Shown: positions 1 through 64,000 of the stretch, in pieces
Position numbering within the stretch: position 1 is the first letter of the stretch
Layout of the letters: each line of letters begins with the position of its first letter
NCBI GenBank assembly: GCA_905478765.1
Contig: CAJQJY010000003.1
Coordinates: 74,488-138,487, forward strand
Direction: 5' to 3'
Source of the DNA: an uncultured Flavobacteriales bacterium
GTDB lineage: Bacteria; Bacteroidota; Bacteroidia; Flavobacteriales; BACL11
DNA: 64,000 nucleotides
Notes under the pieces: model-generated
Told to the model about the DNA's origin: nothing
What the model saw: the letters and a program-made list of their open reading frames with translations, nothing else
The model's database searches: none
Translations under genes and position numbers: made by a program

Positions 1-1035
1 TTAGGAATTTATACTCTATTATTTACGGCATTATCATCATGTAAAAAGGATCGTATAGAAGATATTTATGTTACTGGAAATTATGAAGATGGATATTTTG
101 TAACAAATGAAGGAAATTTTGGAACTGGAAATGGATCAATTTCATTCGTAGATGAGTACGGATATATAGAAAATGATGTATTTGCGTCTGTAAACTCGTT
201 TGCTTTAGGAGATGTTGTCCAATCTATGAGTATAATAAATAATCATGCATATATATTAGTAAATAATTCTAGTAAAATTGAAGTAGCTTCAATTGATTCA
301 ATGATTTCTGTTGCAACTATTAATGTTAGTCAACCTAGGTATATGGTTAAAGTTTCCGATGAAAAGGCTTACGTAACAGATTGGGGTATTAATGGAGTTC
401 AGGTTATTGATTTAGCTACAAATACTGTTTCTTCTACTATTGGATGTGGTACAGGTCCTGAAGGAATTACTGCTGCTAATGGCTTCGCTTATGTATGTAA
501 TATTGGTGGTTGGGGTCTAGACAGTACTGTTTCTGTTATTAATTCTAGCACGGATGTTCTTGAATCGACATTAAATGTTGGTGATAAACCAAACTCTGTT
601 GTTGTAGATGCTAATGGAGCAGTTTGGGTATTAACTGGTGGTTATACAGAATATGATGCTAATTGGAATGTTATCTCTGAAACTGCGGGTAATCTAGTTA
701 AAATAGTAGGTAATGCTATTGAAGTAACTTATACTTTTCCTGTGGGCAACCATCCAGAAGATCTAATTATTAACGATGCTGGAAATACATTGTATTACTC
801 TGATGGTTCTTGGACTAAGGAAGTTTACGCTTTTAATGTGAATGATACAGAATTATCAACAACACCTATAATTAGCAGAAGTTTTTATGCTTTAGGTTTT
901 AATGATGGATTTATATATGGGACTGATGCTGTTGATTATGTGCAGAGTGGTTGGTCACATAAATATTCTAGTAACGGTTCTAGTATTGATTCTGTCCAAG
1001 TTGGTGTTATTCCTGGAGGATACTGTTTTAACTAA
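1..1035 (+). CDS. Beta-propeller lipoprotein, DUF5074/YncE-like (5' end outside window)
   Basis: Frame 1 is open from base 1 (LGIYTLLFTALSSCKKDRIEDIYVTGNYEDGYFVTNEGNFGTGNGSISF...), so the tracked ATG at 226 is internal. LSSC lipobox and repeated blade-like motifs (KAYVTDWGINGVQVIDLATNTV, GPEGI). Confidence 0.8.
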   Translation, partial: LGIYTLLFTALSSCKKDRIEDIYVTGNYEDGYFVTNEGNFGTGNGSISFVDEYGYIENDVFASVNSFALGDVVQSMSIINNHAYILVNNSSKIEVASIDSMISVATINVSQPRYMVKVSDEKAYVTDWGINGVQVIDLATNTVSSTIGCGTGPEGITAANGFAYVCNIGGWGLDSTVSVINSSTDVLESTLNVGDKPNSVVVDANGAVWVLTGGYTEYDANWNVISETAGNLVKIVGNAIEVTYTFPVGNHPEDLIINDAGNTLYYSDGSWTKEVYAFNVNDTELSTTPIISRSFYALGFNDGFIYGTDAVDYVQSGWSHKYSSNGSSIDSVQVGVIPGGYCFN

Positions 1036-1060
1036 ACCTAAACAAGTAAGATTTATATTT

Positions 1061-1090
1061 AAAGAGAGAGGCGTATTGCCTCTCTTTTTT
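1061..1090 (+). terminator. Rho-independent terminator
   Basis: AGAGAGGC-gtatt-GCCTCTCT followed by a T run, just after the stop at 1035. Confidence 0.75.
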
Positions 1091-1112
1091 TATCTTTACC
1101 AAAAATTATACT

Positions 1113-2180
1113 ATGAAATTTTATATTTATTTATTTATCACCCTTACAATTTTTTCTTCATGTAAAGAGGAAGAAAATGCTCCAACTTTCTCAAAAGATT
1201 ATGGAAGTGGAATGTACATTTCTACTGATATTGGTGTTAGCTTTTATAAAGATGGTGTTGTTAAAAATCAGATTTATAAAGAGGTAAATGGTCAGACATT
1301 AACTGAAGTTGAAAAAATAAAGTTTAATGGTACAAAAGCTTTCATTTTAGCTGGAGACATGTATTCAGTAAATATTGAAACTTTTGAAGATAAAGGAATA
1401 GCAAGTGGTTTTGTAAATCCTGTTGATTTGACCTTTTTATCACCAGATAATAGAGCTTTTGTAGTAGATAAAGATGATTCAAAAGTAAAAGAAGTTGATT
1501 TGGATAGAATGGAAGTAACTTCAGTTATTGAAACAGGAGATAGCACCAAGCCTGTATTTATTGTTTCAAAATGGTATCGTTCAATTGTTATGAATGGTGG
1601 TGCTGAACCAGATTCATTAAATGATTCTACTATAGTTGCAATTGATTATAGAGATGAGCTTGTTTCTTTAGCTGAGAATATGGGGGGGCTATATGTAGGT
1701 GATAATCCTAATTCTGCTGTAAATATAAATAATTTAAAAATCCTCTGTAAAGGAATTTATGATCCTAATGATTTAACTACTAAAACACAATCCGCTCTAA
1801 TTACTGTTAATCCTTGGGATTTATTAATTAGCGCAAATACTACTCTGAATGGAGTTTATAATGCTCAAAATCTTATCTCAAAACCAGATGATACAGAGTA
1901 TTATTTTACTGCTGAAGATGGGATATATAAAATGAGCTCAAGTGGAAATAGTGTGTCTCAAGTATCTTCTTTGATTTCTGATATTGTTGCTTATCAAGAT
2001 GATAGATATTCTGTTTATTCTACTGCAGATTCTGTATGGTACTGGTATAATAGAGATGTACTATACTTTAACGATGCAGTTAATAGTCCAACTACTATTT
2101 ACAAATATAATTTAGACAATAATTCATTTATAGATACTATTGAAGTTAATGGAAATGTAAGAGATGTTAATTTCTATTAG
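1113..2180 (+). CDS. Beta-propeller-like lipoprotein
   Basis: Signal peptide with lipobox (MKFYIYLFITLTIFSSCKEEE), blade-like repeats, same strand as the preceding propeller lipoprotein. Confidence 0.65.
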   Translation: MKFYIYLFITLTIFSSCKEEENAPTFSKDYGSGMYISTDIGVSFYKDGVVKNQIYKEVNGQTLTEVEKIKFNGTKAFILAGDMYSVNIETFEDKGIASGFVNPVDLTFLSPDNRAFVVDKDDSKVKEVDLDRMEVTSVIETGDSTKPVFIVSKWYRSIVMNGGAEPDSLNDSTIVAIDYRDELVSLAENMGGLYVGDNPNSAVNINNLKILCKGIYDPNDLTTKTQSALITVNPWDLLISANTTLNGVYNAQNLISKPDDTEYYFTAEDGIYKMSSSGNSVSQVSSLISDIVAYQDDRYSVYSTADSVWYWYNRDVLYFNDAVNSPTTIYKYNLDNNSFIDTIEVNGNVRDVNFY

Positions 2181-2635
2181 TGAAATATTTAAAAGCTAAG
2201 ATATTTAGAAGAGTTTAAATTATTTTCTGCATTATATTGAGGATTTTAGCTCCTGTTTATAAAGGTATTTACACACTGGATATAATCCAAAGGAAAACCA
2301 CTATTCTCTTAAGTTACTTTTGTTTCTTATTTCTTATTATTTTTGTTACAGCTACTTATTACTATTGATTATAACTCTTTGATAGAATTCCTGCATTTAT
2401 TTTCTTTTTTACTTATAATCTGTTTGAGTTTTTATTTGGTTTATTTTGATCATTTCAAAGCATTAGAGCATTACTTTTGTCTATTTAATTGTAATGATAT
2501 TTTCATTTTTATTGCCATTTAAATCTTATGTATTATTTAGGTTATTTATTTTAATTTAATTCTACACAACATACAATTCATTTTCTATTTACAAGAATGA
2601 AAAAAGAAGGTGTGAAAAATAATAAAGAAGGTTTC

Positions 2636-3544
2636 TTAAAGTTTTTTCATTAGTTCTCTATATAGTTTTACCATAGATTCAATATCCTTTTTATGTACTT
2701 TTTCATCAGGAGAATGAACATTATCTTCTGGTGCGCCAACAAAACACCAGTCCCAAGGGTAATCACTTTTTTGCAATCCATTACCATCACTTCCTCCCGC
2801 ATCTTCTACTTCTAATTGAAAAGGAATATAACTTTGTTTTGCAATCTCCACAATTCTATTTACATATGATTTTCTTGGAAGTCCACTATCTCTTAACGAA
2901 ATGGCACAACCTTTTCCGTGTTTAACTCCATCAGTTATCCAAGTGATGTCAGAAATAAGCGCTTGCATTACTCCATATTTTTCTTGTATAAACTTTCCTA
3001 AATACCCAACTGAACCACCACCATGCTCCTCCCATGTAGAAAATACTATAATTCCATTTTCAAGAGTTTTTGCTAATTCTAAGGAATTCCAAACCCCTAA
3101 TCTGTTATCCATATAGCAAGATTGTACAAATTCTTCAGAGTCTCTAAAGTTTACCTTAAAAGTAAGTGAAGTCCCTCTTTCAATATCTCTATCAAAATCA
3201 ATAAATAGTTTGTCGCCCTTTTGAATTATTTTCCCTTCTATTTCCCCTTCACTATCAGTTCCGACCAAAATAATTCCTTCAGTAGTAACAGGCCCTCCAA
3301 TTTTCACAATTTCATTATTGTATTTTACTGTAAACCCAATAGAATCTAAATGTGCGAAAATTGCTGTTGTGGGTTTTCCGAAAACTAAAATTAAATTATC
3401 TTGAAAACCTTTTCCATAATGTAGATTTGGTTTTATTTTCCAGTTGTTTTGATTTCTCTCAATATATTGTAATAAAAATTCTGTCATTGCAAATTCTTCT
3501 CCTGCAGGAGCATGAATTTCGCACATTTGTTTTAATAATTTCAT
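2636..3544 (-). CDS. M42-family metallopeptidase (aminopeptidase-like)
   Basis: Zinc-peptidase-like motifs FAHLDSIGF, DNRLGVWNSLE, STWEEHGGGSVG, HSPDEKVHKKD. Confidence 0.75.
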   Translation of the reverse strand: MKLLKQMCEIHAPAGEEFAMTEFLLQYIERNQNNWKIKPNLHYGKGFQDNLILVFGKPTTAIFAHLDSIGFTVKYNNEIVKIGGPVTTEGIILVGTDSEGEIEGKIIQKGDKLFIDFDRDIERGTSLTFKVNFRDSEEFVQSCYMDNRLGVWNSLELAKTLENGIIVFSTWEEHGGGSVGYLGKFIQEKYGVMQALISDITWITDGVKHGKGCAISLRDSGLPRKSYVNRIVEIAKQSYIPFQLEVEDAGGSDGNGLQKSDYPWDWCFVGAPEDNVHSPDEKVHKKDIESMVKLYRELMKKL

Positions 3545-4155
3545 TATACAGTTTTTAGATATTTAATTGTTAACTCGTAATTTTTTTTGAAAGTTTTTAC
3601 TACTTCTTCTGATTTACTTTTTGCGACTACAAATATAAGATTACATTCTATTTGAAAGTCAGTATTTACTACTTCTAAATTGTATTCTTTTACTAACCTC
3701 ATTACCTCATTCATCTGAGGGTATTTAAAACTTACAGCAAATTGTTCTTTTATTATTTTTGTGATTATTTCAGAGTTACTTATAGCATCTAATGCGGCAG
3801 TTTTATATGAACGAATTAATCCAGGAACTCCCAATTTTACTCCTCCAAAATAACGAACAACTACAATTAGTATATTTGTTAAGTCATTCGATAGAATCTG
3901 TCCTAAAATTGGTTTTCCTGCAGTTGATGAAGGTTCTCCGTCATCATTTGCTCTCTGTGCTGATTTATCAGTTTTTAAGATGTATGCATAACAATGGTGT
4001 CTAGCGGAATGCTCTAATTTTTTTACTTCCTCTAGTTTTTCTTTTACATTTTCTTCTGAATGAACAGGGAAGGAGTAAGCTATAAATTTACTTCCCTTCT
4101 CTTTGTAAACCCCTGTTGTAGCAGATTTTATTTCTTTGTATTTATCCGAAAACAT
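3544..4155 (-). CDS. YigZ/IMPACT family protein
   Basis: KGSKFIAYSFPV, ARHHCYAYILK, DDGEPSSTAGKPIL, VVRYFGGVKLGVPGLIRSYKTAA. Start chosen at the internal Met (MFSDKYKEI). Confidence 0.88.
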   Translation of the reverse strand: MFSDKYKEIKSATTGVYKEKGSKFIAYSFPVHSEENVKEKLEEVKKLEHSARHHCYAYILKTDKSAQRANDDGEPSSTAGKPILGQILSNDLTNILIVVVRYFGGVKLGVPGLIRSYKTAALDAISNSEIITKIIKEQFAVSFKYPQMNEVMRLVKEYNLEVVNTDFQIECNLIFVVAKSKSEEVVKTFKKNYELTIKYLKTV

Positions 4156-5012
4156 TAGAAAGAAAAGATATAAATTGCACAAATAGAAAGTAAAATCCCA
4201 ATCCAGTTAGATTTGCTTAATTTTTCTTTAAATAGTACCATTCCTATTAAACTAGAACTTACAACAACCCCCATACTTACTAGAGGAAAAACTATTGATG
4301 AGTTAAGATTTGGATCTCCTAAAGCTTTTAAAAAGAAAAGTAGAGAAAAGAAGTTTGGAACTCCAAATACAAATCCCCAAAAAATACTTTTAAATTGAAT
4401 AGGAATTTTTGTTTTTAGGGATTTCCCTGTATGAATAATAATTCCGCTAACTGATGCTACAAAAAACAATACCATAAAGAATAAATATCCACCTTCATCA
4501 GAGAATTTCTGTGCAAAATCATTAAAGACGGAATCTGAAATTCCTTGCCCGAAAAATACTAGAATGATTAACCATAAATACTTTTTATTAAAACTTAGTT
4601 TTCCTGCCTTAGTTGATGATAAATATATTCCTACAAGAGCTAAAAAGAATGCAATTCCTTTCAGATAAGTAAATGTATCTCCATATAAAAGTATTGCTAT
4701 AGATACTGGAATGATTAAGCTCACTTTGTTTGCAACAGTTGTAATTGCAATCCCTACTTTTTGTATTCCATAAGCATAAAAATTAAATACAATAATAAAA
4801 AGTGTACCAATAATAATTGCATGATATAACCAAGCTGAATTAATGATTTCTTTTAGTGAGAAATCTTGTTCTAAAAAAAAGTAGGCACAACTTCCTGCAG
4901 TAATATAATTAAAAATCAATCCTTGTAGATTGTCGACTTTGTACTTTTCGAACATTTTAAAAACAATAATTAAAATATTGAAGAGGAGAATTGTGTAAAT
5001 TATGTTATACAT
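4155..5012 (-). CDS. EamA/DMT-type membrane transporter
   Basis: About 10 hydrophobic segments and C-terminal KEKLSKSNWIGILLSICAIYIF. Internal Met start MYNIIYTILLF preferred. Confidence 0.75.
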   Translation of the reverse strand: MYNIIYTILLFNILIIVFKMFEKYKVDNLQGLIFNYITAGSCAYFFLEQDFSLKEIINSAWLYHAIIIGTLFIIVFNFYAYGIQKVGIAITTVANKVSLIIPVSIAILLYGDTFTYLKGIAFFLALVGIYLSSTKAGKLSFNKKYLWLIILVFFGQGISDSVFNDFAQKFSDEGGYLFFMVLFFVASVSGIIIHTGKSLKTKIPIQFKSIFWGFVFGVPNFFSLLFFLKALGDPNLNSSIVFPLVSMGVVVSSSLIGMVLFKEKLSKSNWIGILLSICAIYIFSF

Positions 5013-6030
5013 ATAAGATTTTAAATCTATCACCTCCAGTTTCATCTTCTGAGATTATTTTTCCTTCTATGGCTGGAGGTTTTACTCCTTCAGTTAGTGT
5101 TTTGTTTGTCGTGAAAATTCGTGCTTCATCCCATAATTTTTTATCAATAAAGGATTGTAAGGTTATTGCTCCTCCTTCAATAATTATAGACTGAATATTT
5201 TGTTTATGTAATTCTTGTAAAATATTTTCAGTCAAATTGTTAAAGTTAATTTTAATGTAATTATTTGAATTGTTTTCCTCTGATTTTAGTTGATTAAAAA
5301 CAATAGTTTTTGCATCAATATTAAAAAGATTGAAATCAGCTGAAAGTTTCAAATCTTTGTCAATGACAATCCTAATTGGGTTAATTCCTTCAACTTCACG
5401 AACAGTTAGTGAAGGGTTATCCTTTTCTGCAGTAATCCTACCCACTAAAATTGCATCTTCTTCTGCTCTCCATTTGTGCGCTAATTTCTTTGATTCACTA
5501 GAAGTCATCCAAAAAGGTTTTGTCTGATCTTTTGGAGCAATAAATCTATCTTTACTTTCAGCCCATTTCAGAATAATATAGGGTCTTTTCTTCTCATGAA
5601 AAGTAAAAAATCGTTTGTTTAATTCTCTACTTTCATTTTCTAAAACACCAACTTTCACATCAATTCCTACACTTCTCATTCTTTCAATTCCTTTTCCGGA
5701 AACTTCAGAGAAAGTATCAACACATCCGATAACAACTTCTGGTATTTTATTTTGAATTATCAAATCAGAACAGGGAGGGGTTTTTCCAAAATGAGCGCAT
5801 GGTTCCAAATTTACATAAAGTGTAGATTTTAAAAGTAAACTCTTGTCCTTTACGCTATTAATTGCATTTACTTCTGCATGATGAGAACCATATTTTTCAT
5901 GATATCCTTCACCAATAATCTTGTTATTATAAACAATAACTGAGCCAACCATTGGGTTTGGAGATGAACAGCCCATTGCTTTGTTGGCTAACTCAATACA
6001 TCTTTTCATAAAAAACTCTTCATTTTGCAT
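5005..6030 (-). CDS. ribD: Bifunctional diaminohydroxyphosphoribosylaminopyrimidine deaminase / 5-amino-6-(5-phosphoribosylamino)uracil reductase
   Basis: HAEVNAI and EPCAHFGKTPPCSDLI deaminase motifs plus reductase domain (PYIILKWAESKDRFIA, IEGGAITLQSFI). Confidence 0.95.
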   Translation of the reverse strand: MQNEEFFMKRCIELANKAMGCSSPNPMVGSVIVYNNKIIGEGYHEKYGSHHAEVNAINSVKDKSLLLKSTLYVNLEPCAHFGKTPPCSDLIIQNKIPEVVIGCVDTFSEVSGKGIERMRSVGIDVKVGVLENESRELNKRFFTFHEKKRPYIILKWAESKDRFIAPKDQTKPFWMTSSESKKLAHKWRAEEDAILVGRITAEKDNPSLTVREVEGINPIRIVIDKDLKLSADFNLFNIDAKTIVFNQLKSEENNSNNYIKINFNNLTENILQELHKQNIQSIIIEGGAITLQSFIDKKLWDEARIFTTNKTLTEGVKPPAIEGKIISEDETGGDRFKILYV

Positions 6031-6052
6031 GCCTCAAAAATAGCAAAATGAA

Positions 6053-6060
6053 TACATTTG
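6053..6060 (+). promoter_or_regulatory. Bacteroidota -7 promoter-like box TACATTTG upstream of prmC
   Basis: Exact TAnnTTTG match ending 4 nt before the ATG at 6065. Confidence 0.5.
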
Positions 6061-6064
6061 TAGC

Positions 6065-6898
6065 ATGGAAAAAGTCAGCAATATTTTAAGCTATTTTAGG
6101 CAAGAACTTTCTACTGTTGCTGATGAACGTGAAATCACCTCATGGTATTATATTTCTATGAAGTATTTACTAGCTTACAATCATTCGGATTGCATAATTA
6201 ATTCTAATCAAGTATTAAATAAAAGTCAACTTAGTAAGATACAGCAAATAGTTGCGGATTTGAAGACTCATATGCCTATACAGTACATTTTTGGGCAAAC
6301 AGAATTTTATGGCTTAAAAATCAAGGTAAATGAACATACTTTAATTCCTAGGCCAGAAACGGAACAATTGGTGGATTGGATTTTGAAAGAGAATTTTGTT
6401 GCTGCTTTAGATATTGGAACTGGAAGTGGGTGTATTCCAATTGCTTTGGCAAAGCATAAAGATGCTAAGGTTCTAGCTATTGATGTTTCTGAAGATGCTT
6501 TGCTAATTGCTGAAGAAAACGCAAAAAATAATGAGGTAGAAATTGATTTTATTCATCAAGATATTTTACAAACTAACTATTTGCAAAAAGTTGATTTAAT
6601 AGTTAGTAATCCTCCTTATGTTTTGGAATCTGAAAAGGAAAAAATGCAAGAAAATGTTCTTGATTATGAGCCTGAATTAGCACTTTTTGTTGAAGATAAA
6701 AATCCTTTAATATTTTATAAAAAAATTGCAAGTTTAGCTTCTAATTTTCTTAATGAAAATGGAAAATTATTCTTTGAAATTAACGCAAAATTTGGTAAAG
6801 AAACAATTGAAATGCTTGCCGATATTGGATTTGTTAATATTGAGTTGAAAAAAGACATGAACGATAAGGATAGAATGATAAAAGCAATAAAGAAATAG
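6065..6898 (+). CDS. prmC: Peptide chain release factor N5-glutamine methyltransferase
   Basis: ALDIGTGSGCIPIALA SAM motif and NPPYV catalytic motif. Confidence 0.93.
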   Translation: MEKVSNILSYFRQELSTVADEREITSWYYISMKYLLAYNHSDCIINSNQVLNKSQLSKIQQIVADLKTHMPIQYIFGQTEFYGLKIKVNEHTLIPRPETEQLVDWILKENFVAALDIGTGSGCIPIALAKHKDAKVLAIDVSEDALLIAEENAKNNEVEIDFIHQDILQTNYLQKVDLIVSNPPYVLESEKEKMQENVLDYEPELALFVEDKNPLIFYKKIASLASNFLNENGKLFFEINAKFGKETIEMLADIGFVNIELKKDMNDKDRMIKAIKK

Positions 6899-6928
6899 TT
6901 ATTTTTGAATAGAAAAATCATCAAAATT

Positions 6929-7387
6929 ATGATAACAAAAGAAGAAGTATTAGATGTGCAAAAGCAATGGTCAGACGGCTTATTAAAAATTGTAGCAAAA
7001 CATCAAAATAATGAAGATTTTACATCTGAAGCATCTGATTTTATTGATGAACTTTATGCCTATGGTTATGGAGAGGTTTTGTTTAAGCCAACTCTAGCAA
7101 CTGATGTTCAGTTTAGATTAAACAAAGCGGCTGCACTATCTTATTTTGTGGCAGGAAACCCTGGTTTTTCAGAGGATAAAGGTTTTGCATTAAAAGGCTG
7201 GACTAATGTAAGGTGGGAGAATTCAGCTATAAAGCTTGAAGAAAATTTTGCTTTTGCAATGGGTAACTATTACTTTGGAAATTCGGATGGAGAGATAAAA
7301 GTTGAGTTTTCATTTGCTTATAAAAAAGACAATAACGGAAAGCTTAACATTATTTTGCATGACTCTCATTTTCCTTATCAAAAATAA
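6929..7387 (+). CDS. Conserved hypothetical, possible SnoaL/NTF2-like fold
   Basis: Compact about 150 aa ORF between prmC and ligA; internal Met start MITKEEVLDVQKQWSDGLL. Confidence 0.5.
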   Translation: MITKEEVLDVQKQWSDGLLKIVAKHQNNEDFTSEASDFIDELYAYGYGEVLFKPTLATDVQFRLNKAAALSYFVAGNPGFSEDKGFALKGWTNVRWENSAIKLEENFAFAMGNYYFGNSDGEIKVEFSFAYKKDNNGKLNIILHDSHFPYQK

Positions 7388-9378
<1,991 letters not shown>

Positions 9379-9379
<1 letters not shown>

Positions 9380-9921
9380 TGCAGTTTATTGAGGATTTTA
9401 AACAAAAAGTAGGAAAGTGGGTTTTTCAAAGGGAATTGAAAACCAATAAAAGAACAAAGGAAGTTTGCAACTTGGATAACGCCCAATCAATTGGAATTTT
9501 ATATGATGCAACATCAGAAGAGCAGATAAAAATTATTAAACCTTTTGTGTCCTATTTCTTTGATTTAAAGAAGGATGTAAAGGCACTTGGCTATGTTAAT
9601 TCTAAGCAATTATCATTTCATCATACTCCAAAATTGCAATATGATTTCTTTTATCAAAAGGACCTAAATTGGTATTATAAACCTCAGAATTATATAATTG
9701 ATAATTTTGTAAAAAAAGAATATGATATCCTTATCAATTTATGTGATAGCAGTATAATCCCTATTAAATATTTGGTAGCAAGTTCAATCGCACATTTCAA
9801 GATAGGAATACATGAGCAAAATTATGAAATTTATGATTTGATGATTTCCTTAAAAGATGATAAAAGCATGGAAAAACTCATGCATGAAATTAAACATTAT
9901 ATCAATTTAATAAATAAGTAA
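9379..9921 (+). CDS. Conserved hypothetical (DUF6913-like)
   Basis: 180 aa ORF between ligA and dapA with adjoining start/stop codons. Confidence 0.55.
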
Positions 9922-10788
9922 ATGGATAAAATTAAAGGAACAGGAGTTGCATTAGTCACTCCTTTTAATGAGGATAAATCATTAGATTACAAAGGGTTAG
10001 AAAATTTACTTAATCATGTAATTGATGGCGGAATAGATTATTTAGTTTTGATGGGGACAACTGGGGAAAGCGTTACTTTAAGTAAAGGAGAAAAGGAAGC
10101 AGTTGTTGACTTTTGCAAGAAGATAAATAATAGTAGAATTCCTGTTGTTTTGGGAATTGGGGGCAATAATACCATGCAAGTTGTTGAGGATATAAAATCA
10201 GCTAACCTTGATGGGATAGATGCAATTTTATCAGTTTCTCCTACTTATAATAAACCTTCACAAGAAGGAATTTATCAGCATTATAAAATGATATCAGGAA
10301 ATTGCCCTTTACCTATTATTGTTTATAATGTTCCAGGTAGAACTGCTTCAAATATTAGTGCAGAAACTATTATAAGAATGGCAAATGATTTTAAAAATAT
10401 AGTAGCTGTGAAAGAGGCTTCAGGTGATATGGATCAAATAATGAAAATTATTAAAAATAAACCTTCTGATTTTGTGGTGCTCTCAGGAGATGATGGCTTG
10501 ACTTTGCCTATGATTCACATGGGTGCAGAGGGAGTTATTTCAGTTATTGGGCAGTCGCATCCTAAGGAATATTCTGATATGGTGTCTTTTGGACTTTCAG
10601 GAAATCAAGAAATCGCTAATCAGTTGCATAATAAGTTGTATGATTTTTATGTTCCCTTATATGCTGAGGGAAATCCTGTAGGAATAAAGGCTTGTTTGGA
10701 GCTTTTAGGAATTTGTAAAAGTCAAGTGAGATTGCCACTTATTGAAGCGAGTGATGTTATTAAAAATGAGCTTAAAAGTTTGATGTAA
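9922..10788 (+). CDS. dapA: 4-hydroxy-tetrahydrodipicolinate synthase
   Basis: GTGVALVTPF, GTTGESVTLS, YNVPGRTASN, VAVKEASGD. Confidence 0.95.
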   Translation: MDKIKGTGVALVTPFNEDKSLDYKGLENLLNHVIDGGIDYLVLMGTTGESVTLSKGEKEAVVDFCKKINNSRIPVVLGIGGNNTMQVVEDIKSANLDGIDAILSVSPTYNKPSQEGIYQHYKMISGNCPLPIIVYNVPGRTASNISAETIIRMANDFKNIVAVKEASGDMDQIMKIIKNKPSDFVVLSGDDGLTLPMIHMGAEGVISVIGQSHPKEYSDMVSFGLSGNQEIANQLHNKLYDFYVPLYAEGNPVGIKACLELLGICKSQVRLPLIEASDVIKNELKSLM

Positions 10789-10790
10789 TA

Positions 10791-11339
10791 ATGAAAAATC
10801 TAATCCTAATAATTATGGCACTATTTACCTTTACTACTACTAATACTACTACTACTAATGCTCGAGAGTCAATTTATGATATAGAAATTAATGATATTAG
10901 CGGGAATCCTATAGATTTAAAGCAGTTTAGAGGAAAACATATCTTATTTGTTAATGTGGCTTCGGAGTGTGGTTTTACACCACAATATGCTGGTTTAGAA
11001 GAACTGCATCAGCAGTTTAATAAGAATTTAGTTGTAATTGGCTTGCCTTGTAATCAGTTTGGAGGGCAAGAGCCAGGTACTGAAAAAGAAATACAGCAGT
11101 TTTGTGCTATAAAATTCGGTGTTAGCTTTTTATTGACTGAAAAAATTGATGTTAAAGGTGAGGGTAAGCATCAACTTTATAGCTGGTTAACAGATAAAAA
11201 TAAAAACGGAAAGTCCAGTTCTTCAGTAAAATGGAATTTTCAAAAATATGTAGTAGATGAAAAAGGAGAGTTTATTAACTACTTTTACTCCACTACTAAG
11301 CCAATGAGTCCAAAAATCACCTCATTATTAAAGCAATAA
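10791..11339 (+). CDS. Glutathione peroxidase family protein with N-terminal signal
   Basis: NVASECGFTPQY and LGLPCNQFGGQEPG-type motifs (GLPCNQFGGQEPGTEKEI), KWNFQKYVVD. Confidence 0.92.
   Translation: MKNLILIIMALFTFTTTNTTTTNARESIYDIEINDISGNPIDLKQFRGKHILFVNVASECGFTPQYAGLEELHQQFNKNLVVIGLPCNQFGGQEPGTEKEIQQFCAIKFGVSFLLTEKIDVKGEGKHQLYSWLTDKNKNGKSSSSVKWNFQKYVVDEKGEFINYFYSTTKPMSPKITSLLKQ
10832..10859 (+). repeat. Interrupted (ACT)n microsatellite in signal-peptide region
   Basis: ttactactactaatactactactactaatg encodes TTTNTTTTN. Confidence 0.8.
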
Positions 11340-11422
11340 ATTTAAATTAGTCCTGTTTACTAGATATAAAAATAATTTAGGAATATCCAATTATACCATT
11401 TATCTTTACCTCCATTAAAATT

Positions 11423-12235
11423 ATGATGAGAAAAATATTACAAACATTATTAATCACTTTTGTATTTACTTCTTGTGGAGAATATCAGAAAGTACTCAAG
11501 AGTGATGACTATAATTATAAATATGAAAAAGCAGTTTCCTATTATGAAGCAGAACAATATAATAGAGCTATGCCATTATTTAATGAATTGTCAACTGCTT
11601 TAAGAGGAACTTCAAAAATGCAAGAAGTTGCTTATTATTATGCTTATTGTAATTATGTTACTGGAGATAACTTAACTGCAGCTTATCTGTTTAGGAATTT
11701 CACTATAAATTACCCAAGTAGTAAGCATACGGAAGAATGTGCTTTTATGGTAGCTCAGTGTTATTATAATGAAACTCCTGTTTATTCTTTGGATGCTACA
11801 AATAACTATAAAACAATAAAAGAGTTACAATCTTTTATTGATAGATACCCTCTTAGTGATAGGGTAGAAAAATGCAATACACTTATTGATGAATTGAGGT
11901 TTGTACTTTCAAAAAAAGCGTTTGAAAATGCTAAACAATATTATATTACTGAAAATTATAAATCTGCAATCATTGCTTTGGATAATGTGCTAATTGACTT
12001 TCCCTCTTATGATAATAGAGAAGAAGTTTATTTTTTAATTGTAAAATCATCTTACTCATTAGCAATTAACAGTATAAGTATTAAGGTAGAACAGAGGCTA
12101 AAATCTACTCTTGATGCATATTCGCAATTTGAAGATAATTATCCTAAAAGTGAATTTTTAGAAGAATTAAAAAACACATATAATAAAACAATACAATCAT
12201 TAACCGAATTAAAAGAAAATAAAAATGAAATTTAA
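11423..12235 (+). CDS. bamD: Outer membrane protein assembly factor BamD (lipoprotein)
   Basis: Lipobox FVFTSCGEYQKVLKSDDYNYKYEKAVSYYE, TPR-like helices, located upstream of rpoZ-coaBC. Confidence 0.88.
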   Translation: MMRKILQTLLITFVFTSCGEYQKVLKSDDYNYKYEKAVSYYEAEQYNRAMPLFNELSTALRGTSKMQEVAYYYAYCNYVTGDNLTAAYLFRNFTINYPSSKHTEECAFMVAQCYYNETPVYSLDATNNYKTIKELQSFIDRYPLSDRVEKCNTLIDELRFVLSKKAFENAKQYYITENYKSAIIALDNVLIDFPSYDNREEVYFLIVKSSYSLAINSISIKVEQRLKSTLDAYSQFEDNYPKSEFLEELKNTYNKTIQSLTELKENKNEI

Positions 12236-12572
12236 AAAAACAGGAGCTCAAAAATCAACAATTACAAGAAATGTAGATGATTTTGTAGCAAAAACTGACA
12301 ATATCTTTCAGGCAGTATCAGTTATGGCTAAAAGGTCATCACAAGTAAGTGAGAAAATGAAGGAAGAACTAATGTCAAAACTTGAAGAATTTGCAATTAC
12401 ACAAGAGCAGTTAGATGAGGTTTTTGAAAATCAAGAGCAAATTGCTGTTTCAAGGTTTTATGAGAGCCTACCTAAGCCTTGGGCTATTGCAATGAAAGAA
12501 TTATTGAATGATGAACTTTATATGAGAGATGCAAACGCATCAGCAGATAAAGATTCAAACCCAGATGCTTAA
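12225..12572 (+). CDS. rpoZ: DNA-directed RNA polymerase subunit omega
   Basis: Bacteroidota-type omega (TRNVDDFVAKTDNIFQAVSVMAKRS) and synteny. Confidence 0.8.
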   Translation: MKFKKTGAQKSTITRNVDDFVAKTDNIFQAVSVMAKRSSQVSEKMKEELMSKLEEFAITQEQLDEVFENQEQIAVSRFYESLPKPWAIAMKELLNDELYMRDANASADKDSNPDA

Positions 12573-13761
12573 AGGAAAAAAAATTTTATTAGGAGTAACG
12601 GCAAGTATTGCAGCTTATAAAACTGCAGAACTAGTTCGTTTATTCAAAAAAGCAGGAGCTTCAGTTCGAGTTATTCAAACTGAGGCTTCTTTGCATTTTG
12701 TTGCTCCATTAACACTTTCTACTTTGTCAGATAATCCTGTCTTATCAAGAATGGTGAATAAGGATACAGAGATGTGGAATAGCCATGTAGAAATTGGTTT
12801 ATGGGCAGATTTTATGGTGATTGCTCCATTAACTGCAAAGACTATGGCTAAAATAGCTACAGGAGAGGCGGATAATTTACTTTTAACAATATATCTATCG
12901 GCAAAGTGTCAGGTTTATTTTGCGCCGGCAATGGATTTAGATATGTATAAACACCCTTCAACTTCAGAAAATATTGAAAAATTACAGTCATATGGTAATA
13001 AGTTGATTCCATCTGGATTTGGGGAGCTGGCAAGTGGCTTAGTAGGTGAAGGAAGAATGGCTGAGCCTTCAGAAATTATCGAACATATTATTTCTGATTT
13101 ATCTTCAGATTTACCTTTTACCGATAAAAAAATTTTAATTACTGCAGGTCCTACTTATGAAGCTATTGATCCTGTTCGTTTTTTAGGTAATCGTTCTTCA
13201 GGAAAAATGGGATTAGCACTTGCTTTAGAATGTGCTGATAAAGGTGCGTTTATTGAACTTATTTTAGGCCCTACTCATTTAGATTGTAAGCATTCAAATA
13301 TTAATATTACAAGAGTAGAATCTGCAAATGAAATGTATAAAGTCGTTTTATCTAAGTTTAAAAATTCTGATATATCAATTTTTGCTGCAGCTGTTTCTGA
13401 TTATACTTCAAATGAAGTGGCTAAGAATAAAATAAAGAAAAAAGGAAACAGCTTAACAATTGACTTATCAAAAACAACTGATATTTTGTCTGAAATGGGA
13501 AATAGTAAAAAAGACAATCAGTTTGTTGTTGGTTTTGCTTTAGAAACAGAAAATGAATTTGAGAATGCTAAATTAAAGTTGGAAAGAAAAAATCTTGATA
13601 TGATTGTTTTAAACTCATTAAATAATAAGAGTGCTGGATTTGGACATAATACTAATCAGGTTACAATAATTGATAGGAAAAATAATATCAAGAATTTTGA
13701 GTTGAAAGATAAGAAAGAAGTGGCAAAAGATATTGTACAACATATTATTAAATTGAGTTAA
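12565..13761 (+). CDS. coaBC: Bifunctional phosphopantothenoylcysteine decarboxylase / phosphopantothenate-cysteine ligase
   Basis: LKGKKILLGVTASIAAYKTAELVRLFKK, APAMDLDMY, ITAGPTYEAIDPVRFLGNRSSGKMG. Start placed at 12565, not 12529. Confidence 0.95.
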   Translation: MLKGKKILLGVTASIAAYKTAELVRLFKKAGASVRVIQTEASLHFVAPLTLSTLSDNPVLSRMVNKDTEMWNSHVEIGLWADFMVIAPLTAKTMAKIATGEADNLLLTIYLSAKCQVYFAPAMDLDMYKHPSTSENIEKLQSYGNKLIPSGFGELASGLVGEGRMAEPSEIIEHIISDLSSDLPFTDKKILITAGPTYEAIDPVRFLGNRSSGKMGLALALECADKGAFIELILGPTHLDCKHSNINITRVESANEMYKVVLSKFKNSDISIFAAAVSDYTSNEVAKNKIKKKGNSLTIDLSKTTDILSEMGNSKKDNQFVVGFALETENEFENAKLKLERKNLDMIVLNSLNNKSAGFGHNTNQVTIIDRKNNIKNFELKDKKEVAKDIVQHIIKLS

Positions 13762-14672
13762 TGAAAAAAATCATCTTATATTTTCTTGTTTTTGGGTTTG
13801 CCGTAAATGTAAATTCACAAGAATTACTTTGTACTATTAGAGTAAACTCATCTCAAGTTCAAACTAGTGATAGAAAGGTGTTTCAGACCATGCAAACAGC
13901 TATTTATGAGTTTGTTAATAATAAAAAATGGACAACTACAAAAGTTCAGAGTGAAGAACGGATTGAATGCGCAATAATGATCAACATTAGCAAACAAATT
14001 TCTAATGATGAGTTTGAAGGGTCAATACAAATACAAAGTACTAGACCGATTTTTGGTACTTCATACAAATCAACTTTATTCAATTATTTAGACAATAACT
14101 TCAGGTTTAAATATATTGAATATCAATCTTTAGAGTTTTCTGACGTTACTCATATGTCAAATTTAACCTCTGTATTAGCTTTCTATGTCAATATTATATT
14201 AGGTTTAGATTATGCAACTTTTTCTGAAGAAGGAGGGAACGAATATTTTAGTATAGCTCAAAGAATTGTAAGTAATGCTCAAAATACTCCAGAACCAGGT
14301 TGGAAGGCATTTGAGAGTGATAAAAATAGATATTGGTTAGCAGAGGGTTTAATGGATTCAAGGTATAGTGACTTTCACATGTGCATGTACCGTTATCATA
14401 GGTCTGGTTTGGATAATTTAGCTGAAGAACCAGACGATGCTCGATATGAAATTACTGAGTCAATTGAAAGCTTAAAAAGTATTTACAGAAATAATCCCTC
14501 TGCATTTATCTTAAAGGTTTTCTTTGATGCAAAATCAGATGAAATAATAAATATCTATTCTGAGGCATTTACTAATGAAAAAACAAGAATTGTCAAAACC
14601 CTTGCTGAGATAGATCCAGCAAATTCTTCAGACTATCAAGCTATTACTCAATCTTCAGAAGGAGGAAGATGA
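13761..14672 (+). CDS. DUF4835 family protein
   Basis: Signal peptide then ELLCTIRVNSSQVQTSDRKVFQTMQTAIYEFVNNKKWT; position between coaBC and recN. Confidence 0.85.
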   Translation: MKKIILYFLVFGFAVNVNSQELLCTIRVNSSQVQTSDRKVFQTMQTAIYEFVNNKKWTTTKVQSEERIECAIMINISKQISNDEFEGSIQIQSTRPIFGTSYKSTLFNYLDNNFRFKYIEYQSLEFSDVTHMSNLTSVLAFYVNIILGLDYATFSEEGGNEYFSIAQRIVSNAQNTPEPGWKAFESDKNRYWLAEGLMDSRYSDFHMCMYRYHRSGLDNLAEEPDDARYEITESIESLKSIYRNNPSAFILKVFFDAKSDEIINIYSEAFTNEKTRIVKTLAEIDPANSSDYQAITQSSEGGR

Positions 14673-16306
14673 TTAAAAGTTTGTACATTAGTGATTATGC
14701 TTTATTAAAAAATGTAAGTATAGATTTTACAGATGGGTTTACAGTTGTTTCAGGAGAAACAGGTGCTGGAAAATCTATTATGCTTGATGCATTATCCTTA
14801 CTTTTAGGAAAAAGAGTTGAACGTTTTTCTACTGAAAAAAATACTCCTAAAAGTATTATTGAAGGGATATTTAAAGTTGATAAATCAAAGCAAAGTTTTT
14901 TTATTAAAAATGATTTAGATTTTGAAGAAGAAACTCTTGTAAGGAGAGAAATAAATTCAAATGGAAAAAGTAGAGCTTTTATAAATGATACCCCAGTTTT
15001 GTTAAATGTTTTAACTGCTTTTGGTAAGCAAATTATTGAAATCCATGCTCAACAACAATCTGTTCTACTAAAAGAGGAGTCAGCTCAGTTTATTGTGCTT
15101 GATGAACTTGCTAAATCAGAAAAAGAACTAGAGAAATATCGTTATGAATTACAAAAATATAGTGAACTAAAATCAGAGTTAAATCTGATTAAAAGATCAG
15201 GAAGTTTATCAGAATCAGAATTAGGGTACTTAAATTTTCAATTAGATGAATTGATCTCTATAAACTTAGAAACTGATGAAAAAGAGGAACTTGAAAAGCA
15301 GATTTCACTTTTGGAAAATGTGGATGGTATTGCAAATGTAATTTCAGAAAGTGAACAGTTATTAGGTTCTGAACAAGGAGTTTTTTCTGAGTTAGTAGCA
15401 ATAAAAAAGTTGTTACAAGAATTTGATTCTTTTGATGGTTTGCCAGAAAGAATTGAGAGTATTTTAATTGAGTTAAATGATGTAAATGCTGAATTGTCAG
15501 ACATTAATAGTAAGTTAGAATCCGATCCTCAACAATTGCAAGTTTGCAATAATCGCTTAGATGCTATTAATAATTTATTGCAAAAACACAGAGTGCAATT
15601 TGTAGAAGAATTAATTGATTTAAGAAATGAGATTGATACTAAAATTCAAATCTCATCATCATTTGATGAGCAAATTTTAGTTAAGAAAGATGCAATTGAA
15701 AAGCAATATAAAGTACTTAAAGATTCTGCTGACATTCTTGAAGTAAGCAGAAGGAAGGTTCTACCTGAATTAAAATCTAAAATTGAAAAACATTTAGTAA
15801 ATTTGGGAATGCCATATGCTCAATTTAAGGTAAGTTTAAATAAAACTGACAACTTTCATCAATTTGGGAATACAACAATTACATTCTTGTTTTCTGCTAA
15901 TAAAGGGAGTGCAATGCAGGCCGTTTCTAAAGTCGCCTCAGGTGGGGAGTTATCAAGATTAATGCTCGCAATTAAATACCTTACAGCTCAATCATCTAGA
16001 GTTAATACAATGGTTTTTGATGAAATTGATACGGGTGTAAGTGGCGAAATTGCCTCTTTAATGGGAGATATGATGCGAGAGATTAGTAGTAAAAATCAAT
16101 TGATAGCAATTTCTCATTTACCCCAGATTGCTTCAAAGGCAAAGGTTCATCTTAAAGTAGTGAAAAAGGTAAAGTATGGAACAACTATTTCAGATGTTAA
16201 AGTGCTAAGTTATGGGCAAAGGGTAGAAGAGATTGCAAAACTATTGAGCGGAAAAGAAATAACTAATGCAGCATTTGAAAATGCTAAGGTATTATTAAAT
16301 CAATAA
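14669..16306 (+). CDS. recN: DNA repair protein RecN
   Basis: GETGAGKSIMLDALSLLLGKR Walker A, ASGGELSRLMLAIKYL, FDEIDTGVSGEIA. Confidence 0.95.
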   Translation: MIKSLYISDYALLKNVSIDFTDGFTVVSGETGAGKSIMLDALSLLLGKRVERFSTEKNTPKSIIEGIFKVDKSKQSFFIKNDLDFEEETLVRREINSNGKSRAFINDTPVLLNVLTAFGKQIIEIHAQQQSVLLKEESAQFIVLDELAKSEKELEKYRYELQKYSELKSELNLIKRSGSLSESELGYLNFQLDELISINLETDEKEELEKQISLLENVDGIANVISESEQLLGSEQGVFSELVAIKKLLQEFDSFDGLPERIESILIELNDVNAELSDINSKLESDPQQLQVCNNRLDAINNLLQKHRVQFVEELIDLRNEIDTKIQISSSFDEQILVKKDAIEKQYKVLKDSADILEVSRRKVLPELKSKIEKHLVNLGMPYAQFKVSLNKTDNFHQFGNTTITFLFSANKGSAMQAVSKVASGGELSRLMLAIKYLTAQSSRVNTMVFDEIDTGVSGEIASLMGDMMREISSKNQLIAISHLPQIASKAKVHLKVVKKVKYGTTISDVKVLSYGQRVEEIAKLLSGKEITNAAFENAKVLLNQ

Positions 16307-16309
16307 TAT

Positions 16310-16317
16310 TATATTTG
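16310..16317 (+). promoter_or_regulatory. -7 promoter-like box TATATTTG upstream of fabI
   Basis: Exact TAnnTTTG, 17 nt before the ATG at 16335. Confidence 0.5.
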
Positions 16318-16334
16318 CAGAATAAATTTAAGAG

Positions 16335-17174
16335 ATGCCAAACAATATATTAAAAGGAAAGAGAGGGATTATTTTTGGTGCACTTGATGAAAAATCAATT
16401 GCATGGAAAGTTGCAGAACATGCACATGCTGAAGGAGCTGAGATAGTTTTAACCAATGCTCCTATTGCATTAAGAATGGGTACAATTGACAAGTTGGCTG
16501 AGCAGATTGGAGCTAAAGTTATTCCAGCTGATGCAACTTCAATGGAAGATTTAAGATCATTGTATGATGTTGCTATGCAAGAGTTAGGAGGAAAGATTGA
16601 CTTTGTATTGCATTCTATTGGAATGTCGGTAAATGTACGAAAAGGAAAGGCTTATTACGAACAAAATCATGATTGGACAATGAAGGGTTATGATGTTTCT
16701 GCTTTGTCATTTCATAAAACAATGCAAGCTGCTTGGGAATTAGATGCACTTAGTGAGTGGGGTTCAGTTGTTGGGCTTTCTTATATTGCTGCTCAAAGAG
16801 TTTTCCATACTTACAATGACATGGCCGATAATAAAGCTGTACTAGAATCTATTGCAAGAAGTTTTGGATATCACTATGGATTAAGAAGAAATGTAAGAGT
16901 GAATACTATATCTCAGTCGCCAACTGATACTACAGCAGGAAGTGGTGTGGCTGGTTTTGATGGTTTTTATAGGTTTGCAAATGATTTATCTCCATTAGGA
17001 AATGCCTCAGCTGATGAATGTGCGGATTACTGTATTTCAATGTTCTCTGATTATACTAGGAAGGTAACTATGCAAAACCTTTTTCATGATGGAGGATTTT
17101 CATTTACAGGAATGAGTGAAACAGCAATGGATACTTACATGAAAGTAATGGAAGACGAAAAGAAAGCAATGTAA
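16335..17174 (+). CDS. fabI: Enoyl-[acyl-carrier-protein] reductase
   Basis: GKRGIIFGALDEKSIAWKVAEHAHAEGAE, LSYIAAQRVFHTYNDMADNKAVLES, VNTISQSPTDTTAGSG. Confidence 0.93.
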   Translation: MPNNILKGKRGIIFGALDEKSIAWKVAEHAHAEGAEIVLTNAPIALRMGTIDKLAEQIGAKVIPADATSMEDLRSLYDVAMQELGGKIDFVLHSIGMSVNVRKGKAYYEQNHDWTMKGYDVSALSFHKTMQAAWELDALSEWGSVVGLSYIAAQRVFHTYNDMADNKAVLESIARSFGYHYGLRRNVRVNTISQSPTDTTAGSGVAGFDGFYRFANDLSPLGNASADECADYCISMFSDYTRKVTMQNLFHDGGFSFTGMSETAMDTYMKVMEDEKKAM

Positions 17175-17175
17175 T

Positions 17176-17983
17176 ATGCTTTATAAAATAGTGTATTTCA
17201 TATTCCAGCTTTTCCTAGTTTGAAAAAGTAGTTTTGGAAAAAGTGGTACACTATTTTGGCAAGTAAAGCTGATGATCCTAATTTAAGGTTCATGAATTAT
17301 GGTTACTTTAGTGAAAAACAAGCTTTAACTTTAAATGACGAAGATGAGAAGGATAGATATTCTATTCAATTGTATCATTATGTGGCTTCTAAAATTGATT
17401 TGACAGGACTAAAGGTTTTAGAAGTAGGTTCTGGCAGAGGAGGTGGATCATCATATATTTCTAGGTATCTTAATGTGAAGGAAATGATAGGGGTTGATAT
17501 TTCACCTACAGCTGTTGATTTGTGCAATAAAATTTACAACATTAATAATCTAACTTTTAAAGTTGGTGATTCTGAAAAGCTGCCTTTTGATCGTAATACT
17601 TTTGATGCTGTTATTAATATTGAATCTTCACATTGCTATTCTTCAATGGATAATTTTTTATTGGAAGTAAAGCGAGTATTAAAACCTGAAGGCACTTTCC
17701 TTTTTATGATTTAAGAAGAAAGGAATATTTAGATGAAATGTTAGAATCTATCAATTCAAATGGGTTTAATATTATTGAAAAACAGGACATTACTACTAGT
17801 ATTATTGAAGCTTCAATAAAAATGACAGATGATCGTAAAAAGGTTATCAAAAATCTACAAGTTGAAGGTTGGTTCAAAAAAATATTAGAATCTTTTGCGG
17901 CTACTGAAGGAAGTAAGGTGCATCAATCTTTCAAGGATGGTTACATGAAATATTATAGTATTTATTGTCAAGTAGATAAATAA
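17176..17983 (+). pseudogene. Frameshifted class I SAM-dependent methyltransferase (phthiotriolone-methyltransferase-like)
   Basis: Frame 0 gives ...KVLEVGSGRGGGSSYISRYL...ESSHCYSSMDNFLLEVKRVLKPEGTFLF then stop. The next frame continues YDLRRKEYLDEMLESINSNGF... to 17983, as if one T were missing from the T run near 17702. Conserved-looking FWKKWYTIL precedes the tracked TTG start, behind an in-frame TAG at 17229. Confidence 0.78.
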
Positions 17984-18025
17984 TATAAGGAAGCATAAGT
18001 ATTCACTTTTTTTATTTTTAACTTC

Positions 18026-18199
18026 ATGAATAAGCCAATTTGTTTATGGTCCTGCCCTAGAAATGTTTTAAAAGCTCTTATGTATGCTTTTGCGCAATGA
18101 GAGGTAACTCAAGTTTTTGATGAACCTTTGTATGTTCATTACCTCAAAGTAAGTGGTGCAATACACCATGGAAGATTGAAAGTGTGGGAGAGGTGCTAA
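18026..18199 (+). pseudogene. Remnant of a sulfotransferase-like P-loop protein
   Basis: MNKPICLWSCPRNVLKALMYAFAQ*EVTQVFDEPLYVHYLKVSGAIHHGRLKVWERC*: in-frame TGA at codon 25, then the same frame continues. Only an N-terminal fragment remains. Confidence 0.65.
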
Positions 18200-18250
18200 T
18201 CCAAAACCAATCTTTATTTAGAAAATTGACAAAAGAAGAAGAGGGAGAAA

Positions 18251-20791
18251 TTACCCTTTTAATTTATCTTTTTTTTGTTTCCCTTTAGGTTTCATTATTT
18301 TCATTTCTAAAGCTGACTTATCTTTATTCAGACTTACTTTTATAGCATCTCCCTCTTTTATCTGGGCACTAATTATTTCTTCTGATAATGGATCTTCAAA
18401 ATATTTCTGAATAGCACGCTTTAAAGGTCTAGCACCAAATTTAGCGTCAAAGCCTTTATCTGCAATAAAGTCTTTAGCTTCTTTTGATATTTTAACGCTA
18501 TAACCTAGGCTAGAAATACGCTTAAGTAGACTGTCCATTTCAATATCAATAATTTTATTGATATCGTTTTTATCTAAACTATTAAACACAATCACATCAT
18601 CAATTCTATTTAAGAACTCAGGAGAAAAAGCTCTTTTTAAAGCTTTTTCAATTACTCCTTTAGAGTGAGAAGCCATATTATCCTTTTTAGCAGATGTATT
18701 GAAACCAATTCCTTGTCCAAAATCTTTTAACTGTCTTGCACCTATATTAGATGTCATAATTATAATAGTGTTCTTGAAACTAATTTTTCTTCCCAAACTA
18801 TCTGTCATTTGCCCATCATCTAAGGCCTGAAGAAGAATGTTAAATACATCAGGATGAGCTTTTTCAATTTCATCTAAAAGAATAACTGAATATGGCTTTC
18901 TTCTAACTTGTTCTGTTAGCTGGCCTCCTTCTTCATACCCTACATATCCAGGAGGAGCACCAACTAATCTACTTACTGCAAATTTTTCCATGTACTCACT
19001 CATATCTAATCTGATAAGTGCATCTTGAGAATCAAACATTTCTTCAGAAAGTGCTTTTGTAAGTTGTGTTTTTCCAACACCAGTTGGGCCTAAAAAAATA
19101 AATGAACCAATAGGCTTGCTAGGGTCTTTTAATCCAACTCTATTTCTCCTAATAGCTTTTACAACCTTTTCAACAGCTTCATTTTGTCCGATAATTTTCT
19201 TTTTGATATTATTAGTCATTGATGAAAGCTTCTTTCTTTCTTTAGATGCAACTCTGTTTACAGGTATTCCAGTCATAATTGAAACTACATCAGCTACATT
19301 TTCTTCTGATACAGTTTCTTTGTTAGCTTTTAATTCCTTTTCCCAAATATTTTGTACGTGTTCTAATTGAGATTGTATTTTTTTTTCTCTATCTCTAAGC
19401 TCAGCTGCAATTTCAAATTTTTGTTTTTTAATTGCTACTTTCTTTTTAGTTGTAATGTCAGAAAGTTGTTTTTCAATATTAGTTATGTTTTGAGGAACCT
19501 CAATATTAGTGATATGAACTCTTGATCCAGCTTCATCTAAAGCATCAATCGCTTTGTCTGGTAAAAATCTATCATTCATGTACCTGTCAGTTAGAATAAC
19601 ACATGCTTTTATTGCATCTTCAGTATATTCTACATTATGATGTTCTTCATATTTTATCTTTATATTTGTAAGTATCTCAATCGTTTCATCAACTGTAGTG
19701 GGGTTTACAATTACCTTTTGAAACCTTCTTTCTAAAGCACCATCTTTCTCAATATGTTGTCTGAATTCATCTAATGTTGTTGCGCCAATGCATTGCAGCT
19801 CTCCTCTAGCTAATGCAGGCTTAAACATATTAGAGGCATCTAATGATCCAGAAGCTCCCCCGGCTCCAACTAATGTATGAATCTCATCAATAAATAGGAT
19901 AATGTTAGGATTTTTTTCTAATTCAGAAATAATTCCTTTCATTCTTTCTTCAAATTGTCCTCTGTATTTTGTTCCTGCAACTAATGCTGCTAAATCTAGC
20001 ATTACTATTCTTTTTCCGAATAATACTCTAGAAACTTTCTTCTGAATAATTCTTAAAGCTAATCCTTCTGCAATTGCTGATTTTCCAACTCCAGGCTCCC
20101 CAACTAAAATAGGGTTGTTCTTCTTTCTTCTACTAAGTATTTGAGATACTCTCTCAATTTCTTTATGCCTTCCAACAATAGGATCTAATTTTCCGTCCTT
20201 AGCATATTGTGATAAGTCTCTGCCAAAATCATCTAAAATGGGAGTATTGCTTTTTGATGTTGTTTTTGATCTCTCTGCTTTAGAAGGGCCAAAAATATCA
20301 TCATCATTTTCTCCATCATCCATATCATCATCTAAACTAAGAGTAATGTTGTTGTTAGTTTGATTTTCGTATTCATCAAGAATTAGCTCGTAGTTAATTT
20401 TCAAATGCTTAAAGGAAATAGTTACAATATTATTTGCGTCAAGTAAAATTGCAAGTAAAACATGAATTGTTTTGATTTCATTATCACCTAAATTCTTCTG
20501 TTCCATTATTGATTTTTTGAGTATTCTTTCAGTTTGTTTTTTGAATTCAATACTATCTTTATCAACATTTGTTCTCAAATCTCTTTTTGTGATATTACTT
20601 TCGATAATTACTCGCAAGTCTTTTGGGTTAATACCAACTCCTTCTAGCACTCTAATGGCCGTACCCTTACCTTCTCTAAGTATACCCAAAAAAAGGTGTT
20701 CAATCCCAATACTTTCATCTCCTAATCTAAGAACCTCCTCTCTTACGTAAGTGAAAACATCTTTCATTCTGTTTGAAAATCCTGTGTTCAT
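18251..20791 (-). CDS. clpC: ATP-dependent Clp protease ATP-binding subunit ClpC
   Basis: N-terminal Clp repeats, two AAA+ modules (GEPGVGKSAIAEGLA, GPTGVGKTQLTKALSE), UVR-like middle (KFEIAAELRDREKKIQ). Confidence 0.94.
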   Translation of the reverse strand: MNTGFSNRMKDVFTYVREEVLRLGDESIGIEHLFLGILREGKGTAIRVLEGVGINPKDLRVIIESNITKRDLRTNVDKDSIEFKKQTERILKKSIMEQKNLGDNEIKTIHVLLAILLDANNIVTISFKHLKINYELILDEYENQTNNNITLSLDDDMDDGENDDDIFGPSKAERSKTTSKSNTPILDDFGRDLSQYAKDGKLDPIVGRHKEIERVSQILSRRKKNNPILVGEPGVGKSAIAEGLALRIIQKKVSRVLFGKRIVMLDLAALVAGTKYRGQFEERMKGIISELEKNPNIILFIDEIHTLVGAGGASGSLDASNMFKPALARGELQCIGATTLDEFRQHIEKDGALERRFQKVIVNPTTVDETIEILTNIKIKYEEHHNVEYTEDAIKACVILTDRYMNDRFLPDKAIDALDEAGSRVHITNIEVPQNITNIEKQLSDITTKKKVAIKKQKFEIAAELRDREKKIQSQLEHVQNIWEKELKANKETVSEENVADVVSIMTGIPVNRVASKERKKLSSMTNNIKKKIIGQNEAVEKVVKAIRRNRVGLKDPSKPIGSFIFLGPTGVGKTQLTKALSEEMFDSQDALIRLDMSEYMEKFAVSRLVGAPPGYVGYEEGGQLTEQVRRKPYSVILLDEIEKAHPDVFNILLQALDDGQMTDSLGRKISFKNTIIIMTSNIGARQLKDFGQGIGFNTSAKKDNMASHSKGVIEKALKRAFSPEFLNRIDDVIVFNSLDKNDINKIIDIEMDSLLKRISSLGYSVKISKEAKDFIADKGFDAKFGARPLKRAIQKYFEDPLSEEIISAQIKEGDAIKVSLNKDKSALEMKIMKPKGKQKKDKLKG

Positions 20792-20979
20792 AATTTTACT
20801 GTTTTAAGTCATTAAAAATCTTTTGCAAGATACCTACTAAAAATGCTCATACAACAAGTGATATAGTTCAATTTTTTTAACAAAAATTGTTCATAACTCA
20901 CCTGCTATTTTTCATGCAATTTACTTCTATAAAATACGTAAATTTCTTTTATTTGTTACCTTAACGAAAATAAATAAAT

Positions 20980-23565
20980 ATGTCATTAGGCGAAAAAATT
21001 ATTCCTATCAATATTGAGGAGGAAATGAAATCAAAATACATTGATTACTCAATGTCAGTTATTGTTTCAAGAGCTTTACCAGATGTTAGAGATGGATTAA
21101 AACCAGTACACAGAAGGGTTTTATTTGGAATGCATGAATTAGGAATTAAGTCTAACACAGCATATAAAAAATCAGCAAGAATTGTAGGAGAGGTTCTTGG
21201 TAAGTTTCATCCACATGGTGATACTTCTGTATATGATGCAATGGTGCGTATGGCTCAGCCTTGGAGTTTGAGGTATATGTTGGTTGACGGTCAAGGGAAT
21301 TTTGGGTCTATTGATGGAGATAATCCTGCCGCAATGCGTTATACTGAGGCTAGAATGCGTAAAACAGCAGAAGATATGCTGTTAGATATTGATAAGGAAA
21401 CAATTGATTGGAACTTAAATTTTGATGACACTTTAAAAGAGCCATCTGTTTTGCCTTCAAGATTACCTAACTTGCTTTTAAACGGAACAACTGGTATTGC
21501 AGTTGGTATGGCTACAAATATGCCACCACACAATCTTACAGAGGTTGTAAATGGCACATTGGCATACATTGATAAAAGAGGTGATTTAGAAGTTTCTGAC
21601 TTAATGGAATATGTGAAGGCGCCTGATTTCCCAACTGGAGGTACAATTTACGGTTACGATGGTGTGCGTGCTGCTTTTGAATCGGGTAGGGGTCGTATTG
21701 TAATGAGAGGAAAAGTTAGATTTGATGAATCTGGAACTAGAGAGCAAATCATAGTAGATGAGATTCCTTATATGGTGAATAAAGCTAATATGATTAAGCA
21801 AACTGCTGATTTGGTTAATTCTAAGAAATTAGATGGTATTGCTGATATTAGAGATGAGTCTGATAGAAATGGAATGCGTATTGTTTATGATTTAAAGCGT
21901 GATGCAATTCCAAATATTGTGCTAAATAAATTGTATAAGTACACTGCATTACAGTCCTCATTTTCAGTTAATAACATCGCATTAGTAAAGGGTAGGCCTG
22001 AGCTATTAAACTTAAAACAATTAATTGGGCATTTTGTTGATCACAGACATGAAGTATTAATTAGAAAAACAAAATATGAATTAGCAGCTGCTGAGAAAAG
22101 AGCTCATATTTTAGAAGGTTTACTTATTGCTTTGGATAATTTGGATGCAGTAATTAAATTAATCCGTTCTTCAAGAACTCCTGAAGATGCAAGAAATGGT
22201 TTGATTTCGAATTTTAAATTATCAGAAATACAAGCAAGAGCAATTCTTGATTTAAGATTACAGAAATTAACTGGTCTTGAAATGAATAAGATTAAAGCTG
22301 AACATGCTGAAATCATGGAAAAAATTATGGGTTTAAACTTAATTTTATCTGATGAAGATTTAAGGTATACTATACTTTCAGATGATTTGAAAGAAGTAAA
22401 AGAAAAGTATGGTGATGCAAGAAGATCAAATATTGAATATTCTGCATCAGAGGTGAGCATTGAAGATATGATACCAAATGAAGAGGTGTTAATTACAATT
22501 TCTCATTTAGGTTATATTAAAAGAACATCTTTAAGTGAATATAGAGCTCAAAATAGAGGAGGTGTTGGAAGTAGAGGAGCTACTACTAGAGATGAAGATT
22601 TTGTTGAAGAAATGATTATGGCAAATAATCATGATTACATGTTATTCTTTACTGAACAGGGTAGATGTTTCTGGTTAAAAGTATATGAAATTCCTGAGGG
22701 AGGTAAAACGGCCAAAGGTAGAGCTATTCAAAATATGATTAACTTACCAAAGGATGACAAAGTTATGGCTTATGTAAATACTAAAGACTTGAAGGATGAA
22801 GAATATATTAACTCACACTATATAGTAATGTGTACCAAGAAAGGTGTGGTTAAAAAGACATCTTTAGAGCAGTATTCTCGTCCTAGAACAAATGGCATTA
22901 ATGCAATTACAATCCGTGAAGGCGATCAATTATTAGAAGCTAAAATGACTACAGGTTCTTCTCAAATTATGATGGCAGTTAAATCTGGTAAATCAATCCG
23001 ATTTGAAGAGGAAAAAGTAAGATCAATGGGTAGAACTGCAGCTGGAGTACGGGGTATAAGACTGGCGGATGACAATGATGAAGTTATTGGTATGATTTGT
23101 ATTGATGATTTAGAATCATCAGTATTAGTTGTTTCAGATAATGGATACGGAAAACGTTCTGCAGTTGAGGATTATAGGATTACAAATAGAGGAGGTAAAG
23201 GAGTGAAAACAATTAACATTACTGAGAAAACAGGTTACTTAATATCTCTTAAAAATGTAACTGATGCTGATGATTTAATGGTAATAAATAAATCAGGAAT
23301 TACAATTAGAATAGGTGTTGATACTTTAAGAGTAATGGGTAGAGCAACTCAAGGTGTTAAGATTATTAGACTTAGAGATGAAGATAAAATTGCATCTGTA
23401 GCTAAAGTTTCAAAATTTGAAGAAGAAGAGGCGGTTTTACTTGATGAAGATGGAAATGTAATTGAATCACCTTCTGCTGAAGGAGAAATACATGCAACTG
23501 ATACGTCATATGAAAATACTGAAAATAATGATACGAATAACGAAGATAATAATGAAGAAAGCTAA
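20980..23565 (+). CDS. gyrA: DNA gyrase subunit A
   Basis: [64 protein letters not shown]-terminal beta-pinwheel repeats. Confidence 0.96.
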
Positions 23566-23569
23566 TAAC

Positions 23570-24787
23570 ATGAAAAGAATATTTTTAACTATTATAATAT
23601 CTGTTTTGACAATTGTAACATTTGCTCAATCACAGAATATTACATCATCGGCAATTATTTTCAAGCAATACAACTCAGAAAAGGATAAAGCAAAAAAAGA
23701 AATTAAAATAATTGAGGCTAAAGATTATATTGATTTAGCATATGAAAATGCTTCTACATCAAACGAACCTAAGATGTGGATGTATAGAGCTCAGATTTAT
23801 AAAATAATTGCTTTTAACTACTCTAATTTAGATTCTCAAGCTATTTTTAAGGCAACAGAATCTCATGTTCAATGCATGCAACCACATCCAAAGAAAAAAA
23901 ATAAGATTGTAATTTACAAGAAGTGGCCAGAGCAGGAGGTATTTAATGGATTAATGCAGTGTGCTAATAAATTATTTAACTTAGCGGTTGAATCTTATCA
24001 AGAAGGAAAGTATCAAGAATCTCTTGATTATTACAAGCCAATTCATGGTGTAATTGATTTAGATAAAGAAGGGCAGTTAAAAAGCATTAAAATTACTAAA
24101 GAATCATTAATTCACAACTCATATTTATGTTCTAAATCATTGAAAAACAATGACTTATCAAGATTTTTTTTACAGAAATTAATGGATATTAATTCTACTA
24201 AACCAAGTATTTATTCTGCAATGAGTGCTATTTATTTAGAAGAAGGAGATCATAATAAGGCCTTAGAAATTCTTGATAGTGGAAGAAAGCTATTTAGTTC
24301 AGATCAAGGATTAGTTAATGATGAGATAAATTTATACATACAGCTTGGAAGAACCGAGGAATTAATTACTAAAGTAACTATGAGTATTGCAGCTTACCCT
24401 CAAAATGTCTCTTATTACGTAATTAGAGGTACTTGCTATCAAAATACTGATGATTTAGAAAAGGCAATTCAAGACTATAAAGTGGCATTAACTATTGACC
24501 CCGATAATTTAACTGCTTTAAATAATATTTCAAGTTGTTATTTAAAGCAAACTGAACCAATTGTTAAAAAGTTAAATGCTTTATCCTACAACCAAACTAC
24601 AAAGTATAATATATATAAGGGGCAGCTTAAAGAAATATACTTAGCAGCCTTACCAAACTTAGAGCATTACATTCAATTAGAGCCTAATGATAAACCATTA
24701 TTAAACGTATTGGCTGAGATTTATTACAAACTTGAAATGTATAAAGAGTCAAAAGAAACTAAAGCTAAATTAGCTACTTTAAAATAA
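23570..24787 (+). CDS. Tetratricopeptide repeat protein (exported)
   Basis: Signal-like MKRIFLTIIISVLTIVTFAQ and multiple TPR-like helices. The tracked start at 23462 lies inside gyrA. Confidence 0.75.
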   Translation: MKRIFLTIIISVLTIVTFAQSQNITSSAIIFKQYNSEKDKAKKEIKIIEAKDYIDLAYENASTSNEPKMWMYRAQIYKIIAFNYSNLDSQAIFKATESHVQCMQPHPKKKNKIVIYKKWPEQEVFNGLMQCANKLFNLAVESYQEGKYQESLDYYKPIHGVIDLDKEGQLKSIKITKESLIHNSYLCSKSLKNNDLSRFFLQKLMDINSTKPSIYSAMSAIYLEEGDHNKALEILDSGRKLFSSDQGLVNDEINLYIQLGRTEELITKVTMSIAAYPQNVSYYVIRGTCYQNTDDLEKAIQDYKVALTIDPDNLTALNNISSCYLKQTEPIVKKLNALSYNQTTKYNIYKGQLKEIYLAALPNLEHYIQLEPNDKPLLNVLAEIYYKLEMYKESKETKAKLATLK

Positions 24788-24800
24788 TATAACAAATAGT

Positions 24801-24818
24801 TGGGAGGTAATACTCCCA
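24801..24818 (+). terminator. Possible terminator hairpin
   Basis: TGGGAG-gtaata-CTCCCA followed by TTTATT. Confidence 0.45.
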
Positions 24819-24900
24819 TTTATTCAAACTTTATAATTTAACATAATATTAATTATAGGACAAAATGAGCTGTTCATTTATATCTAGTAACTATAAAATA

Positions 24901-25320
24901 TTAAGATTTTGAAACAACTTTATAATCTACTCCTCCATAATTAAATCCTGTTGAGATTTTAGTATTTAATAAGAGTTTAGCAATTGGTGCTGAATTTGAA
25001 ATGCAGTAAATAGTTCTACTGTTAATTACAATTTTTCCAAAAGGAATTGAAATAAGAAAAACTTCAGTTTCAGTAATAATCAAATCAGCTTTTTTTTCTT
25101 GTAATTCCTTTATAAATTGCTGTACTTTTAAAATTTCAGTTTCAAACTTTCTAATTTCAATCTGTGCCATTTCTCGGCTAGTTTCAAATTTATCTCCTGC
25201 ACTACTTTTTGTGTCAGAATTACGGGATATAATTGCTGATTCTAAATTTAGATTTAAGAATTTTAATTTGTTTTTTAACTGACTTAACAGTTCAGATATT
25301 ACATCTGACTTTTGCAACAT
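24901..25320 (-). CDS. Gre-factor-like protein (coiled coil plus GreA-like C-terminal segment)
   Basis: DTKSSAGDKFETSREMAQIEI coiled-coil tip and SAPIAKLLLNTKISTGFNYGGVDYKVVS, resembling GreA C-terminal SPIGKALLG...Y.I. Confidence 0.6.
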   Translation of the reverse strand: MLQKSDVISELLSQLKNKLKFLNLNLESAIISRNSDTKSSAGDKFETSREMAQIEIRKFETEILKVQQFIKELQEKKADLIITETEVFLISIPFGKIVINSRTIYCISNSAPIAKLLLNTKISTGFNYGGVDYKVVSKS

Positions 25321-25322
25321 TC

Positions 25323-26669
25323 TTATTTCTTTCTTAAATTAACTCCTTTATCACCTCTTGATTTTGGCCTTTTATATTTTCTAGCCCTAGCTTTACGCCA
25401 TTGATCTCTGTCATTAACTTGCTGATTTTTTTCACTTTTTTCATGAAATCCAGAGTTTTCTCTTTCTACTTTCTTAATATTTCTGAAAATATTTTTACCA
25501 TTGGCCCTATGTTCTTCAGTAGTTAATTGTTGTGTGATTTCAACTTTCTCAGGCATTTCTCTTAGTGGAATTTCAATCCCCATTAATTCCTCAATATTAT
25601 TTTTGTAATATTCTTCTTTTTCAGTAAAGAATAATATTGATTTTCCTTCTTGCTCAGCCCTACCAGTTCTACCAATTCTGTGCATGTAATTCTCAGCAAA
25701 AGTTGGTGTGTCAAAATTAATTACATGAGATATTTTATCTAAATCTAATCCTCTCGCAATAATATCAGTAGCTATTAATATCCTAACTTTTCCTTCATCA
25801 TATTGGTTAATAGACCTAAATCTATAATTCTGTGATTTATTAGAGTGAATTACTGCTAACTCAGAAAGATAGAAATCTGACATTGCTTCATATAACCTAT
25901 CAGCAATTTTCTTGCTTGACACGAAAATTAACACCTTTTTAATCTCATCTTTATCAGCTAATAAATTTACTAACAGATTCTCCTTAGTGTAATAATTTGG
26001 GACAGCATATTTAGTTTGGGAAATATTATCAAGTGGTGTACCACTTAAAGCAATTTGTACTTTTTCAGGTTTACTCAAAAAACTATCAATCAACTCCGAT
26101 ACATCCTCAGTCATAGTTGCTGAGAACATAATATTTTGTTTCTTCTTTGGTAAAAGCTCAAAGATATTTGTAAGTTGATATCTGAAACCTAAATCTAGCA
26201 TTAAATCAACTTCATCAATTACAACTTTTTTGATTCCTTTTAATTGTAAAGCCCGGCAGAGTGCTAAATCATATAATCTTCCAGGTGTAGCAACAACAAT
26301 ATCAGCACCTTCTTGTAGCCCAACCTTCTGTGTATTCATGTTAGTCCCTCCATAAACTCCTACAATTCTGCAATCAACGTATTCAGTTAATTCTTTTAGC
26401 GTTTCAACTACTTGAGCAACAAGTTCCCTTGTAGGTACTAAAATCAATATTCTAGGATTATTCTGATTAGAATAACTTAATTCTTGAAGCAATGGTAAAC
26501 AATAAGCAATAGTTTTTCCAGTTCCAGTTTGTGCAATTCCTACTAAGTCCTTCCCTGCTAGTATTTTAGAAAAAGTTTCTTCCTGTATAGGAGTTTGTTT
26601 CTCAAAACCTAAATCATTAATTGCATTTCGTAATTGTTTATTAAGATTTACTTCTGCAAATTTACTCAT
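25323..26669 (-). CDS. DEAD-box RNA helicase
   Basis: AQTGTGKT, PTRELVAQ, ATPGRLYD, DEVD variant of DEAD (VIDEVDLMLDLGF), SAT, RGLDLD, HRIGRTGRA. Confidence 0.92.
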   Translation of the reverse strand: MSKFAEVNLNKQLRNAINDLGFEKQTPIQEETFSKILAGKDLVGIAQTGTGKTIAYCLPLLQELSYSNQNNPRILILVPTRELVAQVVETLKELTEYVDCRIVGVYGGTNMNTQKVGLQEGADIVVATPGRLYDLALCRALQLKGIKKVVIDEVDLMLDLGFRYQLTNIFELLPKKKQNIMFSATMTEDVSELIDSFLSKPEKVQIALSGTPLDNISQTKYAVPNYYTKENLLVNLLADKDEIKKVLIFVSSKKIADRLYEAMSDFYLSELAVIHSNKSQNYRFRSINQYDEGKVRILIATDIIARGLDLDKISHVINFDTPTFAENYMHRIGRTGRAEQEGKSILFFTEKEEYYKNNIEELMGIEIPLREMPEKVEITQQLTTEEHRANGKNIFRNIKKVERENSGFHEKSEKNQQVNDRDQWRKARARKYKRPKSRGDKGVNLRKK

Positions 26670-26672
26670 AGT

Positions 26673-28550
26673 CTATTGTTGTTTTTCATCTAATTCCATC
26701 CATCTCATTTCTTTTTCGTCAATCAGATTGATTATTTTCCCTAGTCTTTCACTAATACTCATCATTAAATCCATATCTATATTAGGATTTTGAATGATGG
26801 ATTCAAGTTCTTTTCTCTCTGCTTCTAATTTTTCTAAATCTTTCTCCAAATTATCATATTCAAACTTTTCGTTAAAAGTAAGTTTTTTTCTTATAGATTT
26901 TATCTTTGTATTTTCTTTTTCAAGATGCTGAATCTTTTTAAATTCTTTTTCCTCTTGTATTTGTTTTTCTCTGTATTCTGAATAAGTGCAATAATGATCT
27001 TCTATTATTCCTTTTCCTTTAAAAACAAACAAATGCTCAGTAAGTTTATCCATAAAGAATCTATCATGAGATACCAAAATCAAACATCCTTTGTATTGTA
27101 AGAGAAATTCTTCAAGCTTTGTTAATGTCAGCAAATCAAGGTCATTTGTTGGTTCATCAAGTATTAAGAAGTTTGGATTTTTCATTAAAACAGTAAGTAA
27201 ATGAAGTCTTCTTTTTTCTCCACCACTTAATCGTTTTACTTCAGTAAATTGCATTTCTGGAGTAAACATAAAATGCTCTAAAAGTTGTGATGCACTCACC
27301 TTTCTTTTGTCTGACATTACAATAAATTCTGCAATATCTTTAAGTACAGTTATTACTCTTCTATCTTCATCTACACCAAAACTTCCTTGAGTAAAATACC
27401 CGTAATTTATTGTAGCCCCTAGCTTTATTTTTCCACCATCTGGTTTTTCTTTTCCTGTAATAATATTTAAAAAAGTAGATTTTCCAACGCCATTTTTACC
27501 TAAGATTCCTATTCTTTCTCCTTTTTTAAAAGTGTAATCAAAACCATCAAGGATTGTTAAATTTCCGTAAGTTTTTTTGATGTTCTTAAGCTCAAGAATT
27601 TTCCCACCTATCCTATCCATCTTCACATCAATATTCAGTTCTTGTTTTACTCTTTTTGATGTAGCTTTTTTCTTAACTACATTAAAGTTATCTATTCTTG
27701 CTTTTGATTTTGTTCCTCTAGCTTTTGGTTGTCTTCTTATCCATTCCAACTCTTTTTTCATGAGTTTTTGAGCCTTTGCAACTTCTACATCAAAATTACT
27801 TTCCCTTGCAGCTTTTTTTTCTAAAAAATAAGAAAAATTTCCTTTATGATGATATAAGTTACCTCCCTCTAGTTCAATGATATGATTACATGATCTTTCA
27901 AGAAAATACCTATCATGTGTTACCATTAAAAGTGTAATTTTTTCTTGCTGTAAATATTTTTCTAACCACTCAATCATTGAAATATCTAAATGATTAGTTG
28001 GCTCATCTAACAAAAGGATATCAGCATTTTCTAATAATATAAGTGCTAATGACAATCTTTTTTTCTGACCACCTGATAATTCGCATACTTTTTGTTCAAA
28101 GTTTGAGATGTTAAATTTGGAGAGTATTTTTTTGCTCCTTCTTTGATAATCCCAAGCGTTTTCTTGCTCCATTTTAGCAGTTAAATCTTCAAGTATTTTT
28201 TGAGATTTTGTGCTATTTTCTTTACAGTGCAAATCAACTGCCTTTTCATAGTCAGTAACTAGTATACTTATCTTGTTATGCTTACTATTTATCAGTTCAT
28301 TTATTGTAAAGTTATCATCAAATATAGCATCTTGTTGAAGGTAGGAAACTTTACATTTATTCCTAAAAATTACTTCACCTTCATCAGCATTATCTATTCC
28401 TGCAATAATTTTTAACATTGTCGATTTACCAGTACCATTACTTGCAATTAAAGCCACCTTATCTCCTTGAGCTAAACCAAAATTTAATCCTTCAAAAAGA
28501 ATTCGTTCTCCAAAATTTTTACCTAGATTTTCTACAGCTAATAAATTCAT
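26673..28550 (-). CDS. ABC-F family ATP-binding protein (Uup-like)
   Basis: Two ABC domains (GTGKSTMLKIIAG, KNGVGKSTFLNIITG; LSGGQKKRLSLA, LSGGEKRRLHLL), linker and C-terminal coiled coil. Confidence 0.92.
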   Translation of the reverse strand: MNLLAVENLGKNFGERILFEGLNFGLAQGDKVALIASNGTGKSTMLKIIAGIDNADEGEVIFRNKCKVSYLQQDAIFDDNFTINELINSKHNKISILVTDYEKAVDLHCKENSTKSQKILEDLTAKMEQENAWDYQRRSKKILSKFNISNFEQKVCELSGGQKKRLSLALILLENADILLLDEPTNHLDISMIEWLEKYLQQEKITLLMVTHDRYFLERSCNHIIELEGGNLYHHKGNFSYFLEKKAARESNFDVEVAKAQKLMKKELEWIRRQPKARGTKSKARIDNFNVVKKKATSKRVKQELNIDVKMDRIGGKILELKNIKKTYGNLTILDGFDYTFKKGERIGILGKNGVGKSTFLNIITGKEKPDGGKIKLGATINYGYFTQGSFGVDEDRRVITVLKDIAEFIVMSDKRKVSASQLLEHFMFTPEMQFTEVKRLSGGEKRRLHLLTVLMKNPNFLILDEPTNDLDLLTLTKLEEFLLQYKGCLILVSHDRFFMDKLTEHLFVFKGKGIIEDHYCTYSEYREKQIQEEKEFKKIQHLEKENTKIKSIRKKLTFNEKFEYDNLEKDLEKLEAERKELESIIQNPNIDMDLMMSISERLGKIINLIDEKEMRWMELDEKQQ

Positions 28551-29761
28551 ATTGCACTATTTTTTCCTGCTAAGTAACCAGTTGTCCAAGCAGCTTGAAA
28601 ATTAAAGCCTCCAGTAACTCCATCAATATTACAAATTTCCCCTGCAAAATAAACTCCTTTATGTAATTTGCTTTCCATAGTACTCATATTTATATCAGAT
28701 AAATCAATTCCACCACAACTAACAAATTCTTCTTTAAAAGTAGTTTTTCCTTTTACTTCAAACGCATCATTTATAAGAGTATTAATCAATCTGTTTTTGT
28801 TTTTTTTTGTCAGTTCTCCCCATATTTGAGAATCAGAGATTTCTAGCTTGTCTAAAATAAACTTCCATAATCTTTTTGGAACATCAAAAGGATTGTGTTT
28901 GTGCATTAATTTTCTGCTTGCAGTTATTGTTGAAAACTGTATCCTTAGTTCTTCTTCATTTATTGCTAGCCAGTTTACTCCTACTGTAAAGTGGTAATTT
29001 CTTTTAGCTAGGTCCTCTGCTCCCCAAGCAGAGAGCTTTAAAATTGATGGCCCACTCAGTCCCCAATGGGTAATGAGCATAGCTCCTTCTTGCTTTAATT
29101 TACTTCCTTTGATGGTTGCAATCGCCTTTGGAATACTTAACCCCATAAGTTTACAAATATCTTTATTGGCTAGATTAAAAGTAAATAATGATGGTACTGG
29201 TTTTACTATGCTATATCCTAAATCTTTCAACCAATTCAATCCTTCTTTCTTGGGAGTTCCTCCACTAGCAATTATTACTTTGTCAAATAATAATTTCTGT
29301 TCATTGATAACAAGTTCAATTCCATTATCATAAGGATTTATAGCGGTTACTTTGCTTTTGTATGAAAGCCTAATATTTAAACTTTCAGCAGTTTCTACTA
29401 AACAATTAATTATAGTTTCGGAAGTATTGCTTTCGGGAAACATTCTATTATCAGCTTCAGTTTTAAGCCTTACCCCTCTTTTTTCAAACCATTTAATTAT
29501 ATGATTTGTATTAAAGTGGTTAAATGATTTTTTCAACTCCTTCCCTCCTCTTGGATAGTTTTTTATCAATTGTGAAACGCTAAAAGTTGCATTAGTAACA
29601 TTACACCTTCCTCCTCCGCTAATTTTAACTTTAGTTAAGATTTTATCAGTCTTTTCAAAAATAGTGATACTAGAATTAGGGTTTATTTCTTTAGCAGTAA
29701 TACCCGCCATAAATCCAGATGCTCCTCCTCCAATTATTGCTATTTTAATTCCTGATATCAC
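28547..29761 (-). CDS. HI0933/BaiN-like FAD-dependent oxidoreductase
   Basis: IIGGGASGFMAGITA, KISGGGRCNVTNA, C-terminal AGEICNIDGVTGGFNFQAAWTTGYLAG. Confidence 0.9.
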   Translation of the reverse strand: MISGIKIAIIGGGASGFMAGITAKEINPNSSITIFEKTDKILTKVKISGGGRCNVTNATFSVSQLIKNYPRGGKELKKSFNHFNTNHIIKWFEKRGVRLKTEADNRMFPESNTSETIINCLVETAESLNIRLSYKSKVTAINPYDNGIELVINEQKLLFDKVIIASGGTPKKEGLNWLKDLGYSIVKPVPSLFTFNLANKDICKLMGLSIPKAIATIKGSKLKQEGAMLITHWGLSGPSILKLSAWGAEDLAKRNYHFTVGVNWLAINEEELRIQFSTITASRKLMHKHNPFDVPKRLWKFILDKLEISDSQIWGELTKKNKNRLINTLINDAFEVKGKTTFKEEFVSCGGIDLSDINMSTMESKLHKGVYFAGEICNIDGVTGGFNFQAAWTTGYLAGKNSAI

Positions 29762-29782
29762 TTTTTCAAAAATAAATAAAAA

Positions 29783-29804
29783 ATGGAGGGCAATTACCCT
29801 CCAT
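29783..29804 (-). terminator. Rho-independent terminator downstream of typA
   Basis: ATGGAGGG-loop-CCCTCCAT with T-rich tract on the minus strand. Confidence 0.75.
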
Positions 29805-29830
29805 CCTAAACATTATTAAATCTATTTTTC

Positions 29831-31600
29831 TTATCTATAAGATATCTTACGCATTCTTAATGATTCTGGTGTTACTTCAAGGTATTCATTAGCTTGAATG
29901 TATTCCATGCTTTCTTCTAATGAAAAATCAATTTTAGGTGCAATTACAATAGCTGCATCTGACCCTGACTTTCGCATATTTGTCAGTTGCTTACCTTTTA
30001 TTACATTGACGTCTAAGTCATTATCGCGGGTATTCTCGCCAATTACTTGTCCTTTGTATAATTCAGCTCCAGGTGAGACAAAGAATCTTCCTCTATCTTG
30101 TAATTTCCCAATCGAGAATGCAGTTGCACTTCCAGTTTCTTTTGAAATTAAGGATCCTTTCATTCTTTCTGTAATCTCTCCTTTAAAAGGACCGTATTCT
30201 CTAAATCTGTGCGTCATAATTGCATTTCCTGCAGTTGCAGTTAGAATATTGTTTCTCAATCCAATTAATCCTCTTGATGGGATATCAAACTCTAAATGTT
30301 GTAAATCACCTTTTGGCTCCATTACTAACATGTCCCCTTTTTTCTGAGTAACTAATTCAATTGCTTTACCTGAAAACTCAGCGGGAACATCAATAACTAA
30401 TGTTTCCATTGGTTCGTGTTTCTTTCCATCAATTTCTTTTATAAGAACTTGAGGTTTCCCTACTTGAAACTCAAATCCTTCTCTTCTCATTGTTTCAATT
30501 AGTACTGATAAATGAAGAATACCTCTGCCAAATACATTGAATTTATCTTCAGATGTTCCATCTTCAATTCTAAGTGCTAAATTCTTTTCTAATTCTTGGT
30601 ACAATCTATCTCTTAAGTGCCTTGAAGTACAATATTTTCCTTCTTTACCAAAAAATGGAGAGTTGTTAATTGTAAACAACATACTCATAGTTGGTTCATC
30701 AATTGAAATTCTTGGTAATTCCTCTGGATTTTCAAAATCTGCTAGAGTATCACCAATTTCAAAATCTTCAATTCCTACTATAGAGCAAATATCACCAGAA
30801 CGAGCAGTTTTAACTTGGATTTTACCCATTCCTTCAAATACATGAAGCTCTTTTATTTTAACTTGTTTTTTCACTCCATTAGCCTTGCAGAGCATGTAAT
30901 TTTTTCCTTCATCTAAATCTCCTCTAAATATTCTACCAATTGCAATTCTTCCTACAAACTTAGAGTAATCTAATGATGTAATCTGCATTTGAGGAGTTCC
31001 TTCTTTATATGGTGCTTCAGGTATTTCTGAAATTACAGTATCTAATAAAGGTAAAATATTATCTGTTTTATCTTGCCAATCTAAACTCATCCATCCTTCT
31101 TTTGAAGAGCCAAAAATAGTCACAAAATCCAATTGATCTTCTGTTGCATCAAGATTGAACATTAAGTCAAAAACATCATCTTGAACTAAATCAGGAGTGC
31201 AATTTTCTTTATCTACTTTATTTACTACAACAATAGGTTTTAACCCAAGTTCAATCGCTTTACCAAGTACAAAACGAGTTTGTGGCATTGCTCCTTCAAA
31301 TGCATCAACTAATAATAAAACTCCATCAGCCATTTTAAGTACACGCTCTACTTCTCCACCAAAATCAGCATGCCCAGGAGTATCAATAACATTAATTTTT
31401 ACATCCTTATAAGTAACAGATACATTTTTAGATAAGATAGTAATTCCTCTTTCTCTTTCAAGGTCATTATTATCTAATAATAATTCTGTTCTTTCCTTAC
31501 GATCATCCAGCACCTTACATTGGTCGATAATCTTATCAACTAAAGTGGTTTTTCCATGATCTACATGGGCAATAATAGCAATATTTCTGATTGATTTCAT
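29831..31600 (-). CDS. typA: Translational GTPase TypA/BipA
   Basis: [50 protein letters not shown]-terminal TypA region. Confidence 0.96.
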
Positions 31601-31650
31601 ATTCTGATTTTAAAGGCGGCAAAAATACTCTTATTTTTCTCTTAAAACAG

Positions 31651-31674
31651 AAAAGACCGACAAATGTCAGTCTT
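31651..31674 (-). terminator. Terminator downstream of the PPIase gene
   Basis: AAAAGAC-T-GACA/TGTC-G-GTCTTTT; the mismatch on the plus strand becomes a U.G wobble on the minus transcript. Confidence 0.6.
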
Positions 31675-31702
31675 TTCTTTTATTTTTCTGTCAAGTTGTT
31701 TT

Positions 31703-32743
31703 TTAATGATTATGTCCTTTATGAGGATCTTCTCCTTCTTCTAGAATTTCTAATAATTCTACTTCAAAAATAAGTGTTGCATTTGGAGGAATTACACCTC
31801 CAGCTCCTCTTGTACCATAAGCTAAGTTCGGTGGTATAATAAAAGTTGCCTTCCCTCCTACTTTTAATAATGCTATCCCTTCATCCCATCCAGGTATAAC
31901 TCTACCTGCACCCAAAGGAAACTCAATTGGAGCATTTCTATCATGTGATGAGTCAAACTTAGTTCCATCAGTAAGTTTACCAGTATAATGTACTGAGACA
32001 GTTTTACCTGCAGTTGCTTGTTCGCCTTCTCCCTCTTTAATCATAAAGTATGCTAAACCACTTGACGTTAAAGTAGCGCCCTCAGTTAGCTTTTTTGCAG
32101 CTTCAGCAGCTTTTATAGCTTTTTCAGCATTTGCTTTTTCAATATCAGCTTGTGCAGATTTAAAAATTGAAGGTGCATCAAATGATTTAGCTGAGACACC
32201 TTCTCTAATAATTGTAACAGAATTCATTACATCATCTTGTGCAATTGAATTTACTACATCCATTCCTTCAACTACATGTCCAAAGACTGTATGCTTTCCA
32301 TCTAGCCAAGGAGTTTCTTTATGGGTAATAAAAAACTGACTTCCATTAGTTCCAGGACCTGAGTTAGCCATAGAAAGAATTCCTCCTTTATCATGTTTTA
32401 ATTCAGGATGAAATTCATCAGCAAACTTATATCCAGGATCACCCATTCCACTACCTTCTGGGCAACCACCTTGCACCATAAAGTCAGCAATTACTCTGTG
32501 AAATTTTAATCCATCATAGTAAGGCGTTCCTAAGTCTTTTTTCTTGTTTTCCATTGCTCCTTCAGTTAGAGCTACAAAGTTTGCTACTGTAAGTGGAGTT
32601 TTTTCATATTCTAATTGAATTAAAATTTCTCCTTTTGTTGTGTTGATTTTTGCGTACATACCGTCTTCTAAATTTGATTTATTATCATTGTTATTAAATT
32701 GTGTTCCTACTAGCAAAGCTAGTCCTAAAAGTATTGCGTTCAT
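31703..32743 (-). CDS. Dual-domain peptidylprolyl isomerase (cyclophilin + FKBP)
   Basis: Cyclophilin motifs [19 protein letters not shown] and [26 protein letters not shown] motifs [45 protein letters not shown]; His-rich C-terminus. Confidence 0.92.
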
Positions 32744-32746
32744 TGT

Positions 32747-33769
32747 TTAATTATTTTGATTATTTAATTCTTTTTTATTATCTTTTATTATTTTTTCAAC
32801 TATCTTAATTGTATCATTTACTGATACTTTCGATATTCCACCTGAAGCATTCATATGCCCACCTCCCCTAAAGTATTTATTCGCTATTTCATTTACTTTA
32901 AAGTTTCCTTTTGAGCGCAACGAAAGCTTTACCATTCCATCTTTTTCAGCTATAAATACTGCAAAAACAATACCTTTTATTGCTAATGCATAATTTACTA
33001 CCCCTTCAGTATCTCCTTTCTTAAAATTAAATTGCTCTAACTCCTCTGCAGTTAACGAGATTACTGCACTATTATTTTTTGGGTAAAGCAATAACTTTTT
33101 ATTTAAGCAATACCCTAATAGTTTCATCCTACTTGCTGATGAATTATCATAAATTAAATCATGAATCTTAGCGTTTTCTGCCCCAGTAGCTATAAGTTCT
33201 GCAATAATATGATGTGTTTTTGCAGTTGTACTAGAATACTTGAAACTACCAGTATCCGTCATTATACCAACATATAAACACTCTGCAATTTCTTTATTGA
33301 TGTGATTAGTTAAATCCATAGCATCAATAACTTCATAAAGAAGTTGTGCAGTGGAACAAGCAGTAGTATCACTAAAAATAATATCAGCAATTTCCATATC
33401 AGGATCTTGATGATGATCAATTAGAATTTTTGTTGCATTAGAATTACTTACTGTATCAGCAAAATTTGCAATCCTACTTATATGGCTAAAATCTAATAGG
33501 AAAATTACATCAGCATTTTCTGTAATCTGTTTCGCTTTCTCCTCATTGTCTTGAAAAACGATTACATCTTCATTTCCTGGCATCCAATGTAAGAAATCTG
33601 CATAACTGTTAGGAGTAATGATATGTATATTATGACTAAATTGCTTTAATAAGTGCATTAATCCAAGAGAAGACCCCATAGCATCTCCATCAGGGCCTCT
33701 ATGGGTTGTAATTACAATTTTTTTAGGTGTTGTAAGTAAGTTTTTTAGCTTTAAAGCATTTTCTTTCAT
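32747..33769 (-). CDS. DHH/DHHA1 phosphoesterase, NrnA-like
   Basis: THRGPDGDAMGSSLGL, LIDHHQDPD, TDTGSFKYSSTT, GGGHMNASGG. Confidence 0.9.
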   Translation of the reverse strand: MKENALKLKNLLTTPKKIVITTHRGPDGDAMGSSLGLMHLLKQFSHNIHIITPNSYADFLHWMPGNEDVIVFQDNEEKAKQITENADVIFLLDFSHISRIANFADTVSNSNATKILIDHHQDPDMEIADIIFSDTTACSTAQLLYEVIDAMDLTNHINKEIAECLYVGIMTDTGSFKYSSTTAKTHHIIAELIATGAENAKIHDLIYDNSSASRMKLLGYCLNKKLLLYPKNNSAVISLTAEELEQFNFKKGDTEGVVNYALAIKGIVFAVFIAEKDGMVKLSLRSKGNFKVNEIANKYFRGGGHMNASGGISKVSVNDTIKIVEKIIKDNKKELNNQNN

Positions 33770-33819
33770 AAGGACGCAAAAATAGTAAAAGAAATAACAC
33801 TAGGTTTTGATTAAAATTC

Positions 33820-33827
33820 TAATTTTG
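33820..33827 (+). promoter_or_regulatory. -7 promoter-like box TAATTTTG upstream of ndk
   Basis: Exact TAnnTTTG followed by CAGCCC. Confidence 0.5.
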
Positions 33828-33856
33828 CAGCCCTTAATAAAAAACATACAAATAAG

Positions 33857-34273
33857 ATGGGAGACATTACATTTACAATGATTAAGCCAGAGGCTGTTGC
33901 AGCTAACAATATTGGTGGTATTTTAAACATGATTGAAGAAGGTGGATTTAGAATTGTTGCTATAAAAAAAGTGCAATTATCTGCTGAACGTGCTGGTGAA
34001 TTTTATGCAGTACATAACGAAAGACCTTTTTATAGTGAGCTTGTTGACTATATGAGTGGAGGTCCTATTATAGCTGCTATTTTAGAAAAAGATAATGCTG
34101 TTGAAGATTTTAGAAATTTAATTGGTGCTACTAACCCTGCTGAAGCTGCTGAAGGAACAATTAGGAAAAAGTATGCAACTTCTCTTGCTGAGAATGCTGT
34201 GCATGGTTCTGATTCTGACGAAAATGCTAATATTGAAGCTAATTTTCATTTCTCTTCTGAGGAAAGATTCTAA
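33857..34273 (+). CDS. ndk: Nucleoside-diphosphate kinase
   Basis: [40 protein letters not shown] active-site region. Confidence 0.96.
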
Positions 34274-34293
34274 ACTTTAATTTGGTAATACTG

Positions 34294-34330
34294 AACAAAA
34301 GCTTCCTTAATCGGAGGCTTTTGTTGTTTT
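34294..34330 (+). terminator. Terminator downstream of ndk
   Basis: AACAAAAGCTTCC-loop-GGAGGCTTTTGTT followed by GTTTTT. Confidence 0.75.
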
Positions 34331-34333
34331 TAC

Positions 34334-34624
34334 CTACTTCAAAACAATGTTAGTCAAAAGTTTTTTTCCTAAGCGATTATTTATCTGACTAATAAATTCA
34401 GATTTTTTATAACTAAGTTCATTTCTAACAACTGCTGATTTTAACTTAACATATAAAGTGCCTTTGTATATTTTTTGATCAGCAACATATTTGCAGATTT
34501 GCTTTCCAATTATTTCTTCCCATGTTTGTAATGCATCTAACTCATCTAGTTTACCTGCAAGTCTTGGGTTTTTCATCAATTTTCTAATGATATCACCTAT
34601 TACTCTATTGTTGTTACCTCTCAT
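34334..34624 (-). CDS. DUF721/DciA-like protein
   Basis: Small ORF overlapping recF; WEEIIGKQICKYV, YVKLKSAVVRNELSYKKSEFISQIN. Confidence 0.75.
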   Translation of the reverse strand: MRGNNNRVIGDIIRKLMKNPRLAGKLDELDALQTWEEIIGKQICKYVADQKIYKGTLYVKLKSAVVRNELSYKKSEFISQINNRLGKKLLTNIVLK

Positions 34625-35720
34625 TATTCACACTTCCTTTATCAATCTTAAATATACTAAATTTTATCCCTGCTTTTTGAAGTATCTCCTCACTCCTTTC
34701 TTTATGAGTATCTGTAATGAAAACTTGTCCGAATACATTTTTATCAACAAAACTAATGAGTTTTAGTATTCGATTGTCATCAAGTTTATCAAAGATATCA
34801 TCTAAAAGTAAGATGGGCTTGAATCCGATTCGTTGTTTTATAAAATCAAACTGAGCTAGTTTTAATGCAATTAGAAAAGATTTTTGTTGTCCCTGTGAGC
34901 CAATCTTTTTAATTGAATAACTATTCATTGTAAAGTCAATATCGTCTTTATGAGTACCAACTTGGGTGTAAGTACTTGTCCTGTCTTTTTGCTGGCTTTC
35001 ATTTAATAATTTACTAAAATCACCATCATTTAATTGAGATTTATAGTTGAGCCCTACTTTTTCGTTTCCTCCAGATATTTCTTGGTAATAATGATTGAAA
35101 ACAGGCGTTAGTTCTTTTAAAAAACTAGTTCGTTCTTTATGTATGATATTCCCATGCTCTAAAAGTTGTTTGTCATATATCTCAAGAGTTATTGAATCAA
35201 AAAGACCTTTATCATTAAACTGTTTAAGTAGTGCATTCCTCTGCTTTAATGCTTTATTGTATTGTATCAATACTTGAAGATAACTTTGTTTATATTGTGC
35301 GATACTACTGTCAAGATATTTTCTTCTTACTTCACTTCCTTCTAATATCAGATTAGTGTCTGTAGGAGAAATGATAACTATTGGAAACTGACCGATATGT
35401 TCTGAAAATCTTTTGTATTTCTTTTTATTCTTCTTTATATTTTTTCCTTCACCATCTTTATGGTTACATTGTATTTCAGATTGACTCCCATCTTTATCAA
35501 AAACACCTTTTAGCATAAAATAATCAGTATTAAATTGAATATTTTGGCTGTCAATATGATTAAAATAACTTTTAGTTTGTGATAAATAGTGTATAGCATC
35601 AAGGATGTTTGTTTTTCCAGCTCCATTATCACCCACAAAGCAAATTACCTTATTTGTAAAAGTAAAATAACTTCTGTTATGGTTTTTAAATTGATTAAGT
35701 TGAAGGTTTTTTAAAAACAA
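34614..35720 (-). CDS. recF: DNA replication/repair protein RecF
   Basis: GDNGAGKTNILDAIHYLS Walker A, QGQQKSFLIALKLAQ, LLLDDIFDKLD. Confidence 0.93.
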   Translation of the reverse strand: MFLKNLQLNQFKNHNRSYFTFTNKVICFVGDNGAGKTNILDAIHYLSQTKSYFNHIDSQNIQFNTDYFMLKGVFDKDGSQSEIQCNHKDGEGKNIKKNKKKYKRFSEHIGQFPIVIISPTDTNLILEGSEVRRKYLDSSIAQYKQSYLQVLIQYNKALKQRNALLKQFNDKGLFDSITLEIYDKQLLEHGNIIHKERTSFLKELTPVFNHYYQEISGGNEKVGLNYKSQLNDGDFSKLLNESQQKDRTSTYTQVGTHKDDIDFTMNSYSIKKIGSQGQQKSFLIALKLAQFDFIKQRIGFKPILLLDDIFDKLDDNRILKLISFVDKNVFGQVFITDTHKERSEEILQKAGIKFSIFKIDKGSVNNER

Positions 35721-35798
35721 TGTGCTATTTTTTTTTGCTGATTTACTAATAATAAAAACAATCCTACATATAAAAACGGATTACTTTTTAAAAAAACT

Positions 35799-35806
35799 TA
35801 TATTTG
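35799..35806 (+). promoter_or_regulatory. -7 promoter-like box TATATTTG
   Basis: Exact TAnnTTTG, 21 nt before the ATG at 35828. Confidence 0.5.
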
Positions 35807-35827
35807 CGGTCCAAAAATAAGATTATA

Positions 35828-36505
35828 ATGGCTAATAAAAACAAAACAGAAGACCAATTTGCACAGATTGAAGAAACACTTTCAAAAACAGAGCAATTTA
35901 TAGAAGAAAATCAGAAAAGTTTAATGTATATAATTGGTGCAATTGTTGGTATTGTTGCTCTATTTAGTGTTTACCAGAACTTTTACATTGAACCAATGGA
36001 AAAAGAAGCTCAAGTTGAAATGTATATGGCTGAACTTTATTTTCAAAAAGATTCATTTAACCTAGCGCTAAATGGTGATGGGCAGTATTTAGGCTTCTTA
36101 GATATTGCTAATGATTACAGTTCAACTAATGTTGGTCAATTAGCTAATTACTATGCAGGCCTGTCTTATTTACATACTGCTGATTATGATAATGCTATTG
36201 AGTATTTAGGTGATTTTTCTTCTGATGATATTATTTTATCATCTTTAGCTCTTGGCTGTATAGGTGATGCTTATATGGAACTTGGAGATACTGATGCTGC
36301 ACTTGATGCTTATGCTGATGCGGTTAATAATTCAGCTAATGATTTTACAGCTCCAAGATATATGATGAAACAAGCAATGATTTATACTTCTATTGGAGAT
36401 AATAATAAAGCTTTAGATTTATTTAAGGCAATTCAATCTGATTATAAAACTTCTCGTGAAGCAAATGGTATTGAAAAATATATTGCAAGAGTAGAAAACA
36501 GCTAA
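35828..36505 (+). CDS. Membrane-anchored TPR protein (YfgM-like)
   Basis: One N-terminal TM (YIIGAIVGIVALFSVYQNF) then TPR-like repeats. Confidence 0.75.
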   Translation: MANKNKTEDQFAQIEETLSKTEQFIEENQKSLMYIIGAIVGIVALFSVYQNFYIEPMEKEAQVEMYMAELYFQKDSFNLALNGDGQYLGFLDIANDYSSTNVGQLANYYAGLSYLHTADYDNAIEYLGDFSSDDIILSSLALGCIGDAYMELGDTDAALDAYADAVNNSANDFTAPRYMMKQAMIYTSIGDNNKALDLFKAIQSDYKTSREANGIEKYIARVENS

Positions 36506-36506
36506 T

Positions 36507-36986
36507 ATGGCAACTAAAAACACTAATCTTTCCTCTTTTAATATGGAAGATGTTCCCAATGCCAAAGGTTTTTCCTTTGGTATTGTTGTTTCTGAGTGGA
36601 ATTCTAATATCACTAATAATCTATATAAGGGTGCGTTTGATGCTCTTGTTGAATGTGGAGTCAACAAAGAAGATATAACAAAGTATGATGTTCCTGGAAG
36701 TTATGAATTGGTTTTTGGAGCTAAATTAGCTTCAAAGAAAAATCCTGATGCAATTATCTGTTTAGGAAGCGTTATTCAAGGTGAAACAAAACATTTCGAT
36801 TTTGTGTGTAATGCTGTAGCTATGGGAATAAAAGATTTAAATATCAGTTTGGATATCCCAGTTATCTTTGGGGTATTGACTGATGATACTATGGAACAGG
36901 CCGTAAATCGCTCAGGAGGTAAGCATGGAAATAAAGGAGTTGAGTCTGCTATTACTGCTATAAAAATGGCTGATTTAAATAAGTAA
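36507..36986 (+). CDS. ribH: 6,7-dimethyl-8-ribityllumazine synthase
   Basis: GIVVSEWNSNIT, VPGSYELVFGAKL, GSVIQGETKHFDFVCNAVAMGI, PVIFGVLTDDTMEQA. Confidence 0.95.
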   Translation: MATKNTNLSSFNMEDVPNAKGFSFGIVVSEWNSNITNNLYKGAFDALVECGVNKEDITKYDVPGSYELVFGAKLASKKNPDAIICLGSVIQGETKHFDFVCNAVAMGIKDLNISLDIPVIFGVLTDDTMEQAVNRSGGKHGNKGVESAITAIKMADLNK

Positions 36987-37026
36987 ATTTTTTTCTTCTT
37001 TTTGTTTCTTAAAAGGTAAAAAGTTT

Positions 37027-37034
37027 TAAGTTTG
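37027..37034 (+). promoter_or_regulatory. -7 promoter-like box TAAGTTTG upstream of tRNA-Arg
   Basis: Exact TAnnTTTG followed by CAGCCC, 16 nt before the tRNA. Confidence 0.5.
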
Positions 37035-37050
37035 CAGCCCAATTTACAAT

Positions 37051-37124
37051 GGTCGAGTAGCTCAGCTGGATAGAGCATCTGCCTTCTAAGCAGACGGTCA
37101 CAGGTTCGAATCCTGTCTCGATCA
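37051..37124 (+). tRNA. tRNA-Arg (anticodon TCT)
   Basis: Acceptor GGTCGAG/CTCGATC, anticodon loop CTTCTAA, GGTTCGAATCC T-arm; CCA not encoded. Confidence 0.95.
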
Positions 37125-37134
37125 CTTTAGTAGA

Positions 37135-37161
37135 GAAAGCCTTCCGTTTCGGAAGGCTTTC
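37135..37161 (+). terminator. Strong hairpin terminator after tRNA-Arg
   Basis: GAAAGCCTTCCG-ttt-CGGAAGGCTTTC, 12-bp perfect stem. Confidence 0.75.
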
Positions 37162-37197
37162 TTAATTTAAATACTTTCATTAAATCTATAAAATAAA

Positions 37198-37225
37198 AAA
37201 ACCCAAACATTTTTGTTTGGGTTTT
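37198..37225 (-). terminator. Hairpin terminator after tRNA-Ser
   Basis: AAAACCCAAACA-tttt-TGTTTGGGTTTT perfect stem, T-rich on the minus strand. Confidence 0.75.
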
Positions 37226-37226
37226 G

Positions 37227-37311
37227 CGGAGAGAGAGGGATTCGAACCCCCGGTACATTGCTGTACAATGGTTTTCAAGACCACCGCATTCGACCACTCT
37301 GCCATCTCTCC
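37227..37311 (-). tRNA. tRNA-Ser (anticodon TGA)
   Basis: Reverse complement GGAGAGATGGCAGAGTGGTCGAATGCGGTGGTCTTGAAAACC...GGGGGTTCGAATCCCTCTCTCTCCG; long variable arm. Confidence 0.95.
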
Positions 37312-37413
37312 GTTTAAGGGACTGCAAAAATAGAAATATTTTTATTTCAGCAATTAATAAGGAGGCTAAATTTAAAAGTAATGATCTATTTAGTTTACTT
37401 CTCTGATAAATAA

Positions 37414-38451
37414 TTAATTATCAAGTAAAATTCTTTTTTCTACTCTATTATTTTCAAAAATATAAAACAAAACTTCATGTTGTTTGATATTATTTACTTC
37501 TCTTCCAAATATATCTTTTACAGCAATTAGCTTTCCTTTTTTTGCTTCTGTCTCATCTACTGCTGAGTAATTACAATCTGTGCTAAAATACTGTTGCGAA
37601 TCTAATGGAGCCCAATTAGTTGTTTGAGTTAAATCACAAACTTGTATGCAAGTTAAATTCATATTTGCACTACAGTAAAAATTAGTAATATTACAATTGT
37701 TACTTAAATCTAATGTGTTTAAATTATTGTTAAAGGTTGGGGAAATTAAGTTTCCATTTCCAATACTGAGCCATTCTAAGTTAATATTATCACTTAAATC
37801 AATACTTTGCAATAAATTATCATGGCAAGTTAAATGCTTTAAGGAATAATTATTTTGTAAATTTATTGAAGAAATAGGATTGTTTTGGCATTGTAAACTT
37901 TCAAGGTTTAATAAAGATAAATCCAAAGTTGTAATTTGATTTTCGCCACAACTTACTGTTGCTAAAAATGTATTGTTTGATAAATCTAATGTTGTTAGTT
38001 CATTTCTAATGCAATTTAGGTTTGTTAATGCAGGATTTCCTGATAAATCTAAACTATCCAATAAATTAAAATTACACACAAGTGTTTGCAGAGAAAACAG
38101 ATAATCAACCTGTAAAGTTTCAATAGAATCTGAAGTGCAAATTATATGTTTTAAATTGCTATTGTTATTCAAATTTAAAGTAGGGAAATGATTATTTGAA
38201 CAATTCAGATATTGTAAATTATAAAAATCCTCAATTCCTGATAAGTCATATATTTTATAAATTGATGAAACACTGCTAATATCCAAACTATCAATACTAT
38301 TTATACTATCAGTAGCAACCGAGCCATCATGAATATTGTCGTATCCTAAATTTATAAGTTTTTGTTCAAAAATAGAATCAGGAATATAAGTAATTTGAGC
38401 ATTAATACTAAAGGATAAAAAAAGAAATAGAGATAAAATACTGGTTTTCAT
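37414..38451 (-). CDS. Secreted leucine-rich-repeat protein with T9SS-like C-terminal tail
   Basis: Signal peptide SILSLFLFLSFSINAQ; repeats of L..L.C..N.l..LDLS.N; C-terminal LIAVKDIFGREVNNIKQHEVLFYIFENNRVEKRIL. Confidence 0.78.
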   Translation of the reverse strand: MKTSILSLFLFLSFSINAQITYIPDSIFEQKLINLGYDNIHDGSVATDSINSIDSLDISSVSSIYKIYDLSGIEDFYNLQYLNCSNNHFPTLNLNNNSNLKHIICTSDSIETLQVDYLFSLQTLVCNFNLLDSLDLSGNPALTNLNCIRNELTTLDLSNNTFLATVSCGENQITTLDLSLLNLESLQCQNNPISSINLQNNYSLKHLTCHDNLLQSIDLSDNINLEWLSIGNGNLISPTFNNNLNTLDLSNNCNITNFYCSANMNLTCIQVCDLTQTTNWAPLDSQQYFSTDCNYSAVDETEAKKGKLIAVKDIFGREVNNIKQHEVLFYIFENNRVEKRILLDN

Positions 38452-38504
38452 AATCTTTAATTTTAAGTAATGCAAAGATAATTAAAAATAGACTAGAATA
38501 ATTA

Positions 38505-38512
38505 TACATTTG
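38505..38512 (+). promoter_or_regulatory. -7 promoter-like box TACATTTG
   Basis: Exact TAnnTTTG ending 5 nt before the ATG at 38518. Confidence 0.5.
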
Positions 38513-38517
38513 CAATC

Positions 38518-39375
38518 ATGATTACAAAGATTTTCTACTATATCTTAATTTTACCTCTTTCTTTACTTCCCTATCCTTTGCTTTATCTTCTTTCTGACAT
38601 TATTTTTTTAATAATGTATCGCGTAATAGGTTATAGAAAAGAGGTGGTTTTTACCAATCTTAAAAACTCCTTTCCTAATAAAAGTAAGCAAGAACTAAAG
38701 AAAATTATGAGTGATTTTTATCGTCACTTATGCGACATAATAATGGAAAGTGTAAAGGGCTTTACCATCTCAGAAAAACAATTAAGGAAGCGCCTAATTA
38801 TTAAAAACCCTGAATTTAGTAATTACTTTGCTGATAAACGACAAAGCATAATTTTTGTTGGAGGGCATTATAACAATTGGGAAATATGTGCACAGGCATT
38901 TGCCATGTACTCCAAACATAAATGTATAGGCATTTACAAGCCATTGAGCAATGCTTTTATCAATGATAAAATTTATACTTCTCGCTCCAAATACGGAATG
39001 CATTTAATTTCAATGAAGCAAACCAAAAAATCATTTGAGGATGGAGATGAGCCTAAAGCAATTGTATTTGGTTCGGACCAAAACCCTGCAAACCCAAAAA
39101 GAGCACATTGGGTACAGTTCCTAAACCAAGATACAGGGGTTCTTTTTGGAGTAGAAAGATATGCCAAAGAATACGATTGGCCAGTAGTGTTTGTAAGTAT
39201 AAGTAAAGTAAAAAGAGGATATTACGAGGTGGAATACTCTTTGGTTACTGACAATCCTAATGAAGAGCCTCACGGGAAAATAACGGAAGATTTTACAAAA
39301 AGATTAGAACAAGATATAATAAACCAACCACAATACTGGTTATGGTCACATAAAAGATGGAAACACAAAAGATAA
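38518..39375 (+). CDS. LpxL/HtrB-family lipid A acyltransferase
   Basis: GGHYNNWE (HxxxxE-type motif), GSDQNP, YWLWSHKRWKHKR C-terminus. Confidence 0.88.
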   Translation: MITKIFYYILILPLSLLPYPLLYLLSDIIFLIMYRVIGYRKEVVFTNLKNSFPNKSKQELKKIMSDFYRHLCDIIMESVKGFTISEKQLRKRLIIKNPEFSNYFADKRQSIIFVGGHYNNWEICAQAFAMYSKHKCIGIYKPLSNAFINDKIYTSRSKYGMHLISMKQTKKSFEDGDEPKAIVFGSDQNPANPKRAHWVQFLNQDTGVLFGVERYAKEYDWPVVFVSISKVKRGYYEVEYSLVTDNPNEEPHGKITEDFTKRLEQDIINQPQYWLWSHKRWKHKR

Positions 39376-40373
39376 AAACAGCAGTTGTTGTCCTTAATTG
39401 GAACGGAAAAGAATGGCTAGAGAAATTCTTGCCCAACTTGGTGAATCATAGCCAAGTGGCAACTGTTTTTGTAGCCGACAATGCCTCAACTGATGATTCT
39501 GTTGATTATGTAAAGATAAACTTCCCTACTGTAAAGATAATTGTTAATGCTATTAATGGAGGTTATGCTAAAGGGTACAATGATGTTTTAAAGCAGATTA
39601 ATGCTGAATATTTTGTGCTAATCAATTCTGATATTGAAGTAACTGCTGGTTGGCTCTCTCCTATTATTAGTTTAATGGATAGTGACAAACAGATTGCTTC
39701 CTGTCAACCTAAAATTTTAAATTACAATAGCAAAACTAAGTTTGAATATGCTGGAGCTAGTGGTGGTTTTATTGATAACTTAGGTTATCCGTTTTGTAGA
39801 GGAAGAATATTTGATGACCTAGAACAAGATAAAGGACAATACAATGATGCTGTTGAAGTGTTCTGGGCAACAGGGGCTTGTTTTTTTGTTCGTTCTAACC
39901 ACTTTTGGGAGCTTGGTGGTTTAGATGAAGATTTTTTTGCGCATCAGGAGGAAATTGATTTGTGCTGGAGATTGAAAAATAAGGGCTATAAAATTATGGT
40001 TCAGCCAAAGTCGGTTGTTTACCATGTTGGTGGCGGAACATTGAATGCTAGCTCTCCTTTTAAAACCCACTTGAACTTTAGGAATAACTTGTTTATGTTA
40101 TTTAAGAATTTACCAATTTCTTACCTATTTACAACAATTCCTATGCGATTAGTTTTAGATGGAGTAGCAGCACTTACTTTTTTAAATAAAGAAAAGGGTT
40201 TAGAACATGTATTGGCAATTGCAAAGGCTCACTTTTCTTTTTACTTTGCTATTCCTAATCTGATTGCTAAACGCCAAAAAATTATTCAAAAGAATAGTTT
40301 AGTTGGAAAAATGAATTGGTCTATTTTGGTTAAGAATAAGATGAATGGAATTAAGCAGTTTTCTGAATTATAA
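39357..40373 (+). CDS. Glycosyltransferase family 2
   Basis: VVLNWNGKEWLEKFLP, DNASTDDSV, NSDIEV, ACFFVRSNHFWELGGLDEDFFAHQEEIDLCWR. Confidence 0.92.
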   Translation: METQKIKTAVVVLNWNGKEWLEKFLPNLVNHSQVATVFVADNASTDDSVDYVKINFPTVKIIVNAINGGYAKGYNDVLKQINAEYFVLINSDIEVTAGWLSPIISLMDSDKQIASCQPKILNYNSKTKFEYAGASGGFIDNLGYPFCRGRIFDDLEQDKGQYNDAVEVFWATGACFFVRSNHFWELGGLDEDFFAHQEEIDLCWRLKNKGYKIMVQPKSVVYHVGGGTLNASSPFKTHLNFRNNLFMLFKNLPISYLFTTIPMRLVLDGVAALTFLNKEKGLEHVLAIAKAHFSFYFAIPNLIAKRQKIIQKNSLVGKMNWSILVKNKMNGIKQFSEL

Positions 40374-40832
40374 ATAGCTTTTAGCCCAACCATCCTTTAT
40401 GGGTTTTAGATAGTTGCTTAATTCTTCCTTTCTCTGAATAGTTAAATCATAAAAAAGTGTATCCTCATTTGCTATAAACCCTAACTTAAAAGAAGGTATG
40501 ACTTTTATAATTTCTCCTATTTTGCAAAATACATTTAAGCGATTCATTAAAGCAATGGATAAGTCTTTTTCTAATTCTTGTATTGTTTTTTGTAGTGTAT
40601 CAATAGAACAACCACTTGCTCCATTTTTATTTTCATCCAAAGCAATAACAATAAAATGGTTTTCTAAAATAGTAACCCCAGCCGTTAAAGGAACTTTGTG
40701 TGCATTCCACCCTTTTAGATGTTCAGCAATATAAGTTAGGATATGGTTTTGTTGGTCGGTAGTTAAAGCCTTTTCAGAAGCATATAGCCAAATACGAGAA
40801 GAATCAGGTAGCGTATGGAAATCTGCTAACAT
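40368..40832 (-). CDS. Conserved hypothetical protein
   Basis: 154 aa ORF overlapping the stop of the downstream-facing gene; no Walker motifs visible. Confidence 0.6.
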   Translation of the reverse strand: MLADFHTLPDSSRIWLYASEKALTTDQQNHILTYIAEHLKGWNAHKVPLTAGVTILENHFIVIALDENKNGASGCSIDTLQKTIQELEKDLSIALMNRLNVFCKIGEIIKVIPSFKLGFIANEDTLFYDLTIQRKEELSNYLKPIKDGWAKSYL

Positions 40833-41608
40833 TATAGGTTCTCTGCAATCAGTTCAGCAATATCTTTAACCTGTGCTGCTCCTTCATTTACGGCCTTTAC
40901 TCCATCAGTCATCATAGTATTACAAAACGGACATCCAGTTGCGATAATATCAGGTTTCAAGGCCAAAGCCTCTTCCGTACGGTTGATGTTAATGTCTTGT
41001 GCCCCATTTTCTGGTTCTTTAAACATTTGAGCACCTCCGGCTCCGCAACAGAATGATTTACGCTTACTTCTTTTCATTTCCACTAACTCAACACCTAATG
41101 ATTTAATCAATTCCCTTGGCATATCATATATATTATTGGCTCTACCCAAATAACAAGGATCGTGATAAGTAACTTTTGTTCCCTTAAGTTTTCCAGTTAA
41201 TTTTAGTTTTCCTTCTGCTAATAATTCTGTAATAAACTCAGTGTGATGTTGAACTTTATAGTCACCACCCAAGCCTTTGTATTCGTTTTTAAGGGTATTA
41301 AAGGAATGAGGGCAAGTCGTTACAATTCGTTTTACATTATAGCCATTCATTATCTCAATATTTATCATAGCTTGCATTTGAAACAAAAACTCATTTCCAG
41401 CACGCTTTGCAGCATCTCCTGATGATGATTCTTCAGATCCTAAAACACCAAAGTTTACATTTGCTTTATTTAAGATTTGAACAAAAGCACGGGTAATTTT
41501 CTTTGCTCTATCGTCAAAACTACCAGCAGAACCTACCCAAAAAAGAACATCAGCACTTTTGCCATCAGCCATAAACTCGGCCATTGTTTTTACTTGTAAT
41601 TCATTCAT
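40832..41608 (-). CDS. (Fe-S)-binding CCG-domain protein (HdrB-like)
   Basis: HDPCYLGR, KSFCCGAGGAQMF, TGCPFCNTMM. Confidence 0.85.
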   Translation of the reverse strand: MNELQVKTMAEFMADGKSADVLFWVGSAGSFDDRAKKITRAFVQILNKANVNFGVLGSEESSSGDAAKRAGNEFLFQMQAMINIEIMNGYNVKRIVTTCPHSFNTLKNEYKGLGGDYKVQHHTEFITELLAEGKLKLTGKLKGTKVTYHDPCYLGRANNIYDMPRELIKSLGVELVEMKRSKRKSFCCGAGGAQMFKEPENGAQDININRTEEALALKPDIIATGCPFCNTMMTDGVKAVNEGAAQVKDIAELIAENL

Positions 41609-41612
41609 AGTA

Positions 41613-42029
41613 TTATGATTTAAAAACTTGTATGGAAACTTCCTTCTCTACTAAATCTGTAAATTTACCGTCAAAACGAGTAGCTCTCACAATATGATTA
41701 TCTACCCAGTGATAATTTCCACCTCTTGGTTTACCCATTAAAAGTCCATGGTATTTAAAACCATTTTTTTCTAACCAAACTTCAGTAACTTCTCTATGCT
41801 CCTCTACTCTTGATGTGAAAAAGGTAATGTAATGCCCCTGTTCATACCATTTGTTTAAAGTATTTAAAGCATCAGGATATAAACTTGCAGTTGCCATTCT
41901 TTCTGGCTCCTCATTTGGAATGTCATCACAAATTGTACCATCAATATCAATCAGATAATTTTTAATATCATCAGGTAAGACTGGAGATATTAACTCTCCA
42001 TTAACTTTCTTTTCTAATAATTTATTCAT
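41613..42029 (-). CDS. HAD-like phosphatase
   Basis: LIDIDGTICDDIP (DxDGT), TFFTSRVEEHREVTEVWL. Confidence 0.7.
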   Translation of the reverse strand: MNKLLEKKVNGELISPVLPDDIKNYLIDIDGTICDDIPNEEPERMATASLYPDALNTLNKWYEQGHYITFFTSRVEEHREVTEVWLEKNGFKYHGLLMGKPRGGNYHWVDNHIVRATRFDGKFTDLVEKEVSIQVFKS

Positions 42030-43335
42030 CTTTCCAATTTAATCTGTCAGCTGCTGGGAATTGCCAAGGAGCTCCATTATTTTCAACATTTGTAAACATC
42101 ATATTCAGCTCAGTTGGTGCTGCTGATTGTTCCATCACTAAATATCTTCTCATATCCATAATAATGGATAAAGGATCTAACTCAATAGGACAAGCATCTG
42201 TACAGGCATTACAACTTGTGCACGCCCATAATTCCTCTGTAGTTATATAGTCGCCCAATAAAGATTTAGTATCCTCCTTTCCTTTTCTTTTATTTACTGC
42301 TATCTCAGTAATTCTATCTCTAGTATCCATCATAATCTTTCTTGGAGAAAGTAATTTCCCAGTATGATTGGCGGGACAATTATCTGTACACCTTCCACAC
42401 TCTGTACAACTATAAGCGTTTAGTAATTGTACCCAATTCAAATCTGTAGCATCTTTTGCTCCAAAAGATTCTGCTACAGGAGCAGTAGTTGGTGGTGAAG
42501 CATAAGGATCAGCATTAGGGTCCATCATTAATTTCACCTCATTAGTAACTGACTCCAAATTAGTAAACTGCCCTAAAGGGTTTAAATTAGCAAAGTAAGT
42601 GCTAGGGAAAGCAAAGAAAATATGCAAATGTTTAGAAATAAGAACATAATTCATGAACCCTAAAATTCCAATAATATGAAACCACCACGTAAATCGCTCA
42701 ATAAGAACTAAAGTTGAAGTTTCTAACCCACTAAAGAAAAACTGAAAGTATTGACTAATAGGAGTAGAAAATGAAGTAGTGTAGTGTTCAGCACCAGCTG
42801 CAATTAACAAGCTATCGGCCGCATTCATAATTAAGAAAGCTGACATTAATAAAATCTCAAAAACCAAAATAAGGTTTGCATCTGTTCTTGGCCATGCAGT
42901 CATTTCCTTACTCCAAAAACGCTTTATTCTAACAATGTTTCTTCTAACTAAAAAGATAATACAAGCCACTAAGACTAGAATTGCTAAAATTTCAAATGAG
43001 CCAATTAAGAAGTTATATAATTTTAAAGGTAGTATGGATGCTAAAAATCTATGGGTTCCAAATATACCGTCAACTAATATCTCAATTACCTCAATATTTA
43101 TTATAATAAAACCTAGGTAAAGTATGATGTGTAAAATACCTGCAATTGGCCTTCTTGTCATTTTGGATTGACCAATTGCTACTCGCAACATATTTTTCCA
43201 TCTATCTGTAGCTCTATCAGATCTATTTATATTTCTGCCTAGTTTTATATTCTCAATAATTCTTTTTAAGTTTCGGATAAAAAAAGAGATTGCAATAGCA
43301 AATACAATTAAGAATATTATATTTGAAATACCCAT
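42022..43335 (-). CDS. Membrane-bound 2x[4Fe-4S] protein (HdrC/GlpC-like)
   Basis: Several TM segments; CTECGRCTDNCP and CTSCNACTDACP. Confidence 0.85.
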   Translation of the reverse strand: MGISNIIFLIVFAIAISFFIRNLKRIIENIKLGRNINRSDRATDRWKNMLRVAIGQSKMTRRPIAGILHIILYLGFIIINIEVIEILVDGIFGTHRFLASILPLKLYNFLIGSFEILAILVLVACIIFLVRRNIVRIKRFWSKEMTAWPRTDANLILVFEILLMSAFLIMNAADSLLIAAGAEHYTTSFSTPISQYFQFFFSGLETSTLVLIERFTWWFHIIGILGFMNYVLISKHLHIFFAFPSTYFANLNPLGQFTNLESVTNEVKLMMDPNADPYASPPTTAPVAESFGAKDATDLNWVQLLNAYSCTECGRCTDNCPANHTGKLLSPRKIMMDTRDRITEIAVNKRKGKEDTKSLLGDYITTEELWACTSCNACTDACPIELDPLSIIMDMRRYLVMEQSAAPTELNMMFTNVENNGAPWQFPAADRLNWKDE

Positions 43336-43338
43336 ATT

Positions 43339-44298
43339 TTATTTTTTTGATTTTGACTCAACATAAGGTTTACTACCACCTATAATTGAAAAATTAACAT
43401 ACCTACTTGGATGCTTTTTAAAATCTTCCAATAGTTCAGCTAACTCACGAGTAGATTTTTCAAAGTTATTATATATTTTTTCATCTTTAAGTAGTAAACC
43501 TATACTACCTTCACTATTATTTATTTTATTAGTAATAGAGCTTATATTCTTCAAAGTAGATGCGATATCAGCTTTAGCTAATGTATCAGAAAGAGTAGAA
43601 AAATTAGTTAATATATTTTTAATATCTCCATTGCTACTTTCTAGATTACTAGTTATTGACTCTAAATTATTAACTACTTTAGTTATCCTCTCATCATTTA
43701 CAGCCACCATACTATCTAGTTTTATCATGGTTTCAGTAATTAAAAAAAAAGTTTTATCTAAACTTTGTAAACTATTCCTTAGGCTCTCTCTTGTGTCTTT
43801 ATTTAATACTGCCGTAACAATCATCATAACAGAATCCATTGAACCTATTAATTGTTCTGCTTTATTCTTTAATGGTAAAATTTGAGCATTTACTTCATCC
43901 TGCAAAGAGCCTTCAATACCCCCATTTAAGGTATCTCCTTCTGCAAGAAAATCGGTAGCATCACCTAGAAATAAAGAAATTCCTTTCGTACCCATGAGAT
44001 CCTGGTTTACAATCTTACATATAGTATTGGAAGGCACAGCAAATACTTTTTCAATACTAATAGTAACCAAAAGTTGCTGATTATTTTCAATTAACAAGTC
44101 AATATTACTTACCGTCCCAACTTTATAACCATTAACTAAAACAGAACTTCCAACTTGTAAACCTCCGATATTTTCATATTGCGCATAATAGGTTATTCTT
44201 GAACTTAAAATATTTAATCCTTTGAGATAATTAACTCCAATAAACAGAGCTCCAATTGTAATGATTGCAACTAAGCCAATCTTTAATTCTTTATTCAT
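43339..44298 (-). CDS. MlaD/MCE-domain protein
   Basis: N-terminal TM then ITYYAQYENIGGLQVGSSVLVNGYKVGTVSNIDL. Confidence 0.88.
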   Translation of the reverse strand: MNKELKIGLVAIITIGALFIGVNYLKGLNILSSRITYYAQYENIGGLQVGSSVLVNGYKVGTVSNIDLLIENNQQLLVTISIEKVFAVPSNTICKIVNQDLMGTKGISLFLGDATDFLAEGDTLNGGIEGSLQDEVNAQILPLKNKAEQLIGSMDSVMMIVTAVLNKDTRESLRNSLQSLDKTFFLITETMIKLDSMVAVNDERITKVVNNLESITSNLESSNGDIKNILTNFSTLSDTLAKADIASTLKNISSITNKINNSEGSIGLLLKDEKIYNNFEKSTRELAELLEDFKKHPSRYVNFSIIGGSKPYVESKSKK

Positions 44299-44300
44299 GA

Positions 44301-45470
44301 TTATTTATTTTTCATTTGCAAATCTAAGGCTTCTTGCATAGAAATCCTTTTATCTTGATAAAAAGCTACAACAAATGCACCTTCAAAACCTTTTTCACGC
44401 ATTTTAACTTTTAAATTATCTGCATTTAATTTATTATATTCATTGCCAACATAATATTTATAGGTCCCGTTTATTATTTCCTCATTAACATTCAAATTTA
44501 TAAAAGATTTATCAGATAACATCGACTTTAAGTATGTGCCTATCTGCACCTTATACACCACTTTACGAGTAGTAGTTTCTTTTTTAGGCGTTGGTATTTT
44601 TATGATTTCCTTTTCATTTACTACTAAATTATCAAGTTCACTAATATTTGCTCCATCTAAACTTTCTTTATAGCTTCTAAAACCTCTAAAAATAGCTGAA
44701 GCAATATGGTCTTTTCCTAATTCAGAATTCAAAAAGTCTTCCTCTTTTGGATTTGTTAAAAATCCTGCTTCAATAAGGATAGAAGGCATATTTACTCTGC
44801 TAATTACATAAAAAGGAGCTTGCTTAACTCCTCTACTTTTTCGTTTAGCTCTATTAGCAAACTCATCTTCAATTTTTTCTGCAATAGAAATACTTTGGTC
44901 AAGAAAAGTATTTTGCATCAATGAAAAAATAATGTAACTTTCAGTAGACTTTGGGTCAAAACCATCATATTTCTCTTTAAAATTGTCTTCCAAATACATT
45001 ACAGAATTCTCTCTTACTGCTACATCCATATTAGCTTTTAATTTACTCATCCCCATCACAAAAACACTTGCACCTGATGGATTAGGATTAGTAAATCCAT
45101 CACAGTGTACAGAAATAAACAAATCAGCATTTTTTTCGTTTGCCAATTCTGTTCTCTCCCATAGTTCTAAAAAAATATCAGTTTTTCTTGTATAGATAAT
45201 TTCAATATCAGCAAAAGCTTCTTTGATATAGTTTCCTAATTTTAGTGAAATATCTAATGCAATATGCTTTTCATATTGAGTATACCGCTTTGTACCCATA
45301 GTGCCTGAGTCCTTTCCTCCATGTCCTGGATCAATTACTATAGTTTTTATTGTATTATTTTTTTTCTTTTTATCATCAGCAAATAAGGGATTAACAAATA
45401 ATGCAGCTAATAAAATTAAGCCAAGTGCGTTTCTAGAAGATATATGATATAAATTAATTATTTTTGACAC
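44301..45470 (-). CDS. N-acetylmuramoyl-L-alanine amidase (Amidase_3)
   Basis: VIDPGHGGKDSGTMG, LFISVHCDGFTNP, MPSILIEAGFLTNPKEE. Confidence 0.92.
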   Translation of the reverse strand: MSKIINLYHISSRNALGLILLAALFVNPLFADDKKKKNNTIKTIVIDPGHGGKDSGTMGTKRYTQYEKHIALDISLKLGNYIKEAFADIEIIYTRKTDIFLELWERTELANEKNADLFISVHCDGFTNPNPSGASVFVMGMSKLKANMDVAVRENSVMYLEDNFKEKYDGFDPKSTESYIIFSLMQNTFLDQSISIAEKIEDEFANRAKRKSRGVKQAPFYVISRVNMPSILIEAGFLTNPKEEDFLNSELGKDHIASAIFRGFRSYKESLDGANISELDNLVVNEKEIIKIPTPKKETTTRKVVYKVQIGTYLKSMLSDKSFINLNVNEEIINGTYKYYVGNEYNKLNADNLKVKMREKGFEGAFVVAFYQDKRISMQEALDLQMKNK

Positions 45471-45509
45471 GATTTTACGCTGTTACTATTTACAAATATA
45501 CTACTTAGA

Positions 45510-48014
45510 TTGAAGCTTATAGCCATTAAAATATTTCTATTTCTATTCTTATTAACAGTATTTTGTAATAATTTATTAGCGAATATTATTCATATAAGTT
45601 CTGATACGATTGTAGAGAACGCTGCTTTTTTTGATGATGAAATAAAACAATTTGCTGAAGATTCTTTAAAATTAAGTATTGATGGTGCAAAAGCATTTTT
45701 ATATGGAAATGCAAAAATTGAATATCAAAAAACAATTATTACAGCATCATATATAGAGATTGATTGGATTAAAAATACAATCTACGCATGCACCACTGCT
45801 GATTCTTTAGGCAACAAAATAGGACACCCGGTATTTAAAGAAGGTAATGATAGTTTTAAAGCTCATGAGATGACTTACAATTTTAAAACTAAAAAATGTA
45901 GCGTTAAAAAAATATCATCAAAAGAAGGTGAAGGGTATATTTTAGGTAAAACTGTAAAGAAAGTGGATGATGATATTTTTTTCTTAAACAAAGGAGATTA
46001 CACTACTTGTAATCATGAAAAACCACATTTTTCAATTAGATCAAATAGGATTAAAATTGTACCTGGTAAAAAAATTATTACTGGACCTGCTTACCTAACT
46101 TTTTTTGGCATCCCTACTCCTCTAATACTTCCATTTGGTTATTTCCCTAATAATGATAAAAAAAGTTCGGGTTTAATCATACCATCATATGGAGAATCAC
46201 AAAATCAAGGTTTTTTCTTAAAAGATGGGGGTTATTATTTTACCCTTAGTGATAAACTCGATCTTACCTTAAAGAGTGATGTATATACCAAAGGAAGTTG
46301 GAATTTCAAATCTAGTTTGAGGTATAAGAATAGATATAAATACAATGGAAATCTGAATTTAAGTTTTGGGAAAATGATAAATAGCGAATTAGGTTTTCCT
46401 GATTATAGCGAAAAGAAAGATTTCAATATTAAATGGAAACACAAGCAAGACCAAAAAGCTAATCCTTCTTTAAGTTTCTCAGCAAATGTAGAGGCTGGTA
46501 GTAGCACTTACTACAGAAACAACTCTTACAATGCTAATGATTACCTTAAAAATACAATGTCATCTAGTATTAATTTATCAAAAAGATGGGAAGGAGCAGT
46601 TATTAATAATCTAATTTTTAACTTAAGGCACAGTCAAAATACTTCTACAAATCAAGTAAATTTAACTATTCCTGATATTGGACTAAGCTCAAAACGAATT
46701 TACCCATTTAAAGGAATTGGGAATAAGTCAAAAACTCAATGGTACGACAAGATTACGATTAAATATAATATGAGTACTAAAAACACTATTTCAACTTCAG
46801 ATTCTCTTCTGTTTACAAGTGATTCGTATTCTAAATTCAAAAATGGAATGAAGCATACTATTCCTGTTTCTACTTCATTAAAAGTGTTAAAACACTTTAC
46901 ACTTACCCCTAGTTTTAATTTATCTGAAAGGTGGTATTTATCACAAATCAATAAAAGTTGGGATTCAAATATAGATAATATAAGAATTGATACAATTAAT
47001 AAATTTACTAGAGCCCATGATTATAATTTATCAGCTGGATTAAATACTAAAATTTTCGGTTTAGTTCAGTTTAAAAAAAGTAAGATAGCTGGAATAAGAC
47101 ACGTAATCAGTCCAAATTTATCTTTTAGATATACTCCAGATTTTTCTGAAGAAAAATATGGATATTATAAAACTGTACAGAGAGATACTGAAGGCAATAC
47201 GGAAACTTATTCTATCATGAAAGATGGAGTGTACGGAACTCCTGGAAGCAGAAAAAGTGGGAATATAAGTTTTGGAATCGGAAATATTCTAGAAATGAAA
47301 GTTAGGAATAAAAAAGATTCAGTTGAAAATTTTAAAAAGATTAAATTATTAGAGAGTTTAAGTTTGAACTCCTCATATAATATCTTTGCTGACTCTTTAA
47401 ATATGAGTAATATCAGACTAAATGCAAGAACAAAATTATTTAATATTTTTGACATCACTTTCTTTAGTGATTACGACCCATACCTTACAAATGAAAGCAA
47501 AAACAATAGAATAAATCAATTTGAAATTGCAACTAACAACAGACTTGCAAGGTTAAAATCCTTTACAACTTCTATTGGAATAAATGTAAATGATAAAAGT
47601 TTCCAATCCGATAAAAAAGCCGATGATGAAAGTGAGAAAAAAGATGATATAGAAAATAGAGACTTCTACTCAGTTCCATGGAATTTAAATGCAAATTACT
47701 CTTTAAATTACAACAAGGGTCATCAGTCATCTGACTTTTCTGATACGACTCAGTCTTTAACTTTTTCAGGAAATATAAAGATCACTAAAAAATGGAAAAT
47801 TGGTTTTAGATCTGGTTATGATTTTGATGAAAAAGAACTGACTTACTCATCTGTAGATATTTATAGAGATTTGCATTGTTGGGAATTGCTTTTTAATTGG
47901 ATTCCAATTGGGTTTCATCAAAGTTATACTCTTACTATTCGAGTGAAAGCAAGTGCATTAAGAGACTTAAAATATGAAAGGAAAAGAGATTGGTTTACTC
48001 CAGATTATGATTAA
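45510..48014 (+). CDS. LptD-like outer membrane protein
   Basis: OstA-like N-terminus (AKAFLYGNAKIEYQKTIITASYIEIDW), long beta-barrel-like C-terminus, divergent from the amidase. Confidence 0.82.
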   Translation: MKLIAIKIFLFLFLLTVFCNNLLANIIHISSDTIVENAAFFDDEIKQFAEDSLKLSIDGAKAFLYGNAKIEYQKTIITASYIEIDWIKNTIYACTTADSLGNKIGHPVFKEGNDSFKAHEMTYNFKTKKCSVKKISSKEGEGYILGKTVKKVDDDIFFLNKGDYTTCNHEKPHFSIRSNRIKIVPGKKIITGPAYLTFFGIPTPLILPFGYFPNNDKKSSGLIIPSYGESQNQGFFLKDGGYYFTLSDKLDLTLKSDVYTKGSWNFKSSLRYKNRYKYNGNLNLSFGKMINSELGFPDYSEKKDFNIKWKHKQDQKANPSLSFSANVEAGSSTYYRNNSYNANDYLKNTMSSSINLSKRWEGAVINNLIFNLRHSQNTSTNQVNLTIPDIGLSSKRIYPFKGIGNKSKTQWYDKITIKYNMSTKNTISTSDSLLFTSDSYSKFKNGMKHTIPVSTSLKVLKHFTLTPSFNLSERWYLSQINKSWDSNIDNIRIDTINKFTRAHDYNLSAGLNTKIFGLVQFKKSKIAGIRHVISPNLSFRYTPDFSEEKYGYYKTVQRDTEGNTETYSIMKDGVYGTPGSRKSGNISFGIGNILEMKVRNKKDSVENFKKIKLLESLSLNSSYNIFADSLNMSNIRLNARTKLFNIFDITFFSDYDPYLTNESKNNRINQFEIATNNRLARLKSFTTSIGINVNDKSFQSDKKADDESEKKDDIENRDFYSVPWNLNANYSLNYNKGHQSSDFSDTTQSLTFSGNIKITKKWKIGFRSGYDFDEKELTYSSVDIYRDLHCWELLFNWIPIGFHQSYTLTIRVKASALRDLKYERKRDWFTPDYD

Positions 48015-48574
48015 CAAGTTAGCCAATTTTCAATCATTTCCAAACCATTCTCAGTTAATATTGACTCCGGATGGAACTGTAGTCCAATAATATCAAATTC
48101 TTTATGTTTTATTGACATTATTTTTCCTTCAAGATTCTCTGAAGTAATAGTCAATTCATTAGGAAAATTTTCTTTAGAAACAGCCCATGAATGATAATGG
48201 CCAACTTTAAATTTTGAGGGAAGATTATTAAAAACTCTAGAATTATTATAATGAATAATTTCAGAAGAAACACCATGTTTTACTTCTGATAAATTATAAA
48301 GTGATGCTCCAAAAAACTCTGCAATTGATTGTTGACCGAGACAAATTCCTAAAATAGATTTATTCTTATAGTATTGAACTAAAACTTGGTTTAGAATTGG
48401 GTGCTCTTCTGGCAACCCAGGACCTGGAGAAATTATGATTTTATCGTATTCTGAAATAAATTCAATATTAATATCTGAAGAGCTTAAAACATCCACATCT
48501 GCACAGAATTGCTGTACATAATGTTTTAGGTTATATGTAAAAGAGTCTTGATTATCAATTATTAAAACTTTCAA
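48011..48574 (-). CDS. Class I glutamine amidotransferase (PabA/TrpG-like)
   Basis: IDNQDSFTYNLKHYV, SPGPGLPEE, ILGICLGQQSIAEFFGA, LQFHPES. Confidence 0.88.
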   Translation of the reverse strand: MKVLIIDNQDSFTYNLKHYVQQFCADVDVLSSSDINIEFISEYDKIIISPGPGLPEEHPILNQVLVQYYKNKSILGICLGQQSIAEFFGASLYNLSEVKHGVSSEIIHYNNSRVFNNLPSKFKVGHYHSWAVSKENFPNELTITSENLEGKIMSIKHKEFDIIGLQFHPESILTENGLEMIENWLTC

Positions 48575-48575
48575 G

Positions 48576-49346
48576 TTAGTCCTTTGGTTTTCGAAAAAAT
48601 TGAGAAATCTTTCTGAAAGGTTTTATAAAACGTATGAAATGAGGCTTTTTAAGTCCATTTAGGTTCCAAGCAATATTATCTTCATTATTTCCTTTTAATC
48701 TGTTCCATATTGATGCATTACTCTCACCCCCAACTCTCATTTTTATTAAAATTTCTGGAATATATTCTATATTTATTTTTTCTTTATGTAACAATCGTAA
48801 AATCATTTCATAGTCAGCAGCTCTTTTTAGGCTTGTATTATATAATCCATATTTTTGGTAAATTTTTTTTCTTACAAAAAAAGTTGGGTGTGGCAGCATC
48901 CATCCTTTTTTCATAATGTTTTTTTCGAATTTTCCTGACTTCCAGTATCTAACGATTTTACTAATATCTCCTTTATTTACAAAAATTAAATCACCATATA
49001 AACAATCACAATTTGTCTCTTCAAAAACTTTTGCAACTTTTGAGAGCACATCTTGATTGTAATAAAAATCATCAGAATTTAGAATACCAATAATATCCCC
49101 AGTAGCAGCTTTTATACCCTTATTCATAGCATCATAAATACCATCATCTTTTTCCGAGACAAAGTTATCAATTTCATCTTTTTTAAAATCTAAAATATCT
49201 AAAGTCCAATCCTGAGAAGCTCCATCAATCAAAATGTATTCTTTATTTTTATAAGTTTGTGAACTAACACTATCAATAGTATGTTTTATTGTACTCTGAC
49301 TATTGTAAGATACTGTGATAATAGATATTTTTGGGTTCTTAATCAC
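48576..49346 (-). CDS. Glycosyltransferase family 2
   Basis: ISIITVSYNSQSTIKHTIDSV, LIDGASQDWTLDIL, DDGIYDAMNKGIKAATGDIIGILNSDDFY. Confidence 0.92.
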   Translation of the reverse strand: MIKNPKISIITVSYNSQSTIKHTIDSVSSQTYKNKEYILIDGASQDWTLDILDFKKDEIDNFVSEKDDGIYDAMNKGIKAATGDIIGILNSDDFYYNQDVLSKVAKVFEETNCDCLYGDLIFVNKGDISKIVRYWKSGKFEKNIMKKGWMLPHPTFFVRKKIYQKYGLYNTSLKRAADYEMILRLLHKEKINIEYIPEILIKMRVGGESNASIWNRLKGNNEDNIAWNLNGLKKPHFIRFIKPFRKISQFFRKPKD

Positions 49347-51071
49347 TTAACGTTCAACTATTACATTTTCCATTACTAACATATCCATTTTAGTTCTTAA
49401 AAAACAACCTAAAGCCTCTTCAGGTTTATTTACAATCGGCTCATTTTCGTTAAATGATGTATTTAATAAAATTGGAACACCAGATTTTTCTGCAAATTTA
49501 CTTATTAGCTTATGGTACCTAGGAGAAATATTCTTATCAACAGATTGCAACCTTCCAGTCCCATTAACATGAGTAACTGCAGGTATTTCTTTATGCTTTT
49601 CTTCTTTTATATCAAATACTTTTTCCATAAAAGGAACACTGTCTGTTTGCACAAAATAATCTTCAACAGCTTCTTTTAAGATTGAAGGAGCAAATGGTCT
49701 AAAACTTTCTCTTCTTTTAATTTTATCATTTAACAAATCTTTAGCATCTGTTCTTCTTGGATCCATAATTATTGATCTATGTCCAAGGGCTCTAGCACCA
49801 AACTCTGCTCTGCCTTGAAACCAACCTACAACTCCTCCTTCAACTAATTTATTTGATACTTTCTCAAACAATTCCTCATCAGAATAAATTTTAAAACTTA
49901 CTTCTGCTTTTTCTAATACAGCTGTAATTTCATCTTGATTTGATTTTGATCCAAAATATGCTGTAGTAATTTCCGGAAGTCTCTCTTTTTCTAAGATTTG
50001 ATTATGTAGGTACAGCGCAGAACCTACACATGTTCCTGCGTCATGACCTGCTGAGGGAATATAAATATTCTTAAAAGAAGTGTTTTCTAAGATCTTACCA
50101 ATTGCAACTGAATTCTGAGCCACTCCACCAGCTATACAAATATTTTCAGCACCAGTTTTCTTATGCAAGTGATTAAGCATATGGAAAATCACCTTTTCAG
50201 TAAATCTCTGCACTGAAGTTGCTAAATCAATATGCCATTGATCTAATTTATCACCCTTAAGTCTATTTTTTCCTAAGAGTTTACTCCATTCATCAGTAAA
50301 TAACGATTTAACTGTTGGGCTTCCTTCTTTCACATCCATTTCAACACCTTCTTTAAAATGCTTGAAATACTTCTTATTTAGCTTGAAAAATCCATCATCA
50401 GTCATTTCAAGAATTTGTTCAAGTTCTTTCAAGTATTTTGCCTCACCATATGGAGCCAATCCCATTACTTTATATTCATCTCCATAATTAGGAAAACCTA
50501 AAAACTGAGTAACAGTTGTGTAAAACACACCAAGGGAATGTGGGTAGTTGACTTCATCCAAAACTTCAAAATTGTTACTATTGCCAATTGCAGACATAGT
50601 AGAAGTGAAATCTCCAAATCCATCAATAGATAAAATAGCTGATTTCTCAAATCTAGAAGCAAAGAAAGATGAAGCGATATGACTTCTATGGTGTTCAATA
50701 TTATGAATAGTTGCTTTAATATTAGACTCTTTAAGCTCAAATAATTTTGCTAATTGACCTTTAATAGAACTAACCTTTATTGAGTTAATTAATCTATCCC
50801 AAATAGAAGAAATGCTAATTGAATTTTTAAGTGTATAAATAATTTTTTTTGAAAAATTAGCTTTAGGATCTCTTGAAATTGTTACATGATCTATATCATG
50901 AATAGAAATCCCTTCATCTTCCAAACAAAATTTAATAGCTTCTCTAGGAAAGCCTGCAAAATGCTTAATTCTTCTGAATCTTTCTTCCTCTGAAGCACAT
51001 AATACCACACCATCTTTTAACAGACAAGCGGATGAATCACCATGATATGCATTAATTCCTAAAATATACAT
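49347..51071 (-). CDS. NodU/CmcH-family carbamoyltransferase
   Basis: GINAYHGDSSACLLKDG, IEHHRSHIASSFFAS, FQGRAEFGARALGHRSIIMDPR, LLNTSFNENEPIV. Confidence 0.93.
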   Translation of the reverse strand: MYILGINAYHGDSSACLLKDGVVLCASEEERFRRIKHFAGFPREAIKFCLEDEGISIHDIDHVTISRDPKANFSKKIIYTLKNSISISSIWDRLINSIKVSSIKGQLAKLFELKESNIKATIHNIEHHRSHIASSFFASRFEKSAILSIDGFGDFTSTMSAIGNSNNFEVLDEVNYPHSLGVFYTTVTQFLGFPNYGDEYKVMGLAPYGEAKYLKELEQILEMTDDGFFKLNKKYFKHFKEGVEMDVKEGSPTVKSLFTDEWSKLLGKNRLKGDKLDQWHIDLATSVQRFTEKVIFHMLNHLHKKTGAENICIAGGVAQNSVAIGKILENTSFKNIYIPSAGHDAGTCVGSALYLHNQILEKERLPEITTAYFGSKSNQDEITAVLEKAEVSFKIYSDEELFEKVSNKLVEGGVVGWFQGRAEFGARALGHRSIIMDPRRTDAKDLLNDKIKRRESFRPFAPSILKEAVEDYFVQTDSVPFMEKVFDIKEEKHKEIPAVTHVNGTGRLQSVDKNISPRYHKLISKFAEKSGVPILLNTSFNENEPIVNKPEEALGCFLRTKMDMLVMENVIVER

Positions 51072-52229
51072 CTACTTTTTTTTAATAATTTTTAAAAATA
51101 CACTTGCAATTATTTCCCAATCATAATTAGATTTTATATAGTTTTTAATCTTATTACTATCAAAATCTTTATTTATTATATCTGAGAAACCATTAGCAAT
51201 ACTTTCCTTTTCATTGTCGACTAAAATACCACAATTATTCATTTCTAAATGCTTCCAAGGAGTTTTGTTTGAAACCACACAGGGCCTACCACAAGCTAGA
51301 GCCTCAGCAATTACAATTCCAAAACTTTCAAATTCAGATGCTAATACAAAATAATCACTATTTGAAAAGAGTATTTTTTTGTGTTTAAAATCAACTTGTC
51401 CTATCAAAAAAACTGAGTTATTAAGTTTTAATTCTAATATTTGTTGTTCTAGTTGATTTCCCATTCCATCATCGCTTCCTGCTATAATCAGTTTAGCATT
51501 TTTATCTTTTTCTAAATAGATTTCAAATGCATTTATTAAAACATCAAACTGTTTAATTTTATGTAGCCTACCCATAGAAAAGAAGATGTTTGAAATTTCG
51601 TCAAAATCTATCTCAGTATGTTTTTTTAAAATTTCTATTCTTGATTTCTTTTCAGCATTTTGAAAGGCATTGAAATCGACTCCATCATTTATAATTTCAA
51701 CATTTGCATTAGGATATTTTCTTATAATATCTTTCTTTTCAATATATGATGATGCTTGAAAAATTACATCTTTTATAAATGGTTTCACAAATATAAAAAG
51801 CCATAATTTCTTAAATTTTTTCCTTTTAAATTGTAACCCCCATTCTCCTAAACTTCCTCTTGGGCAAACAATTATTTTTTTCGTTTGAAATACACTAATA
51901 ATTAATGAGATTATTGATGTGTAATGAAAAAGGTATTGAATATAAACTACATCTGATTTTTTAATATCATTAAAAATACCAAAGAAAAAAGAAAGTGAAA
52001 AATTATTGATCAACTCTTCATGATAATATTTTACAAAAAAATTATCTTGTTTTCTCAAGTATCTATTGGTTTCAACTTCTAATCTATTTAATCCATTTGC
52101 GTTAGTTGTTGAAACATAGATTTCTACATCATTTTGAGCTAATTTATTAGATAAATCCCATGTAGCTGATATTGGACCACCATAAAAAGTTGCAGGGTAA
52201 AATGAAGAGGATACTAAACATACTCTCAT
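51072..52229 (-). CDS. Glycosyltransferase family 4
   Basis: VCPRGSLGEW, SMGRLHKIKQFDVLINAF, ESFGIVIAEALACGRPCVVSNKTPW. Confidence 0.9.
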   Translation of the reverse strand: MRVCLVSSSFYPATFYGGPISATWDLSNKLAQNDVEIYVSTTNANGLNRLEVETNRYLRKQDNFFVKYYHEELINNFSLSFFFGIFNDIKKSDVVYIQYLFHYTSIISLIISVFQTKKIIVCPRGSLGEWGLQFKRKKFKKLWLFIFVKPFIKDVIFQASSYIEKKDIIRKYPNANVEIINDGVDFNAFQNAEKKSRIEILKKHTEIDFDEISNIFFSMGRLHKIKQFDVLINAFEIYLEKDKNAKLIIAGSDDGMGNQLEQQILELKLNNSVFLIGQVDFKHKKILFSNSDYFVLASEFESFGIVIAEALACGRPCVVSNKTPWKHLEMNNCGILVDNEKESIANGFSDIINKDFDSNKIKNYIKSNYDWEIIASVFLKIIKKK

Positions 52230-52960
52230 TTTTTATAATATTTATATTTATACCAAAATGATAAAATATGATCTCCACCTTTTAAAATTGATTCAAACTC
52301 AGTTTTATTTGCAAACTGCACTAAACTTCTTCCTATTACTGAAGGGAAAACTTGATTGAAATAAAATCCTGGAATACATGAGTACTGCTTTTTATAATTT
52401 AAGGAATTAGCTATTTGAACAACTCTATTATTAAATGCACCTTCAGGAAAACAAATTGAAGAAACTTCACAACCTAAAAGGCTCTCTAATTCATGTTTAG
52501 AATCTTTTAACTCTCCTCTAATCTCTTCTTCAGAAATGTCATTTAATATTTTATGTGATTTAGTATGAGAAGATATTGTAAAAAGAGAATCATAATTAAA
52601 TTCAAGCAACTGTTGTTTATTAATATGATTCTTTTTGTTTATGTACGAAGAAATTACAAATAATTGTATTGGAATTTTTAGTTTTTTAATCAATTCGATA
52701 TTTTTAAATAAACCTAGAAATGCATCATCAAAACAAATTTCTATTTGTCCAATAGGCTTAGTGATTTCAGCAACAATCTCATAGCCATTTTCTAAGATAA
52801 TTTGAATATGGTTTTTAAAGACCTCAATTGGAGTTGACATTTCAGTATACTTTTTATCAGAATGAATATCATGATAAAAAATTACCTTACTCTTTTTCTT
52901 AAAATAAAAAAGTGAAGCAAAATTGACTATTGAAATTCTTATTCTTGTACTTAGTGCCAT
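52226..52960 (-). CDS. Polysaccharide deacetylase family protein
   Basis: IFYHDIH, IEICFDDAFLG, ISSHTKSHKIL, CFPEGAFN. Confidence 0.8.
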   Translation of the reverse strand: MALSTRIRISIVNFASLFYFKKKSKVIFYHDIHSDKKYTEMSTPIEVFKNHIQIILENGYEIVAEITKPIGQIEICFDDAFLGLFKNIELIKKLKIPIQLFVISSYINKKNHINKQQLLEFNYDSLFTISSHTKSHKILNDISEEEIRGELKDSKHELESLLGCEVSSICFPEGAFNNRVVQIANSLNYKKQYSCIPGFYFNQVFPSVIGRSLVQFANKTEFESILKGGDHILSFWYKYKYYKK

Positions 52961-54006
52961 TTTTTAACTTCATTTATTGTATTATTTAAGCAATTATTAT
53001 AGAAATCATAATTCCATACATTTTGCATCAAATCAGATCCATTTTTAGAGAAAACTTGTAGTTTTTTAGGATTATCAAATGCCTCAACCATATACTCTCC
53101 AAATTGAAGCATATCAGCTGCTACATAGCCTGTTTCTCTTCCAATTATTAAGTCAAATGTAGCTCCAACCTCTTTAGTTGCAATTACAGGTAATCCTGAT
53201 GATAATGCTTCATTTACAACCAATCCCCACGGCTCAAATATTGAAGGACAAACAAAACATGATGCGTTCTGAATTTCTTGAATAAGATCATCTGTATACT
53301 TCATTCCTAAAAACTTTACTTTTTCTGATTGATACTTCTCTATCAAATATCTCTTTTCCTCTCCGTCTCCAACTATCCTGAGCACAGCATTTAATGTGCT
53401 AAATCTTGATTTAAATACTTTAATAAGTTCTTCAACATTTTTATGTTTATGAAGTCTTCCAACATAAAGAAAACAGAAAACTTCTGGTAGAGCTTTATTC
53501 TTTTGATAAAATTTAGAATTATCAACCATCATTGGCATTAAAAATATCCTATTATCTTCCATTCCATAGTGCCTAAAAAGATCTTTATGCGAGTTGCTCC
53601 CTCCAGAAAAACCTAAAACATATTTGTTTTTAAAAATTATTGACAAATAAATCCACTTAATAAATCTTGTTATTAGATTAGTAGGGATTTGCAATTGAGT
53701 ATCAGATTCTATTGCAACGTACCTTTTATTGCAAGAAAAAATATTTAAAATAAAGGTCAGTATAAAAGGATAGTTATTATAGCCATTTACAATAATCATC
53801 TTATTTTCTTTAAATATCTTTAAAATAAACCTAATCTTATTAAAAATAGAAATCTCACTAAGCATTTCTTTATTAGATTTTGAATTAGATTTAACCAAAG
53901 TATAAGATTTTATAAAACAATAATCAATTTTATTTTTATCATAAACATTCTTTGCTAAATCTAGCGTGTAAGATGCTGGCTCGACAAAATAACAGAATAT
54001 TTTCAT
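52951..54006 (-). CDS. Glycosyltransferase family 4
   Basis: FLYVGRLHKHKNVEELIKVF, PSIFEPWGLVVNEALSSGLPVIATKEVGA. Confidence 0.9.
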   Translation of the reverse strand: MKIFCYFVEPASYTLDLAKNVYDKNKIDYCFIKSYTLVKSNSKSNKEMLSEISIFNKIRFILKIFKENKMIIVNGYNNYPFILTFILNIFSCNKRYVAIESDTQLQIPTNLITRFIKWIYLSIIFKNKYVLGFSGGSNSHKDLFRHYGMEDNRIFLMPMMVDNSKFYQKNKALPEVFCFLYVGRLHKHKNVEELIKVFKSRFSTLNAVLRIVGDGEEKRYLIEKYQSEKVKFLGMKYTDDLIQEIQNASCFVCPSIFEPWGLVVNEALSSGLPVIATKEVGATFDLIIGRETGYVAADMLQFGEYMVEAFDNPKKLQVFSKNGSDLMQNVWNYDFYNNCLNNTINEVKKWH

Positions 54007-55004
54007 CTAAATTTTTTATAAAGTTTCTTTAAAACTAGTTGAACGGATTTTAAAAATAAAGATAGGTATTTTTCAACTTCTGTACTGTATGTATTTAACT
54101 CAAATAAAGGAATAACTTCAGGACCAAAATTTTTAATTTTATAACTATAATCTCCTCTCCCAAAATTGAATGAAGCAGAATTTTCCTTAGTAATTTCTTT
54201 AATAAAAGCAGTATTATTTACTAAATTCATCATTTTTTGGTCATTAAATAAATCAATCCAAAAAGAATAATAATAATTTTTTTTAAAGATAAATGAAATT
54301 GCTGTGGTATTATTATCCACTACAACTTCATTAACAATTAAACTGCCTGAAGTATAAAGTTTTTCAATAAGTGAAATTAAATCTTCATCTAGAAAATTAT
54401 TATTTCTAAATTCTAATTCAATCATTTGTTTTCTAAGTTTTTTTATCTTCTGAATAGGAAATTTTGAACTTTCAATTTCATAAAGTACAGTTTTGTGATT
54501 GTACTTCTTAAGAATCCGTTTTAGCCGCCTTTTTTGTCGATACACAAAGTGATTAAAATTAGAAGGAAAATTATCAGATTTTTCAAGTTTAAGTAATGAA
54601 TAATTTAGAATAAATGAAACATCTTTAACTTTTATACTTCCTGTCTTCTTAATAGTAATACTATCTTTTTTTAGGTTCTTTAATCTTAATTGACTTGCTA
54701 ACTTATTTTCTTTAAGAAAATTTATAATTGTTAATGAATCTGTTTCAGAAATAATATCACAGAAATCCGCATGAGTATCATTAATAAATATAAGTTTATT
54801 TTTTTTCAGCTCTAGAGGCCATATTTCAACTAATTTTCCATCTTCATAGTAACAAATAATGAATGGTTTTGATTGCTTTAAAATCGAATTATAGCAATAG
54901 GTAAAAGATTGAAAAAAAGAATAGTTTCCTTTATCAAAAAGCATTTCCCAATCTACTTTTAAAAGTTGGATATTTTCTTTATTATTAAATACTTTAATTT
55001 CCAT
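54003..55004 (-). CDS. FemAB/GNAT-like (Acetyltransf_6-type) acyltransferase
   Basis: NYSFFQSFTYCYNSILK, HFVYRQKRRLKRILKK, YYYSFWIDLFNDQ, FNFGRGDYSYK. Confidence 0.65.
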   Translation of the reverse strand: MEIKVFNNKENIQLLKVDWEMLFDKGNYSFFQSFTYCYNSILKQSKPFIICYYEDGKLVEIWPLELKKNKLIFINDTHADFCDIISETDSLTIINFLKENKLASQLRLKNLKKDSITIKKTGSIKVKDVSFILNYSLLKLEKSDNFPSNFNHFVYRQKRRLKRILKKYNHKTVLYEIESSKFPIQKIKKLRKQMIELEFRNNNFLDEDLISLIEKLYTSGSLIVNEVVVDNNTTAISFIFKKNYYYSFWIDLFNDQKMMNLVNNTAFIKEITKENSASFNFGRGDYSYKIKNFGPEVIPLFELNTYSTEVEKYLSLFLKSVQLVLKKLYKKFR

Positions 55005-56133
55005 AATCTTTTTTAAACTTTGAATAAGAAAGGAAAGCTAAAGAGAGCCAAAAAAGGATAGTGTGAAATTCATTAATTCCCGTAATTAATGTTTCATAAA
55101 TTGAAGATACAAACGTATATATTATAATAAAGATAAATACTTTTTCTGTTTTATTACTAAACCTAAAAAATGAGATTAGTTGAAATGCTTTAACAAAAAT
55201 TAAACCTAGTATAAATCCTCCAAACAAAACTCCATATTGTAAAAAAATAGAAAGATATCCATTATGTGATGTCATTATTTGCCCTTTAAATCTGCTTGGT
55301 AAACTTATATCTTTTGGTAGCCCAGAGTATTCATCCAATCCATATCCTGAAAATAAACTGTTATTAATATTCTCAATTGCAAAAAAAGCTTGTTCAATCC
55401 TATCGTTAAAAATACCTTGTTCTGCGAACCTATTTAAGCTAGTGTCTAGATTAATATTTGAAACTATAATATAGATTGAAAAAGCTATTAATGAATATAC
55501 AATATTTCTTAAACTAAAACCGTACTTAAATCCAATGCAGATTGCAATACCAACTAGAGCACCTCTTGAGCCTGTTGCCAGCGCAATAACTAAGAAAATA
55601 AATAAGAGTATATAATCTTTTAAACTATTATCATTATTTTTTAGTAATAATATTGAAAAAGCAATAACAATAAATGATGCCAACATATTTGAATTCCAAA
55701 TTATGCCCACGTATCTACCAGAGAAAACATTAGGATAAAATAATAAACTTAAAATCACAATAAAGAATACTAAACTAGAAATATGATTTAAAAATTGTGA
55801 TTTATAATAATCAAAATGAAAATATATTGAAATAGAGATAATTGAGAACTGCATTGCCCTGGCAAGTAAATATTTTATGGCTTCAATATCAGAAACTGAA
55901 TGAAATAATATAAAATACAGTAAGTTTAGAATGTTAAGAATCAATAGAAATGAAAAAGCTTTATGAAAAATTACTATCTTTATCTGCTTTGGGTTTAGTA
56001 TTAAAAAAATAGAAAATATTCCCATTATAGCTAGGAAAATTTGGTTGCCCAAATCAAATGTGCTTTTTATTGATAAAAGTACTGTATTAAACAGAAATAT
56101 TACCGCCCCATATTTAAATAGCCACTTTATCAT
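54994..56133 (-). CDS. O-antigen ligase/polymerase (Wzy-like) membrane protein
   Basis: About 10 TM segments, ATGSRGALVGIAICIGF, MTSHNGYLSIFLQYGVLFG. Confidence 0.85.
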   Translation of the reverse strand: MIKWLFKYGAVIFLFNTVLLSIKSTFDLGNQIFLAIMGIFSIFLILNPKQIKIVIFHKAFSFLLILNILNLLYFILFHSVSDIEAIKYLLARAMQFSIISISIYFHFDYYKSQFLNHISSLVFFIVILSLLFYPNVFSGRYVGIIWNSNMLASFIVIAFSILLLKNNDNSLKDYILLFIFLVIALATGSRGALVGIAICIGFKYGFSLRNIVYSLIAFSIYIIVSNINLDTSLNRFAEQGIFNDRIEQAFFAIENINNSLFSGYGLDEYSGLPKDISLPSRFKGQIMTSHNGYLSIFLQYGVLFGGFILGLIFVKAFQLISFFRFSNKTEKVFIFIIIYTFVSSIYETLITGINEFHTILFWLSLAFLSYSKFKKDYGN

Positions 56134-57581
56134 CTTACAATCTTTACTATTTCCTTTATTTGTTTAATAAATAATACAAAGAATAACAAATATATCAGTA
56201 CAGGTGTTAGTATAATTTCTAAAACACTAAAATTATAATTAGTTATTATAGAAAAATAAAGCAATGGAATGGATAAAAGGATTAATTTTAATAAATCTGT
56301 GCTAAATGGAGATATCTTAATATTATGTTTTATGTAATAAAGTTGTGATATATTAATGAATAACATAAATCCTATAAATAATGAGACAATTGCAATCAAT
56401 TCAAATTTATTAACTAAAATTATTGCTAAAATAGTTATTAATACAGCCTTAATTGTTTGCAATTTAAGTTCCTTCTGTTCCAATCCTGCCATAATCATAA
56501 ATGTTCCTGAACTTCCTGCAAATAAAGAGATCATTCTTGCTATCAATAAACCAAATAAATATGGTTTGTATGCTAATAAATCTCCTGATTTATCATAAAG
56601 CCCTAATATCTCATCTGCAAAAATTATTATAATAATCATAAAAGGAAGAGTTATTAAATTTACAATAAAAGTTGTTTTTTTAAACAATTCATCTAGCTCA
56701 TCTATTTTCTTTTCTTTATACAATTTTGCAATTGCTGGAGCGAATACCTGATTAAGATTTTTTATTAAAAACATGGCGACACCAGTAATTGTTAATAATA
56801 TACTATAAACACCTAATTTTAAAGGAGGAAGAGCAATACTTAAAACAATTCGTAAAGACTGTGCAGAAAAGAAGTGAACTATGGCATTGGCATACATTTT
56901 TTTACCATAGGAAATCATCTTATTGTCCCAAAAAAAGTCAGGATTTACCGAATGATAAAATAGTTTAAATTCGTCCTTATTAAACTTTCTGAACAAAAGT
57001 AATAATGACAAAGAAGTTGTAAAAAGTTCAATTCCAATAAAATACAAAATATTGTTTGTGTATTGAAAAATTATAAAAGCTAATATTGCACGAATTGGTA
57101 CAGTTATCACTGTACTATATATTATTATTTCTTTTATTTTTAAAACTGATCTATATAATGCAGTAATTATTCCAGTAAATATTGAAATTGGAGTATGTAA
57201 AGCAACTAGAAAAAGTATTAATGAAAACCCATCAATATTAGTATACAAAAATCTATCCAAAAGAGGAGAAACAAAATATAGAGCTATAATTAGAATGAAA
57301 CTTAAAACAACTGAAAGTTTAAGGATTTTTGATAAAAATTGAAGTGCATATTGCTTATTTACCTTCCATAAATCAGGAAAGAATTTTACAATTACTACAG
57401 GAATTCCAAAAGTCAGAAAGACATCCATAAATGTTGAAAAGGTATGTGCTGAAACATATTTTCCCCAATTAGAAATACCAACAATATCAATTACATAAAT
57501 CTTAACAAAAAAACCAATAGCAAAAGCAAATATTGAACCCAATATTCCCCAATTAGCTTGTCTAATAATCAGTTTTAACAT
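56130..57581 (-). CDS. Polysaccharide flippase (Wzx-like)
   Basis: 12-14 TM segments with MATE/MVF-type layout, N-terminus NWGILGSIFAFAIGFFVKIYV. Confidence 0.85.
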   Translation of the reverse strand: MLKLIIRQANWGILGSIFAFAIGFFVKIYVIDIVGISNWGKYVSAHTFSTFMDVFLTFGIPVVIVKFFPDLWKVNKQYALQFLSKILKLSVVLSFILIIALYFVSPLLDRFLYTNIDGFSLILFLVALHTPISIFTGIITALYRSVLKIKEIIIYSTVITVPIRAILAFIIFQYTNNILYFIGIELFTTSLSLLLLFRKFNKDEFKLFYHSVNPDFFWDNKMISYGKKMYANAIVHFFSAQSLRIVLSIALPPLKLGVYSILLTITGVAMFLIKNLNQVFAPAIAKLYKEKKIDELDELFKKTTFIVNLITLPFMIIIIIFADEILGLYDKSGDLLAYKPYLFGLLIARMISLFAGSSGTFMIMAGLEQKELKLQTIKAVLITILAIILVNKFELIAIVSLFIGFMLFINISQLYYIKHNIKISPFSTDLLKLILLSIPLLYFSIITNYNFSVLEIILTPVLIYLLFFVLFIKQIKEIVKIVR

Positions 57582-58246
57582 CTGTAATCTAATAACTCAA
57601 AGTCATCTTTATAAATGTTTTTTACTTTTTTGACCATTTCGGTAGTATATATAGTAAAAGAAACATTTTCTTTCACATTTTTGTTATAATGTGGTAAAAT
57701 AATTTTTTTGTTTAATTTATTGGACAAAATCTTTATATGTTCTTCTAAATTCTCAAACCTACCAATATAGTCTACTAAAATTTTTCCACTGTAATCACAA
57801 ATGTATTCGTGCTGTGGCTTTAAATGAGTTATTTCTTGAATTAATTTTGAGTTTAATCCATTAATAACAAAATCTTCAAAATCTGTAAATCTAGATAAAT
57901 GTTTTTTAAAAGCAATCTCATCATATTTGTTCATTCCTCCTTTTTGTAAAAACTTATATGTAGAATAAAGCCTATCTAATGGATTTCTGATAAATGAAAA
58001 TGTAAAGTAAACATCATCCTTCATATTTAATGCCACTTTATTAAAAAAATATGATCTATGACTCTCTAATGATACTTCTCCATAAATAGCCTTTAAAATA
58101 GATACTCCTGCTGTTTTAGGTATATGTATAAATACAGTTTTAGATTGATGGAAAGCGTGTAACAAAGTTCCTTCAATATTTACTTTATTTTTTTGAGATT
58201 TTGCAAACCTCCATGTCTTATATTTATTGAATAAATATTTAAGCAT
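57575..58246 (-). CDS. Sulfotransferase (Sulfotransfer_2-like)
   Basis: KTVFIHIPKTAGVSILKAIYG, FSFIRNPLDRLYSTYKFL, IGRFENLEE. Confidence 0.82.
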   Translation of the reverse strand: MLKYLFNKYKTWRFAKSQKNKVNIEGTLLHAFHQSKTVFIHIPKTAGVSILKAIYGEVSLESHRSYFFNKVALNMKDDVYFTFSFIRNPLDRLYSTYKFLQKGGMNKYDEIAFKKHLSRFTDFEDFVINGLNSKLIQEITHLKPQHEYICDYSGKILVDYIGRFENLEEHIKILSNKLNKKIILPHYNKNVKENVSFTIYTTEMVKKVKNIYKDDFELLDYRC

Positions 58247-59372
58247 TAAATAAATCTTGTTTCAAAAAGAGAGATATTGTGTTTTTAATATCATATTTAT
58301 TGTCAAATTCAAAATTAGTTTTATTCTTCTTAAAATAAACTAACTTTTGAGACAGATTCAAAAAGTCAGACTTTAAAATTTCTGATTTTTCTTTATATAA
58401 TTTTGGTATTATTTCTGAAATTCCTTGTTTTTTTACCGAAATAAAAGGAGTTTTTGTTGCCCAAGACTCTAAATACACACAACCTAAAGCTTCATAATAT
58501 GAAGGAAGTGCAAACAAATCTATCTCGTTAAAGAATTGATTTAACTGCTCGTGTTTTATCTCATTTTCAAAGACAATAGAATCTACTAAGTTATTCTGCA
58601 AAACATACCTCTTACAACTTTCTAATGTTGGACCAGTTCCAATTAATCTTAATAAAACTCTTATTTCATGTTTTGTGAGTACCTCTACCGCTTTAATTAA
58701 AGTGATTTGGTCTTTCTCTTTCCAAAAATTTGCGACACAACCAATAGTAAACACTTCATTTTTCTTCACTTCTTTATAATAAAACTTAGATGTATCCACC
58801 CCATTATACAGAACTAATTCATTTTTTGGGCTATAACCATTAAAATCATTCAATTTATCTAAAACTAATTGTGAGACACCAATATTCAAATCAGCTTTAT
58901 TTAAATGATTTAGACTATTTTTAATAAGGAAATTCTTTTGTATTTTTTTAGTAAAACTACTTCTTCCGTTTAACAATTGTAAAACATCTAATCCATGATG
59001 TTGAACAATTTTTTTACAATCTAAATCTTCTACCAAATAAGATGCAGGATAAGTAACATGAGAATGCGAAAACTTAACACTATTTATTTTTTGTCTCTTT
59101 AAAAATTTTTTAAGTCTTAATTTATTGAAGCTATTAAATATTGCAGGGAAAATAAAAAAAGGAATATCAAGAACTTTAAAAACTGACACTCTAAATCCTT
59201 TAAAAATATAATCTTTTTCAGCAGAAAAAAATGAAACCAATTTAACAATTTCAATATGAAATTCAGATTGTTTACAAATCTCATTAATTTGGTCATAAAC
59301 ATAACTTCCAACAAAAGAATCTTCTGAAGGAAAGAATGGAGTAATCACCAGATATGTTTCTTTATTATTCAA
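58239..59372 (-). CDS. Glycosyltransferase family 4
   Basis: HHGLDVLQ, LYNGVDTSKF, IGCVANFWKEKDQITLIKAVEVL, FALPSYYEALGCVYLESWA. Confidence 0.9.
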   Translation of the reverse strand: MNNKETYLVITPFFPSEDSFVGSYVYDQINEICKQSEFHIEIVKLVSFFSAEKDYIFKGFRVSVFKVLDIPFFIFPAIFNSFNKLRLKKFLKRQKINSVKFSHSHVTYPASYLVEDLDCKKIVQHHGLDVLQLLNGRSSFTKKIQKNFLIKNSLNHLNKADLNIGVSQLVLDKLNDFNGYSPKNELVLYNGVDTSKFYYKEVKKNEVFTIGCVANFWKEKDQITLIKAVEVLTKHEIRVLLRLIGTGPTLESCKRYVLQNNLVDSIVFENEIKHEQLNQFFNEIDLFALPSYYEALGCVYLESWATKTPFISVKKQGISEIIPKLYKEKSEILKSDFLNLSQKLVYFKKNKTNFEFDNKYDIKNTISLFLKQDLFNA

Positions 59373-60189
59373 CTAAATTTGGGTATAGATTTTTAAACTT
59401 TGGAAATTTCTTCAAAACCAGATCAATAGTTTCTTTTTTTAATTCACTATTAAACTGACCTTCTACTCCACTTCTAGTAAATTCACCTTTAAACTTTCCA
59501 TTTTTGGGTCCATTTCCGTATTTTTGATTTTTTTCTTTTCCCATCTTTTTCACTTTATCAAATGATGAGAATCCAACAGATTTTCTAATTAAATTGTTGT
59601 CTAATTTCCATCCTAAAAAATTTACAGTTTTGATAAGCTCTTTTTCTGCATCATTTTTTAAATCCGAATAATTGATAACAATATCCATATTCTCCAATGA
59701 AACTCTGAAATACTTAATCCAAAAATCAATTTTATAACAAACATAAAAATCAATATCCATCAACTTATCTCTTAAATTTTTTGGATCATCAGAAAATGGA
59801 ATATCTCTGTTTTTATAAAAATAATAAGCTGAAACTAATGTGTCTAAAGGATTTCTGTGAATGAAAATTTTTTTATTAAATAATGTATAAGCTCTATTGT
59901 ACATTTTATGAGTCCTGTAAAAAAGAGGAAAATTATTTTCGGGTAAAAAAACAGTACCTCTGTCCATTACATTATTTTGTTGGATATTTAATGCATCAAA
60001 GGAAATTGTAGACTTTAAATCTGGATTATTTTGGAGGTTTAAATAATTGTATATTAAAAATCTGAACCAAGTGTTTCCACTTTTCGGATAACCAAATAAA
60101 AGAATAGAATCTTCTCTTTCTTTTAGTAAAAGATTTAGTTTATTATACGTTTTAAACCAATAATATTTATCTTTTAGATATTCTATCAT
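59365..60189 (-). CDS. Sulfotransferase (Sulfotransfer_1-like)
   Basis: LLFGYPKSGNTWFRFLIYNY (5'-PSB), IHRNPLDTLVSAYYFYKNRD, GVEGQFNSEL. Confidence 0.87.
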   Translation of the reverse strand: MIEYLKDKYYWFKTYNKLNLLLKEREDSILLFGYPKSGNTWFRFLIYNYLNLQNNPDLKSTISFDALNIQQNNVMDRGTVFLPENNFPLFYRTHKMYNRAYTLFNKKIFIHRNPLDTLVSAYYFYKNRDIPFSDDPKNLRDKLMDIDFYVCYKIDFWIKYFRVSLENMDIVINYSDLKNDAEKELIKTVNFLGWKLDNNLIRKSVGFSSFDKVKKMGKEKNQKYGNGPKNGKFKGEFTRSGVEGQFNSELKKETIDLVLKKFPKFKNLYPNLVE

Positions 60190-61220
60190 TTTAAATTATC
60201 AATTACTTTTTCCCAGGATTTTATAATTATTTTCCAATCAAATTTTTTAGCAAGTTCTAAAACATTTTTTGAATTTCTAATCATTAAATCAGGATTTTCA
60301 ATCAGATTATCAATTGTACTTTTTACTTCCGCAAAAGTTGAAACAACAAAACCATTTTCTGAATGGTTTATCCAACTATCTGCTCCATAATCATCATACA
60401 ATATTGATGGAATACCTGATGATGCAGTCTCTAAGATTACTTTCGGAAAGCCTTCAGATCTAGATAATAAAATATGCAAGTCCATATTCTGTAAATGATT
60501 TGAAATATCATAAGAATTTAATTTTCCAAAAAAAATAACATTAGTTGTTGATTTTTTTTCTAATTCGTTTTTTAGGGGACCATCTCCAATTATATTAAAT
60601 GTAATATTCTTAAAGTATTTTGCTAAATCTAAAATATCGTTAAGGTTTTTTCTTTTTATAAGACTTCCAATAAAAACCAAATTCTCAACTTTATTTTTAA
60701 CACCTTTATTCTTAAAATTATTCTTATCAACCCCAAGAAAAAGGGGGTTCTTATTTATTAAAATACCACAATTAGACGATAGAATTAAGTGTGGTGTTAT
60801 TCCGAAAACATTATGAATCATAGAGAAGTGACTTTTCATATTTTCTAAAGTTCCAAAACTCTCAATCATACTTTTCTTGCTTGTATCACACATATTTCCT
60901 TCAATAGTAGTGAAAGTTTTCTTATTTAGTAAATTAGCAATTTTTAAAGCAAGTTTAGGTGTAGATTGATGTTTTGGAAAATAACAAACATCAGCCCATA
61001 GCACACCTTTAACAAATGCATATAAATTTGAAATTTTATATCCTATATTTGATACTTTAATAAAACTTACATTATCTAATTTCTCAAGATTTTTATTTCC
61101 TAAAACGAGTGTTTTTATCGAGTACTTATTTTTATCCAGATGAAATGCAATAGATTTACAATTAATGTTTTGCGCATTAATTACATTTATATAAGCTCCT
61201 AAAAATATCTTTTTTCTCAT
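60186..61220 (-). CDS. Glycosyltransferase family 4
   Basis: LVFIGSLIKRKNLNDILDLAK, NIIGDGPLKNEL, LSRSEGFPKVILETASSGIPSILYDDYGAD. Confidence 0.88.
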   Translation of the reverse strand: MRKKIFLGAYINVINAQNINCKSIAFHLDKNKYSIKTLVLGNKNLEKLDNVSFIKVSNIGYKISNLYAFVKGVLWADVCYFPKHQSTPKLALKIANLLNKKTFTTIEGNMCDTSKKSMIESFGTLENMKSHFSMIHNVFGITPHLILSSNCGILINKNPLFLGVDKNNFKNKGVKNKVENLVFIGSLIKRKNLNDILDLAKYFKNITFNIIGDGPLKNELEKKSTTNVIFFGKLNSYDISNHLQNMDLHILLSRSEGFPKVILETASSGIPSILYDDYGADSWINHSENGFVVSTFAEVKSTIDNLIENPDLMIRNSKNVLELAKKFDWKIIIKSWEKVIDNLK

Positions 61221-62299
61221 TTTAATAATGATATAAATTTATCTTCATCATAATCAGAATAGTATTTTTTCCTCCAACTAATCACTTCATCAGAGTAATT
61301 ATTATAATCCTTTATAACATCTAGAATTTCAATATCAAAAGGATACTTAAAATCTGTTTCAAACATATTAAAATCTTCCTTTATTGATTTAAGAAAAATC
61401 GTTGGAATACCAAACTCTGCACACTCAAAAGTAGTTGTAGAATATGATGTAATATGAATAGAACAAAGTGCAAAACACTCCATTAAACTTTCTGGAGCTT
61501 TATATGTTTTCTTTTCTAATTCACTAATATCAATACAGTTATTAAACCTAGGATGATTTCTTATATAAAAATTTAGTTTTTCATTAGAATCAACTATTCT
61601 AATAATTTCATCTAACATATCTTGATTTTGATTCTCAGTATGATCTTCAGTGATTTGTAGCGTAATTAAAACTAATCTGTTTGGGTTAAAATGTCGAAAA
61701 TATTTTGATATTGCAACTCCAATTACATTAGTGTTTTTTTTATAATAATTTGTTTTATCTGATACACCTAAAATTTCTTTAAAGCCGTGCCCAAATAGTA
61801 ATAACTGAACATTATTATCTGAAATATTCGAACTTGCTTTACCATCTGAAATATAACTTTCTTTATTCGAATAGATAATACCGTGTTGTAAATCAAATAT
61901 TTCCGCTTCTTTATTTAACCCTCTAAAAAATTCAATCATAGATTGAGAAAGAACAATTACATTCTTAAATTTTAGATTTCTAAGGAGAATAAATGACAAG
62001 ATATTTGCGGAATATTTGTCTTTAAAACCAAATTTTCTAAGAAGAATAATTAAATAAAAAGGAAAGTCGAATGGAATACTGTTTTTATGCCTTTTCTTAT
62101 CAGATTTTCTGTCAGGCTCTTCAAAAACTAAATAAGAAATATTATGTTTCTTGCAACTTTCAAATAGTGGATTTAAGAATAAATTCTGACAATCTACTCC
62201 TCTATTAAAATGTTTTGGATAATAGAAAACAACATCTATTTCTTGCTTCTTTAAAAAGAGTTTTATAAAGTAGAAAAAGGAAATAAATAAACTTATCAT
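61217..62299 (-). CDS. Putative GT-B-like glycan transferase of unassigned family
   Basis: EIFDLQHGIIYSNKESYISDG, LLLFGHGFKEIL, FYIRNHPRF, SIHITSYSTTTFECAEFGIPTIFLKS resemble capsule-type GT-B donor-binding regions. Confidence 0.5.
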   Translation of the reverse strand: MISLFISFFYFIKLFLKKQEIDVVFYYPKHFNRGVDCQNLFLNPLFESCKKHNISYLVFEEPDRKSDKKRHKNSIPFDFPFYLIILLRKFGFKDKYSANILSFILLRNLKFKNVIVLSQSMIEFFRGLNKEAEIFDLQHGIIYSNKESYISDGKASSNISDNNVQLLLFGHGFKEILGVSDKTNYYKKNTNVIGVAISKYFRHFNPNRLVLITLQITEDHTENQNQDMLDEIIRIVDSNEKLNFYIRNHPRFNNCIDISELEKKTYKAPESLMECFALCSIHITSYSTTTFECAEFGIPTIFLKSIKEDFNMFETDFKYPFDIEILDVIKDYNNYSDEVISWRKKYYSDYDEDKFISLLK

Positions 62300-63069
62300 A
62301 TCTTGTAATTATAATAACTATTTAACAATTTTATTTCCTTATTACAAAACAAAATATCTTCTTCTGAAAGTTCATTTATAAAACCTCCAATTTTCGCATT
62401 TCTTACCTTTAAGTTGTTACTATCTTTTCCAAAACTAACAAAACCATCTAGCTTGTTTTCTTTTTCTTTCTTTCTCATCTTATCTGCAGTAGATTCAGAA
62501 TAAATTTTCTTAACTTTATCTTTAGAAATATCAATATTAAAAAACTTATTAATTTCAGATAAAGTTTCCACTCCATGATTTAGTAAATCTTCATACTTAA
62601 TTAATAAAAAGTCTTTAGGAACATCTTTTTGATAATACCAGAGGTTATAATATTGTATAATTCGTTTAAAACCAAGAATATCATCTTTAACAAAGTCAGA
62701 AATTGAGTTAAAAACAAACGGGTTTTTTGCTCTTTTTGTTACCTGGTGAAAATGAGAAACAACAACATCTCTAGGGTCTCTCACTAAAAATAAAACTTTT
62801 CCTCTCCTGTATATATATCTTGAAGTAAATTTAAAAAGATCAAGAGGGTTGTTTCTTGTCCCATTTTCAATAATTATCTCAGAATTATCATGTTCGTTAA
62901 ATATAAAATTTTCATTGTCTTTTAGTGGATGATTACTTTGCTGAACCATTTGTTTTAGCATGTAATTAAGCCAAGTACGGCCAGTTTTTGGAAAAGACAC
63001 TATAAAATATTGGTTTTTGGGATAATAATAAGAAAGTATAAAATCCTTTATATCCCTCCAAAATTTCAT
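62296..63069 (-). CDS. Sulfotransferase (Sulfotransfer_1-like)
   Basis: FIVSFPKTGRTWLNYMLKQM, LFLVRDPRDVVVSHFHQVTKR, IKYEDLLN. Confidence 0.88.
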   Translation of the reverse strand: MKFWRDIKDFILSYYYPKNQYFIVSFPKTGRTWLNYMLKQMVQQSNHPLKDNENFIFNEHDNSEIIIENGTRNNPLDLFKFTSRYIYRRGKVLFLVRDPRDVVVSHFHQVTKRAKNPFVFNSISDFVKDDILGFKRIIQYYNLWYYQKDVPKDFLLIKYEDLLNHGVETLSEINKFFNIDISKDKVKKIYSESTADKMRKKEKENKLDGFVSFGKDSNNLKVRNAKIGGFINELSEEDILFCNKEIKLLNSYYNYKI

Positions 63070-63070
63070 T

Positions 63071-64000
63071 TTATGAAAGTATTAATTCCACAAACTCTCT
63101 AACAACACCATCACCTCCATTACTTTTTAGTTGAATAATATTTGGAATAGATTTAATTTTAGAAACTGCATTCATTGGGCAAGCAGAAACTCCTGCATAT
63201 GATAGGATTTCAAAACAATTCACATCATCACCAATATATGCAATTTCATCTAGGGAAATTTTTTCTTTCTCACATAAATCTTTTACAATTTGTAATTTAT
63301 CCTTTGCGCCATGAAAATCAAAATCTAAACCAAGTTTCTTTGCTCTTCTTCTATTTAAATCTCTATTTTCTGTTGTAAGTATTCCTACTTTAATACCCTT
63401 TTTTTGTAACAGCTGAAACCCCATTCCGTCATATGTACAGAACTTTTTAAACTCATCTCCATTTTCAGTGTAGTACATTCCTGCATCTGTTAATACACCA
63501 TCTACATCAGATAAGAAGATTTTAATCTTTGAAAATTTTGGTGTTTTATCTTTCAATATAAACTTTTTCATTAATGATTCAGCAACAATCCAATCTTCTG
63601 GCTCATCAATTTCAGTATAAGTAAATTCTGGCATTTTATAAGTTGCAATATCTCCCGAAATTCTATTATTTGTCTTTTTTATATCTGCAACAGAAGAAAT
63701 ATAAAAAGCACCATTTTCAATTAAAGTACCTTCAAAATCTTGTCTTCTTGGTCTGTTGCATACATCGTAGTTAAGGGATTTTCCATTTCTCCAAGAAAAT
63801 CTTTTTGACAAACAGCAACTCAGAACAGTATCATGTTTTTTAAATAATTCTAAACCTTCATTAAAATGATTTTTCTGAGTAAATGGTGAAGTAGCTTGCA
63901 CCAATAAAAAAGTTTCTGATTCTGATAGATCTATTTTATTTATATATTCTAACATTACCGATTCAGTAGAAGATGAATCTTTAGAATTTTCTTCTTGTCT
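63071..64000 (-). CDS. Acylneuraminate cytidylyltransferase-like domain fused to KdsC-like HAD domain (N-terminus outside window)
   Basis: Minus frame stays open to base 64000 (RQEENSKDSSSTESVMLEYINK...). LLVQATSPFTQKNHFNEGLELF is NeuA-like; FLSDVDGVLTDAGMYYTENGDEFKKFCTYDGMGFQLLQKKGIKVGILTTENRD is KdsC-like. Confidence 0.88.
   Translation of the reverse strand, partial: RQEENSKDSSSTESVMLEYINKIDLSESETFLLVQATSPFTQKNHFNEGLELFKKHDTVLSCCLSKRFSWRNGKSLNYDVCNRPRRQDFEGTLIENGAFYISSVADIKKTNNRISGDIATYKMPEFTYTEIDEPEDWIVAESLMKKFILKDKTPKFSKIKIFLSDVDGVLTDAGMYYTENGDEFKKFCTYDGMGFQLLQKKGIKVGILTTENRDLNRRRAKKLGLDFDFHGAKDKLQIVKDLCEKEKISLDEIAYIGDDVNCFEILSYAGVSACPMNAVSKIKSIPNIIQLKSNGGDGVVREFVELILS

Follow-up and report, generated by a model that had tools for sequence, protein, structure and literature searches.

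A candidate operon for a sulfated, probably KDN-containing surface polysaccharide in an uncultured Flavobacteriales bacterium

Gene content and conservation of the operon

The window, a stretch of 64,000 nucleotides from an uncultured Flavobacteriales bacterium, ends in a run of minus-strand genes (Table 1) that an earlier note had read as a 16-gene operon for a sulfated, carbamoylated and nonulosonate-containing surface polysaccharide. All 16 open reading frames are present, neighbours abutting or overlapping by no more than 11 bp, and 15 of them (48576-64000) constitute one operon. The remaining gene (48011-48574) is a housekeeping flank and is ruled out as a glycan gene, since it still adjoins LptD at loci from which the operon is absent (L044 and L045). 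Past position 64000 the operon goes on with the full fusion gene and with NeuB, Wzc and Wza, which the note had proposed to look for there and which lie directly past the window; the Wzc-like (TIGR01007) and Wza-like (PF02563) proteins score above cutoffs and are encoded immediately upstream. Glycosyltransferase initiators, likewise proposed as a check, are encoded elsewhere in the genome, none of them in the operon: both initiating phosphoglycosyltransferases, PF02397 (with the WcaJ equivalog above its cutoff) and PF00953, are found on contig C14.

Table 1. Genes of the operon and its conserved flank in the 64,000-nucleotide window
Feature	Coordinates	Strand	Basis
PabA/TrpG-type glutamine amidotransferase, conserved flank	48011..48574	-	PF00117, 164 bits
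GT2 glycosyltransferase	48576..49346	-	PF00535, 89.5 bits
NodU/TobZ-type O-carbamoyltransferase	49347..51071	-	PF02543, 202 bits (N-terminal); PF16861, 228 bits (C-terminal Carbam_trans)
GT4 glycosyltransferase GTd	51072..52229	-	PF00534, 106.6 bits
Polysaccharide deacetylase	52226..52960	-	PF01522, 64.7 bits
GT4 glycosyltransferase GTc	52951..54006	-	PF00534, 102.3 bits
FemX/tandem-GNAT-fold acyl- or aminoacyl-transferase (predicted)	54003..55004	-	Predicted structure; no significant Pfam match
Wzy-like polymerase	54994..56133	-	PF04932, 43.9 bits
Wzx-like flippase	56130..57581	-	PF13440, 49.2 bits
ST3, Sulfotransfer_2 family	57575..58246	-	PF03567, 62.8 bits
GT4 glycosyltransferase GTb	58239..59372	-	PF00534, 69.3 bits
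ST2, Sulfotransfer_1 family	59365..60189	-	PF00685, 70.8 bits
GT4 glycosyltransferase GTa	60186..61220	-	PF00534, 80.1 bits
GTx, unclassified GT-B-fold glycosyltransferase (predicted)	61217..62299	-	No Pfam match; AF2 pLDDT 92.9; TagF and UDP-GlcNAc 2-epimerase folds
ST1, Sulfotransfer_1 family, directly downstream of nonulosonate genes	62296..63069	-	PF00685, 85.6 bits
CMP-nonulosonate synthetase fused to KDN-9-phosphatase-like HAD domain	63071..64000 (3' part; complete gene, 379 aa, L009:7559-8698)	-	PF02348, 81.6 bits

Most of the family assignments made from the sequence are borne out by Pfam, namely the deacetylase, both domains of the carbamoyltransferase, the Wzx-type flippase (PF13440/PF01943) and the Wzy-type polymerase, the last two above cutoffs. 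The carbamoyltransferase scores 129.6 bits against the NodU nodulation protein equivalog NF041651, under the cutoff of 1000, and is missing from the operons of some relatives. For the proposed FemAB/GNAT-like acyltransferase the assignment is backed by structure prediction, the AlphaFold model (AF2 pLDDT 90.3) resembling tandem-GNAT structures, with FemX as best PDB match (1xf8, E 3.2e-12, TM 0.64). The five glycosyltransferases counted in the note are those recognised by Pfam, and the count is short by one: GTx, modelled with a GT-B fold, is a sixth. GTx comes after ST1 and carries HP and S/T motifs, which made it attractive as the KDN transferase. In that role it is disfavoured, its fold being a generic one nearest to TagF and UDP-GlcNAc 2-epimerase and its gene occurring in sister-family operons that have neither nonulosonate nor sulfotransferase genes. 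The presence of GTa tracks the nonulosonate genes across loci, and it was not found in the sister-family operons lacking them; GTa follows these genes better than GTx does.

The operon recurs gene for gene across the bacterial family with its order kept, which disfavours a typical variable O-antigen locus. It also contains exchangeable slots in which sulfotransferases alternate with unrelated modules, and two relatives carry another nonulosonate pathway in place of the KDN genes.

Sulfotransferases and PAPS supply

The three P-loop proteins that had been called distinct sulfotransferases fall inside sulfotransferase families, two in PF00685 and one in PF03567, all above the profile cutoff of 22 bits. 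The 5'-PSB and 3'-PB PAPS-binding motifs are conserved columns in each alignment: H-x-PKTAG and R-x-P-x-x-RL are conserved in ST3 (10 orthologs), PKSGNTW and RNPLD are invariant in ST2 (10 orthologs), and in ST1 the invariant residues are P27, G30, R31 and W33 together with R97, P99, D101 and S105 (12 orthologs). The genome, which holds nine sulfotransferases in 1.6 Mb, encodes a complete route to PAPS, another of the suggested checks, with CysD, CysN, CysC and CysQ all above curated cutoffs; APS kinase is present in 15/15 good genomes of the family. No recognisable homolog of CysH, CysI or CysJ was found in the genome, which speaks against PAPS for cysteine synthesis, and therefore, as judged from gene content, PAPS seems to be made solely for sulfation.

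It could be argued that the sulfotransferases have lipid or small-molecule acceptors, or that they are silent, the polymer of the operon then being carboxylate-only. PF00685 also takes in non-glycan enzymes, and four relatives (L049, L054, L056 and L059) keep the KDN genes in an operon without any sulfotransferase. Such a reading is nevertheless very unlikely, given that three sulfotransferases of two Pfam families share one operon with glycosyltransferases, Wzx and Wzy, that their PAPS motifs are conserved across genera, and that no assimilatory use is apparent for the PAPS supplied; moreover, synechan and the capsule of Vibrio sp. KMM 8419 offer precedents (PMC8205485, PMC11641403).

The nonulosonate genes and the fused phosphatase

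The fusion of a cytidylyltransferase to a HAD domain, as described in the note, is confirmed by Pfam, and the sialic or nonulosonic acid predicted there can be upheld and narrowed: the sugar is most likely KDN, because the SAF domain is missing from NeuB, the fused HAD domain is KDN-9-phosphatase-like and no epimerase of NeuC type is encoded in the genome. NeuB (PF03102, 219.5 bits) is a SAF-less protein of 291 aa and the only one in the genome. A SAF-less NeuB of about 290 aa adjoins the fusion in 66/80 loci, an arrangement widespread in Bacteroidota. No match above cutoff to PF02350, the UDP-GlcNAc 2-epimerase family, and no homolog of NanE or NanK, was found in the genome, which is 98.6% complete.

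The rival possibility is that the nonulosonate is Neu5Ac, or a sugar of Leg or Pse type, with NeuB using ManNAc or ManNAc-6-phosphate from an unrecognised route or from scavenging and the HAD domain acting on Neu5Ac-9-phosphate as in animals. The best NCBIfam match of NeuB is indeed a Neu5Ac synthase model, at 187 bits far under the cutoff of 399.65, human-type enzymes produce both Neu5Ac and KDN (PMC7845648), and no type I mannose-6-phosphate isomerase was found in the genome, in which a GDP-mannose-type guanylyltransferase is present. Against it stand the lack of SAF domain, NeuC-type epimerase, NanE and NanK, and the KDN-9-phosphatase triplet described below. In addition, the relatives that have NeuC in the same operon (L185 and L190) use a long, SAF-type NeuB and a cytidylyltransferase without HAD domain. 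Taken together, a product other than KDN is unlikely.

The HAD domain reaches 170.9 bits against the KDN-9-phosphate phosphatase model NF058599, just under the cutoff of 180, and its best PDB matches are 3e81 and 4hgq. At the positions equivalent to E56/R64/K67 it carries E/R/K in 88/88 sequences (20/20 family fusions, 64/64 other fusions and 4/4 lone HADs), as opposed to R/R/T in E. coli KdsC. It also scores 121.6 bits against the YrbI/KdsC subfamily TIGR01670, above the cutoff of 106.95, and 107.1 bits against the KdsC equivalog PRK09484, under the cutoff of 208. KdsA, KdsB, KdsD and WaaA are present in the genome, and the fused domain is its only KdsC-like phosphatase. Where the fusion has been lost, a lone HAD gene persists at a locus otherwise empty of the operon; these lone genes nest in three places of the tree within the fused clade, which disfavours their being ancestral and the fusions later. 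A sole KdsC-like phosphatase that survives alone after loss of the fusion would therefore probably serve KDO synthesis too. It might be held that the domain is a plain KdsC for lipopolysaccharide KDO, any KDN-9-phosphate being dephosphorylated otherwise and only the cytidylyltransferase half being nonulosonate-related. The KDO gene set and the lone HADs agree with this, but the KDN-type triplet and the widespread fusion to a CMP-nonulosonate synthetase beside a SAF-less NeuB make it quite improbable, and a dual role in KDN and KDO synthesis accounts for both sets of facts. If confirmed, the shared HAD would clearly exemplify a single phosphatase at work in two keto-sugar pathways.

Proposed pathway and known relatives

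The reading that we favour, with a probability of about 0.7, is that the product of the operon is a Wzx/Wzy-dependent surface polysaccharide with KDN and sulfate in its repeat unit, here probably joined by carbamoyl and acyl or aminoacyl groups. The SAF-less NeuB would condense PEP and mannose-6-phosphate to KDN-9-phosphate, which the HAD half of the fusion would dephosphorylate and the cytidylyltransferase half convert to CMP-KDN. A WcaJ/WecA-type transferase may begin the repeat unit on the lipid carrier, to be lengthened by the six glycosyltransferases; ST1, ST2 and ST3 would move sulfate from PAPS, with CysDNC supplying PAPS and CysQ clearing PAP, and Wzx would flip the unit for polymerisation by Wzy and export by Wzc/Wza. 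Gene set, family-wide gene order, PAPS route and missing epimerase are read from the DNA, from which we infer KDN as the product, the choice of residues for sulfation, every linkage and the polymer as such. The failure to find a type I isomerase, the HAD score of 170.9 against 180, the possible use of that domain in KDO synthesis and the four relatives without an operon sulfotransferase count against the favoured reading. As a whole, the sulfated, nonulosonate-containing polysaccharide predicted in the earlier note is supported and withstood computational attempts at refutation.

ST1 directly follows the KDN genes in 12/19 family loci, while in 2 further loci the KDN genes lie elsewhere in the genome; it is absent from the two relatives and the outgroup with another nonulosonate pathway, and from the four sister-family loci. 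This distribution lends some support to a possible action of ST1 on KDN. That ST1 sulfates KDN itself and that the fused HAD also serves both KDN and KDO synthesis, tying two surface glycans together, is as a joint proposal a speculative one, with some chance of being right. Sulfation of KDN would provide a bacterial sulfated sialic-acid-type sugar, so far described, in the searchable literature, only from animals.

A close precedent for the nonulosonate genes is the KDN pathway of Bacteroides thetaiotaomicron (Wang et al. 2008, cited in PMC7845648). That pathway consists of a KDN-9-phosphate synthase, a HAD phosphatase and a CMP-KDN synthetase. These enzymes belong to the same families as those found here, and the HAD specificity triplet is the same; the solved phosphatase chain, however, has 164 aa and is not fused. 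The structures 3e81, 3e84 and 3e8m are those of this phosphatase. The pathway is not known to be linked to sulfotransferases.

KDN is also made by neuA/neuB in the Serratia marcescens KL1/KL2 capsule locus, where NeuB differs in having an extra isomerase/epimerase domain and sulfation is not mentioned in the accessible part of the report (PMC9000132). On the side of sulfation, the synechan (xss) exopolysaccharide of Synechocystis PCC 6803 likewise derives from a Wzx/Wzy-type operon with several glycosyltransferases and two sulfotransferases of distinct subfamilies, but it is plasmid-borne, has its own regulators and an OPX gene elsewhere on the chromosome, and its gene list, as given in the accessible text, has no nonulosonate or carbamoyltransferase genes (PMC8205485). 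The cluster for the sulfated capsule of Vibrio sp. KMM 8419, also a marine bacterium, combines sulfotransferases with cysNDC for PAPS; it differs in its ABC-transporter pathway, in a rhamnose/glucose backbone without nonulosonate, and in varying completely between strains of one species (PMC11641403). The deuterostome sialate-O-sulfotransferases WSCD1/WSCD2, animal enzymes for PAPS-dependent sulfation of sialic acids, are a possible parallel only (PMC9304399). With bacterial sulfated capsules or exopolysaccharides and KDN capsules each known separately (PMC8205485, PMC11641403, PMC9000132), describing the glycan as closer to animal or algal glycans was too strong.

Wzx/Wzy-type sulfated polysaccharides and the Bacteroides-type KDN pathway are thus already known, separately. 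The gene set probably builds a polysaccharide that has both features, sulfate and KDN; literature searches on the co-occurrence of KDN and sulfotransferases in polysaccharide loci of bacteria gave nothing relevant, and no gene cluster described from bacteria in the literature searched shows this combination. For sulfated and sialic-type sugars in environmental glycans it is often impossible to name the organism of origin; in granular sludge, KDN and sulfated glycans were found together, but sulfotransferase matches in the dominant genomes were few (PMC10483923). The operon provides marine Flavobacteriales of small genome with a concrete gene set for both chemistries, sufficiently conserved to serve as a marker, and its slot-by-slot exchanges amount to a natural experiment on the assignment of genes to decorations.

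Gene content and setting of the operon

Sixteen minus-strand ORFs had been described in the earlier note as an operon for a putative sulfated, carbamoylated, nonulosonate-containing surface polysaccharide. All of them are present, fifteen being glycan genes; the remaining one, a PabA/TrpG amidotransferase gene, is a flank, for it keeps its place next to LptD in genomes that lack the operon. Pfam supports the three sulfotransferases, the two-domain carbamoyltransferase, the deacetylase, the Wzx-like and Wzy-like membrane proteins, the cytidylyltransferase-HAD fusion, whose gene is cut by the window edge, and all five glycosyltransferases (GTs) originally counted. Two operon ORFs gave no Pfam match: the FemAB-like one, whose fold is that of FemX/tandem GNAT proteins, and GTx, whose confident GT-B fold (nearest to TagF and UDP-GlcNAc 2-epimerase) brings the GT total to six.

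Sulfotransferases, sixth glycosyltransferase and flanking gene, in window coordinates
Feature	Position	Strand	Basis
ST1, Sulfotransfer_1	62296-63069	minus	Pfam
ST2, Sulfotransfer_1	59365-60189	minus	Pfam
ST3, Sulfotransfer_2	57575-58246	minus	Pfam
GTx, GT-B fold	61217-62299	minus	no Pfam match; fold comparison
PabA/TrpG amidotransferase, flank	48011-48574	minus	kept beside LptD where operon missing

Extended beyond position 64000, the locus continues upstream with the remainder of the fusion (379 aa in full). Next come genes for a NeuB-family synthase of 291 aa, a Wzc-type kinase and a Wza-type export protein, followed by a 2-oxoacid dehydrogenase E1 gene. From Wza through the GT2 gene (48576-49346) the genes are at most 4 bp apart or share no more than 11 bp, which suggests a single transcription unit. 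Initiating transferases are present away from the operon, on contig C14 of the host genome (1.61 Mb, 20 contigs, 98.6% complete): two PF02397 proteins, of which one is a WcaJ-type transferase over cutoff, and a transferase of WecA type. Most relatives from the named collection belong to uncultured Flavobacteriales, with one 'Cryomorphaceae' MAG, and several bear isolate names that resemble those of ocean survey samples.

At the gene level the operon is real, and its reading as one for a sulfated, nonulosonate-type surface polysaccharide is supported and sharpened, KDN being the probable nonulosonate; as chemistry, the polymer, the sulfated residue and the KDN product are predictions.

The nonulosonate and the HAD phosphatase

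Four facts point to KDN as the probable nonulosonate. The closest structures to the HAD half of the fusion are the phosphatases 3e81/4hgq, of the B. thetaiotaomicron KDN-9-phosphate phosphatase, and on the KDN-9-phosphatase model this half scores 170.9 bits, slightly below the cutoff of 180. The residues E56/R64/K67 determine specificity; the equivalent positions are E/R/K in 88 of 88 fused or lone homologs examined and R/R/T in E. coli KdsC, and the PDB variant 4hgq is altered at the first of them. The operon NeuB synthase, the only NeuB copy in the host genome, is devoid of the C-terminal SAF domain, which in Neu5Ac synthases touches the N-acetyl group. In the host genome no NeuC/WecB-type epimerase over cutoff and no homolog of NanE or NanK were found; KDN requires none of these, since its synthesis starts from mannose-6-phosphate (PMC7845648, PMC8053191). 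Two relatives (L184, L185) and one outgroup operon (L190) have, in place of the KDN pair, a synthase and a cytidylyltransferase of a different type; in L185 and L190 the NeuB is long, the NeuC is a true one that exceeds its cutoff, and the cytidylyltransferase is without HAD, so that SAF plus NeuC alternate with no SAF plus HAD. The weak point of the KDN reading is that type I mannose-6-phosphate isomerase was not found in the host genome; a GDP-mannose-type guanylyltransferase is present, which implies a mannose-phosphate pool.

The KDO genes KdsA, KdsB, KdsD and WaaA are also present in the host genome, whose sole KdsC-like HAD is the HAD domain of the fusion (L009:7559-8698). About a dozen relatives have an HAD match without the cytidylyltransferase half. 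Two relatives lack the operon, and the gene order at its site is E1, HAD, PabA and LptD in one (lone HAD at L044:1492-1959) and E1, HAD and PabA in the other, the contig end cutting the rest (L045:1492-1965). When 89 HAD domains were placed in a tree, the four lone HADs examined fell in three places within the fused clade of the family. Most simply read, the HAD half may also serve KDO synthesis and would have been retained for that after loss of the KDN genes. In one relative's genome the fusion gene lies in two frames (G049:C1:807191-808329, locus L041), through either true pseudogene formation, a gene split or an error in sequencing.

Sulfation and PAPS supply

PAPS-binding motifs are kept alike in the orthologs of ST1, ST2 and ST3, and searches of the host genome yielded nine sulfotransferase genes. 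For PAPS supply, cysD, cysN, cysC and also cysQ, each over a curated cutoff, lie together in a second locus on contig C5. E. coli queries for CysH, CysI and CysJ matched nothing across almost all of the genome (taken in 20-kb pieces, with one of 3.7 kb omitted), a search that very divergent enzymes could escape and that did recover CysC, CysN and CysD; on this pattern of homologs, the sulfate activation route looks dedicated to sulfation only. Across the bacterial family, APS kinase occurs in 41 of 52 genomes (15 of the 15 good-quality ones) and PF00685 in 51 of 52. The second sulfated-glycan locus (L012:4766-17865, outside the window) holds cysD/N/C/Q beside Wzx, four sulfotransferases and GTs, together with a sugar epimerase and a weak glycoside-hydrolase-like protein; proximity of APS kinase to sulfotransferases is repeated across the family.

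Distribution and exchangeable slots

Bacterial clusters for sulfated polysaccharide have already been described (PMC8205485, PMC11641403), as have bacterial KDN capsules (PMC9000132), and sialic-acid-sulfating enzymes are described from deuterostomes (PMC9304399). Sulfated and KDN-containing glycans occur together in granular sludge, a clear gene set being missing (PMC10483923). A search that reached few subscription papers found none on KDN genes and sulfotransferases within a single bacterial operon. Many Bacteroidota, and members of a few other phyla, have the pair of NeuB and fusion, with NeuB directly upstream of the fusion in 66 of 80 fetched loci; sulfotransferases of the kinds tested are linked to it in the loci of the bacterial family, but in just one of the 64 loci from elsewhere.

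Inside the family the operon order is kept gene for gene, unlike ordinary O-antigen loci, with median identities to the host genome of 79% for NeuB, 72% for the fusion and 34-65% for the remaining glycan genes. Some slots are exchangeable. In six relatives the ST1 slot is taken by a protein of 465 aa that matches no family (L054:5875-7272, also L049, L050, L055, L056 and L059) and whose N-terminus is reminiscent of nucleotidyltransferase folds. ST3 alternates with a pair of proteins, of 203 aa and 366 aa, the larger of which matches HPr kinase weakly; the pair lies at L054:10563-12267, with counterparts in L051, L056, L057 and L059. A GT11 enzyme is inserted between Wzx and Wzy in some relatives, and the carbamoyltransferase is present in some operons and missing in others. 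At least one sulfotransferase occurs in 14 of 19 orthologous loci, the other five comprising four without any (one with a shortened operon) and one cut at a contig end. ST1 was found only in genomes carrying KDN genes, a confinement that is suggestive, although the genomes are related and their count is small.

Three sister-family operons (L187, L188, L189) share with it the frame Wza, Wzc, GTx, GTb (58239-59372 in the window), Wzy, GTc (52951-54006 in the window), GTd (51072-52229 in the window), PabA and LptD, and neither KDN genes nor sulfotransferases are present in them, as checked at the operon only. Judged from this frame, the KDN genes and sulfotransferases look like later insertions, unless they were lost in the sister family.
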